Source: Lasiodiplodia sp. COLG20 (Eukaryota; Ascomycota; Dothideomycetes; Botryosphaeriales; Botryosphaeriaceae). Taken from it: a DNA stretch of 64,000 nucleotides. Shown here one piece after another: positions 1 to 64,000 of the stretch. The notes below the pieces were generated by a model, which saw only the letters and a program-made list of their open reading frames with translations, ran no database searches and was not told the DNA's origin. How positions within the stretch are numbered: position 1 is the stretch's first letter; each line of letters opens with the position of its first letter. Location: NCBI GenBank assembly GCA_009801085.1, contig VNWV01000001.1, positions 5,642,001 to 5,706,000 of the forward strand, in the 5' to 3' direction. A program made the translations under genes and the position numbers.

Positions 1-1006
1 GAAGTGCTCTCCACTCCGCTGGTTTCAACGGTCAGGAGAGGTGCGCTCACCTGTGAGCTACTCCAATGCAAGGATGTGTGAGAAGAAAGCTCAACGAAAT
101 CGGCCAGGAGTCTTCGGATCCCCATCGCACGTGAAAGACCCGACGATAACTTCCAGCCCCGTGGCTCAGGAAGCACCCATCACTTACGCTCTTACGCCAA
201 GACCCTCTTACACTCCATCTACAACATGATACGATGCACGATAAAAAGAAGACGGGTGGAGGGAAAAAGAAAGGAAACAACAATCAGACCTTTATTTTAC
301 TGCTGGGGACCCAATCAAACCCACAGACAGCCTAGCAGCCCTCGTGGCTATCGTATTTCCTTTTGAATTTCCCTTTTGGATAATGCGGGTCCAAATGACT
401 GCTGAAAAGAAACGTTCTTTGTCGCCGCTGGCCGTGGCAGGGAAAGAGAGGGTGGGTTTGTAATTAAGGATATGTGAAAAATAAGGACATCCGATGGGTG
501 ACGACTGCATTATTGCGAGGCGACGCTGAAGGGGTGTTTAGTCGCAAGGCTGAGACTGGAAGATCAGCCTGGACTGTAAAGGAAAGAAGTGTTTGTGCCC
601 ACTGAGAAAGACTTGAGGTTTGGTTTTGAAGTGTAGTGACTGGGGATGGCGTCGAGGCGGTAGTGATGAGTGTGGAGAAGTAAATGCTAGGAATGTGCGA
701 CGAGCTGAATGCACTTTAATGAAACTTTAAAAATAGTATTATCATCACTATATGTAAGAGAGCACTTGACAGGACTCTTTAGTGGCGATAGGAGGGGGTG
801 GTATTGCAAACCTTCTACAAATTAGCTGAATCTTTGTTTCAACTATCCGCAATAGTTTGAAACAAATCAAACTTCTCGAAGAAGTCGCCGGGCGGACCAT
901 CAAACATGCGGCTTTTTTTTCTTCGTTAAACAGCTGATATTTCATTGTTTTCGTTAAATGGACTTTGTCTATGTCCGTGTTCCTGTTAAGGTCCGAAGTT
1001 GGCTTT
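1..1006. other. Region without a supportable gene
   Basis: Only short open frames occur on either strand. None shows a recognisable domain or a convincing splice structure. The right part (about 700-1000) is AT-richer and lies just beyond the stop of the minus-strand DUF1349 gene, so it may hold that gene's 3' untranslated region. The left end could belong to a gene outside the window. Confidence 0.5.
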
Positions 1007-1672
1007 TTACGACCATTCCACCTCAAACCGCTCAAACTCCACATCCAAAGCCTCATCCTCATCCTTTTTATTCTTCAACGGCCTCACCGCATACGCCGCC
1101 ACACTGACCTCCCATGCCTCTCCCGCTGTTTCCTCGTGCGAGAAAAACCAGTTGACTTCCCTGATCGGCACCCTCCTCCCCTTCTCCGTAACCCAATACA
1201 CCCACAACGCCTCCTTCACCCTCTCCACCTCCACCCTCGCCGTCGGCCTCCCCCTCCCCTTCCCTTCCTCTGCGCTACTACCACCACCCCACCCCAGCGG
1301 CACCATGCTCAAGTCGCTCCACCGATCGCACCCCACGACCGTCAGCCACGGCTCGCCCTCGTACATCTCGATGCCCGTCTTGAGCCAGCGCTTCGCGTCG
1401 CTCGGCTGATGCTGCTGCTCGCCCGCGCGCGTGATGGCGAGGAGGATGCCGCCTTGGTCGTATTGGACGAGGCTCTCTTCTTGCGACGGGGGAAGAGACA
1501 GCGTCAGGCCGGCGCGGGCGAAGGCTTGGAGCGGGCCGCGCGAGGCGTGCGCGAGCGGCGCGTTGAAGCGGCGGGTGGATGGTGGAGCGGCCCAGATATC
1601 GGTGTTGGGCGGGGCGGTGATGGTGAAAGTCTGGGGAGGAGGAGAAGAAGGGGCGGCGTTGGTGAGCGGCAT
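1007..1672 (-). CDS. DUF1349 (REE1-like, concanavalin-like fold) protein
   Basis: This is a single-exon frame of 221 aa, close to the usual size of the family (about 200-240 aa). The DUF1349 pattern runs along the whole length: an N-terminal strand (TFTITAPPNTD), the YDQGG motif near residue 90, then RWLKTGIE and a following E-x-P-x-L-T-V-V strand. An R-V-E-V-E-R strand and a C-terminal F-x-x-F-E-V-E-W end follow. Family members adopt a beta-jelly-roll, concanavalin-like fold. Yeast Ree1 was linked to enolase regulation and galactose metabolism, but most members have no known reaction. No signal peptide or membrane segment is visible, so a cytosolic protein is expected. A short Gly/Ser insertion (around GWGGGSSAEEGKGRG) interrupts the middle. 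The family call is firm; the biochemical role is unknown. Confidence 0.85.
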   Translation of the reverse strand: MPLTNAAPSSPPPQTFTITAPPNTDIWAAPPSTRRFNAPLAHASRGPLQAFARAGLTLSLPPSQEESLVQYDQGGILLAITRAGEQQHQPSDAKRWLKTGIEMYEGEPWLTVVGCDRWSDLSMVPLGWGGGSSAEEGKGRGRPTARVEVERVKEALWVYWVTEKGRRVPIREVNWFFSHEETAGEAWEVSVAAYAVRPLKNKKDEDEALDVEFERFEVEWS

Positions 1673-2465
1673 TATGAGGGGTATTTAAACTCGGTGGGCA
1701 AGATCAGGGATTTGGCTTGTCGGATCTTGCTTTTACTGGGTCGGCTAGCACGGAAAGGCAAGGCTGCGGGTGTGACGGAGAAGTCTGGACGAGGGTCGGA
1801 TGATGGTGTGGTGCAGGTTCGTCGATCTCTGATACGCGATTACCAGTGGTATGGTACAGAACAGGGTATTTCAAATTGTCTTGGATATCTTTACAGGAGA
1901 GTGAGGCAATGCACCTTTATACGCATCTTCGGGCCCCATTGTGGATTCTCTGCCTTGCGTATCTGCCCGGTAGTTTAGAACTAATAGGAGTGAGTGCACA
2001 CTGCTACCAAGCTAGGAAATCTTGGCGTAGGAATTGAGAGCTGCAGTTATGGGGCCTAGGGCATATTTACGAATAGCTTTGGCGTATGGCTATGTAAGAT
2101 CAACAATGTAAGACGGCGATTCCTGTTTTTATCAGCCGCAGCTTGAGCCTCCTAAGGAATCCCTGCGTAAATCCCTGGCTGGGAGCATTGCCTCTTCGAG
2201 GGCTAAAATTCGGAGCATGGCGGCAGGGCCTGCTGAATACGATGCGGGCGGCGGGTCTCCGGCAAGGCTTGCACTGCCTCGGTTGGCGCTTGTGCCTTTT
2301 CCGTACTAGCCAGCCCTGCTGGTTCTTATGCTGTTTTGGGTTTAGAGCAGTTCGAGGCCCCTCGTCTACAACGCTTGCTCCAACTAATAATGACGCTCCG
2401 CTGCTCCACGAAAATATACTTGCAACGTGTTTAGTCGAATTTCCGGCGAGTGAGTCACATCAACA
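1673..2465. other. Divergent intergenic region
   Basis: This spacer separates the minus-strand DUF1349 gene from the plus-strand dioxygenase, so it should carry both promoters. A TATA-like TTTAAATA (minus strand, near 1681-1690) lies only about 10-20 bp before the DUF1349 start codon, too close for a normal TATA box. I see no convincing gene here. Confidence 0.45.
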
Positions 2466-3497
2466 ATGCCTACTGCTACCAAAGAGTATGGACCGGAAGT
2501 CCAGAAAATTCCCGCAACGACTCCGCTGGAGGATATCCTGTACCTGTTGAAACGCGATGGGGGTGTATTCATCAAAGGCTTGATTCCAACAGAAGACGTC
2601 GACAAAGCATATGATGAGGTCCGCGAGACTCTCGACAATGACATCGAATGGGAGGGCAACTTCTTCCCGAGTAAGCTTGCCAGAATGCTGCAATAGAATT
2701 TTCCTCACATGTCACACAGAGGAGACGCAGCGGGCCTCGGCGCTCATCATGAGAAGCCCGACGTACGTGAAGACACAGTTGATGAACCCAGTGTATCAAC
2801 AGGTAATCGACCACTTCCTCACCACTCGAAGCTGGTTCTGGTGGGGCGACGAAAGGAAGGAGTCAGTGTCGAAACCACAGGTACACTCCTGCGTTGCGAT
2901 GCGCATCGGGCCAGGAGGGAAAGCGCAACCATTGCACAGAGACGATTACATCAGTCACAACATTCATGAAGAAATTGACCGGTGGGATGATGAGCGAGAC
3001 AAGAATCGCGAGTCGGCAATCGGCATGTTCGTTGCTGGATCCCGAGTCACAAAAGAAAACGGAGGGACGGCATTCATTCCACGCAGCCATTTATGGTAAG
3101 CGCTTGCATCATTGCGTCTTGAAGCTTCAGCTGATGCTTTTCCAGGGGTAATGATCGCAAAACACCCCCGCGGGTTGACCAGTGCATCTTCGCAGAGATG
3201 GAAAAAGGCGATGCTTTCATCATGCTTGCTTCAGCTTTCCATGGGGGCGGGAACAACACTACAAAAGACGAGAAACGGCTCGTCTTTTCAACATTTTCAG
3301 TGCGAGGCTACCTTCGTCAAGAAGAGAATCAGTTTCTAGCCATTCCCCAGGAATTTGCGAGGAAATATGATCGGTCGGTGCAGGATTTCATGGGCTACTC
3401 TATGAGTGAACCTGCCGGTGGATGGGTTGAGCAGATGGACCCCATATATGCGCTTAGACCAGAGCTGAAGGAAGGCGTACGGCCAACAGACTATTGA
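2466..3497 (+). CDS. Phytanoyl-CoA dioxygenase (PhyH) family protein
   Basis: Three exons (2466-2670, 2720-3095, 3146-3497) joined by GTAAGC..CAG introns of 49 and 50 nt encode 310 aa. The family consists of non-haem Fe(II)/2-oxoglutarate oxygenases. The iron-binding facial triad is visible: H141-x-D143 in PLHRDDY and H226 in AFHGGGNN. R238 in KRLVF is placed to bind 2-oxoglutarate. Length and the position of the two halves of the triad fit fungal PhyH enzymes that hydroxylate or desaturate secondary metabolites, but the substrate cannot be read from the sequence. No targeting signal is visible, so it is probably cytosolic and not the peroxisomal lipid enzyme. The regulator gene starts 364 bp downstream on the same strand, suggesting local control. 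Splice sites restore one continuous frame with all motifs intact, so the model is strong. Confidence 0.88.
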
Positions 3498-3861
3498 GTA
3501 GCTCACACTTCTTTCATTGTAACCAAAAGAGCTCAATCCGGAAAATTGGATTATCAATATCGTAAAATACCGAGCATTGTTCCTTGTCTCATGACATGTG
3601 CACGCGCCTGGTGGAAGCCGACATTGCGCCTCGATTTCGCCGAGGACACGCTGCAGTTTCGCCGATCGTTGGCGTAATCCATCCGCAGCTTGTTCCAAAA
3701 TAGCCCCCGCACTCTTGCCGCGCTAAAACTCACGTCCTACTTCACCTTCGCCGCTCATCTTCAGGCGCTGCGGTTGAGTCAAGCCCCGCATTACCCATAT
3801 CGACACAAAGCGGGAACCTGTACGCCTCGTCTATCTTTTATACCGCCTTTCCGTCAACAAC
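3498..3861. other. Intergenic region, dioxygenase 3' / regulator 5'
   Basis: These 364 bp hold the dioxygenase 3' end and the promoter of the Zn2Cys6 gene. The downstream half is pyrimidine-rich. I see no gene in it. Confidence 0.4.
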
Positions 3862-5590
3862 ATGTCCAAAAGACTGACCGCCACTCGTCTCGGTCAGTAA
3901 AATCCGTAAGCACAAAGTGGCTAGTTTCTGAAGCTCGTTAGATCCCGCTTGTGGAACATGTCGAAAGAAATGCCGAAAATGTGATCGAACAAGACCAGTG
4001 TGCAAACGATGCACTCTCAAGGGTCTGCATTGCGAAGGCTATCCACCCCGATTTCAGTTTCTGGAGTACGGATCAGGAGCTTCGCCAAGGACGGTTAGTG
4101 CGCTTGACGGCCAAACTGAGCTGTCGTTCCAGCAGGTCTCAAGCCAAAACAGGAAAGAGAACGCACCGGACTCCAACATACAAGACCGGTTGAGCTCCGT
4201 AACACTGGGCGATCTGCCGGACCGTCAGCGGGAGCAGCCGTCGCAAGGCCAGCTCATTACGCCGGAACAATCCCTGTCGCCAGAGAGTGAGACGGCCTTC
4301 GAGCGCTCGAGCCTCGTCGACGAGGTGTTGGGAACCAGCCATGCTCAACGGCTGCTTGTTCACTGTATTTCATAGCCATCCCAGCGCGCCAGGCCCGGCT
4401 AACATGGTGCAGTTGACACTGTCTTGTGCGATACGCTAGCTATCGCAACGCCGGGGACTGTCAATCCATTTCGCGTACATGTGCTGCCTCTTTCTTATCA
4501 GCACACAGGTGTCCTGCACGCCCTTCTTGGCTTGGCTGCCTATCACCTCAACTCGTCTGGTGTAGACAAAAGTAAAGCAACCAACACGGCCGCGCTTCAA
4601 CACAAGCTCTCGGCCATCCAATCACTCAGCGGACTGCTGCTTAAAGAAGAGATATCAGGGTTGTCAGAAAGAGAAGAGGAGATCGCGCTGGTCATGGTCC
4701 TGCTGCTGGTCCTTCAGGACGTTTGCGAATCGGGGATATCCACGCATGGAGCTCACCTTACTGGCGTTACCTTTCTCTGCAGGAGGATCGCTCAACAGCC
4801 CGCTGAATCCCGATCTCCATTCAAGATGTTCTCCATCTCCTGCCTTGCCTGGTTGGATGCACTGCGAGGTTTCAGCGGGGCGGAGAAGCTCGCGTATTCG
4901 GATGAAGTCCGCCACTGCGTTCTTGACGCCGGCGACTGGAGCCTGGAGACTTTGGTGGGCTGTCCAAGTGACATCTTCTTCGAAATCGGCAAAGTACTCA
5001 ATGCTGGCAAAGAGCATTACAACGGGACCCGCACGACAGAAGACCTTCGGCCAATCCTGGACGCTTCTGAAGCTTATTTGAGAAGCTGGAGTCCGGACCA
5101 AGTGATATTTCCCACAGCAGACCCGGAGTGGAAGTTGCTTGCGGATGCTTATCGACATGCCAGCATCCTCAGGATCCTCCGCTTTCCCGAGCCACTAGAA
5201 TCATACCCACCAGAAGAACCGATCATCAAGGAGTCGGTCGCGGCGATATTAGACGTGGCTGCAAAGATAGCCATGGACTCGCCGTTTTACAAACGTCTCC
5301 TCTTCCCGCTATTCCTTGCGGGCGCCGAGACCAGTTCACCACATCAATATCACTACGTACAGCTTTGCATCAACGAGATCAAAAGATCAACAGGCTTCCA
5401 GCACCAAGCTATGACAGACCTTTTGAAGAAGGTATGGGAAGTCAGGCTTGAGAAGCCAGCCGGATGGAGGAATGTCTCGTGGACACACTGGGTAAGATTA
5501 CCTCTTTTCTCAAACACAGCGTGTACTAACTCTTCACTAAAGACGTGTTCTGCTTCGCTGAAAGTTCAGCATGCGTTCCTGTTCTTCTGA
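3862..5590 (+). CDS. Zn2Cys6 fungal transcription factor
   Basis: Four exons (3862-3892, 3942-4364, 4413-5491, 5543-5590) give about 526 aa. The N terminus holds a full binuclear zinc cluster with C14, C17, C24, C31, C34 and C41, spaced C-x2-C-x6-C-x6-C-x2-C-x6-C and rich in Arg/Lys, as in Gal4-type DNA-binding domains. After a polar linker (about residues 50-150), the fungal-specific regulatory domain begins near LLVHFDTVLCDTL and continues with FRVHVLPLSYQHTGVLHALLGLAAYHL, a hallmark of the Fungal_trans_2 group. The first intron uses a weaker GTCAGT donor, and the 31-nt first exon is needed to supply the ATG. The last exon is uncertain: joining at 5543 gives a short tail, and reading through the 51-nt intron ends at the same stop. 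Likely nuclear. It may control the adjacent dioxygenase and acetyltransferase genes; that is inferred from position only. Confidence 0.85.
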
Positions 5591-5933
5591 ACAGCAGAGA
5601 TGGAGAGTCTCACTCGGTGGCACATGATATACTGTGTGCAACTCGAATGTGGCAGCTGAAAGGCCACGCAACAAGATCATTGGTCGTATGTCGGGACCGG
5701 GTCAGCGCTAAGGCAGGTGGGGTGCGCCCTTCGCTGCGGCCCCACGCGAGGAGCCGCGATTGGAAGTATTTCCTCTTTCGGTTTAGCCCGGATTCGAGAA
5801 TTCCCCGAGACACCAGGCTCGGACATACGACGTTATCCTAATGGCGGAGGAGCTACGTATTCATATAAAAGTCCAAAAAGGTTCTCAAATACCTACCAGA
5901 ACTACATCATTGATACTGTGTGCAATCGACATC
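5591..5933. other. Intergenic region
   Basis: The open frame of the acetyltransferase extends upstream to an in-frame ATG at 5841, but the added 31 residues do not look like the family N terminus. I therefore treat 5591-5933 as regulator 3' end plus acetyltransferase promoter and leader. Confidence 0.4.
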
Positions 5934-6695
5934 ATGGCGGCCACGGAGAAGGACCAGGAGCAATTGGCACTCGCCCGCAAGCTAAACCACATCCCCTGGT
6001 CTGAGCAGTATGAACGCATGATATCCGGAATGCTGTAAGTAGCCATTTCAGCCTACCAGCTCGCAGCTCGACGAGACCAAAGAGTTCGTCCGCGTGCTGA
6101 GATACTATCCCTTTGCCTCGCCGCTTTTCGTAGTTACGATTCCTTCGTCCCGGAACTCTCGTCGGCCCGCTTCAAAGCCCGCGCCTGGTGCCACAACTAC
6201 AACAACCACTTCCCCATCGAGACGTCGCCGGACTTCGAGTCGCTGCAGAAGCACCGGCTGGGCCTGCTGCGCAACATCATCGGGCACGTCGAGGGCGACG
6301 AGGCCTTCATCGAGCCGCCCTTCTTCATCGACTACGGCTGCAACATCAGCCTCGGCGACCGCTTCTACGCAAACTTCAACCTCACCATCCTCGACTGCGG
6401 GCTCGTCACCATCGGCGACCGCGTCATGTTCGGCCCCAACGTGTCCATTTTCGCCGCCACGCACGAGACCGAGGTGCAGAGCCGCAGGGACAACATCGAG
6501 TACGCCAAGCCGGTTGTGATTGGGGACGACTGCTGGATTGGAGGGAGTGTCATCATCCTGCCGGGCGTGACGATTGGGGAGGGCTGCACCATCGCTGCGG
6601 GAGCGACGGTGACGAAGGACATCCCGGCCTGGAGTGTCGCGATGGGGAGTCCTGCAAGGGTTGTGAAGAAGGTGACGCCCGTGCCGAAGCCATGA
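5934..6695 (+). CDS. Maltose/galactoside O-acetyltransferase-like hexapeptide enzyme
   Basis: Two exons (5934-6034 and 6134-6695), split by a 99-nt GTAAGT..TAG intron, encode 220 aa, about the normal length of the Maa/LacA/NodL family. The N-terminal helical 'Mac' region (ERMISGMLYDSFVPEL, residues 27-42) is reconstituted exactly across the splice. It is followed by the left-handed beta-helix with hexapeptide repeats (DYGCNISLGDRFYANFNLTI and later VVIGDDCWIG, VIILPGVTIGEGCTIAAGATV). The catalytic histidine is expected at H134 in AATHETE. Such enzymes form trimers and move acetyl from acetyl-CoA to a sugar hydroxyl. The true acceptor is unknown. An alternative start at 5841 is possible. No secretion signal is visible. 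It ends the plus-strand run that begins with the dioxygenase. Confidence 0.9.
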
Positions 6696-6874
6696 AGAGT
6701 TCACGAACCATAGATGAAATGCAGACACGATAGAGTTACGACACATAGACATCGGTCTAATAGAAGTACACAACGACACGCTACACATCCCCACTTGCGT
6801 GACAGCGCAGACCCTTGGCCTCCAAAATACACGAAAAGATAACACAAAACCCCCAGTGCCTCTAAAACCCCATA

Positions 6875-8224
6875 TCATAGGCCTTCCTCCTCCCCCTCCT
6901 CCACCACCCTCCGCCTCCGACACCTCTCACAACTCTCAACCCACCTCATCCCCGCCCTCTTCTTCCCCTCCTTCTCACTCTCCTCCCTTTCATCCCACGC
7001 CCTCTCCTCCTCACTATCATACTGGTCCTCACAACACCCCGGATCAAACCCTTGCACCTCCCCGCACTCCCACCCCCGCCTCCACGCATTCCACAGCAGC
7101 TTCCCCGGCTTCTCTTTCCCGTCCGTCCACCACTGCGTCTTCTTCCCCGGCCCTGCCCCTGCCCCTGCCCCGTGGCCCATCGCCACCACCCGGCACCCGC
7201 AACGCCAGATGCCTGCGTCGTCGTCGTAGACCGTTCCGAGCGCGGCGGTGATGGGCATGCTGAACAAGTCCGGCTCGCGTGCGGCGGAGGGGCAGGGGCC
7301 GAAGGCGTTGGCGGCGCGGATGGCCGTGTCCAGTGCTCCTGTCTGGTCGTAGGACCAGGTGGCGCGGAGGGCGGGGGCGGAGAGCGGGGCGTAGGGGCTG
7401 AGGTGGGAGGAGGAGGAGGAGGAGGAGGAGGAGGAGGAGGATGGGTTGCTGCTGGTGGTGGTGCTGCTGCATGGCGGCGGCGGCTTTCTGCTGGCTTTTC
7501 TGGCGCTCAGCTGGGTTGAGTTCGATGGGGGATGGGGGTCTTCGTCGTCGTCGATGACGAGCGTGCAGCACTCGCGGCAGTTGGGGATGTGCGCGGTGCA
7601 GGGACCCGGGTAGGGGTAGAGGTGGGGCAGGTAGTAGGAGAAGAGGGACGGGATGGCGGGGATGGAGGCACTGCTTGGGGCAGTGGTGCCGTGGAGGGAG
7701 GTGTGCGCAACGAGGAGGACCAGCTCGGGCGGGAGGCGGGGCAGGGTTTTGGAGAGCCAGGTGTAGAAGGTTTGGAGGGAGGTGGTTTCGTAGACGAGCT
7801 GATTGGTGCGCGGGAAGAGCGATGGGTTGCCGATGATGGAGGAGGAGGAGGAGGCGGTGGTGTCTGTGGGTTCGGCTGGGGCTTTTGTGTGCTGAGCGTC
7901 TGCGTCCGGATGGTTGCCATTGATGCCCTTGGTTGCGGAATCACTTTGTTTCTGTTGTGCCGGGAAGAAGGTCCGCAGATCGATGTTGCCGTCGTGTGCG
8001 AGCCAGACCTCGAGCGCTTGGGAGACGAGTCTGTTGTCCAAGTCCTGAATCCGGTCTGCATGCTTTTCGATATCCGTTTCGTCATCGTCACTCCCTACTG
8101 GAGTTGTCGCCGCCATTTCTCGTGAGGTTTCCATGATTAGGTGCATCAGCCCCTGGACCAGCTCTTTTGCCGTGGACGCGGACGACGATGAGGTTTCTGC
8201 ATCTGTTGCTTTGTGGGACAACAT
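6875..8224 (-). CDS. Hypothetical Ser-rich protein with poly-Ser tract
   Basis: This is an intronless 449-aa frame that I do not recognise. The N-terminal third is helical and acidic (LVQGLMHLIMETSREM, DDDETDIEKHADRIQDLDNRLVSQALEVWL). A second folded-looking part (about residues 140-230) contains LQTFYTWLSKTLPRLPPELVLLVAHTSLHG and ends in a Cys cluster (IPNCRECC). A run of about 12 serines sits near residues 262-273, then a Trp/Cys/Gly-rich C-terminal third (IWRCGCRVV; QWWTDGKEKPGKLLWNAWRRGWECGEVQGFDPGCCED) and a highly charged tail with CERC. The patterned W, C and G residues and the clean 450-codon frame argue for a real gene, though overlapping open frames exist because the region is GC-rich. 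It has no signal peptide and is probably intracellular. Confidence 0.6.
   Translation of the reverse strand: MLSHKATDAETSSSSASTAKELVQGLMHLIMETSREMAATTPVGSDDDETDIEKHADRIQDLDNRLVSQALEVWLAHDGNIDLRTFFPAQQKQSDSATKGINGNHPDADAQHTKAPAEPTDTTASSSSSIIGNPSLFPRTNQLVYETTSLQTFYTWLSKTLPRLPPELVLLVAHTSLHGTTAPSSASIPAIPSLFSYYLPHLYPYPGPCTAHIPNCRECCTLVIDDDEDPHPPSNSTQLSARKASRKPPPPCSSTTTSSNPSSSSSSSSSSSSHLSPYAPLSAPALRATWSYDQTGALDTAIRAANAFGPCPSAAREPDLFSMPITAALGTVYDDDAGIWRCGCRVVAMGHGAGAGAGPGKKTQWWTDGKEKPGKLLWNAWRRGWECGEVQGFDPGCCEDQYDSEEERAWDEREESEKEGKKRAGMRWVESCERCRRRRVVEEGEEEGL
7407..7441. repeat. (GGA)n trinucleotide tract
   Basis: About eleven uninterrupted GGA units on the plus strand encode the poly-Ser run of the minus-strand orphan protein. 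Replication slippage here would lengthen or shorten the Ser tract without breaking the frame. Confidence 0.85.
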
Positions 8225-9081
8225 GTTGCACTGGTGGATTGATTGTTGCGATGGTGAGTTTAGTTTGACGAGCGAGCTTGAAGGGGTGTAGTTTGAAAGT
8301 GGGGTTGGAGAAGTTAAAACTCGCCGGGCTGGAGATGCGCGCCTTAGTATAGGGACAGCGGCTCATTTGCTTTGTACCGTCTGTGTTTCTGTAGGACAGA
8401 TGCAAGACTTTGAAATAATTTTGACCATTTCTACGCCTTCGTAGGGCACGAGCAGCGCTGCTGCCTAGGCTAACCCCAAGGCGTCCATGTGGGGGCCAAA
8501 TATGGGACGAGTAGAGCCGTTATGTGAGACTGCAACTTGCATTACGACAGGCCATTTAAAAATATTCCATGAAACTGTGGTCAACTGAGGTAGGTCGTCG
8601 TTGGACAAAATTTATTTCGCTATTATCTATGCAATTTCGATTCTTGAAAAACAAAACACCAATTTTCTGTCGTGCGCGTTTCTGATTAATTATCACAAAA
8701 GGCATAATGAAGGAAACCAAGCACTAATAAGTGATTTTCTAAAAACATGATACTTTTTGTGGTCATTCCTGTGAGATATTACACCAAGGAGATACATCAA
8801 GCGTAAATGGCGTTCTGCCGCTATTATTAAGAAGGGCGAACATGAGTGGACAACATGATGTGTATTAGGCGAACGCAAAAGTCAGAAAAAAAGCAAGACA
8901 TAGGAAAATAGTACAGAACCAATGAGAGGCCACATCAAAGTGGTCCTCTTCATGAAGTTGAATGAAGGTAGTTGGAAAACCGGCAGCAGAAAAGGGGAAA
9001 CGCCGTTGTGTGCGTGTTTACAGCTAGCTCTCCGGCTAGCCAGCTCTCTCTCTCTCTCGCGCTCTATCGCTCTGTCATATC
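8225..9081. other. Intergenic region with AT-rich block
   Basis: It lies between the start of the Ser-rich orphan gene and the stop of the giant adhesin gene, both on the minus strand. It should therefore hold the giant gene's 3' untranslated region and the orphan's promoter. Roughly 8550-8760 is clearly AT-rich with no long frame. A short (CT)n run lies at about 9044-9058, just after the adhesin stop. No gene is supported. Confidence 0.5.
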
Positions 9082-9680
9082 TCATGACGATACGTTCAAC
9101 CAGGTGTCTAGACCGCACGAAGGCGGTCTGAACATGCCCCATGTGTCGTAGTATGTCACGCCGTTGGGCTCTTTCGTGTTGAGCTGGAAGCTCATGGCTC
9201 CGGGCCCGTTGCCGAAGACCATGCGGAACGGCACCATGGTGCCCGCCGTCATTTCGACCGAGATGCTGTTCGACCCTCTTGACAGGCTAGACGCGAGATC
9301 GGCGTTGAGCTCGGTCCAGGTAGAGATGGCCTTTTGCCCAACCCAGATGTACCCAATGTCGTCGGGGACGGGCAGCGTGAACGTGTAGGTGCCGGTTATG
9401 TTGGGCATGAAGTAGCCGCGGAAGATCATGGCCGAGTAGGCGACGCTGCGGTTGGGGACGCCGTACACAGTGGCCGATGTCGCCGAGGCGGCTGGTATAC
9501 CTAAATTGATTTCGTTCGTTATGCCCTGGTAGTTGATGATGTTGTACGGCGACACTTGCGGGTTGTTGTAGACGCCAGGGTCGAAGGCTACGTAGTTCGG
9601 GTCGTTCGCGGTCGAGCCGCCTGCAATGTTGTTTGGACGGTTGAGGTACTGCAATCCTAAGGCAGAGCAGGATGGTAGGA
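9082..9680 (-). other. C-terminal GLEYA/PA14-like head domain
   Basis: These are the last ~195 residues of the giant protein. The domain opens with a Cys followed by GLQYL, a variant of the GLEYA signature. It then shows FRGYFMPNITGTYTFTLPVPDD, IGYIWVG and a closing MSFQLNTKEPNG strand, the order seen in fungal GLEYA and PA14 lectin domains. The adjacent Asp pair in PDDIGY matches the calcium-binding DcisD position of Flo/Epa lectins. The sequence ends about 30 residues later (GLDTWLNVSS) without a hydrophobic tail. The ligand cannot be predicted. Confidence 0.85.
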
Positions 9681-12600
9681 GGCCCGATGATTTTGTGACT
9701 GATGGTACGATGACTTCGACAGTGCCGGGGTTGGAGATGCCGGTGCCGAGCGGGGCTACTGTGTGTGTGGATGGCGCTGCGGTGCCACTCGTGATAGTTC
9801 TGGTTGAGAAGGAAACGGAACTGGTGCAAGGCGTCAGGACGACCTGGCGGCAGCCGCTTGGAATGGTGCCCATGAGGAAGAGATTATTCTGGCAAAGTGC
9901 AGCCAGGTACTGGCCGTTGGCGGCGTTGGTAACGTGCAGCGTATGATCATCCCAGAAGGTCGTGTCGATGTCAACGTTGCCGCTGGCGCTCGGCAGATCG
10001 AACAGGAATTGCCCGTTCTGAGTTCCAGAACGTTGACAGGAGCCGAGCTCGGCGGTTGTGCCGCCGCCGCTCGTGCAGACGAGTCTCTGGCTAGTGGAGT
10101 CGATCCTAAATGACGAGGCATCGTTGTAGGACTGCGTCAGGCCGCAACCGTGTGCTGTTCCGCTTATGGCGTTGTTCAGTACGTCTAGGTAACCAAAGAA
10201 ATTGCCGACGAAATCCGTCACTGAGATCCTGAACGACGCTGGGGGAGAAGGTTTGACTACGACGGCGTAAGTTCCACTGGGCAGAGTGCCAGTTGGGTCG
10301 GTTGCGACCGTGGTGGTATAGCCGACGCTGCCGCTCGTCACTGTAATGGTCGGGTAGCCCGTAGGGACCACTACCACAGCGTATGTGCCACTGGGCAGCG
10401 TGCCTACCGGATCAGTCGCCACGGTGGTGGTGTAACGAGAGAGGCCGCTTGTCACTGTAATGGTCGGATAGCCGGTCGGAACCACAACCACAGCGTATGT
10501 GCCGCTGGGTAAAGTACCTGCCGGATCGGTAGCCATGGTGGTGGTGTAATGAAGGTTGCCGTTTGTGACCGTGATTGTCGGATAGGCGGTAGGGACCACT
10601 TCCACGGCGTATGTGCCGCTGGGCAGAGTACCAGTAGGATCGGTTGCTATAGTCGTGGTGTAATGCAAGCTGCCGCTCGTTACGGTAATAGTTGGATAGG
10701 CGGTAGGGACCACTACTACAGCGTACGTTCCACTAGGTAGGGTACCTGTGGGATCGAATGCCATTGTTGTTGTGTACGGGGAGCGGTTGCCACTGGTTAT
10801 GGTTACTGTCGTTGGATGGGCTGAAGGAACCACAACGACGGCGTATGTCCCGCTGGGCAATGTACCAGTCGGATCGAATGCCATCGTTGTTGTATAAGGG
10901 GAACGGTCGCCGCTGGTAATGGTGACTGTTGGATGGGCCGTGGGAACCACGACTACAGCGTACGTCCCACTGGGAAGTGTGCCAGACGGGTCGAATGCGA
11001 CAGTCGTGGTGTAATAGGAATTACCAGTAGTTACCGTTATAGTTGGGTAGGCCGTGGGAAGTACAACAACGGCATACGTTCCGCTGGGAAGCGTGCCGGA
11101 TGGGTCGGTCGCAATGATGGTAGTGTACGGGGCGTGATTACCGCTTGTGACGGTGATAGTTGGATGAGCTGCCGCCGTTGGAACAACTACAACGGCATAG
11201 GTTCCGCTGGGAAGGGTGCCAGATGGATCGAATGCGAGAGTTGTGGTGAAAAGAAGACTGCCGGTCGTCACTGTAACGGTCGGATAACGTGGGTTGTGCA
11301 CCACGACGTAAGTTCCCGGAGGAAGCGTCCCAGATGGATCCGTGTATTGAGTCGTCGTGTACGCAACACTGGCATCGTCCGCAGTAATTGTCGGATAGGC
11401 TGGCTCGTGGACAACAACATAAGTTCCAGGAGGAAGCGTTCCAGATGGATCCGTGTATTGAGTTGTAGTGTAAGCAGAATTGCCGTCGTGTACAGTGATT
11501 GTGGGGTGGGTCTGGCCAGGCACGTTGATGACAACATAGGTACCAGGGCCTTGAATACCCACAGGATCGGTGTAAAAGGTGCTGGTGAATGCAACGTTTC
11601 CTGAGGTCTGAACAATCGTGGGGTATGTATGTGTCGGAACATTGACCACGACGTAAGTACCGGGGGGAGCAATTCCTGTCGGATCCGTGTAGGTAGTACG
11701 TGTAAACGCCTCGTTACCGGAAGTTTGTGTAATTGTCGTGTAGACATGCGTGGGAACGTTGATCACGACGTAAGTGCCGGGAGGAGCGATGCCTGTCGGA
11801 TCTGTGAAGGTAGTACGTGTAAACCCGACATCACCAGAAGTCTGAGTGATCGTGCTGTAGCCCGTTGGAACATTGATCACAACGTACGTGCCGGGGCCAA
11901 GGAGACCCGGAGGATCGGTGGAGAGGGTGCTAGTGAAGGCCACGGAACCAGAAGTTTGCGTGTAGCTCGGGTAAGTACGAGTAGGCACATTGACGACAAC
12001 ATACGTGCCAGGGCCGAGGTTTCCTGGAGGATCGGTGTATACAGTGCTCGTGTACGCGACGTTGCCCGAAGTTTGCGTGTACGTGGTCCGCTGGAGGGGA
12101 GCAAGATTGCTCAGACCAGGAAGAACAAGACCGCCAGTGGGATAGTTGACGATGACGTAGGTCGAGGCCGAGGTGGTTGCACCGATGCCTATGATTCCGC
12201 CGTAGGTTGTGTAAGAGGTCGTGGTGAGTGTGTACAAGGACGTGCCGCTGGTTTGGTAGTGTGTGGGAAGAACTGTCGTAGCGTTTCCAGAGCATATAAG
12301 GCCACTGCTCTGGATACACGACAATATGCCGCTACCGCTGCTGAATAAATTGCTTACGAAACAATTCGCCGCGTTCAGCACGCCGTTAGTTCCGAGCGCT
12401 GCCTGGCAAGCCGCTACAGCAGCAACGTCAAGAAGACCGAAGTGGCTGCCGAGATTAGTGCAGGCAACTGGAAGAGCATTCGTGCAGCCGCGGCAAGTTC
12501 CAAGGTTGCCCCAAAGACAGGATCTGAAGTCTTGGGGAGTGAAGCTGGTCAACACGCTGCTCAAGAAGCAAGTTGGTGAAATGGTCGTTCCCAGCACTCC

Positions 12601-15600
12601 CATAGCAGACTTGCACACGGCGATGCTGGCTTCTCCGACGATGTCGGCCAGCAAGCCACTGTCACCGGAACCGAAGTCGCATTCAGTCGGCAGAGCCGTG
12701 ACGCAGGTTGTGGCGGTTGCAGTGCCGCAAGCAGTTGTTGTCGTGGCCTTAACCATCGTACTCGGGACCGAGCCGCTGTCGTTGCAGACAGCGAGTTGAT
12801 TTTGCAAACAGCTGTGGACCGCGGAACCGCCCTGGTTGATGACACTATCCACGAAGCACTGTACCGAAGTGCCACCGCTGAACAAGCCGACTGCAGCCTT
12901 ACAGGCAGCCAACGCACTCGCGCTGCTTCCCAACAGACTGCTACCCGAAAGGCTTGTGAGGGCCGAGCAAACCGAAGGGAACTGGGGAGAGCAGTTTTGG
13001 CAAGTGGGCAAGTTGTTGTACAAACACGTGACGAAGTCATTGTTGTTGCCCAGAATTGATGACACTAGGTTTTCGGCAAAGCACACGGCGGCATTGACAG
13101 TACCAAAAGTCCCGAGAGCAGCCTGGCAGGCAGAGTGGTTGATGGTGCCCACAATGCTTGTGAGGGGGTTGAAGAGACCACCACCGCTGCTGCTGCTGCT
13201 GCTGCTGCCCATACAGGCTGCCGGAAGAGAGGCGAAACAGTTAGGCGTGTCACTTACAGCCCCGGTGGGCAAGCAGACGGCAGCCGACGAGGTTGATGCA
13301 CGGAGGGTGGTCAGACCGGCGGAAGTAGGAAGGTTCACCAAGACTTCCGTAGCCTGGTTTCCATCGGACCAAGTGGTTCCAAAGGTAGTGGTGAATGCCA
13401 ACGATCCAGAGGTACGCGTCCTGGTAAAGACTATACCGGCGCTCGACAAAGGAGCCGCACTGCTGGGGAGGTTCACCAAGACTTCGGTAGCCTGGACCCC
13501 ATTGCCGAACGTAGTACCGAAGGTGGTGGTAAATGCCGACGTTCCAGAGTATTGAGTCCTGGTGATGCGAAGACCAGAGCTCGACGAAGGGGCCGCACTG
13601 GTAGGATGATTGATGACGATCGCAGTAGCCGGACTTCCATTGACCAGTGTAGTAACGGTTGTGGTGAACGACAGTGATCCTGAATTCTGCGTGATCGTGT
13701 AGGTGGTGCCAGTGGGCGTAGGTACATTGACGACGACGTAAGTGCCAGGCGGTGCCGTACCAGCGGGATCGGTGTAACGCGTAGTGGTGAAAGCGACGGA
13801 TCCGCTGGTCTGGGTGATGGTGAGGTAAGTTGGCACATTCACCACCACGTACGTGCCAGCAGGGAGAGTTCCCAGTGGATCGGTGAAAAGGGTGCTGGTA
13901 TAAGCGACAGAACCGCCGGTCTGGGTGATAACTGGATAGGGATGCGTAGGCTCGTTGACCACGACATAGGTACCGGGAGGAGCGGTTCCGTCTGGATCGG
14001 TGAACACGGTGCTAGTATAAGCGACCGATCCGGCGGTTCGGGTGATAGTTGGATGCGTCGGTACGTTGACCACCACATAGGTGCCGGGAGGAGCAGTGCC
14101 ATCGGGATCGATAAACAGCGTACTGGTATAAGCGGTTGGGCCGGCGGTCCGCGTGATAGTTGGATAGGTCGGTACATTAACCACAACATACGTGCCAGGA
14201 GGAGCAGTGCCTGACGGGTCTGTGTAGACCGTGCTGGTATAAGCGACTGAGCCGGCAGTCTGGGTAATCGTTGAACGAGTTGGGACGTTGATTACGACGT
14301 AGGTGCCAGGAGGAGCAGTGCCGTCTGGGTCTGTGAATAGCGTGCTGGTAAAGGCGATTGATCCCGACGTTCGTGTGATGACTGGATAAGGATGGGTTGG
14401 CTCATTAACCACCACGTAGGTGCCGGGAGGAGCAATGCCTGCTGGATCCGTGTAGACGGTGCTCGTAAAAGCAACAGTGCCGGCAGTTTGTGTATACGTG
14501 GAGTACACGGCACCAGTCCGCGAAGAAGTGGGAACGTTGACAACAACTTCAGTAACTGGGGTCCCGTTGATGACTGTGGCAATTGTGGTCGTGAATGGGA
14601 CGGAACCGGCGATCTGCGTAGTCGTGAAAATTGCACCAGGGCTGGGTGCTGTGGTCGGAGAGTTGATGATAACCTGAGTAACGGGGCTGCCATTGATGAG
14701 AGTTGCAACCGTCGTGGTAAACGGAATAGACCCAGAGAATCGAGTAGTCGTAGTGGGTTGAGGTTGCATGCTGATAAGAGCCGTATTCCCTCCACCACCA
14801 CCAGGAATGAGTGGGCCTTGCGAGGTCGGGACGTAGACAATGACTTCCGTGAATGGAAGGCCGCTGTTTATCGTTGGGTCGGACGTCAGGACTGTGGTTG
14901 TGGCGCTTGTTGAACCTGACGTGATCGTTGTGGTGATGACGCCGAATGGCGTGGGGGTCGGGACATTGACGATGACCTGGGTAAACGGCTGACCTCCGTT
15001 GATAGCAGAATTCGACGTCAGCACTGTGGATGTGAAAGCGGCAGGGCCCGAGGTTTGAGTCGTAGTGACTGGCCCAAAAGCTGTTGGCACATTGACCAGG
15101 ACTTCGGTGTATGGCTGCCCGCCGTTAATACTACCAAACGGATCCGAGGTGACGAACGTAGTCGTAAACGGAAGGAAACCGGAAGTCTGTGTGGTGGTGA
15201 ATGGGCCGAATGGTATGGGCACATTAACAATGACTTCAGTGAAAGGCTGGCCTCCGTTGATGCTTCCCGCAGGATCACGGGTGACGATCGTAGTAGTAAA
15301 CGGCACATTGCCAGAGGTCTGCGTGACGGTCGTTGGCCCAAACGGAACGGGCACGTTGACGATGACTTCAGTGAAGGGCTGGCCGCCATTGAAGAGTCCA
15401 CCAGGATCACGGGTAACGACTGTGGTAGTGAAGGGCAGGAAGCCAGAGGTCTGTGTGACGGTGGGCAGGGTCGGAACGTTTACGAGAACCTCGGTGAAGG
15501 GTAGTCCGCCGTTTACCGCGGAGTTGGAAGTAACAAAGGAGGTGGTGAATGGAACGGACCCTGAAGTTTGCGTTGCTGTGAATCCGAAGGGGATCGGCAC

Positions 15601-18600
15601 ATTGATGAGAACTTCAGTAAAGGGGAGTCCTCCATTAACCGCGGAGTTGGCAGTGACGAACGACGTAGTAAAGGCAACGGTACCGGAAGTTTGTGTCGTG
15701 GTAAATCCAAAAGGAGTTGGAACATTTACGAGAACCGCGGTGTAAGGCTGTCCACCATTCACGCCGGAGTTTGCAGTGAGGAATGACGTGGTGAATGCTA
15801 CTGCGCCCGACGTTTGTGTTGTGGTAAAGCCGAATGGTGTAGGTACGTTTACCAGGACCGCGGTATAAGGTTGACCGCCATTTAGGGTAGGGTTGGATGT
15901 TACAAACGTAGTTGTAAACGGCGTGTTGCCCGAGGTCTGGGTGGTTGTGAACGCAAACGGCGTTGGGACGTTGACTAAAACTTCCGTAAACGGCAGTCCG
16001 CTGTTGATAGCGGGGTTTGAAGTAACGAAAGTAGTAGTGAACGGCAACAAACCAGACGTTTGGGTGGTGGTAAGCGCATAAGGAGTCGGCACATTGACCA
16101 AAACCGCCGTGTATGGTTGCCCACCGTTGATGGACGGGTTCGAGGTAAGGAAAGCAGTAGTAAACGGCAGGACACCAGACGTCTGCGTGGTTGTGAAGCC
16201 ATACGGAGTAGGAACATTAACCAGAACCCCAGTGAACGGCTGCCCGCCATTGATGCTCGGATTCGAGGTCAGGAACGTGGTCGTGAAGGCCGAGGACCCA
16301 GACGTTTGGGTGCTTGTTACGGGGGCGAAAGGAGTGGGAACCTGGACGATCACCTGCGTGTACGGCAAGCCATTGTTGATGGTAGGGTTCGACGTGGCCA
16401 CAGTCGTGGTGAAAACCGGGAGATTGCCCGTCGTGACGGTGGTCGTAAAGGGACCGAAGGCACTGGTCGGCTGAACCACGATGACTGCGCTGTACGGCGA
16501 AGGTGTCGGGAAGCCTGGCAGAACCGGTGGAGTAAAGAGGCCGATTGAGGTAGTGGGGACCGAGCCGGAGGTAATTGTGATAGTTGGGAGGCTGGCCGAC
16601 GAAGTGACAGGTTGGAAGATGACAACGGCGCTGTACGGAGAAGGCAAAGATCCCGGAGCACCAGGGGGTGTGAACAAACCAGTCGAAGTTACAGGGATGG
16701 AACCCGAGCCCGGAAGAGTGACTGTGGGGAGGCTGGGCGTCGGCACGTTCACCACCACAATGGCAGTTACTTGCCCTGCAGAGACTGTGGGGATCGTGCT
16801 GGTGTATGGCACGCTGCCACTCACTTGGGTGATTGTTGCAAGCACGACGGAAGAGCTCGTCGGCTGGAAGACAACCACCTGAGTGTAAGGTGTAGGGATA
16901 CCATTAACCACAGAAGTTGCAATGACCGTTGTAGTAGCAGAAACGCTGCCTGTCGTGGAAGTGACGGTTGGGAGGCTGACTGGGCTCGTCGGGACATAGA
17001 CAACAACAGCACTGGATGGCACACCTGCGCTACCAAGCGAATTGGTAGGAGTAACAAGCGCAGTAGTGGTGTAAGGAATGCTTCCAGAAGTTGACGTGAT
17101 TGTAAGAAGGCTTCCTGGAGTGGACTGCGGTTGTTGCATCGAGGCCAAGTTGCTGTTTAGACCCGATGGAATGATCACACCACCTGAAGTAGGAACGAAA
17201 ACGATGACTGCGCTAGATGGCACACCCGCGTTTCCAAGCGAATCAGTAGGCGTGAAGGGTCCAGTAGTGGTGTAGGGAACACTGCCAAACGTTGAGGTAA
17301 TTGTCAGAAGGCTTCCAGGCGTCGGCTGAGATTGTGGTGCAGAAGCCAAGTTGCTGTTCATTCCCGACGGAATGATTGCGCCAGCTGAAGTGGGGACAAC
17401 AACAATGACCGCGCTAGAGGGAGCTCCCGGATTTCCAAGAGGATCGGTAGGAGTGAAGGGCGCGGTAGTAGTGTAAGGAACACTGCCAAATGTTGATGTG
17501 ATCGTGAGAAGGCTCCCTGGGGAAGATTGTGGTTGTATAGTAGCCAAGTTGCTGTTCAGGCCCGACGGGATGATCGCACCACCAGTAGTAGCTCCGGCTG
17601 AAGTGGGGACGAATATGACAACCACGCTGGAGACCACTCCTGCGTTTCCAAGAGAATCGGTGGGAGTGAGTGGCACGGTGGTGGTATAAGCAAGGCTACC
17701 GGAGGTCGAGGTAACGGTGAGAATGCTTCCAGGCGTGGACTGCGGCTGTGGGGAAGCCAAATTGCTGTTCAAGCCTGACGGAATGACCACACCTCCACTT
17801 GTTGGCACACTGGCTGGACCACTTGCAGGAGTCGAGGCTGCTGTTGCAGGGTTGAAGATAATGACCGCGGAACCAGAGTACAGGCCGGTGGCACCGCTGA
17901 ATTGAGTTGCAGCCGTTGTGGTGAATGGAACAGTGCCTGGGTATGTCGTAGTAATCGTGGGAAGAGTTTGAGGCACCAAGTTGGTCGCCGGGTTGAATAT
18001 GATTACTGCAGGGCCCGAGAACGGTGGGCCGCCGCTGGGGACGAACTGAGTGACGGCCGTTGTTGTGAAGGGCACGGATCCACTGTACGTTGTGGTTATT
18101 GTGGGCAAGATTGCAGGCCCGGAGACGGCACTGCTTGCAGGGACGAAAACAATCACGGCAGAACCGGATGACGGAAGTCCGTTGGTGCCGACAAAGTTCG
18201 TGACGGCCGTAGCCAAAGAGGTTGCGGACCCGGCATAAGTGGTGGTGATTGTGGGCAGAACTGCGGGAGTGCTTGTCGCAGGGATGAACACAACCACAGC
18301 GGAACCGGAAGAGGGAAGTCCGTCACTGCCAGTAAAGGTTGTGACGGCTGTAGTTGTGAAAGGAACGGATCCACCATATGGCGTGGTGATTGTAGGAAGT
18401 CTTGCGGGAGAGGTAGCAGGAATGAACACAATCACAGCGGAACCGGTGGAAGGAACCCCATTGCTGCCGGCAAAGTTGGTGACAGCGGTAGTTGTAAATG
18501 TGACAGATCCAGCGTAAGGAGTAGTGATCGTGGGAAGGGCTGCAGGTGAAGTAGCAGGTACGAACACGATCACAGCAGAGCCAGAGTATGGAGCGCTATT

Positions 18601-21600
18601 GCTTCCGACAAAGTTGGTTACGGCCGTGGTTGTGAATGGAACGGATCCACCGTAAGGAGTAGTAATCGTAGGAAGGCTTGCAGGCAGAGACGCTGCGGCA
18701 GAAGTAGCGGGATCAAATACAATTACGGCGGAGCCAGAGTATGGGAGACCGTTGCTACCAATGAAGGTAGTGACCGCTGTGGTTGTAGATGTGACAGATC
18801 CAGCATAAGGAGTAGTGATCGTCGGCAGGCTTGCGGGAATGGACGCGACACCAGAGGTAGCGGGGTCAAACACAATCACTGCAGAGCCCGAGTACGGGAC
18901 GCCGTTGCTGCCAATGAACGTCGTAACCGCTGTAGTCGTTGACGGAACGGAGCCGAAGTAGGTGGTCCTGATCGTAGGCAATGCTAAGGCGGTAGCCGGG
19001 TTGTAAACAATAACAGCGGGGCCGGTAGTTGGAAGACCGTCGGGGCCAGTGAAGCTGGTAACAGCTGTCGTTGTGTACGGAACCGAGCCGGGGTAATTGG
19101 TGGTAAGCGTGGGCAAAGGCGCACCACCGGAAATTGCAGTTGCGGGATCGAAGACAATTACCGCGGAGCCTGAGAATGAAATACCATCTGGGCCCACGAA
19201 GTTTGTGACTGCCGTGGTAGTGAAAGGAGTCGAGCCGGCATAGGTCGTCGTTATAGTTGGCAAATTCACAACGGGAGGAAGGGTCGCTGGAGTGGATAGG
19301 CCAGGGGCAGACGGGCTAGGAGCTCCAGGAGCGGACGCGCTCGGAAGTCCAGAACCGGGCTCCCCAGGGCCTTGAGAGACACTAGGGCCAGCGGGACCGG
19401 GAGACGACACAGATGGAGAGGGCGGGCCGGCGAGGTTAGTCACAGGCTGGACCACAACAACATCAGTGTACGGAACTGAGCCGATCGACGTCACGCGGGT
19501 GGATGTGAACAGTACGCTTCCGGAAGTGACCGTGAACGTAGACAGCGGGGAGGCCAGCGCCGTCTGCGGAATATTGACGATGACCTGTGTGGTGGGGGTA
19601 GACGCGCCGGGTAGCGTCGTGACGACTGTGGACGTGAACGGAACGCTGCCCGAGGTCTGAGTAATGGTAGAAAGGACGCCAGCAGACGGAAGGCCGGATC
19701 CCGATGGAACACCAGGTCCTGATGGCGGAGATCCGGAAGGAGCAGGTGCCAGGTTGGTAGGTCCGATTGGAACAACACCACCAGACAGGCTGGCACTAAG
19801 AGAAGCTGATAGGCCGATGTCGATGCCACCAGTTGGCGATACCTGTGGGGCGCCGGACGCTGGACCACTGCCAGATGGACCTGCAGGCGAAGGGCCGCTG
19901 ATTCCAGGACCGGACGCTGATGGAACAGGGGCACCTGAAAGAGAAGCGCCGCTCGCGCCCGGGAGGGAAGCCGACGGGGCACCGCTGCCAGAAGGCAGGC
20001 CAGGTTGAGAGACAGCAGAGCCAGACGGTGCCGGCAGACCAGGTCCAGATGGACCAAGAGAGCCCGAAGGTGCACCAGGAGCAGATCCCGAAGGGAGAGC
20101 AGCAGACCCAGAAGGACCGACAGATCCGCTGGGGAGACCAGCTGATCCACCTGGTCCAGATGGCCCAGATGGCCCGGCAGCGCCAGAAGAAGGCACGCCA
20201 GGAGCCGACAACGACGCAGAGCCACTGACTGCTGGTACGCCAGCCGAGGGACCGGATATAGAAGCGGGAGGAGCCAAGTTGGTCGGAATTCCGCCGGAAG
20301 GCAGCAGAGCTCCGCTTGGGGAGGAGCCAGAAGCACCGCTGGGAGCGCTGCCGCCACTGGGCAGGCCTGAAGCGCCAGGGCCCAAGTTCGTAGGGGCACT
20401 CGGGGCGCCGCTGACAGAGCCGCCGCCGCCGCCAGGCAAGCCCGAAGGGCTAGGTGACACGAACAAACCGGAGCCGCTTGGAACGATTGAACCGCCGAGA
20501 GTGCCTGAGCCGCTGGGAAGACCGGCGCCGCTTGACAAACTAGCCAAGTTGCTAAGCGGTCCACCAGATGGTATAAGAGGTCCGCCAGATGGCAGTTGAG
20601 CGCCGCTTGAAGCAGCACCAGGAGCGCCGCTGACAGAGCCGCTTGGTAGAATTGAGCTGCCAGGCGCACCCGAACCGCCGGGGAGAACAGAGCCGGAAGC
20701 AGCAGGAGTAACAGAGCCTCCAGGAAGACCAGAGCCCGAAGGTACACCAGGAATGGAGGCAGCTCCCGACGGAAGGCCAGACAGAGACGCACCGCCAGGG
20801 CCCAAGTTGCTCGGGCCTCCGCCGGTCGGCAGGCCTGAGACGCCACCACTCGGCAGCGGACCGCCGGGCACCGAGATGCCGGCGCTGACGGAAACGCTCG
20901 CGGAGACGATGAGATCAGTTGCGGGAGCGGAGAAGCCAGGAAGAGTGCCAGATGGTGCTGGACCGCCACCAGGCGAGGCTGAGCTCGGCGATGAACCAGC
21001 GGCACCGGGTGATGTCGTCGGGAGAACCACGACGATTGCCGTGACGGGCGGGCCGACGACGCCGCCGGTAGAATCGGTTGGCGTGACCAGGGCCGTCGTG
21101 GTGAAAGGCACGCCGCTGCCGGATAACGAAGTGATCGTGGGCAGGGCCACCGAGGTGGGGACGACGACGATGACGCCGGTGACGGGTGGACCGGTCGGAA
21201 TGCCCGCAGCGTTGGTCGGGGTGACCAAGCCTGTGGTTGTGAAGGCGGAGTTGCCAGATACCGACGTGACCGTGGGCAAGCCGGCTGATGGTCCAGCTGG
21301 GCTCGCGCCAGTTGGTGCAGGCGAGGCGTCGGAGGTCGGGACATACACGATAACGGCCGTGTACGGCGCAGCAGTAGCGATGCCAGCGGCGTTTGTCGGA
21401 ATGATCAGACCGGTGGTGGTGTAGGCGCGGTTGCCGGCAGTCGATGTGACCGTTGGCAAGGCTGTTGGGGCCGCAGTCGCGCTTCCAGGAGCTCCAGATG
21501 TCGGGACGAATACAATCACACCTGTGATGGGCGAGGCAGTAGGGATTCCGGCGGCGTTGGTTGGAGTGACCAAACCAACGGTAGTGAAGGCAACGCTGCC

Positions 21601-24600
21601 GGCAGTTGATGTAACTGTGGGCACGCCCGCTGAAGGTGCTGTCGGGCTGCCAGAGGCGCCAGGGGTCGGGACGAAAACAATGACACCTGTGATCGGCGAA
21701 GCAGTGGGGATGCCAGCAGCGTTTGTGGGAGTAACCAAACCAACGGTAGTGTAGGCAAGGTTTCCGACAGTAGAGGTGACAGTAAGCAAGGCACCAGGGG
21801 TAGATGCGCCCGATGTCGGCACGAAGACGATTACCGCATTCGATGGAGTGCCGGTGGGGTTACCAGCCGCATCCGTAGGTGTAACCACACCTGTCGTGGT
21901 GTAGGCGAGGTTGCCAGCCGTCGAAGTTATAGTTGCCATGCCAGGTGCAGGAGCGCCGGAAGTTGGGACGAAGATGATCACCGCGCTAGACGGTGACCCT
22001 GCGGGGATTCCACCGGGGCCTGTGGGAGTAACGACACCAGTCGTGGTGTAAGGAATGCTTCCAGATGTCACGGTAACTGTGCCTAAGCCCGCAGCTGGAC
22101 CAGAGGTCGGGACGAAAACGATGACTGCGGTGGACGGAGAGCCCGCTGGGATTCCACCTGGACCTGTAGGCGTAATGACACCGGTTGTGGTGTAAGGAAC
22201 GCTACCAGCTGTCGAGGTAACTGTGCCCAAGCCTGCTGGCCCGGGAGAGGTTGGAACGAACACGATCACCGCGCTAGACGGCGATCCTGCGGGACCTCCA
22301 TCCGGTCCTGTGGGTGTAACTACCCCGGTTGTCGTAAACGGAATACTGCCCGACGTTGAAGTGACTGTAGCCAAGCTAGGTGCGGGAGCGCCCGAGGACG
22401 GAACGTAGACGACAATCTGGGTATTGGGCGGGCCGACAATAACTCCACCGGGACCTGTGGGAGTGACCACAGCGGTGGTTGTGGATACCACGCTTCCAGA
22501 AGTCAACGTGATTGTTGAAGGACCTGCCGGCGAAGCACCGCTCGGAGCGGAACCGCTCGCAGGTGCCGAGGCACCGGATGTTGGAACCAAGACGATGACT
22601 CCAGTGAAAGGCAAACCAGTGGGAACTCCTGCAAAGTCGGTAGGCGTAATGGGGCCCGTGGTAGTCAGGGCAATGCTGCCGAGAGTGTACGTGGTTGTGG
22701 GCAGGCTTGCTGGCGGGGCACTGCTCGGGCTGACGCCGCTTGGAACAGCAGAGGCGCCAGACGTTGGCACTACTACGAGAACCCCGGTGACAGCTGTGAC
22801 AGGGACCCCGAAGCCATTGGAAATCGTGACGAGAGTTGTCAAAGTCTGGCTGACGCTGCCAAATGTCGAGGTGATCGTTGGCATGGGGAGTGATGATGAA
22901 GCACCACCGATTGAAATAGCAGCGCTCGGAGTGGGGCTAGAGGCGCCAAACGTAGGAATGCCAGAGGCGGCACCAGAAGTCGGCACGACATAGAGAACGG
23001 CAGGGAACGGTGTAGCCGTAGGATTACCGGAAGCATCTGTGGGAGTAAGGAGAGTGGTGATCAGCTGGCTCACACTACCGAAGGTCGTTGTGATGGTTGG
23101 CAGGCCGAGTGCTGAGGCACCGCTTGGAATTAGGATGCCCGGGATGGAACCGCTAGGAGAGCCCAAACCGCTAGGCAAGACAGAGGGACCAGGAGATCCG
23201 CCAGAAGTCGGCAAGCCTGAAATACCAGGTGCAGACAGGCCCGAAGCACTGGAAACAAAGAGACCTGAACCACTGGGAGCAGGGAGAATTGAAGCGCCAG
23301 ATGTCGGTATAACAACGAGAACACCAGAGAATGGTGAGCCAGTTGGGCGGCCGGAAGCATCCGTGGGGTTGATCAGCGTCGTTACAGTGAATCCAATACT
23401 ACCGGATAGCACTGTAATCGTCGGGAAACCAGAGACACCGGGCGTCGGGAGACCGGAAGCACCAGGTGCAGGCGGGCCCGAAATCCCAGTTGCCGGATCG
23501 ACGACGAGGACACCGGAGAACGGCGTGCCGGTTGGGTTGCCTGCGGCGTCTGTCGGGGTGATCAGGGTTGTGACAGTGAATGAAACAGTACCAGAGGTTC
23601 TCGTAACTGTGGGAAGACCGGAGGCACCAGATACAGGCGGGCCTGAAAGACCAGTCGCAGGGTCGACGACGAGAACACCAGAGAATGGCGTACCAGTTGG
23701 GTTGCCCGCAGTGTCTGTGGGTGTGATCAGTGTTGTAACAGTGAATCCGATGGTACCAGAAGTCCTGGTAACTGTAGGCAGGTTAGAAGCTCCAGCCGTC
23801 GGCACGAATACGATGACAGCGCTGAATGGCAAGCCTGTAATGAAGCCAGCGGCGTTTGTTGCCGGAACAAGACCAGTAGTGGTGAAGAAAGAGTTGCCAG
23901 CTGTTGAAGTAATAGTTGGCAAACCCGGAACAGCACTGGTCGGCACGACAACGATGACTCCAGAGATTGGCGCGCCAGTAGGAACACCAGCCGAGTTCGT
24001 AGGGGCAATCAGACCAGTAGTCGTAAAGAAGGCATTACCAGATGTAGATGTCACAGTCGGTATGCTGGCGGCGCCAGACAAGGGCGCAACAACGATAACG
24101 CCAGTGATTGGTGCACCAGTTGGGATGCCAGCCGAGTTTGTAGGTGTGATCAGCCCAGTGGTTGTGAAAGGCGAAGCCAAGTTACTAGCAAACGAAGTGA
24201 CGGTAGGCAAGACGGCGGCGCCAGATGAAGGTGCAAACACAATAACTCCAGTGTAAGGGGGACCGGTCGGGATTCCAGCTGCATTGGTGGGCGTAATCAC
24301 TCCGGTGGTTGTGAAAGGCGACGCCAAGTTGCTGGCGAACGAGGTGACTGTAGGGAAGCCGACGGTGCCAGACGAAGGCGCGAAAACAATCACTCCAGGG
24401 AAGGGGGTACCTGCGTTTCCGAGTGAATCGGTAGGAGTGATTAGGCCGGTAGTTGTGAAAGGCGAAACCACGCTGCCAGCAAATGAGGTGACAGTAGGCA
24501 GACCGGCAGCGCCTGATGGAGGCTGGCTGACACCGCCGGATGTAGGCACGACCACAATCACGCCGCTAAATAGAGCAGCAGTCGTGATGCCGGCAGCATT

Positions 24601-27600
24601 TGTAGGCGTAATTATTCCGAAGGTCGTGAAGGCAGAATTACCGGAGGTATATGTGACAGTCGGCAAGCCAGTGCCGCTCAATGGAGGCGCAGAGCCTGAC
24701 GGCGAAGAGGCGGGAGAAACCAAGGCCGTTCCCGGCGGGAGTACAATCACGCCGGGAGATGGAGAGCTGCTTCCACCAGGAGCCGGAGCGCCGCTTCCGC
24801 TGGGACCGCCGGTCGTGGGCACGACAACGATCACGCCACTGTACGGAGTACCAATCGCATTGCCCGCAGAATCGGTGGGTGTGATTAGCCCGGTAGTCGT
24901 GAACGCAGAGCTACCGGTAGTGGAAGTGACGGTGGGTAAGCCGGTGCCGGATGCCGAAGAAGCGGAAGCAACCAACGCCGTCCCTGGAGGGGGAACAAGC
25001 ACGCCGGGAGGCGGAGTGCTGCTTCCACTAGCAGCGTTCGTGGGTACGAAAACGATCACACCGGTGTAGGGAACACCCGTAATGCCTCCAGTAGCATCAG
25101 TGGGAGTGATGACCCCAACTGTAGTGAACGCAGAGCTACCAGCTGTTGACGTGACGGTAGGTAAGCTGGTGCCGCCAGTGGCAGGAGTGGTGGGCACAAA
25201 AATGACTACAGCACTGTAAGGAGAGCCGGTTGTGCTTCCTGCAGCATCTGTGGGCGCGATAAGCCCAGTTGTGGTGAATGCAGAGGTACCAGATGTCGAC
25301 GTAATTGTGGGTAAGCTGGGGGCGCCCGCGGCACCAGAAGTAGGTACGAAGACAACCACACCAAGGTACGGAGAACCAGTCGGAAGACCCGCAGCATTTG
25401 TGGGTGTGATCACTCCAGTTGTAGTAAATGCGGAGATACCGGCTGTTGACGTAACGGTTGGCAAGCCTGACAGGGGCTGGCTAGGGGCACCAATTGTAGG
25501 TACAAAAATGACCACACCAACGTATGGCAGACCAGTCGGAATACCCGCAGAGTTCGTGGGTGTGAGGAAGCCAGTTGTAGAGAACGCGGAGTTACCGGAA
25601 GTGGACGTGATGGTTGGCAAGCCGGTCGGAGGTTGGCTGAGGCCACTCGATGTGGGCACGAAGACAATGACCCCAGAGAACGGCAGGCCAGTCGCAATAC
25701 CCAAAGAGTTCGTTGGAGTAATGAGGCCAGTTGTCGTAAATGCCGAGTTCCCAGCAGTCGAGGTGATTGTTGGCAAGCCAGTGCTGCCCGAAGGAGGCTG
25801 ACTGAGGGCACCCGATGTGGGTACGAACACAACAACTCCAGAGAACGGCGTACCAGTTGCAAAACCAGCAGAGTTGGTCGGCGTAATGAGACCAGTGCTA
25901 GTGAAAGCAAGGCTGCCAGATGTCGAAGTGATAGTAGGCAAACCACTTGCTGGGACACCGCTTGATGCGCCACCGGGCAGACCTGAGCCGCTGGGTAGTC
26001 CTGAACCACCTGGAAGGCCAGAACCACTCGGTAGACCTGAGCCGCTAGGCAAACCTGCACTTGGCAGACCTGAACCACTTGGCAGGCCTCCCGAAGGCGC
26101 AGTGGCCAAATTGGTCGCCGGACCACCAGACGGAATTATACCTCCAGACGGGAAGAGAGCACTGCCAGACGGCAGCACAGATCCGCTCGGAAGGCCACCG
26201 CTGGGAGCAGCAGGACCAGTAGCCAAATTCGTCGCCGGACCGCCGGAGGGGATGAGGATGCCTCCAGACAGCAGCAGCGATCCGCTTCCGCTGATGACGG
26301 GCGGGCTTCCGCCGCTGGGGGAAGAAACACCACCAGCAAGCGCCGATGAAGGCACGTAAACAATGACGCCGCTGTACGGAGTCCCGGTTGCGATGCCAGC
26401 CGAGTTGGTTGGGGTGATGAGACCAGTAACGGTGGTGGGAGAGGCGAGATTGCTTGCCAGCGAAGTGACTGTCGGTAGGACAGGGCCGCTCTGGCCGGGG
26501 AGAGAAGCACTGCCCGAGACACCACTGGCGCCAGGTATCGCACCACTGACGGCCGTAGCAGGATCGTACACGATAACCGCGCTGTACGGCGTTCCGGTGG
26601 GAATGCCCGCGGCGTTGGTCGGCGTAACGAGACCGGTGATGGTGGTGGGGGCGGACAGACCACTGGCAAACGAAGTCACGGTTGGTAGAATGGCGCCGCT
26701 GCCCGGAACACCAGGCGTCGAGGCACCAATGGCTGTTGCGGGGTCGAAGACGATCACGGCGCTGTAGGGCGATCCGGTGGGAAGACCCGCTGCGTTGGTG
26801 GGGGTAATGAGACCAGTGCTCGTCACACGGGAGGCTAGGTTGGAAGCCAGAGAGGTGACGGTTGGTAGGCCAGCGCTTGGTGTTGAGGCACCGATCGCCG
26901 TCGCAGGGTCGAAGATGATTACTGCACTGTACGGTGATGCAGTCGGGATGCCTGCAACATCAGTGGGGGTAATGAGGCCGGTGCTTGTGAGACGAGAAGC
27001 CAGGCTTGGCGCGAAAGAGGTAACTGTCGGTAGAGCAGCACCAGGCGTTGAAGCACCAATCGCAGTTGCGGGATCGAAAACAATCACTGCGCTATACGGC
27101 GATCCGGTTGGGAGACCGGCAGCGTTGGTAGGAGTAACGAGGCCAGTGGTTGTGATGGCGGACACCAGGCTCGGAGCGAAAGAGGTAACGGTTGGCAGAC
27201 CGACGCCGGGTGTCGAGGCACCAGCCGCTGTTGAAGGAACGTAAACGATGACTCCAAGAACCGGTGTCCCAGTTGTGAAGCCGGCAGCGTTGGTGGCTGG
27301 AACGAGACCGGTAACCGTGAAAGCAACGGTGCCTGAAATCGAAGTGACAGTAGGCAGAACAGGGCCACTGGGGCTAGCGCTGACGCCGCCAGCAGCTGAT
27401 GAGGGCACAAAAACAATCACGCCGCTATACGGTGTTCCAGTTGGAGTCCCGGCCGCATCCGTAGGCGTAATGAGGCCAGTAGTCGTAAAGGCGCTGCTGC
27501 CTGCAACCGAGGTGACGGTCGGGAGAGAAACACCACTTGCAGCTGACGAAGGCACATAGACGATGACTCCGCTAAACGGCGTGCCAGTTGCAACCCCAGC

Positions 27601-30600
27601 TGAGTTGGTGGGGGTAATGAGACCAGTGGTGGTGTAGGCGAGGTTGCCTGCAATCGAAGTGATCGTGGGCAGACCAGTACCACTAGCAGCCGTCGAGGGC
27701 ACAAAGACAATCACTCCACTGTACGGTGCGCCAGTAGCGATACCGGCTGAATTCGTAGGCGTAATGACGCTTGTGGTAGTGAAGGCGCGCTCGCCGATCG
27801 AGGTGATCGTGGGAAGAACGGTGCCGCCAGGGCTGACGCTTGCGCCACTGGGACTGACGCTTGCACCGCCAGCAGCCGTTGAAGGCACGAAGACGACCAC
27901 AGCACTAAACGGTGACCCAGTCGCAATGCCGGCTGAGTTTGTAGGCGTAATGACGCTGGTGGTAGTGAAAGCGCGTTCACCAAAAGAGGTGATTGTGGGG
28001 AGAGCAGTGCTTCCGGGGCTGACGCCAGCGGCCGTTGAAGGCACATAAACGATCACCGCGCTGATCTGCGACGCGATCGCACTGCCCAGTGCATTCGTAG
28101 GTTGATAGAGGCCAGTAGTCGTAAACGCACTGCTACCAAAAACGGTGACCGTCGGCAGGCTGATACCGAAACTCAGAGAAGCACCAATCGATACTGAGGG
28201 CACAAAGACGATCACCCCAGGGAAGGGCGAAGCCGTAGGGATACCAAAGTCATTCGTAGGCGTAACAAGGCCGGTGGTGGTGAAGACAGCGCTGATGCTG
28301 CCAACAACCGAAGTGACCGTTGGTACACTGGGCGCGGAGCCGCTTGGGGTGAGGATGAAGTCGGTGGCGGCAGAACCAGGAGCGCTGGGAGCGCCACCGG
28401 TGGGGAGACCCGTGGCGGCTGATGACGGCACGAAGACGATGACTCCGGGGAAGGGCGAGCCAGTAGCGATGCCGAAGGCATTGGTAGGCGTGATGATGCC
28501 AGTGGTAGTGAAGATGCTGCTGCCAGAAACCGAAGTGACCGTTGGCAGATTCGACAGAGCGCCGCTCGGGCTGATGCTTTGGCCGGGCAACAGAGCGGTG
28601 AGGGCACCACTGGGAATCAGACCAGAGGGGCCACCGGCTGTTGATGGCACAAAGACAATGACGCCAGTGAACGGTGTGCCGAGAGTCACACCAGCCGAGT
28701 TTGTCGGGGTAATGAGACCAGTGGTGGTGAAAGCACTGGTTCCGGAAATCGAGGTAACCGTAGGCAGCAGATTCGATACAGCGCCGCTCAGGCTGAGGCC
28801 TGGAGTAGGAGCTGTGGGAACGCCACTGGAGATAAGACCCGATGGCCCTCCGGCTGTCGATGGCACGAAAATGATGACACCCGGGAACGGAGTTCCAAGA
28901 GTCCTGCCGGCCGAGTCTGTGGGGGTAATAAGGCCGGTCGTGGTGAACGCACTGACGCCAGAAATTGAGGTGACCGTGGGCAGATTCGATGCACTCAGAC
29001 CAGGGGCAGAGGCGGTAGGAACGCCGCTTGGGAGAATGCCAGAGGCACCAGGAGCAATCGACGTCACGAAAACAATAACGCCGGAGTAAGGCGTGCCAAG
29101 AGCACTGCCAGCCGAATCGGTGGGAGTAATGAGGCCTGTGCTGGTGAATGCACTGCTACCAAGCGACGTGACTGTAGGAAGACTGCCCGGCAAGGAACCG
29201 CTTGCTCCAAGGCTCTGACCTGGGAGGCCTGAGGCACCGGAGCCAGAAGCGCTTGGTGTGCCAGGAGCGCTGCCAGAGAATGACAGGCCACCGGGGCCAG
29301 AAGCGCTTCCAGGGGCAGAAGCACTTCCAGGAAGGCCGCTAACACCCGATATAGGCACAAACACGACGACGCCGCTGAACGGGGAACCAGTAGCGATTCC
29401 AGCGGAGTTGGTGGGCGTGATGAGTCCAGTTGAAGTGAAGGGTGAAGCAACACTAGCAGCAACCGAGGTGATTGTGGGAAGGCCGGCTGCCGGAGAACCG
29501 CTCGGTGTAGGCACGAAAACGACCACACCACTAAACGGTGAACCAGTAGCGATTCCAGCTGAGTTGGTAAGCGTGATGAGGCCCGTTGAAGTGAAAGCGC
29601 TGTTGCCGGCGGTGGAAGTAATCGTAGGAAGACCCGTCGTCGGTATAACAACAACCACGCCGCTGAAAGGCGCACCAGTAGCGCTTCCGACGGAGTTGGT
29701 AGGTGTGATGAGGCCGGTTGAAGTCAAAGGCGTGGTCCCGGAAACCAAAGTGATCGTCGGAAGACCGGTAGAAGGCACGACGACAAGCACACCGCTGAAC
29801 GGTGAGGCAGTAGCGCTTCCAGCCGGGTCGGTAGGCGTGATGAGGCCAGTCGACGTGAATGCAGTGTTCCCGGAGGTGACAGTGATGGTAGGAAGACCAG
29901 CTGCCGGAGGACCGCTGGCGCTGATACCCCCGCTTGGAAGACCTGAGCCACTGAGACCAGAAGCGCCCGGAGTGCCGCTTGCGCTCGAGGCACCAGGGCC
30001 AGGAGAAACAAGAGCGGTTCCGGGGATGGGGACGATACCACCGCTGGGAAGGCCTGACGGCGGCAGGAAGACGATGACTCCGCTGAGCGACGCACCAATT
30101 GTAATGCCGGCCGCATCCGTGGCCGCGATTAGGCCCGTTGTGGTGAAGGGCGACACCACGCCGCTGACAATTGAGGTGATGGTGGGCAGGTTCGCCGCCG
30201 GTGAAGAGCCGCCGCTGAGGCTCTGGCCCGGAACACCAGGAGTGCTGGAAGCGGGAGCTGAGCCGGTACTAGGCGGTTGGGGCAGCCAAACAATGACACC
30301 GTCAACCGGCGAGCCAGTGGCAATACCCGCTGAGTTGGTAGGTGTAACAAGGCCGGTCGTCGTGATAGGGAATGGCAGGCCGAAAAGGAACGAGGTAACC
30401 GTTAGCAAGCCGCCGCCAGGGGCGCTGCTGGCGCCAGAGACCGAAGCGCTGATCGCCGTAGTAGGATCGTACACGATGACCGCGCTGTACGGCGATCCAG
30501 TAGGAATGCCTGCTGAGTTGGTAGGCGTAATGAGGCCGGTTGTAGTAATGGGTGATGCAAGGTTACTAGCAAACGAGGTGACCGTTGGCAGGACTCCACT

Positions 30601-33600
30601 GGGAGCGCCGCTGGGACCAACGTTCGATGCCGACGAGGGCAGCAGAACAATGACACCATTGAATGGCGATCCAGTAACAATACCAGCTGAGTTAGTGGGC
30701 GTAATGAGTCCGGTTGTGGTGATAGGGGAGGCAACAGTGCCAACAAAAGATGTAACAGTTGGCAAGCCGGCACCGGAAACACCGCTGGAACCAGCATTCA
30801 ATGCCGATGAGGGCAACAGAACAATGACACCACTAAACGGCGATCCGGTTGCAATACCAGCTGAGTTGGTAGGCGTAATAAGGCCAGTCGTAGTGATAGG
30901 AGAGGCTACAGTTCCAACAAAAGACGTAACTGTTGGCAAGCCTGAACCAGGAGTGCCGCTGGAACCAGCGTTTAATGCCGATGACAAAGGCTCCAGAACA
31001 ATAACACCACTGAACGGCGAGCCAGTGGGAACACCAGCTGAGTTAGTGGGCGTGATAAGGCCAAACGTAGTGATGGGGGAGACCACGCTGTTAACATAAG
31101 ACGTAACAGTCGGCAGGCTTCCGCTCGGAGCAGCGCCGCTAGAGCCAAGGTTCAAGCCCGTCAAAGGCGCCAGAACGATGACCCCGCTAACAGGCGAGCC
31201 GAATGGATTACCTGCCGTGTCGGTAGGCGTGATAAGGCCGACGGTAGTCACGGGCGAGACGACATTGCTGACAAAAGAGGTAACTGTCGGCACACCACCA
31301 GTTGGCGCGGGGGCACTACCACTCGGTGCACCGCTTGGACCAGGGCTCGAACTGATACCGGACGGCTGAGGCGCGAAGACGACAACGCCACTGTACGGCG
31401 TGCCAGTGGTAACACCTGCCGCATTCGTGGGTGTGATGAGGGTAGTTGTCGTGAGAGTAAAGGGAAAGCCGGGAAGGAACGAGGTGATCGTTGGCAGGCC
31501 TCCAGCTGGTGCGCCGGTGGAACCAAGAGTTTGGCCACCAGCATTCGGAGGTACGTAAACAATGATACCGGGGAACGGCGTGCCCGTGGCACTGCCGAGC
31601 GCGTTGGTGGGCGTGATCAGACCGGTGGAAGTGTATGGGATTTCCAAGTTCGTGTTCGTCAAGGTGATGGTGGGCAAGCCGCTCGCGCTGCCGCTTCCGG
31701 CTGGCAGGCCCGAGGGGGCACCGATAGCCGTCGACGGCACGAATACAATCACCCCGCTGAACGGTGTACCGATGGGGCTTCCCGCCGGGTTCGTAGGTGT
31801 GATCAGGCCAACCGTAGTAAATGGTGAGGCCAGAGTACCGACAGCAGAGGTCACAGTCGGCAGGTTCAGGGAAACAGCGCCGCTCGCGCTGATGCTTCCA
31901 AGATAGAGTCCAGAGCCGCTGGGCGCAGAAAGAGTGCCAGCGGGGATCGAACCACCAGTGCCCCCTGTCGAAGGTACGAAGACGATAACGCCGGGATATG
32001 GCGTGCCCGTCGCGATGCCTGCCGAATTGGTGGGCGTGATCAGACCGGTGGAAGTGAAGTCGGCAGTTCCAACAGTCGACGTGATCGTGGGGAGGCTGAC
32101 CCCAGATGCGCCGCCGGCGGTTGATGGAACGAAGACGATGACTCCACTGAACGGCGAGCCAGTGGGACGGCCCGAAGCGTCGGTGGGAGTGATGATCCCG
32201 GTGGAAGTGAAAGCCGCACTGCCTACGGTCGTGATCGTGGGGAGACCCACACCAGCGCCGGTTGATGGTACAAGAACGATGACTCCACTATAAGGCGTGC
32301 CAGTTGGGCTACCTGCTGCGTTGGTCGGAGTAATCAGACCCGTACTCGTGACTGGAGAGACAAGATTGCCGGCGACGGAGGTGATCGTGGGAAGACCTGC
32401 GCCACTGGAAAGAGCAGCGGCTGTGGACGGATCCAAGACGAGAACACCGCTGAACGGCGTGCCGGACGGCGGCGTGATCAGACCAGTCGACGTGATAGGG
32501 CCGGTCAGCGACGGAGCGAACGAGGTGATCGTCGGAAGAGCTGGACCACCAGGAGAAACAGCAGCGGCTGTTGATGCGGCCGGATCCATGACGATGACTC
32601 CGCTAAACGGCGTGCCATTCGGCAGAGTAATCACACCAGTGTACGTGATAGGAACGGGCAGGCCCGGAACAAACGAGGTGATCGTTGGAAGGCCAGCACC
32701 GCTCGAAGTGGCGCCGAGTACTGACGGCACGAAGACGACAGCTGCACTGTACGGCGTGCCCGTGGCAAAGCCTGCAGAGTTGGTCGGATTGACGAGACCA
32801 GTGCTGGTGAATGGAGGACCGTTGAATGGAGCACCGGAAAGGCTGGCGATGGTGGAGGTGATTGTGGGCAGCCCTGATGCGGACACACCGGGAGCGCCTG
32901 TTGGCGGCACGAACACGATGACGCCATTGAACGGAGTCCCAAGACTGCCGTCTGAGTTGGTCGGAGTGATGAGACCCGTGGAGGTGAAGGGGGAAGCAAT
33001 ACTGGCAGCAATGGAGGTTATCGTGGGGAGGCCTAGGGCAGTTCCAGCACTAGGAACGAGACCACCTGTTGGTGGCACAAATACGATAACGCCACTGAAT
33101 GGAGCACCCACACTACCTGCTGAGTTGGTCGGAGTGATGAGACCGGTCGAGGTAAACGGAGAGGCGACACTAGCAGCGATCGAGGTGATCGTAGGAAGAC
33201 CCGATGCAGAAGCACCACCAGGAATGCTAGCTCCTGTGGGTGGCACAAAGACGATAACTCCAGCAAACGGCGATCCAGTCACACTGCCAGCCGAGTCGGT
33301 AGGTGTAATCAGACCCGTCGACGTGAAGGGTGAAGCAACAGTAGCGACAACCGAAGTGATCGTCGGAAGACCCAATGCAGATCCACCGCTGGGAACGATG
33401 GCGCCTGTGGGCGGGACGAATACGATAACTCCACTAAATGGTGTTCCCAGCGCACTTCCAGCCGAATCGGTAGGAGTGATCAGACCAGTTGACGTGAATG
33501 GCGAAGCAACGCTAGCGACAACCGAAGTGATTGTAGGGAGACCCGACGCAGACGGACCACCGGGAACAAGAGCAGATAGACCGCTAGGGACGAGACCACC

Positions 33601-36600
33601 TGTCGGCGGCACGAAGACGATAACACCACTAAACGGTGTGCCAAGCGCACTGCCAGCCGAATTCGTAGGGGTAATCAGACCCGTCGACGTGAACGGCGAA
33701 GCAATGCTAGCCGCAACCGAAGTGATCGTGGGTAGACCCGACACGGCAGATGCACCGCCAGGCGGCACGAAGACGATCAATCCACTATACGGCGTTCCAA
33801 TCGCGCTGCCAGCCGCATCGGTAGGCGTGATGAGGCCTGCCGACGTGAAGGGCGAAGTGATGCTGCCGACGGTCGAGGTGACAAGCGGGAAGCTCGCTCC
33901 AGGTGCGCCGCTGGGAAGACCCGTGGGGGGAACGAAGACGATGACTCCGCTGAACGGTGCTCCGGTCGGAGGCGTGATGATGCCGGTGGAAGTGAACGGC
34001 GAAACAACATTGCTGGCGACGGAGGTGATGGTAGGCAAGCCGGGCACAGATGTGCCGGCAGCCGTCGGTGGCTCGAAGACAATGACTCCGCTAAATGGTG
34101 TCCCAGTTGGAGGCGTGATGAGGCCTGTCGAGGTAAAAGGTGAAACGGCATTGCTGGCGATGGAAGTGATAGTCGGCAAGCCGCCAGGGACAAGAGCGGT
34201 AGGAATGCCGCTGGGGATTAGGCCAGAGGGACCGCCAGGTGTCTGTGGCTCGAAGACGATGACTCCACTAAATGGTGTGCCAGTAGGTGGGGTGATGATG
34301 CCTGTTGAGGTGAAAGGCGAAACAACACTGGCGGCGATAGACGTGATAGTCGGCAGGCTAGGCGCAGACACACCGCTGCCAGTCGCCGTCGATGGCACGA
34401 ACACAATAACCCCACTAAACGGCGATCCACTCGCCGGCGTAATCACACCAGTCGACGTCGACGGCGCAGTAAAATCACCGAAAATGGACGTTGTCGGCGG
34501 GAAGCCGGGGCTTCCAGAGGCCGTCAACGGCGCGAAAACGATGACTCCGCTAAACGGCGCGCCAGAGCTAGGCGTAAACGCACCCGTCGTGGTGTAAGCA
34601 GTGGCGTAGTTGCCGAAGATGGTCGTGGTCGGGGGCAGGGCCACTCCAGAAGAGGGCACGAAGACGACGACGCCGGTGAATGGCGGGCCGCCAGCCGCTG
34701 AGCCTGTGGTAGCAGCAGCGAACACGCCCGTCGACGTGAAAGGCGAAGCAATGTCACCGACTGTCGAGGTAATCGTGGGGAGGCTCGCAGCGCTAGCGCC
34801 CGCGCTCGACGAGGCGCCGCCAGGCAGCAAGGCCGTTCCGCCGGATGGGACAAGCGGAGGAAGTGAACCACTGCCGCTCGGAGCGAGCGAACCGGAGACA
34901 GACGCGCCGAGGCCGATAGATGCGGACCCAGACAGCAGCGGTTGACTGCCGGAGAGCGAAGAAGCGCCAGGCGCCAATGCCGTCCCGGCGGAAGGCACGA
35001 GACCCCCAGACAAGGAGCCGCTGGGAACAAGGCCGGATGGCAAAGAGCCGCTCTCGCCAGGGCTGGGGGCGGACGCGCTGAGACCGAGAGAGCCGGAGAG
35101 CAGCGGCGGTTGGCCGCTGGCAGAAGGCTGCGCGGAGGCGGTAGCTGACGTGCCGAACAGCAAGCTGCTGAGACTGCCGAAGAAACCCGTCGCAGAAGAG
35201 CTGCTCGCTGTCGCCGCCTCGAGGCCTGAGCTGAGAGACGAAGCACCTGGGAGGATGCCAGATACGGAAGTCGGCGCGGGTACCTCGATGAGGAGCGTGC
35301 CCTGAGTGCCGCCGGGCGCGGTGGGCAGGAGCGTGATGATCCTGGTCGTGCTGCCGGGGTAGAAGGCCGTGTAGGTGGTTTGGGGGTCAACCGGGATGAA
35401 GGTCGACGGCACGGGCGTGAGGCTGAGCGCTGTGGGCGCACCGATGGGCGATGCGGCGGTCAGGTCGTTGAAGCGGCCTTCGGGGTTGTAGAAGGGCGTG
35501 GCAGTGAGGACGCCGGTGGTGGTGTCGCCCTGGTAGGCACGCTGCTGCTGCTGTGGTGCGGCGGATTGGCCTGTCGACGAGGGAAGAGCGGCGCTGCTGG
35601 TGGCTGCGACGGGCGAAGGCATCTCAATTAGAAGCGTTCCCAAGTTGTTGCCGCCGGGTGTAGGCAGGAGGGTGAGGTATCTGGTCGTGCTGCCAGGGTA
35701 CAAGGCCGTATAGGTCGTGTCCGGATCCAGCGGCGGCCGCGGGAGGGCGGCAGTCGCGGGCACCATGCTGATCACCGTGGGCGCGCCGATCGGCGGTATC
35801 GTGGCGAAATCGACGATACCGTCGGTGTTGATGTATGGCGTGGCAGTGAGGATGCCCGTGGTCGTGTCGCCGCGGTACGTCCGCGGCTGCGCAGCAGCTG
35901 GACTCGATGATGACGGAACAACTGCGCCAGTGGTTGTGGCGAAAGGTACGCTGCCCGAGACGGGCGTGGGGAATTCGATCAACACTGTGCCCAATGTGCC
36001 CCCGGGGGTGGGAAGGATTGTGAGCGTTTTGATGGTGCTACCCGGGTAAAATGCAGTGAGCGTGTTGGCTGGATCGACGGGACCCGTGAAGATCGAGGTC
36101 GCTGGACTCAGGCCAATGACAGTGGGAACCCCATTGGTCGGCGTCACAGTAACTGCACCAGTGGTAGTATCACCCTGGTAAGCGCGTGCGTTGGCCTCTG
36201 CTGGGGAAGATGATGAAGCCTGCACGGAAACCGTTGCCGGGACCTCGACAAGAACGGTTCCAACAGTACCACCAGGTGTCGGCAATAGCGTTAGGATCTT
36301 GGTAGTGCTGCCGGGGTAGGCAACTGTGAGGGTGTTGACCGGATCTACAGGGCCTGTGAAACTCGAGGATGCTGGAGTCAGGTTGATGACTGTCGGTATT
36401 CCGTTCGCCGGAGTCACAGTGACCACACCGGTGGTAGTGTCACCCTGATACGCCTGTGCATTTTGAGCTGCTGGCGAGGATGAAGGCTGAACCGTTCCAG
36501 CAGACGTTGCTGCCGGTATTTCAACAATAAGCGTGCCAGCTGTGCCACCAGGAGTAGGCAAGAGCGTCAGGTATTTAGTCGTGCTGCCCGGGTAGACGAC

Positions 36601-39600
36601 AGTGAAAGTGACAATCGGGTCCAATGGTCCACTGAACGACGAAGTGGCCGGGGTGACGTTGATGACTGTCGGCGCCAGACCAGACGGCAACAGAGAGCCA
36701 CCCGGTGTGATCGTCAGAGGGCCCGTCGTAGTATCACCCTGGTAGGCACGTGCATTTTCGGCTGCGGGCGAAGACGATGAAGGCGGTACGGAAACCGTTC
36801 CAGCCGGGGTTGCTGCCGGAACTTCCACAAGAAGCGTTCCAACCGTTCCACCAGGCGTAGGCAGGAGCGTCAAGAGCTTAGTAGTGCTGCCTGGGTAGGT
36901 AACCGTGAGAGTCGTGACCGGGTCCAGGGGACCAGTGAACGATGACGTCGCCGGAACGATGTTAATGAGCGTGAGCGGACCACCAGTCGGCAGCAGAGAG
37001 CCACCCGGCGTAGCGGTGAGAAGGCCAGTCGTAGTATCGCCTTGGTACTCCCGCGCCGTGTTGGCCGTTGGTACGGGTGACGAAGACAACAAAGGCTGTC
37101 CGGACCCCGTTGCAGCAGGAGTTGCAAACGCCGGGACCTCGATGATGAGCGTTCCGAATGTCCCACCGGGAGTAGGCAGAAGCGTGAGGAACTTGATGGT
37201 GCTGCCCGGGTAGGTAGCCGTGTAGGTGGTAGACGGATCCAATGGGCCAGTGAATAGTGAGGTAGCCGGAGTGAGGTCGACGGAAATGGCTAGACCAATC
37301 GACAGAGCAGCGCTGATCTGAGCAGGCAATGTGCCCAGGATGCTGACTGGCGTGGCTAGTAGAGCACCGGTTGTTGTGTCGCCCTGGTAGGCACGTTGGC
37401 GAGCGGCCGCTGGAGCTGATGAGGAAGGCTGCACCAGTGCTGTCCCGGGGGTTGGGACCAATGGCGTAGTGTTTGCTGCAGGCACCTCGATCACGAGTGT
37501 TCCGAAGATACTGCCAGAGGTAGGGAAGAGGGTAAGAGTCTTCGTGGTGGTGCCCGGGTAGAAGCCCGTGTACGTGATGGTTTGATCGATCGGGAAGTTG
37601 GTGCTGAAGGTTGCCGGAATGAGGTTGAACGTTTCCAATGCGCTTCCCAACTGCGTCAATGGGAGGCCAGCATCGTAAGGCGTCCCAATCAGAGTGCCAG
37701 TCGTGGTGTCTCCCAGATACGGGCGGCCGTTCAGCACTGGAGCGGAGATTGTAGGCTGTGGCGAGACCGAAGGCTGCGCGGATAGCGATGGTGCCGCAGT
37801 GTCTACAGGAACCTCCATCAAAACAGTCCCAAGAGTGGCGCCGGAGGTAGGAAGGAGGGTGATGATCTTGATCGTACTGCCTCCATACACGGCCGTGAAA
37901 GTGGTCACCGGGTCCACCGGCCCCGTGAAGGCCGTCGTCGCCGGCACAAGACCGAAGGCAGTGGCCGGTCCGACCGGTACGATACCAGAGAAGCCGGGCG
38001 GCAGTGGGTTTGTGCCCGGAGTCAGGACCGGCGTGGCTGTCAAGATACCCGTCGTCGTGTCGCCTACATACGGGCGGCTGAGGAAAGCTGGAGCTGCCGT
38101 GGGAGACGATACGACGGGGGACGAGGCAGCGGAGGCTGAGCCACCTGGAGTCGCGGATGCGGGGACTTCGACGAGCAAAGTGCCCAAAGTGCCACCAGGC
38201 GTGGGAAGGAGGGTCAGGTATTGCGTGGCGCTGCCGGTGTAGGTAGCGGTGAATGTGGTTCCAGGATCCAAGCCGCCCGTGAAGAGGGAGGTTGCCGGAT
38301 CGAGACTCAAGGCAGTTGGCAGGCCGATGGTCGGGAGTCCATCTGTACCCACGGAGATTGGCGTAATCGTCAGCACGCTCGGCGCTGAACCTCCCTGGTA
38401 CGGCCGGCCAGCGCTTATTGCTGGTGCCGTTGCGATTGATGAACCGCTTGGGATACCGGGCAACGATCCACTTGGAATGCCAGCAGACGAACCACTCAGG
38501 ATGCCAGCTGACGAACCACTTGGAATGCCGGCCGACAACCCAATAGAAAGGCCAGCCGAGAGAGAACCCGAGATACCAGCCGACGGCAGACCCGGCAAGC
38601 CGCTCGTGGCCGCCGGATACTCGATCAAAACCGTTCCCAGCGTCCCACCAGGGGTAGGGAAAAGCGTCAAGGTCTGCGTGACGCTGCCAGGATACGCCGC
38701 CGACAGCGTCGTCAACGGATCAACAGCGCCAGCAAAGCTCGACGTCGCCGGATCAAGGCTGATGGCTGTCGGAACGCCGGGAATCAGCTGACCGCTGGGG
38801 CCGAGGGTGACGGGCGTGACGGTCAAGATGGCCGGTGCGGTGCCGCCCTGGTACGGGCGGCCGGTGAGGAGGGGTGCGGTACCCGTAGCCAGAGCCGTCT
38901 GGGCAGGCGGTGCCAGGCCGCCGGTGGAGGGCACTTCGACGACCACGGTGCCGAGGGTGCCGCCGGGCGTGGGGTGCAGGGTGATGGTCTGCGTGGTGCT
39001 GCCCGGGTAGGCGGCGGTGTACGTCACGGTATCGAGTGGCCCGGCGAAGAGCGACGTCGCTGGGTCGAGGCTGATTGCCGCGGGAGTGCCGGTAGTTGGC
39101 AGGCCATTGGAGCCAATGGTGACTGGTGCGATTGTGAGGACGCTCGGTGCGGAGCCGCCTTGGTACGGGCGACCACCAAGGGCTGGAGTCGTTGCTGCTG
39201 AAGCTGTTCCTGCTGAAGCCGTTGGCAGACCCAGGGCGGTGAAGGGCACTTCAACTAGGACGGTGCCCACAGTGCCGCCAGGCGTGGGAAGCAGTGTCAG
39301 GGTCTGCACGACAGTGCCCGAGTAGGGTGCCGTGTACGTGACTGCTGGGTCGACCGGTCCAGTGAAGAGTGACGTTGCCGGGTCAAGGCTGAGAACCGTA
39401 GGAGCTCCAGTTGTCGGTAGACCGTTGGAACCAAGAGTGACCGGCGCGATCGTCAGAACACTGGGGGCAGAACCGCCTTGGTACGGACGACCGCCGAGGC
39501 CGGAAGTTATTCCAGCTGAAGGCGATGCCGACGGCGCTCCCGAAAGCGATCCGAAGGCCGTCAGGGGAATTTCAAGCAGCACAGTTCCCAGAGTTCCACC

Positions 39601-42600
39601 AGGCGTGGGGAACAGGGTCAGCGTCTGGACGACAGTGCCTGGGTAAACGGCCGTCAACGTAACGAGCGGATCGACTGCTCCAGAGAAGCTCAAAGTGGCG
39701 AGTTCGAGGCTAAGCGCCGTGGGAAGGCCAGGCGTCCGTAAGCCATCGGTGCCGATGATGGCTGGCGTAACCGTCAAGACGCTGGGCGCAGTGCCGCCCT
39801 GGTATGGTCGAGGGCCAAGAACAGGAGCCGTTGCCGAAGGCAGGGCTGATCCCGACAGCAGAGCTGATGCTGAACCTGGGCCAGATGCCGAAGGCAGAGC
39901 TGATCCTGAAAACAGCAGCGAGCCCGAAGGCACGGCCAACGCCGAAGCCGGCACTTGAACGAGCGCTGTTCCTGCAGTTTCGGTACCGGTGGGCAGGAGC
40001 AGGAGCGTTCGGGGGGTGGTGCCGGTGTACGGCGCAGTCAGGGTCACGCCGATAGAGAACGAACGCGTCAAGGCGGTCGCAGGATCAATGTTGAACGACG
40101 TGGGCAAGCCAGCCGTTGGGAGGCCGTCGGTGCCGGTGGTGGTGGGCGTGATTGTTACGACATCAGGTGTCGTTCCACCCACGTACGGGCGGCCAGGGAG
40201 CGCTGGAGCGGTTCCCGAGGGAGCAGCAGTTCCGGAAGGCGCGGCGGAGATTGGAACCGAAGCCGAGCCTGGTGCTGAAGAGGCAGCTGGGCCGGTAGGC
40301 GCTCCTGGGAATTCTACGAGAAGCGTGCCCAGGGACTCGCCAGCGGTGGGGAGAAGTGTGACGGTCCGAGTGGTGCTTCCGGGGTAAGTGACGGTCAAAA
40401 TGAGCGATGGAACAACGCCTCCAGTGAAGGGCGTGGTGGCTGGAGTCAGGTCGATGGCGGTGGGTGCCAGCGTTGAGATTTGGAAATTGCCGAGGTTAGT
40501 AACAGGCGTGGCTGTGACGAGACCGCTCGTTGTGTCTCCTACATATGGCCGGCCAGTGGCTGCTGGAGCCGCCGAGCTGCTGGCAACTGTGGGAGTTTCC
40601 ACAAGAAGAGTACCCAAGGAATCACCTGAAGTGGGAATAAGAGTAACGGTCTGCGTAACGCTGCCCGGGTAGCCTGCGGTCAGAGTGGCAGTTGTAACGA
40701 CGCCTCCAGTAAATGATGAAGTTATCCGACTCTGCGGGATAGCGGTAGGCGGTAACGTTATTATTCCAAAACCGGGAAGGGTAACGACCGGTGTGGCAGT
40801 AATAAAACCAGTCAACGCACCGCCCTGGCTGCCAGTGGGTGCTGGACCCGAAATTGAAGCAGGAGACGAAAAGATGGCCGAGGCGGTGGTAGCAGCAGCA
40901 GGGATTTCCACAAGTACAGTGCCGAAAAGCCCGCCGCTAATGGGGAGAAGCGTGATGGTTTGAATGATGCTTCCTGGGTAGGGGGCCGTTAATGTGATAA
41001 CCGGATCGACGGGACCTGTAAATGCCGCTGTTGCTGGCTGCAAGTTCAAGACGATTGATGATCCAAAGGCGTCGCTAGCAGTAAGAACCCCAGTAGTGGT
41101 TCCTCCCTGGTAGGGCCGGCCAGGGAGTGCTAGAGCTGTCGGAGCTGTCGGGACCAGAAGCGAACCAGTGGAAGCAGCGGAAGGAATCTCAACGAGAACA
41201 GTGCCCAGAGTCTGGCCGCTTGTCGGGAAGAGAGTAATCGTTGTAGTGACGGTTACGTGGCAAGCAGCTGTCCAAGTGGTGAATTGATCAACCAAGCCCG
41301 TAAATGGCGTTGTTGCCGGCTGCAAACTGATAAGCGTCAGCACACCATTCGGCTGAGTTGCAGTAACTACGGCCGTGGTAGTGCCGGATTGGTACGGCCT
41401 GCCGCTCAATGCCGGCGAGCCCGAGGCCGATGGGAGACCCGAAGTGGCAAAAGCCGAGGGCACCTCAATGACTGCAGTGCCAAAGAGTCCATCGCTGGTC
41501 GGAAGGAGAGTGATAATCCGAGGAGTGCTACCGGGGTACTGCACCGTAAGAGTCAAGGAAGGATCCACCAGTCCAGTGAACGGCGAAGTCACCGGGATCA
41601 GGGGCAAAACAGTCGGCAGATTGTCGAGCCCAGTTACAGTGATTACACCAGTGGTGCTATCTCCCTGATACAACCTGCCAGTTGGTGCCGGCGCGGTCGA
41701 AGCTGAGGGGAAAGCCAAAGCCGACCCCGGAAGCGGAGCCAAGGAACCACTCAGCGGAACCTCCACGAGGAGAGTGCCATACAGGTCACCGGGCGTCGGA
41801 TAGATCGTCAAGGACTTTGTAGTGCTGCCGGTGTACGGCACAACCAACGTCAGGAACGCAGACAATTCACCAGTGAATGGTGCTGAAGCCGGGATCAAAG
41901 TGATCGTTTCAAGCGGGCCTGGCTGCGCGGGGCCACCAGGGCTGGTGAAGATAGGCGTAGCCGTTATAATGGCCGTCGTACTGTCGCCGAAATACGGCCT
42001 GCCAGTTAAGGGCGCTGACACCGAGGCCGTAGCCGGTCCTGAAGGCGAGGCACTCAGGGGGCCACTGGAAGGCACCTCCACGAGGAGAGTGCCGGCCGTG
42101 CCACCAGGTGTCGGGTAGAGGGTCAAGGACCTAGTGGTGGTTCCGGGGTACAGCGCCGTCAACGTTGTGTAGGTATCCAATGGACCAACAAACGGTGATG
42201 CAGCGGGGACCAAAGTAATCGGCACGGGTGAAGCGGTGACCAAATTGATCTGGTTGGGAGGGGTAAATTGGAAGATGACAGGCGTGGCCGTCAGAATACC
42301 CGTCGTAGTGTCACCAAAGTACGGCCTGCCAGTGAGTAGAGCTGGCCCCGAGATCGAGGCCGTGGCCGGACCTGAGGGCGAGACCGAGGCTGTTGGGACT
42401 GATGCCGAAGCCGCAGATCCCGCACCAGTGGCAGGCACTTCCACAAGAATCGTTGCGAGAGTGCCACCGCTCGTCGGGTAGAGTGTCAAGACCTTCGTGG
42501 TGCTGCCAGGATACTGCGCGGTAAGAGTCGTTGCAGGGTCGAATACACCGGTGAACGGCGATGTCGCAGGTTGTACAACAATAGCAGTGACCGGGCCAAT

Positions 42601-45600
42601 CGAGACACTGCCATCAGAGAGAGTGAAGACCGGCGTGGCGAATACAGTGCCGGTTGTGCTGTCACCCGCATACGGCCTGCCGGTCACAAACGCTGGCACC
42701 GAGGCACTTAGTCCTAGAGAAGGCGTCGGAGAGCCTACAGCCGTCGCAGGCACCTCAACGAGAACCGTGCCGAGCGTGCCACCGGAAGTTGGGTACAGCG
42801 TCAGCGACCTCGTCGTGCTTCCAGAGTAAACCGCCGTGAGTGTGGTCGCCGGGTCCACCGCTCCCGAGAAAGGCGGGGCGGGATCCAGGCTCATCACCGT
42901 CGGGGATGGGAATGCCACGCCGCTGATGATCGGCGTCACAGTTACGGTTTCCGGCGCAATAACTCCAGCAGCAGGCCTACCAGTCAACGCTGGCGCTGCC
43001 GTAGCCGAAGAGCCCGTGGGGAACGGAGCGGTGAGAGAGCCGGCAGACAATGCCGAACCCACACCTCCAATCAAGGGGACCTCGACAAGGAGTGTGCCGA
43101 GTGTGCCGCCAGAGGTCGGGTGGAGCGTCAGGGACTTGGTGATGCTGCCAGTGTAGAAGACGGTCACGGTCGTCGCAGGATCCAGAGCACCGGTGAACAG
43201 CGACGCTGCCGGGATCAGGTTGAGCGCAGTAGGCAAGGCTGCCACGCCACTGACGAACAGCGTCCCCGTCAGGGTTGCCGTGATGGTGTCGCCTTGGTAT
43301 GGGCGGCCAATTTGTGCCGGTGGCAGCGACGGGGAGGCAGTGAGCGAAGGCAGGCCAGAGGCCGCAGCCGTTGCGGGAATCTCGATGAGAATGGTACCAA
43401 GAGTGCCGCCAGAAGTAGGGTGCAGGGTGAGCAAGGCCGTCGTGCTTCCAGGATAGAAGGCAGTGAGTGTCGTAGACGGATCAATGGGACCCGTGAAGAA
43501 CGACGTTGCTGGATCCAAGCTGAGGGCGGTAGGACTGCCAATAGGAGAGATACCAACGAAAGGTACAGCAGTAATGGTCGCAGGCGAACTGCCACCCTGG
43601 TATGGACGGCCGCCGATCGCTGGCCCTGCTGTAGTTGCCAAAGGTTGACTCGCCGAGCCGGACGCGAGGGCCGTCAACGGGACTTCCACCAGCAGTGTTC
43701 CAACCGTACCGCCGCTCGTGGGCAGCAGGGTAAGAGTCTTCACCGTACTGCCGTCGTAGAAAGCGGTCATCGTAGTAGACGGGTCGATCGGTCCAGGAAA
43801 CGGTGAAGTTGCCGGGATGAGGCCAATCGCACCAGGCAAGCCAATAGGCGAGACGCCCACGAACGGCGTGGCCGTGACGGTTCCAGTAGTGGAATCGCCT
43901 TGATACGGTCTTCCGCCGAGGACTGGAGGAGTCACGCCAGGACTACCGCTGACTGTGGCAGAGGGGAAGCCCGGAAGGGAGGCCCCAGACGCTGTTAACG
44001 GAATCTCAACCAAGATCGTGCCTAGGGTCCCGCCGCTAGTTGGCAGCAGCGTGAGGGACAGGGTGATGAAACCTGGATAGAAGGCCGATAAGGTAGTAAC
44101 GGGATCCACTGGTCCTGTAAACAATGCAGTCGCCGGGGTCAAGCTGATGGCTCCAGGAACACCGATGAGCGAACCGCCAGCAAAGGGTGTGGCCGTCACT
44201 ATTCCTGCGGTGGTGCCGCCGATGTAGGGACGACCACTCAAGATGGCTGGCACAGAAGCTGATGCGGTGGCTGGGCCAGATGCAGCATTGAATGGCGTCT
44301 GGACAAGTAGTGTGCCGGCCGTTTGACCGCTGAGCGGAAGGAGGGTCACGGTGCGGATCGTCGAGCCGCCATACGGTGCCGTCAGCGTGGTGGCGGGGTC
44401 GATGGGGCCACTGTACGGCGTCGGGGCGGGAGTGATCAGGAAGGTTTGTAGGGCGGCGCTGGCCAGCGGACCGAGGCTATTGCCAGGTGCAGCCGTGATG
44501 GTGGCGATGCTGCCGTCTCCGCCAACGTATGGGCGAGCCAGCAAGCTAGCTTGAGCAGACGCCGAAAGCAGGCCGGTTGCAGAAGCAGAGCCAGGGGCCA
44601 GAAGCGACACAGGTAGTGAAGCCAGAGGATTGGGTGTCTGTACCAAGTACGTGCCGGCGCTCTGTCCGCTGAGCGGATAGAGAGTGAGTGTGCGCGTCGT
44701 CGCGCCAGCCCATGGTGCCAAGAGCGTTACGGCTGGATCCACGAATCCCGAGTACGGTGTAGGAGCAGGTGTGAGGACATAAGTTAGCGGAGCGGCGCCG
44801 GCGAGTGGGCCAGAGCTTCCACCAGGAACAGCCGTGATAGTCGCAACAATACCGTCACCGCCGTAGTACGGGCGAGAGATCGGCCCAAGGAGAGAAGGCG
44901 TAGCAGAAGCAGTAGGGCCAGCGAAAGGCGTCTCGATCAGTATAGTTCCAATCGTCTGACCTGCTGCGGGATGCAGTGTGAGTACTTGCGTAGTTGAGCC
45001 GAAGTAAGGAGCGGTAAGTCTCGTCAGCGGATCGATTAAGCCGGTGTATGCCGTTGTAGCAGGTGTGAGGATAAAGGTCAACGGGATGCCGCCGGGCAAG
45101 AGGCCCAGGATTCCACCTGGAAGAGCCGTAATAGTCTGAACAGATCCATCACCGCCATTGTACGACAGAATTGGAAGGCCCGTCGGAAGGGCAGATGCAG
45201 AGGGAAGGCTGGCTGGCCCAGTGGGAGACACCGAGCCTATTGCGGAAGCACCCGCCAACGGAGTTTGCACGAGCAATGTACCCGCAGTCTGGCCAGAAAG
45301 CGGGAGCAGCGTCACCGTCCTTGTGGTCAAGCCGGTCCAAGGCGCTGTGAGCCTCGTGGCCGTGTCGACAGGGCCAGTGTACGGCGTCGTCGCAGGCGTA
45401 ATGATGAGGGCCGTGGGCGGCAAGTTAACCAACAAGCTCGACCCAGGGACACCTGAAACCTGCTGGAATACACCGGGTGTCACTGTCACAGTGGCAATCA
45501 CGGAGTCTCCAACGTAAGGCCGGCCCACAGCGGCAACTGAGGATGGCAGACCGGAGGCAGTGGTAGCAAGCGGTGGCGAGGCTGAAGCCGAAGCGCCAGG

Positions 45601-48600
45601 GAAGCTCGAGGCGGAAGCCGCAGGGGTGGCTGGAATCTCGAGAACGACCGTACCCAGGGTTTGTGCGCCGGTGGGGTGCAGAATGAGCGTGCTCGTCGTC
45701 GACCCGCCGTATATCATCGACAGCGTCGTGACAGGGTCCACCAGGCCAGTGTAACGAGCCGTGGCCGGAGTGAGAACCACCGTTGTAGGCTGGCCGACCG
45801 CGGGAACCACCAGACCGTTGGATAGGGTGGTTAAGCTGAAAGGCGTCGCGGTAATGACTGCTGTCGTGCTGCCCCCATCGTAGGGCCTGGGGAAGGCTGG
45901 AGCGGAGATCGAAGGCGCAGCCGACGGAGTGAAGGCACCCGCAGGAATCTCGATGAGCTGTGTAGCGGCTGTGTCGGTGCCAGTGGGGTGGATAACCAGC
46001 GTGCGAGAAGCAGTGCCGGTCCATGGAATCGTCACGGCCGCAGCGGTATCAGTCGGGCCTGACCAGGGCGTAGGAGCAGGTATCAAAGTAAGGACAATTG
46101 GCGCACTTGCGGGAACGCCGCCCAAGATTGGGGTGACGGTGACGATGCCGCTTATTGTGTCTCCATCGTACAGCGCTATGGATGGAAGAGCCGGAAGTCG
46201 CGTTACAGACGCTCCGAGAGATCCGGACACACTGACAGCAGGAGTAACGCCAGGGATCTCAATCAACAGTGATCCCGCAGTGTCCGTACCATAAGGTAGG
46301 ATCGTCAACGTCCTGGTCGTAAGACCCGTCCACCTAGTGGTAAACTGGGCGGATGGCTGAAGCGTACCAGTGTACGGCAGTGTGGCAGGCGTAAGCGTGA
46401 AGACAGTTGGCGACGCGATGGCCGAAATGCCATTCCAGGGCACAGCCGTGAAGGTCGCAATGGTGGAGTCGCCGAAGTACTGCCTACCGGTCGACGCCAA
46501 AGGCGAGAGCGAAGACGGGACGGGCACTGCAGCGGTCGCGCTGGCGAAAGCAGGGCGAGGAATCTCGACGACCAAGGTGCCAGGCTCACCAAAACCGTCA
46601 GGAAGGAACGTGATTGTCTTGACGGCCGTTCCATCGTAAGGCGCCATCAGCGTAATGAGATCGAAAGGACCAGTGAAGCTGGCAGTGCCCGTGTACGGCA
46701 CGAGCGTGTACGTAACGGGAAGACCAGTCGAGCCGTACGGGAAAACTGTGATGAAGCCAGATGTTGAGTCACCCACGTACAACTTACGAGGGAATCCGAT
46801 CGTGTTAACAGGCGAGGGGGTGATGGTAGGAGAAGCGAGGCCGGTCAAGCCGCTAGGCAAGCTGAGGACTCCAGGCGTCTGCACAAGAACAGTACCCGCC
46901 ACATCAGTGCCAGTGGGGAAGAGGGTATAGACCTTCGTTGTTGATCCAGCCCAAGGCGCAGTGAAGGTAACAGTCGCCAGCGGGCCAGTGAATGGCACAG
47001 CTGTTGGGCTAAGGTAAAAGGTCGTAAGCCCGGCCGAGATACCGATGGAGGCAGCGGTAATGACTGCTGGTGTCGTGTCGCCAAAGTACGGCCGAACGCC
47101 GGTTTGGATACCAGGCAAGCTTGCAGAAGGACCGGAAGCGATAGCAGACGCCGGAGTCTGAATTAGATACGTCGCAAGCGTCTGTGTGCCCGTGGGATAC
47201 AGAGTCAAGGTCCTGACTGAAGGTCCAGGATACGGCGCAAAGAATGTGTTGGCCGGATCAACTGGATAAGTCAATGACGCAGTGGCAGGCGTAAGGAAGA
47301 GTCCCGTTGGAAGACCACCAAGCCCGAGCAATGCAGTTACAGCGATGGCGGTGCTGTCACCAGCATATGGCCTGGGTATAGTAGCAGAAGGCACCAAGAG
47401 CGACTGGCCTGGCGGAATCAATGAACCGGTGGGCAAAGGAGCAGCCGTCAATGGAACTTGCAGTAGGTAAGTTCCAGCAGTATCAGTGCCAGTCGGCAGC
47501 AAGATCAGCGTCTTCGTAGTTGTACCGGTCCACGGTGCTGTGAACGTGAAAGACGGGTTGATCGGCCCAGTGAAGGTAGCGAAGGGGGCGGGCGTCAGCG
47601 GGAACAGCGTTGGTAGCGCACCAATACCTAAAGAGGCAGTAATAACACCGGCTGTCACATCGCCAACGTACGGGCGACCAGAAGCGGCCGGCAGCGATGA
47701 AATCACCGAGGGAGCCGCCGTCCGTGGGAGCTCAACCAAAAGAGTTGCATCAGTTTCAGTGCCAATAGGCAGCAACGTCAATGTTCTCGTAGTTGTGCCA
47801 GTCCAAGATGCCGTGAACGTGATCAATGTGTTAAGACGCCCGGTGAACATAGGACCACTGTACGGAGTGAGCGGAAGAAGCGTCAGACCCGCACCACCAA
47901 GACCAAGGTTGAACGAAGCAGTGACCAAGTCGGTTACCGAATCACCCATGTATGGGCGAACCGGTGCCGAGAGCGTTGGCGCAGCAGTTACCGAGGGCAA
48001 GCCAATGGGAACGCTGGCGGAGGGAAGACCGGTTGGTTGCGGAATTTGCAGCAGAGTCGTGCCAGATAGCTGCCCACCCGTCGGCAAGAGGATCAAGGTC
48101 TTTGTGGTTGAGCCAGTCCAGATCGCCGTGAAAGTCACGAGCGGATCGTATGGCCCTGTAAAGGTTGTCGTCGCTGGCGTCAAGGTAATCTGAGTGAGAA
48201 TTCCACCGAGAACCGTAGATGCGCCAACAACACCGCTCGTAGTATCACCGATATACGGTCTTCCGGCACCCGTCGGCAGAGCAACAGCCGTGGATCCAGT
48301 ACCCGTGGGAAGCTGGACCAAGACTGTTCCCTCTGTCTGGCCAGGAAGGGGCAGCAGAGTAACAGTTATAGGTACGATTCCTGGGTATCCAGCAGTCAGA
48401 GTGACTGAGGGGTTGACCGGGCCTGCGAAGACTGTGCCAGTCGCTGGCACGAGGTTAATCACAGTCGGTACGACTAGGCCACCTCCTGATACGGTGATCG
48501 GGCCAGACGAGGTGCCGCCAACGTACGGACGGTCGAGGATGCCAGCGGAAATGGAAGTACCACTGGGAATGCTAGACGCGGTAGGCGAGACCGGTGCCAG

Positions 48601-51600
48601 ATTTGTGAGGCCCGGCTGCGAAACAAGGGCGAACGGAGTCTGCACAACAACAGTGATGACCTGCCCGGGCGTAATTACTCCGGTAGGTGTAATCGTGTAC
48701 GTTGAGACGACAGATCCAGAGTAGCCGAGCGTGCTTGTGGTGTAGCTGAATGCAACTGAAGACTGACTCGGGACCACACCAGGAGTAGCAACGACCCGAG
48801 TGGCCACCGTGTTCGTCGGATTATTAGGCAGGATCGTCCATGTGGTGGTGGCAGTTCCAGTCCACGGGATCGTGAAAGTAGTAGCCGGATCGATCGCGCC
48901 CGCAAAAGTCCCGGGTGGTGCTGGCGTCAAAGTGAAGGTCACAGGGAAACCACCAAAGACCGGCGTGATGGTCATGGTGTTGGATCCAAGGACATACGGG
49001 AAGAGACCGCCAGTCGGTATAGACGTCAGGGTGGACGCAGGGATGGACGGCCGGGTCGACGTCGGTATAGACGACGGGCTTGCGGACGAGGCGACGAAGC
49101 CGGTGGGTGTCTGAACAACGAGGAAACCAGTAGCCGTTAGATCAGCCAGATTACTCGGGAGGACGGTCAACGTGACAGGCGTCAGGCCGGCGTATCCGAC
49201 AGTCAAAGGCGTGGCTGTGTTGATCACACCATTCCAACTGGCCACGGTTGCTGGTGTCAGCGTAAGAATGCCGGAAACACCGCCAATTCTCGCGGGAACG
49301 AGAACAGTGGATGTGCCGCCGATGTATGGAAGGTTCAAGCCTACACCAGGCACAGGAGGAGCAGAAACAGAGAGACCCGCAGAGAGACCAGCAGAAATGG
49401 AAACGCTAGCCGCGGGAATGCCGGAGGGTCCTGAAGCACTAGCGCTGAGAAGACCAGAAGGTGATCCTGAGGGACCAGACGCGGAAGGGCTGAATGAACC
49501 CGAAGCACCAGCCGCGGGAACGCTGATGGAGCCTGAAGGACCAGCCACAGAAAGGCCGGAGGATCCTGAAGCGCCAGTCGTGCCAGCACTCAAAGAAGAT
49601 GCCGAAGCACCTACCGTGCCGAGGCTCGAGAGAGATGCTGGTACTGTCTGGATTATGATGGTACCGTGCGTTTGGGTGCCAGTGGGGACCATGGTGTACG
49701 TCGTCGGGAATAGACCAGCGATCGTGTACGTGTTCACAGGGTCAATCAGACCAGTATAAGGCGTGGTCGTTGGTACCATAGTGAAGGTGTACGTGGCAGC
49801 GCCCATCGTAGCTGAGACGAAGGTGGTCGCGGTTCCAGTGACGTAGGGCACGTTGTTGTTCGTTGGGGGCAGACCGCCAGGGCCAACGATGGGGGGACGC
49901 GTGGGGATCCCTATCACGACTGTCGGAGTTTCCACCACGATTGTGCCTTGGGTCTCTCCTGGTGCAGGGAGCAGGGTCAAGGTGGCGGTGATTGAACCGT
50001 CATAGCCGATCGTCGGAGTGTAGGTCACGAAGGGGCCAGTGAAGCCTACCTGAACCGGCGTGATCCAAACTGGTGTCGGAACACCGTTGACGGTGGGTGT
50101 GATGGTCACGAGACCATTTCCACCAATGTAGCCCTGAGTCCTCAGGCCAGTCGGCAAACCAAGGTTGGTAGCGGCCGAGGGCAGAGACACGAAGGCAGTG
50201 GAAGGAACAACCACCACAATCGTTCCAAGGCTATCGGTTCCGGCTGGGAGAAGAGTCAACGTAGCGGGCGTAGGTTGCGAGCCAACAATAGTGAGCGTAG
50301 CAGCGGCGAATGGGCCTGTGAAAACTCCACTGGTCGGACTAAGAGCCACCGTGGACAGCACGCCGTTAATGAGAGGCGTAATCACCGTGGGAGAGAGACC
50401 GCCAATGTATGGCTTAGTGGTTGGGCCAGTCGGTAGCGCCGAAGGGCTCAGCGAAGCCGAAGCCCCAATAGTAGGGGTCTGAAGCACTACTATGCCGAGT
50501 CCAGTAGCCCCGTTCGCAGGCACAATTGTGATCAAGCGAGATGTCGAGCCGCCGTAAGGAAGTGTCAGAATGCCGCTTTGCACCGCTCCGGTATAGGTAG
50601 TAAGCGTGGGAGTGAGGGCGAGCGTTGCAAGGGCACCAGAGATGAGCGGCGTGATAGTCTGAGTCTCGCTCCCGCCAATGTAAGGCAGCGTCAGGATGCC
50701 AACATTTGGAAGTGAAACAGTGGCAGTTCCTGTAAGACCTGAGAGCAATCCGCTAACACCAGAAGACAATCCGCTGGCGCCAGAAGGCGATCCGCTGGCG
50801 CCTGAAGGCTGTCCAATGGTGCTACCCGCGCCAGGGGGGAACAGATTGCTAACGCCGATTGGAACCAGAGCACTAGCTGGCGTCTGCACGACAACCGTTC
50901 CGACCAAGTTCGTTCCAGCGGGCAGGATAGTGATGGTCTGGGCAGCGGTAATCTGTGCAGGTACCGTCCAAGTGACCGGGCCCACGGGAATGCTCAGATA
51001 AGTATTGACGACGGGCGTCAAAGTCACCGCAGCGTTCAGTGGCAAGCCACTAATCGTCGGTGAAATGATCAGGGTATTGACGCCTCCGACGTATGGCAAA
51101 GCGACCCCGATGCTTATTCCACCACCCGGGGAACCAGCAGTCGGCGATGCGGACCCAAGAGCTGGCGTTAGGATGGCGATCTGGCCAAGTGATTCTGTGC
51201 CCACAGGAAGAAGCGTGATAGTCACAACCGAGGCTCCTGTCCAGGGCGCCGTCAGAGTTCTTGAAGGATCAACAGCGCCAGTGTATGCGGTAGGGGCAGG
51301 TGTCAAAACCACACCCAGGCTAGCCGCGATACCACTAAGGGTAGGGTTGATAGCCAAGGTGCCGGTAATTCCAATCCCGACATAGGGGCGCGTGAGTCCG
51401 GCCGCAGCAGAGAGAGTATTGACTCCAGAAGGCGGGGTGACAACTGCAGAAGGCGAAATGGCCGCGGAAGATTGAATCACGGCGGAAGACGGAATGCTGG
51501 CCGCAGAAGACGAGGCCCTGATTGAAGAAGACGGAATAGCAGCCACAGAAGACGAAATAGCCGCGGACGAGAGGACAACCGCAGAAGACGAGATGACAGC

Positions 51601-54600
51601 TGCAGGAGACGGGGTGGAAGATGTAGACGGGAGCGGAGTCATAACCATAACAGTAGCCAGTCCACCTGGCGTCGCAGGAGCCAATGTGATCGTATTGGCG
51701 GTGCTACCGCTGTAGCCGGCGGTCAAGGTTGAAGAGGCAACAGGGATCGTGATCCGCGGGGGGAGCGACGAAGTCAGCGGAATAACGAACATCTGCCTGA
51801 CGGAGCCGTTGAGGGTCACAAGTGCCGTGCTCGTGGTTGTGCAGCCGACACAGAATTGAACGATCGCGTCCGGCGGGATGGCGGGAGACGACGTCGGCGG
51901 GGGTGTAATAGTCGGCTGCCCAACACCGATAGATAGGCCAACACCAGGAGATTGACCAAGACCGAGAGATGCCGAAATTCCAATGAGCGGGCCCGTAGGG
52001 GCAGCTCCTGCTGGCGTCTCGATGAGCACAATGCCTACGACATTGGTGCCAGTTGGCAGAATCGTCAGTGTCTGTGTCGCCGTCCCATCGTAGGGCATTG
52101 TCAACGTAAAGAAGACATCAAGGAAGCCAGTGAAGATTGTGCTTGTGGTGACCGGGAGCAGAGATAGGCTAGTCGTGCTGCCTCCATACGTAGCGATACC
52201 ATTGATGGTCGTCGATCCTGAGATGTAGTATGTGACGAGAGGCAACACAGGAGAAGTGCTCGAGGGGGTAAGACCAGTCGGAGTCTGAACCAGGAGTGTG
52301 CCCAGTGCAGAAACCCCAGTCGGCACGAGGGTCAGAGTCCGAGTGCTGGATCCAGGCCAACCCACCGTGATCTGGTTGTTCGGATCTATGGCGGGGATGC
52401 TAGAAGGCGTGGGTACAGGAGTAATAGCAAACGTTATCGGCGTGCCGTTACTCGTGGCTGTCACTATTGCGATGGTCGAATCACCGATGTAAGGCAAGGT
52501 GCTGACGGCTGCAGGGACACCGGAAGGCGTGACTGCAGAACCACCTGAAGGCGTGACTGCAGCGCCACCTGAAGGTGTGACTGCAGGGGTCCCTGAAGAA
52601 AGACCTACGGAAGCAATGGGTGAACCTCCAAGGCTGGCTGGGGTCTGAAGCACGACAGTGCCGAGTTGAGAACCCGGCGGTATGACGGTGATCAGTGTAG
52701 GCGTCGTGCCGGGGTATGGGGCAGTAATGATAGTTGGGAATAAGCCTCCAGGGAACACGAGACCGGCAGACGGGCTCAGAACAATGCCAATTGGAGCACT
52801 GGACGGTCCAAACGGCAAAATCGCGGTAGAGATGCCAGTTCCTGTCATGAACGGCCAGGTTGGGAGGCCCCCTGGGGGCCCAGCCGTGCCAGATCCACTT
52901 TGTCCAGCTGACGCCGAAGGAATTAGACCAGTGGGGGGAGAGCCGATTGGCTCGAACACCACTGCTGTTCCCAAAGTCTCAGTGCCGGTGGGAAGTATCG
53001 TGGCAGTGACTCTGGTCGGGCCGTCAAACGGAACGGTCAAGGTAACCGTGCCTACGGGACCAGTGTACGTGGTAACAGAGGCCGGAACTAGGCCCACAGT
53101 TTGCTCTTGCGTGCCAACGGTCGCTACCAGCGTCACTGGCCCAGGCAGACCAACAACCGGACGACCTGTGATGCCTCCGGGATTCAAGTTGCTCACGGGA
53201 GGTGGCAGAGCCGTGTTAGGAACTTCAATAATGACTGTTCCGACGCCACTTGTCGGGACGACTGTCAACGTAGTTGCTGCAGTACCAGTGGCGACCGCAT
53301 AAATGGTTGTTGTCGCAGTAGCATAGTATGAGACGGACCGAGTTGCGGGGACCATGTACAGAAGACGCGGTATGCCACCGATTGTCACGGTAACAAAGGT
53401 AGCAGTCGACCCAAGGTATGTCAAAGTGAACACACCAGACGGTGAGATGCTGTTGGTCGGTCCTGCTGTGATGGTACTAGGTGGCGGCAAGGTAGCTGTC
53501 GGTGTTTCTATGACCAGAGTTGCCTCATTGGCGCCACCTGGGGTTGGGACAATCGTCAACGTGGTAGTGGTAAATCCAGCGTAGCCCGCGGTATATGTGC
53601 TGGTGGCTGTCGGACCAGCAAATGCGGTAATGGTAGCGGGCGTGAGCACCACACCCTCAGTTATTGAGCCAGATGTGACGGTCAGAGTCGTTGACACTGC
53701 ACCGAGATACGGCAAAGTGACAAAGGACGAAACCGCCGGGCCCAAATTCGTGAGTGGGTTGCTAGGGATGACAGACTGCTGGGAAGAAGCCGAGAGCGCC
53801 TGCTGGGAAGATACCGCAGAGATACCCCCAGCTGAAGACCCTACGCCGATGGGTAATGAAGTCCCTTGGCCTAAATTGGTGTTTAGGCCAGTGGCAAGGG
53901 ATTGCTGGGAGGAAGACACTGGGGGGACTTGGCCAGCAGCACTGCTTGAAACACCCTCAGCTGGAGGTTGGGCGCCGCCGGACACTGAAGATTCCAGACT
54001 GGAGATACCAGTCGAAATGCTACTGCTCAACACACTCGGAGCTTGCGAGCTGATAGCTGATGACTCCAGTTGGCCCAGGTTAGTGTTCGGATTGCTGACA
54101 AGAGCTTGCAAGGATGTCGAGGTACTACTGGAGACTTGCGCGCCGCTGGACACAGAAGTACTAGTCGAGGCTGAGGATTCTGGAGCGGCTCCTGCTGAAG
54201 TAGCGGCCGAGGAGCCAGCAGCTAAGGATTGCAGGCTAGTGGACGATGAAGCAATAGATGAGCCAGTGCCAAAGGTACCCTCAGCCGAAGTGGCAGTTGA
54301 GGAGCTCTCAGCTGTGGATACTGAAGTGGCAGTCGAGAGGCTAGAGCTGGTGGATGATGGAGACCCTTGGTTCAAATTGGTAGGCGGGTTCCCACTGATG
54401 AGTGACTGCCGCGACGATCTCGAGGAGCTCGAACCAGCCGGGGCTGGATTAAAACTCAAGCTAAATACCTCAGAGCTGGAGGATCGTGATGACCGCCGGG
54501 AGGATGATGACCTCCGAGAGGAGGATGAAGATGACCGAGAGGAGGACTGGCGAGTCTGTTAGTCTCCATTCTCGAAGTGCGCCGAAACGTGAAAGCTTCA

Positions 54601-55129
54601 GTCCCAATAAACGGCACACTGCGGCCAGAGTCAGATGCGCTAGACAGAGACTTACCACACTCGTAGAGCTGCTGCGTGCTGGAGGTGCCAATTGCGTGTT
54701 TACTGGTGGCGCAAGTCCACCACCACCAAAAGAAGTGCTGGTTAGCGTCGTGGAAAGGCTAGAAGATACAGAATTGCCAGGTGCAGCGACACGAGTGGTT
54801 GTTGTCGTAAATCCAGAACCGGAAGGATTGATCGTGAGTGTGTGCGTTCTTGTTCCCAGATGGGTAGAGTAGACAGTCACGACCGTAACAATATTCGTGG
54901 GGACATCGTCAGGGCCGACTTCGATGGACACACCGGGTCCGATGGAAAGAGTCGTGGGGCGCGTGACACGGGTGCTCACGGCGACCGGTTGTTGGTAGAT
55001 GGTGGGCACGACGTCGTATTCGACAATGCAGTCCGGATTGTGGACGACAACCTGGCGGCGACCCAGGATGCCACCGGCAGCCGGTGGCAGCAAGAGGCCG
55101 GCCACCAGGCCGAGGCTGCGCAAAACCAT
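9082..55129 (-). CDS. Giant GLEYA-type adhesin-like secreted repeat protein, ~15,315 aa
   Basis: Exon 1 is 54656-55129 (158 codons). A 100-nt intron follows with GTAAGT donor and ACAG acceptor (54556-54655), then one exon, 9082-54555, of 15,157 codons plus stop. The phase-0 join keeps the frame. A signal peptide (about residues 1-20, with GLVAGLLL core) precedes a dibasic GRRQ. Almost all the rest is Thr/Ser/Gly/Pro-rich beta-type repeat in several families (annotated separately). The chain ends in a Cys-containing module and a GLEYA/PA14-like domain with GLQYL, the Asp-Asp of PDDIGYIW, and no hydrophobic GPI tail. Known family members are wall adhesins that bind glycans through this head. 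Here it is C-terminal, and the repeats form the presumed stalk, likely heavily O-mannosylated. I infer secretion and attachment or aggregation. A 45-kb frame with no stop shows strong selection or very recent expansion. Misassembly of repeats could alter the exact length. Confidence 0.88.
9820..10245 (-). other. Cys-containing module preceding the head
   Basis: This non-repetitive segment of about 140 residues has five or six cysteines. It starts at SFRISVTDFVGNFFGYLDVL and ends at SGCRQVVLTPC. Aromatic and Gly positions (GYLDV, FLFDLPSASG, GQYLAALCQNN) suggest a compact beta-rich fold, perhaps disulfide-bonded. I cannot name the family. Its place directly before the GLEYA head suggests it supports or extends the binding end. 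Confidence 0.6.
10246..11290 (-). repeat. Nine ~38-aa repeats, TLPSGTYAVVVVPT type
   Basis: Nine head-to-tail units of about 115 bp have the core pattern PTITVTSG..YTTT.A.DP.GTLPSGTYAVVVVPT. Long stretches are near-identical at DNA level (for example the codons for LPSGTYAVVV), which suggests recent amplification or gene conversion. They resemble flocculin-type Thr-rich repeats. Confidence 0.85.
11291..12110 (-). repeat. Seven ~37-aa repeats, PPGTYVVVNVPT type
   Basis: Seven units follow the pattern Y.TITQTSG.VAFT.T.YTDP.G..PPGTYVVVNVPT. The two nearest the C terminus have drifted (ITVHDGNSAY, ITADDASVAY) toward the neighbouring TLPSGTY family, so the two blocks grade into each other. Confidence 0.8.
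12281..13282 (-). other. Cys-rich region of four related modules inside the stalk
   Basis: About 330 residues with roughly two dozen cysteines interrupt the Thr repeats. Four related modules can be aligned by eye, each with LP..C, then AC.AA.G..GT...CF and a following C[LI]......C. Modules 1 and 3 share an extra N-terminal Cys pair and end in CQNC or CRGC, and modules 2 and 4 lack these. The region therefore looks like a duplicated two-module block. Predicted character is helical and disulfide-bonded, unlike the beta repeats around it. I do not recognise the family. Confidence 0.7.
13186..13209. repeat. CTG/CAG-type trinucleotide tract
   Basis: A pure run of GCT/CTG repeats encodes the Ser run (after AACMG) in the first Cys-rich module of the giant protein. 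It is a likely slippage site that preserves frame. Confidence 0.8.
13283..17120 (-). repeat. Mixed flocculin-like ~35-50 aa repeats
   Basis: Several sub-blocks can be told apart. At 13700-14500 there are seven units of T.TAGSVAYTSTVYTDP.GTAPPGTYVVVNVPT. At about 14830-16440 there are 13 units of TTTQTSG.LPFTTTFVTSNP..NGGQPFTEVLVNVPTPF. Single divergent units join them, and at 16440-17120 a few units contain ITSGSVP and AVVIFQP. All share a TSG...FTTT...V.VNVPT skeleton. Confidence 0.8.
17121..19720 (-). repeat. LPTITTTYAGSVPFTTT repeats and NSNLA units
   Basis: Ten units of about 43 aa (17860-19265) follow LPTITT.Y.GSVPFTTTAVT.F.G.NG.P.SGSAVIVF.PAT. This is the closest match in the protein to classic flocculin repeats (TG.F..T..T.TG.NG...ETVIVI..P). 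Four longer units at 17121-17800 each begin with a NSNLA linker and SLLTITST.GS.PYTTT. Two divergent units sit at about 19450-19680. Confidence 0.8.
19720..21005 (-). other. Gly/Ser/Pro/Ala-rich linker
   Basis: About 430 residues consist almost only of G, S, P, A, L and V in patterns such as LPSGSG, PSGP and SGAPS, punctuated by TNLAP, SNLAS and TNLGP. No beta repeat is present. It probably forms a flexible or polyproline-like spacer between two stalk segments. Confidence 0.75.
21010..34785 (-). repeat. Family B: ~77 repeats, LPTITS...FTSTGLITPTN type
   Basis: I counted about 77 units by their end motif (F/Y)(S/P/T)GVIVFVP. A unit of about 45 residues reads LPTITS.AG..AFTSTGLITPTNSAG..TGTPFSGVIVFVPS, often with an extra Gly/Ser/Pro spacer of 5-40 residues. 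Units are diverged, more alike to neighbours than to distant ones, as expected for local duplication and conversion. Longer linkers interrupt the block, for example at 25960-26310. Confidence 0.85.
34786..35274 (-). other. Ser/Gly-rich linker between repeat families
   Basis: About 160 residues rich in S, G, L, A and P (SGSLPSG, SGQPPLLSG, TALAPGASSLSG patterns) mark the switch from family A to family B repeats. Confidence 0.7.
35275..53710 (-). repeat. Family A: 58 repeats, RPY.GDTTTG...GTLLVEVP type
   Basis: Counting the terminal strand (GT.LVE.P and variants) gives 58 units averaging about 106 residues. The unit reads RPYQGDTTTG.(I/V)TATP....L...P..FTGP.DP.TT.TA.YPGSTTK.LTLLPT.GGTLGTLLVEVP, then a variable Ser/Ala/Pro spacer. 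Units toward the N terminus are more divergent (LPYIGG, ETP endings). Those at about 35.3-46 kb are more uniform, suggesting more recent expansion there. Each unit probably forms a small beta domain. Confidence 0.85.
52510..52600 (-). repeat. Short ~30-bp tandem repeat
   Basis: Three near-identical units encode copies of AVTPSGG within a family A spacer. It is a small in-frame minisatellite. Confidence 0.75.
53711..55129 (-). other. N-terminal region of the giant protein: signal peptide, small domain, RS-rich and Ser-rich segments
   Basis: Residues 1-20 form a signal peptide. Residues 26-110 contain NPDCIVEYDVVPTIYQQP and repeat-like TIYQQ and TYSTHLG strands. The exon junction (54656/54555) is followed by an Arg/Ser-rich stretch with two SRR motifs. 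About 270 Ser/Thr/Ala/Gly-rich residues then carry four spaced TNLNQ, TNLGQ and TNLGP motifs. The segment is likely densely O-glycosylated. Confidence 0.75.
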
Positions 55130-57830
55130 GTCAATCTATCCACAGGCAGTATTACTTACTATTTTTGTGATATGGTCAAATCGGGCGAAATTGGGCGCTG
55201 TATTATCGTCACGAGAGTCTCGAGACCGAAGTCTCCAAAACAATTCGAAAAGAACGAATTAACGCACAGAACGACTGACTGAACGTAGCAGCGAAAGTAG
55301 CTTGTGAGGGAAAGTGAAGCTGGTTCAGAGCTCTAGATAATATGTAGTCCTGAGAATGGGCGAAATGAAGAAGCGCAAGAATGGGGCAAAACAGGGGCCT
55401 GGCTTTCCGCGCTTCAGTCGCCGCAAGGTAAGGGAGAGTTTGCTACGGCAGAACGTGGACGACAATGGCACTCTCCAGAGATTGCCACGCCTGGGATTCG
55501 ACCATCGCCCATGATCTGCTCATGATGTTTCCTTGAAGGGACCAGGAACGCGGGTTGTGCATGCCGCCGCCACGCCCCGCAGGGATGGGTACTTTCGATC
55601 CTCGCCTTGCACCATCTGTGATGATCAGTCGACGCGCAGTGTTGAGGCCGGTGTTGCAGAAGTGGCGTTGATGTTGTGGGCGGGACAAGACGCGTCTCTC
55701 TTGGCGAGGCTTGTTCCCCACCTCGCTCCCGCTTCCCTTTTAGGGTTAGCGCCGCATCGCTGAGGGTGTTCAGCCCAAGGCGATCTGAGTGTGGCAAAGC
55801 CCATCACAATCCCATGGTATTCTGCATATGGCACATCGGAAGATTTGCATAACCCCTTTCAGCACCCGTGCTGTAATCCTTTTGTTGAAGGCCGCCTTGT
55901 CTGCGAAATGCTCTTACGGAGCATTCAACCGCAGCAATGACTGCCATACCCCCACACTCCAAGTCAAGACGAGGCTCCGGTCTACATAGATCCGCGATTC
56001 CCGGGCTCACTCTCATGCGCACCCGCCTATGTGGGTCTACTTGCTCAAGAAAATTTATATACGAACATGCCCTGTTGCCCGAGAGAACAACGCCTTCCGA
56101 TAAGGCTCTGGCGGTTGTCATGGCAGACTGCCTTACTAATCCCTTGGGAACGCCCGTTGTTGACACTTGATAGCTCGTGGAAAGGTCCGAGCGGTCCAAG
56201 AATGCTTCGTCGAAGGAATTTGGCCACTACGCGGAGAGGGTCTTACCATGCCTTGCCGCTCAAGACTTGCCGACTTTTCCGGCCGTTTATCAAGTAGACT
56301 TTTTTGGGATTCCTGATGAAGCCATTGACATGGCGGAATGAATTTTCTGATCGCATAGAGACAGCACAGCAGTTCATTTACAACTACTTGACAAACCCCA
56401 ACCAGAACTTCGACGTCTGTGTGGCGCCAACACTTGTGGAGTGCACGTTCGACTCCGCTATTGTATGCTAGGTGTGTAAATTTTTCCCATTGTTGTCAAG
56501 TATCATGCTAGGAAAAGGATGTGCACATTCTCGAAGTGTAGTGCTGCTGTCCTTTTTAAAAGGAGACTGCCGCCCCTTGCCAACCATCTTTTTCGCACAA
56601 ATTACGAGCATGCCTGGTTACTTCCTGCGGCACACAGTCCCCTTCAAAGAAAATGAGATAGTCTATAGGCAGCTTTTCTCACATGTCTTCGAGTCTACGA
56701 GCTAGCGATTAAAGGTCTGGTAACTTTTACAGGCGAAGATTGATGACGCGATAAGCTCGGGAGACACCTGTTAGGTTTAAAACGTTTCATGCAAGGTGAT
56801 CTGACCCAGGGACATGACCCCCGTCTCAGTGGCAAAGGGTTAGACAACACTGCTCTAAAAGTGGATCCTCGGTGAATTCAAGAGATTACTCTAGCACTGG
56901 CTATAGCCCTGTAGCAAAAATTTAGCTTTAGCATAGTAAAAAGCTTTTTTACATAGCAACTCCAAGTATCGCAAGAATGTCATAAAGGCTTCGATCGGCT
57001 ATGTCGCTCTTGGAGGTGCAATGGACGTGATATTTAGTTCCCTGCATTCCACAAACAGCAGAAGATGGGGTATCTCGGGGATTCAAATTTTGTTTGCCAT
57101 AAGAAGTATCTTCGCTCCGTACAGTGTAACATTGTCAGTGCCTGATGCATCTTCTAATTCCTACCGTCGTACACAATGGCAAGCCAGTCAGAGCCCTGGT
57201 AGTAGAAAATAATAAAACAGTTGTTTGAATCATTTTAGACTCAGTATTAGGGCAGCAGTTCCGCTGTTGGTTGATCTCACGTAAGTGGGTCTTTTGTTGG
57301 AGAATAAGCAAATATTATCTAACCTGTTCATTACTGTTTGGAATGAAATATTTCTTTAATTACAAATAAAAAAGTTTGGCAAGGAAAGTTATAAGAAACT
57401 GCGAGCATTGAGCTGCAGCGTTTAGTTTGGATATTGTGTTTTCGTCAAGTCATTGTTTTTGCATGTTGTGTTCCACTAATAAATCCCCTTTCGCAGACAA
57501 AATAAAATTACACTGAATGAAATTCAAGTAAAAACCATCTAAATACATCTAATAATTATACTTTGACCTTTAAATATTGATTTTTATCAATAACTAACTT
57601 CTCCAACCTGGTTTTGTGTTCTGTATATATTTGCAAAGTCTTCGCTCGTGCGTACGCTCTACCCAACAGCTCGAAGGGCTCATACCATCGCCGCGATTTG
57701 AGCAACGAAAGAAAAAGATATTATAGCCAAACGTATTAGGCATTTCAAGCGAAGCAGAGCAAATCCCATCATATTTCGAAATTCGCCCGCACGGCGTCTG
57801 TTCGCACGCACCACCGCCGCAAACACACTA
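55130..57830. other. Gene-poor region upstream of the giant gene
   Basis: About 2.7 kb contain no convincing gene. The promoter and 5' leader of the giant gene must start here. On the minus strand a GTAAGTAATA shortly before the ATG (about 55150-55158) could be the donor of a leader intron or may be chance. The part at 56900-57650 is strongly AT-rich, with many TA dinucleotides and no usable frames. Coding-like and tRNA-like relics near 56.2-56.9 kb are described separately. Confidence 0.45.
56170..56471 (+). pseudogene. Possible decayed protein-coding fragment
   Basis: Two adjacent plus-strand segments look protein-like but lie in different frames. One ends with YQVDFFGIPDEAIDMAE and a stop. 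The other, open from an ATG at 56316, contains WRNEFSDRIETAQQF and NPNQNFDVCVAPT before a stop at 56471 (51 aa). The residue mix resembles a folded protein more than random intergenic sequence, suggesting a frameshifted remnant. I do not recognise the parent family. An undetected spliced gene is an alternative. Confidence 0.25.
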
Positions 57831-58361
57831 CTACTCTACCTCCAACTCTTCCCCCTTGACCTCTAGGCCCCACCGCGCCCACACGCCCAGCCTCGCCCGC
57901 ATGTCCCTCATCATCGCCGCGACGCTGTTGTTGATCAGCTGTAGTTTCTTCAGTTTCTCCTCGTCGCCAGCCTCGGTCAACTGGCGGCGCAGCTGCGCCT
58001 TCGACTTCCACCAGTCGTCGCGCTCCTGGTCGAGTAGGTCGAGGGTGGTGCGAATGAGGACTGTGGTCTTGGTTAGCTTGGTGTGAAGCTCGTTCTTCGC
58101 GGCTTTGGTGGTGGTGTTGCTGTACGCCTTGGCTTCCGGGTGGGCGTGTTTGATAGTGTCGCGCAAGGAGGAGAGCGTGGGCTCGAGAGGCTTGGGCTGC
58201 GGTAAAAATGTATGTCAGTTTCCTTGGCTCGCTTTTGGTTATCCTTAGGAAGACGAAGGAGGAAGTCTTGGGTATGTGAGGCGCAAGGAGAGGTAAATGG
58301 GAGTGAGACGTACCCAGCGATCGCGCTCCGAGATGGTGGTGAGTTTACAGAGTTGGCACAT
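57831..58361 (-). CDS. Small hypothetical protein with N-terminal CxxC and coiled helix
   Basis: Two exons (58314-58361 and 57831-58196), joined by a 117-nt GTACGT..CAG intron, encode 137 aa. The short first exon supplies MCQLC, a single CxxC. The rest is predicted almost entirely helical and rich in K, E, R, L and D (LRDTIKHAHPEAKAY, TTLDLLDQERDDWWKSKAQLRRQLTEAGDEEKLKKLQLINNSVAAMMRDMRARLG), consistent with a coiled coil. No signal peptide or membrane segment is present. I do not recognise the family. A single CxxC is too little for a zinc finger unless paired in a dimer. The splice junction is in phase 0, and the reading frame is clean, so a real small gene is likely. Confidence 0.6.
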
Positions 58362-58819
58362 ATAGGGTAACCTGAGCGAGGGTGTTTTGTAGATGCTGCC
58401 CTGCAAATTTGCGGCTGTCACTAATGTAGGAAGTAGCCCGTTAGAAAAGGAGGACCACGTTCAGAAAGCGAAGTGATTATGGAGCTGGGAAACACTAGGG
58501 CACAGGCCACGTTGATAGAGTCACGGTGGGTTGAAGAATTGCTAGCAGCAGGCGGCTGATCACTTTTACGTGGTTGAGGGAAATTTGTGGCAACCGTAAA
58601 ATGGGGAGCTGAAGCAATCGTATGGACATCCTATCCACAGAATGCTTCAACTCCCCAAGGCAGCGCTGCCTTTTAACTTATAATTGCGACGTTACTGGGT
58701 GTTTGTCGTTTCTACAAGCGCCGCGAATGTCGACGGATCGCGGCGTCTTCTAAAATGTTCTACTAAAGCACAGCGAAGAACATGCAAGTGCATCATCAAC
58801 AAGCAGATCTACAGCTGAC
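58362..58819. other. Intergenic region
   Basis: It lies between two minus-strand genes and holds the promoter of the small coiled protein and the 3' end of the R3H gene. No gene is seen. Confidence 0.4.
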
Positions 58820-59977
58820 TTAAACCATGCTCCACAAGGGCTGCGGCAATGGCCTGCGCATGGCGTTTCTGTGGCCGGTCTTTCGCTTGTTTTCTTTGAT
58901 GCCGATATATGCCTCCCGCTTGGCGGGTGTGCCTGTTGTGATGGACCAGGTCTCGAGCCCATAGTAGGCGGCAATGGAGTGAACGAGCCAGCGGCTGTGA
59001 CGGGGTCAGCGCGCGTGAGACGGGGGACGGCAGCACCGCAATACTCACCCAAATGCGGCGCTACGATCGCCCACCAAGCTGTCGAAGACCATCAGGTCCT
59101 TCCGCAGCTCTTCCTCGGCCGCACGCATGTCACTCATCTGGCCGTTGCGGCCGACGAAGACGATCTGCTCGTCCTCAGAATCAGGGTCGATCAGATCGTC
59201 CTGCTCGTCCTTGCGCGCCCGGTCCTCCCACTTCTCGACAAACTTGCGCACCTCGCGCTCGATGTCCTCTAGCATGCTGCGCGCGGCGCGCTTCTTCTTC
59301 AGCCGCTCGCGCACCTGTTTCAGCGCCTCCGCTGCCGCTTCTTCCTCCTTGCTCACTGCCGGCTTGGCGCCCTTCGTGTTGCGCGCCGCGTTGCGCGCGG
59401 CCAGCTCCTTATCCCAATACGACGCGACGGCGTACGGCACATAGTGGAACTGGTACTGCGGGCGGACCTCCCAATCGCTGGGGAGCGGCGGCTGGGCGTG
59501 AGGGTTGTTTAGGAGGCGGTCTGTTACAAGGCAGACAATCAACAATGGGGGCGCTCTCAGGGATGGCAATACGAGGCCAAGAAGCATAGGGAGCTATCGT
59601 CACGCACCGTTCTCCCAGCGGCGCCGCTGGCGGCTGCCCTCCTTGCCCTTCAGGAGGGCCTCACGCCGCTTCAAGCTGTCGCGCCGGAGCGGCTCCTGCC
59701 GGCGCGTGTATCCAGTCCGGACGGCCTGGGCAGCCGTAGCTTGGCCATTATCGCCGCTTTGCGCATGTGGCTGCACATGGTCGTCTAGTGGGATGTCTAG
59801 CGTCACGGTGGTGCCGCGGATGGTCGGCGGTGGCGCAATGCGCGCGGCGGGAGGGGTGATGTGAATGGCGCCAAGGGCTTCCGAAGCCTCCTCGGTCCAG
59901 GCCTCAATGTCGATGGGCGCCTCGGGCACCGGAGGTTGCGAGACGCGAGGCGCGGCCGGAGTTGTTGGAATGGCCAT
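58820..59977 (-). CDS. R3H-domain protein with R3H-associated N-terminal domain
   Basis: Three exons (59608-59977, 59049-59520, 58820-58994), with introns of 87 and 54 nt, encode 338 aa. The N-terminal R3H-associated region is spliced together at RRRWENDRLLNNPHAQPPLP and continues SDWEVRPQY. A charged Lys/Glu/Ala-rich helix (about residues 165-215) and an acidic DPDSEDEQ stretch follow. The last exon holds the R3H core R-x3-H in RWLVHSIAAYYGL and the conserved PAKREAYIGI. R3H domains bind single-stranded nucleic acid, so a role in RNA or ssDNA binding is inferred; the specific process is unknown. No targeting signal is visible. Both splice joins restore conserved motifs, making the model strong. 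Confidence 0.87.
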
Positions 59978-60540
59978 GGTTGGAGGGGTCGGCGGCGATA
60001 AGGCAGTGGCGCGACGATTGCGGGGGAGACTGAGAGTTGCTGAGCAAGCGCGGGCGCGGACTCAGGGCGATGTCGACGGGATCGACAACAGGCTAGGGTG
60101 GGAGTAGCGGACCTGTAGCAGTGCGAGCGATGGACTGGGGTTGACAGATGTACGGGTAAGTGGATGGAGGGAGTCGTGCATTCGAGATAAGGACGGCGCC
60201 AAGCCGCGACACAGTCAAGCTGTCATCCATCCATCGGAGCCGCAGCCGCCCCTCTGCCGACACCACCGCGCTTCTCCCCGCAAAACGTGCTCCAGGCGAG
60301 TCATCTTGTTGGAGTCATCGCCAGCGAGGATCCACATCTTGCCCGATCGTCAACCACCAGCCACGCCAGTGATTCGTTGTCTTGCTGCACATGGGGTGAC
60401 GAAGCACTGTGAAAGCAGGATCTCTTCGGATGGAAGTTGTCTTCAATTTCGTGTCTGGACAAGTGTGGTACAGTCTGAGTCAACGGACTGTGGGAACAGG
60501 GCTGTTTCCTATGGAATGGTCGCATCCCAACAGCTTCCTC
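59978..60540. other. Intergenic region
   Basis: This spacer between two minus-strand genes contains the R3H gene promoter and the dehydrogenase 3' end. Short open frames are present, but none has codon structure or motifs that I can support. Confidence 0.4.
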
Positions 60541-61627
60541 TCAGGGCCCATTCTTGAAAGGCAGACCGCTCTCCTCCCTCACGGCGCCATAGATGCCAGC
60601 AACGTCGCCCTTTGCACCACACGCCTTCTGCACGCCCTCAAGGTGCGAGTCGATCACCTCGACTGCCCTCAGCTTCGCGCCTGATGCTTCGGCTAGGCTC
60701 AGCGCGTGGCGCGCATCCTTCTTTGCCAAATCGACCTGGAAGAGCGGCTGCAGCAGATACGAGTAAAGTCAGCGCTACCTGGCTATGCGTATAGGATGAC
60801 TCACCTCCTCGCGCTTGTAGTAGTCGCCGGAGCGCATTCTGTTGGAATAGGCGGCGTACGGGCCGGGGAACATGGTCTCGATGAACTGGTGCAGGTTGTC
60901 GGTGCCCAGCCCAGATGTCTCGGCCAGTGTGTGGCCAACTGATATGGCTTCGATCATGCCGAAGACGAACGTGTTGCCGATGACCTTCAGCAGCGTGGCC
61001 TTGCCGTGTGATTGTCCGCTGAAGTCGATAATGGCCTTGCCCATGACACCGGTCGTGTATGGCTTAACCTTCTCGATCCAGGACGCCTCGCCCGCCAGCA
61101 CGAAGATGAGCTGGCCAGCATCCGCCATGGCCGGAGCGCCGAAGACTAGTGATGGTCAGTTAATCTTGGTCCCACTGGTTTGCTGAGCTGGAAAACTTAC
61201 CTGGACTGGCCACAAAGCCGGCACCCTTTGCCGAGATCCTCTTCGCGAGAGCATCGCTGGTTTCAGGATGGACAGTGGAGCAGTCGACAAACAACTTGCC
61301 GGTGACATCTACTGCAAGAGCAGAATCGATGGTCTCATTGATGGCCTTATCGTCGCCAACACAAGTAAAGATGATGTCAGCCTGCTTCACGGCATCCTGG
61401 ACCGACGAGACGACGGTAGACTTGCCCGAGGGAAGCTTGGCCGAGAGGTCGTCGGCGCGCTTCTGAGTACGGTTGAAGAGAATGAGCGGCTTCTCCAGAT
61501 TTCCCTTTTCTACCAGATTGGAGCACATGCCCTGCAGCCCATGGGTCAGTTACAAAGCGCAGAGATCCGATTGCACGCTTACTCTGCCCATGTTGCCGAG
61601 GCCAATCCAAGCCAGCTGGGGCGCCAT
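60541..61627 (-). CDS. beta-Hydroxyacid dehydrogenase (6-PGDH NAD-binding / 3-hydroxyisobutyrate dehydrogenase family)
   Basis: Four exons (61583-61627, 61201-61531, 60805-61145, 60541-60747) encode 307 aa, the usual length. The 45-nt first exon carries the Rossmann start IGLGNMG. Exon 2 gives the cofactor-binding strand end ILFNRT, where N-R after the second strand favours NADP(H), and the substrate motif DCSTVHPETSDALA. The splice at 61201/61145 rebuilds SPVFGAPAMADAGQL. The C-terminal helical domain has GKATLLKVIGNTF with the likely catalytic Lys in the G-x-x-x-K position. The family reduces or oxidises small beta-hydroxy acids or semialdehydes; the substrate is unresolved. It is probably cytosolic, with no mitochondrial leader evident. 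It is divergent from the N-acetylglutamate synthase gene. Confidence 0.9.
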
Positions 61628-62141
61628 TTTGCGTGGTTTGTGGGAGGAGATTGTTAATGTCTCAGTCTTCAAAGTTGCTCAGCGAGCGATTTATGGAATC
61701 ACAGTCTCCATGCAGCATGAGGGGTATTTATATATCGCATATCGGCACATGCGAGTGATGGATGTGCGGGGCTGATTAATTCGCATGAAGTTAATTCCGC
61801 CTTTCCCCGACAGTTGTACGTAGGCAAGTGAAGCATCAATGGGAGTGCAATTGCAGAATGGCCTTCCGTCCTGACAAAAGAAATGTCTCATCTTGTTCAT
61901 CACGATGCTATGCAAACCCGACTCGTGGCATAGATGCCTCGGATGCAAGGCAGCGCGCTTGGCGCGGGGAAGCTCGCGCGGCATGTTATCGATAGGGCGT
62001 CATTTTTGCTGCAGCGCGGCGCCCGCGGCTCGCGCAATTTGATCGAGCTCTTCCTTGACTCACTCCTCACCACCAGAAGATATGCCCAAGCTGCTGCTCT
62101 CGCTCTTCGCTCGAGGCAGCGCCTTCTTCGTCCTCTGAGAC
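61628..62141. other. Divergent promoter region
   Basis: This 514-bp spacer between two divergent genes should contain both promoters. Apart from the TATA-like element on the minus strand, the half next to the synthase is GC-rich and contains an upstream open frame (61934-62230) overlapping the synthase start. I do not consider it coding. Confidence 0.45.
61725..61734 (-). promoter_or_regulatory. TATA-box-like element for the dehydrogenase gene
   Basis: The minus strand reads TATATAAATA about 100 bp upstream of the dehydrogenase ATG at 61627. The motif and distance suit a fungal core promoter. There is no experimental support here. Confidence 0.5.
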
Positions 62142-64000
62142 ATGAGCGTCCTCCGCAGCGCCCTCACGGCGCGAGCTTCTTCTACCGCTCGTCTGCGCCC
62201 TCGCGTGCGTCTTGTCCCGTCAAATCTTAACTCCGACTTCGCTCTGCCACATTCTCCTGGCTAACAGGTTGCCTTCACCAGTCTACAGCTGCCATTGACT
62301 CCTCCGTGTCTCTCCAGCGCCTCCGTCAACCTACCGCAAGCTTCGGAAACAGCGTGCGCCCCGATCCCCGAGAAGACGACATTGTGACAACGCCCGCGAC
62401 TGTCAACCCGGACCACGTCGATCACGAGCGCGAATTTATCCTATCCGTACTCAGTACCACAGCGACAAAGCGCGACGCCCGCAACTACCTCGCCCGCTAT
62501 CAGCCTCAAACGCGAAAGAAACAGGCCCAGCGCACCGCTCAGAAGTATGGGCAGCAGCTGGAGCGCGAAACTGCCGCCGCAGTTGCGAAGAACAATGGCT
62601 GGCGCTTGAAGCAGACAGGCGTCAATTTGGGCAACCTGTATGCTCCAACCAAAGCCATGCAGGAGAGCCCTGTCTTCACTCACCAGGAGCTGCCCGAGGA
62701 GACTATCTCAGAAGAAGAGGTTGTTCAGCCCTTGCACGTTGCTCTGGTCAAGGTCAGAGCCGTCGACCTGTGGGATGAGGCAACCTTATACGGTGTGGGC
62801 CTAACGCTCGGTCAGCTCGTGCGCCTCGGTCTGAGCATAGCGGTCGTGGTGGATTGCGACGAGGAGGGTTCTCCGGATGCGCCGGAGAAGATCACAAAAG
62901 AATGGCGAGAAAAGGCAAACGAGCAAGCAGACCGCGTCGTCGAATCGCTGCGCCGCACCACTCCCCAGGGCGGAGTGCGCATCAATGATGCCCTCAGCAT
63001 CTCCAATCATGAGAACGAGTTCTTCTCGAGCAAGGTCGAAGTGCGGGGCGGCGTCAATGTTGAATACCCGAACCTCCTGATTCCACTCCTACAAGGTGGA
63101 AAAATTCCCGTCATTCCGCCCATGGCATTCACGAGAGGTGACTTCACGGTCACCAGGATCCAACCCGATGACGCTATGCTTGCTCTAACCCGTGAGTTCG
63201 CGGGTATTCGACACATCGCCGATAGGAAAGACACCGCGAAATCTTTAGAGGAAATTACGCTGGAGAGGGTAATTGTGCTGGATCCCCTGGGTGGGATTCC
63301 ATTCCCTAACCGCGATGATCGCGCGCACGTTTTTATCAACTTGGAACAGGAATATGAGGCTATCAGAAAAGACCTTCAGGAGGCTCAGATAGCCATGGCG
63401 GAACAGGCGAAGAAGAAAGGCTGGCTCCCGAACCCTTTCGCCAAGTTTACGAAACGAGAACTGGCATCTCTTCCTCCCGTGAATCCCCGCGTCCTGGGGT
63501 CTCCAGATAAGCCTCTACGTCACCTTAAGAACCTGGATTTGGTCCAAAGGACATTGAGACTCCTCCCGCCCGTCTCGTCGGCGTTGATTCTTACCCCTGC
63601 AGAAGCTGCTATCTCTGCCATATCTTCTGACCCCTCAACTCCGGGTGTGCGCACTCGACGACAGAAGAACCCTCTCATTCACAACCTCCTCACCGACAAG
63701 CCCATGGTATCTTCCTCCCATCCAGACTCCCCTCTCGCTCAAATCCCCTCCATCATGCCCGCGACGTTCGTCAAACGGGGCATGCCCGTAACCATGATCC
63801 CGGACCCCAACACCGAGCCATGGCGGCCGCCGCAACCCGGCCAGCCCAGCCTCGACCTCACGGATCCGCGCATCGACTTCCCGCGCCTCGTCCACCTGAT
63901 CGAGGACTCGTTCGGCCGCAAGCTCGACGTCCAGCACTACCTCGATCGCATCAAGAACAAGCTCGCCGGCGTCATCATCGCCGGTGAGTACGAGGGTGGC
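62142..64000 (+). CDS. arg2: Mitochondrial N-acetylglutamate synthase (amino-acid N-acetyltransferase), 3' truncated
   Basis: Exon 1 (62142-62204) encodes a 21-residue Arg/Ser/Ala-rich mitochondrial leader. A 77-nt GTGCGT..CAG intron joins in phase 0 to exon 2 at 62282, open to the window edge, giving 594 visible residues. The fungal synthase pattern is clear: EFILSVLSTTATKRDARNYLARY near the N terminus, then an amino-acid-kinase-like domain (HVALVKVRAVDLWDEATLYGVG; LVRLGLSIAVVVDCDEEG; NLLIPLLQGGKIPVIPP; ERVIVLDPLGGIPF). After NPLIHNLLTDKP comes the start of the N-acetyltransferase domain (FPRLVHLIEDSFGRKLDVQHYL; IIAGEYEGG). It makes N-acetylglutamate from glutamate and acetyl-CoA, the first step of arginine synthesis, in the matrix. 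Orthologue of yeast Arg2 / Neurospora arg-14. The missing end holds most of the acetyltransferase domain. Confidence 0.93.

Follow-up and report, generated by a model that had tools for sequence, protein, structure and literature searches.

A predicted 15,312-residue fungal protein with a C-terminal GLEYA head, probably a secreted adhesin without a GPI anchor

The 64,000-nucleotide stretch of fungal DNA analysed here (the window, C1:5642001-5706000 of a 43.5-Mb assembly in 88 contigs) harbors on its minus strand a gene for a predicted protein of 15,312 amino acids (1.48 MDa unmodified). This gene probably encodes a secreted GPI-less GLEYA adhesin, in which a very long sugar-coated tether would be retained near the wall through its N-terminal module and would bear a calcium-dependent lectin head at the free C-terminus. 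The features of the gene and its product are collected in Table 1.

Table 1. Features of the giant gene and its predicted product, in window positions.
Feature	Positions	Strand	Details
Exon 1	54656..55129	minus	474 nt, 158 codons; signal-peptide-like start, RR 24-25, Cys34 as sole cysteine, N-terminal module
N-terminal module	54791..55123	minus	residues 3-113; common to two further long Ser-rich frames of the genome
Intron	54547..54655	minus	109 nt, GTAAGT...GACTAACAG...CAG, phase 0
Exon 2	9082..54546	minus	45,465 nt including TGA, 15,154 codons, no internal stops
Ser-rich stem	53713..54546	minus	residues 159-436; basic Ser/Arg stretch 159-185
Type A array	35278..53712	minus	residues 437-6581; 57 copies of a domain of ca. 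75 amino acids; predicted beta fold, disordered linkers
Type B array, main part	13327..34776	minus	residues 6749-13898; repeats of ca. 39 amino acids
Ser/Gly/Pro linker inside type B array	19669..21018	minus	450 residues, 11335-11784
Four six-cysteine modules	12292..13239	minus	residues 13928-14243; C-x7-C-x(17-28)-C-x14-C-x(14-18)-C-x7-C
Type B array, distal part	10249..12084	minus	16 repeats, residues 14313-14924
Uncharacterised domain before head	9823..10233	minus	residues 14930-15066, six Cys
GLEYA head	9082..9657	minus	GLQY motif 15122; Pfam match 9175-9432; Asp-Asp 15220-15221; Asn 15271

Gene model and reading frame

The coding sequence comprises 45,939 nt (45.9 kb) in two exons. Reading the minus strand in frame from position 54555 to 9082 gave a single stop, the terminal TGA; the remaining five frames of this stretch contain 234 to 1,373 stops each, and 20 mononucleotide-shuffled versions averaged 414.8. 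The ATG taken as the start, at 55129, is the first one downstream of an in-frame stop, and the intron shows canonical signals, with a GTAAGT donor, a CTAAC branch-like element (GACTAACAG) and a CAG acceptor that allow a phase 0 join of the exons. Because the frequency of C at codon position 2 stays between 0.32 and 0.55 in all 52 blocks of the frame, although charge and Ser content shift from end to end, the coding bias persists along its whole length. The protein has 39 internal Met residues, and lysine accounts for only 24 of its 15,312 residues.

The preliminary description of this DNA, made from the sequence letters, had proposed a fungal source, a stop-free giant frame of about 15,300 residues on the minus strand and a clean join to a signal-peptide-like exon, and the present gene model agrees with it on each of these points. 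Of the frame bounds given there, 54555 and 9082, the end stands, whereas the start of exon 2 had to be corrected to 54546. It was also suggested that this exon ranks with the longest single coding exons of fungi. This may hold, yet the exon does not set the record. The continuous reading frame of the TEX1 peptaibol synthetase gene measures about 62.8 kb, so that the window gene is unlikely to have the longest frame of all fungal genes. A flanking gene codes for N-acetylglutamate synthase, and among the best 120 of 1,281 matches its protein shows 97% identity to an unnamed protein, 89% to a protein from Diplodia intermedia, 82% to LTHEOB_9604 (labelled Neofusicoccum parvum) and 80% to a Macrophomina phaseolina sequence. 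By this gene the nearest named relative is thus Diplodia, a genus of the Botryosphaeriaceae, and the fungus is a Diplodia-like representative of this family.

Repeat arrays, cysteine modules and the C-terminal head

Repeats occupy 9,559 of the 15,312 residues and total 195, being of two kinds, 57 copies of type A (consensus RPYVGDTTTGTVTATP...LTLLPTGGGTLGTLLVEVP) and 138 of type B (unit of ca. 39 residues, residues 6749-14924, consensus TITSTSGSVPFTTTGLTTPTNSAGIPTGSPFTGVIVFVP); the linkers within the arrays are rich in Ser, Gly, Ala and Pro. Both repeat profiles were trained on this same protein, and neither gave a match in the reversed or the shuffled protein. Stretches were kept if they covered more than 60% of the profile and scored above 8 bits (type A, 57 of 144 reported) or above 5 bits (type B, 138 of 177 reported); all 57 kept type A stretches and 137 of the kept type B stretches score above 15 bits.

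In this frame both repeat arrays show purifying selection. Neighbouring type B repeats differ at codon positions 1, 2 and 3 by 22, 17 and 56% (135 of 137 pairs, the other two being more than 150 residues apart), and type A neighbours by 39, 31 and 64% (all 56 pairs). For adjacent repeats in the true frame dN/dS is 0.16 (type B) and 0.26 (type A), as compared to 1.73 and 1.91 (type B) and 1.33 and 1.48 (type A) in the two shifted frames, whereby the earlier view that selection keeps the frame is borne out. When the 40 top-ranked among the closest type B matches were taken, the value was 0.11, with reciprocal pairs counted twice. The ratios are rough since dS is near saturation, but the contrast between true and shifted frames is plain nonetheless.

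An AlphaFold model of two type A units, calculated from an alignment of the protein's own repeats only (32 of 47 two-unit windows), consists of beta domains (pLDDT 84, pTM 0.57) with a disordered linker (83-99). Comparison of this model with solved structures revealed no good match. The model of the tail plus head, for which the query was aligned with 18 windows of five units each, taken where the type B array is denser, is poor (pLDDT 46), and type B units are predicted as short strands with middling confidence. The Candida_ALS profile scored 29.1 bits in one type A piece and 25.0, 21.6 and 20.5 bits in other pieces (cut-off 25); in the genome it exceeded the cut-off at six places, all inside this frame.

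The four six-cysteine modules share constant spacings of 8, 15 and 8 residues, and shuffling the region 2,000 times never gave four modules with this pattern, which was drawn from the sequence itself. The domain between the distal type B repeats and the head gave no match in Pfam or NCBIfam. The head was earlier described as GLEYA/PA14-like, and both assignments hold: GLEYA (PF10528) matches residues 15197-15282 of 15312 with 93-96 bits (cut-off 26.2) and PA14 scores 24.3-26.5 bits (cut-off 24). The motif of GLEYA adhesins is given as G(M/L)(E/A/N/Q)YA in the accounts of PMC8621652 and PMC6308950; the head reads GLQYL and agrees at four of the five positions. Its solved relatives are Cea1 (E 4.7e-5), Epa6 (1.3e-4) and Epa1 (6.7e-4 at best). 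In the alignments to Cea1 and Epa6, the head has its Asp-Asp and Asn at the positions of theirs, and an Asp-Asp in CBL1 together with an Asn in CBL2 is described as a calcium site (PMC6308950, PMC6218569). The head carries the residues of this predicted calcium site.

N-terminal module and relatives elsewhere in the genome

The start of exon 1 is hydrophobic, both by eye and by hydropathy, and resembles a signal peptide. The best 19-residue hydropathy is 1.6 in the first 30 windows of the protein versus 0.6 in the last 40, and by this hydropathy test the last 40 windows contain no hydrophobic C-terminal tail of the GPI type. No Pfam family scored above its cut-off in the N-terminal module.

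The genome was searched in six frames, exon by exon, and only the best candidates were scored. Exon 1 matched C56:1871362 (E 2.2e-8, 40% identity) and a second locus on C34 (E 9.2e-5, 33% identity), and searches begun from C56 and C34 each recovered the other two loci (E 2.8e-9 and 4.1e-6; 2.4e-6 and 2.7e-6). New here is the presence of this N-terminal module on two more long frames of the genome, both of them Ser-rich. The C56 frame runs uninterrupted for 7,584 residues from Met to stop, with 22% Ser, 18% Leu, 15% Pro and no cysteine, although this length is less secure because its longest exact repeat measures 105 nt. Its middle part scores above the cut-off of the GLTT repeat profile, its last 1,935 residues contain no Pfam family or head at E <= 1, and a hydrophobic tail is absent. 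Since the homologous module at C56 runs in one frame into this Ser-rich sequence, the exon join in the window gene is independently supported. The C34 frame comprises 1,591 codons (32% Ser). Close to its end lies a GTAAGT donor, and farther downstream a frame of 145 codons, unique in the genome, would fit as a candidate second exon.

A GLEYA domain was found at one other place in the genome (C11:282069-282344). It is also C-terminal and shows 32% identity to the window head over 111 residues, with Asp-Asn in place of Asp-Asp; a giant array is absent from the 9.9-kb stretch read around it. The other parts of the window protein that were searched gave matches at this locus only, namely the six-cysteine region (the single match), one two-unit window of type A (37 of 37 matches) and the distal type B array (nine of nine, two of them antisense with stops).

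Comparison with known systems and proposed function

In the descriptions of PMC8621652 and PMC6308950, GLEYA adhesins possess a signal peptide and repeats and are devoid of a GPI signal, and the latter source takes their C-terminal binding domain to suggest another form of wall attachment. Fission yeast adhesins are likewise described as GPI-less (PMC6023273), and PMC6218569 groups domains with Asp-Asp from fission yeasts and from filamentous fungi in a single cluster. Similar to these GPI-less proteins, the window protein has a signal-like start, Ser/Thr-rich repeats, a C-terminal lectin-type domain with the Asp-Asp calcium motif and no GPI-type tail. Unlike them, it has 15,312 residues, two repeat families, four six-cysteine modules, a further domain ahead of the head and, at its N-terminus, a module that is common to other long proteins. 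By the features tested, the best reading is that of an extremely long member of the GPI-less GLEYA adhesins that occur in filamentous fungi and fission yeasts.

The resemblance to other adhesins is more partial. Like the Flo/Epa/Cea1 group of PA14-GLEYA yeast adhesins, the protein has a head homologous to those of Cea1, Epa6 and Epa1, calcium-site residues included. The GPI-anchored Flo/Epa flocculins, however, carry the head at the N-terminus and a GPI signal at the C-terminus, whereas the window head is C-terminal and no GPI-type tail is seen by hydropathy; Epa1, a GLEYA protein, is described as requiring its GPI anchor (PMC8621652, PMC6308950). Flocculin (PF00624) and Flocculin_t3 (PF13928) domains were not found across the whole protein, scanned in pieces (E <= 0.1 and E <= 1 by piece, E <= 10 for four pieces). 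To the Candida Als proteins the likeness is confined to the 33-residue Candida_ALS repeat profile, which exceeds its cut-off in a portion of the type A array and is at or below it in other pieces, and Pfam gave no match to the Als N-terminal binding domain in exon 1 and the first 4,999 residues of exon 2. The TEX1-type peptaibol synthetases are also giant fungal proteins from tandem duplication, with eighteen modules reported for TEX1 (PMC2823734), but as peptide-synthesis enzymes they are another kind of protein.

A different function, which we consider rather unlikely, would be that of a secreted mucin-like matrix or spore-mucilage glycoprotein that is not bound to the wall, with repeats that retain water and glycans, cysteine modules as cross-links between chains, and a head that binds matrix glycans. 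The missing GPI-type tail would suit such a protein, as would a composition of 30% Ser+Thr and 12% Pro with stretches of up to 438 residues lacking D, E, K, R and H, and the four six-cysteine modules would be able to cross-link; the second giant frame, on C56, has no cysteine and, in its last 1,935 residues, no head recognised by Pfam at E <= 1. However, their constraint marks the repeats of the window protein as domains, not as mere Ser/Thr filler, and the GPI-less GLEYA and fission yeast proteins are treated as cell-surface adhesins in PMC6023273 and PMC6308950.

It is improbable that the frame is expressed as at least two shorter proteins, by way of internal promoters, undetected introns or protease cleavage at dibasic sites, so that the full 15,312-residue chain never exists. 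Dibasic sites do occur at residues 24, 169 and 175, but cleavage at 169 or 175 would leave nearly the whole chain. A possible intron, an in-frame stretch of 135 nt, starts at residue 13922, at the one donor shared by every intron-like candidate of exon 2, and its removal would cut into the first six-cysteine module. Such signals are at chance level: exon 2 has three GTRAGT donors versus 4.0 +/- 1.9 in 100 synonymous shuffles, and intron-like signals showed no excess over these shuffles. The absence of stops across 45.5 kb, the steady C at codon position 2 and the constraint on both arrays also argue against a split product.

Repeat genes are in general prone to assembly inflation. That the assembly has inflated a far shorter gene is nevertheless extremely improbable here, as collapse or inflation of identical copies is unlikely for repeats that are divergent, as noted in the preliminary description (no exact direct repeat exceeds 30 nt, and gapless identity reaches at most 86% over 100 nt, 83.5% over 200 nt and 78% over 400 nt), and the locus sits inside a contig of 8,457,327 bases (8.46 Mb).

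For the GPI-less GLEYA adhesin we propose that the chain would be secreted through the putative signal peptide and become densely O-mannosylated on its Ser and Thr residues. Stiff beta-domain beads alternating with flexible linkers would form a thread whose reach would be on the scale of a micrometre, as estimated from a few nanometres for each of the 195 repeats plus linkers. The N-terminal module may retain the chain at the wall and the cysteine modules may brace or cross-link the thread near its end, while the GLEYA head would bind a glycan in a calcium-dependent manner for cell-cell or cell-surface adhesion. The role given in the preliminary description, that of an extracellular tether or aggregation factor, is likewise an inference.

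More tentatively, the three loci that share the N-terminal module could belong to a family of giant GPI-less wall tethers in this fungus, with a shared N-terminal anchor, a giant stalk and interchangeable C-terminal ends; the window gene would then encode the longest fungal adhesin described, possibly with a new beta domain in its type A repeats. The ends might, equally tentatively, be a GLEYA lectin in the 15,312-residue protein, the orphan 145-residue frame at C34 and nothing recognisable in the 7,584-residue protein. If this is true, attachment to the wall would proceed via the N-terminus, by a route that no known module explains. An adhesin of 15,312 residues that is kept in frame by selection raises the question of what distance beyond its wall a fungus can reach with a sticky head, and also of how so long a chain folds and is secreted. 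The accounts of PMC6023273 and PMC6308950 leave open how fungal adhesins without a GPI anchor are held at the wall, and the putative N-terminal module found on three long proteins offers a concrete candidate for this hold.

Related frames elsewhere in the genome

Genome searches, in which six frames were read exon by exon and the best candidates alone were scored, showed that the window gene, a predicted giant adhesin gene, shares its N-terminal module with a second giant frame, on contig C56. This frame is rich in Ser, Leu and Pro and without cysteine; the GLTT repeat profile scores above its cut-off in it, and its longest exact repeat is 105 nt. In the third member of the group, on C34, the long frame is followed by a GTAAGT donor and then by a 145-codon frame which occurs only once in the genome. 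Besides the window gene, the locus on C11 was the sole GLEYA locus found among the best candidates scored, and its head carries Asp-Asn where Asp-Asp would be.

Features in the window and on other contigs of the assembly (L003, a stretch of C11)
Feature	Position	Strand	Description
Second giant frame	C56:1871347-1894110		uninterrupted, 7,584 residues
Third member of the N-terminal-module group	C34, from 601540 downwards	minus	1,591-codon frame
GLEYA locus outside the window	C11:282069-282344 (L003:8237-8917)		C-terminal head; genome search
Fungal_trans_2 regulator	window 4424-5590		
N-acetylglutamate synthase	window, from 62142		

Neighbouring genes

The neighbours (window 2454-8224 and 60775-64000) are of an ordinary kind; the phytanoyl-CoA dioxygenase-like, maltose acetyltransferase-like and hydroxyisobutyrate dehydrogenase-like frames among them were called by eye alone.

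Antisense likeness and divergence of the repeats

The plus strand at window 10232-11359, antisense to the distal array of ~39-residue type B repeats, matches the sense array with 40% identity (E 1.4e-38) when 20 stops are read through, which is probably an effect of codon composition. Between repeats of window 9082-55129 the top gapless identity over 400 nt is 78%. Repeat-induced point mutation is active from roughly 80% identity in some fungi; the top value lies slightly below this level, and the process could account for the continued divergence of the array.
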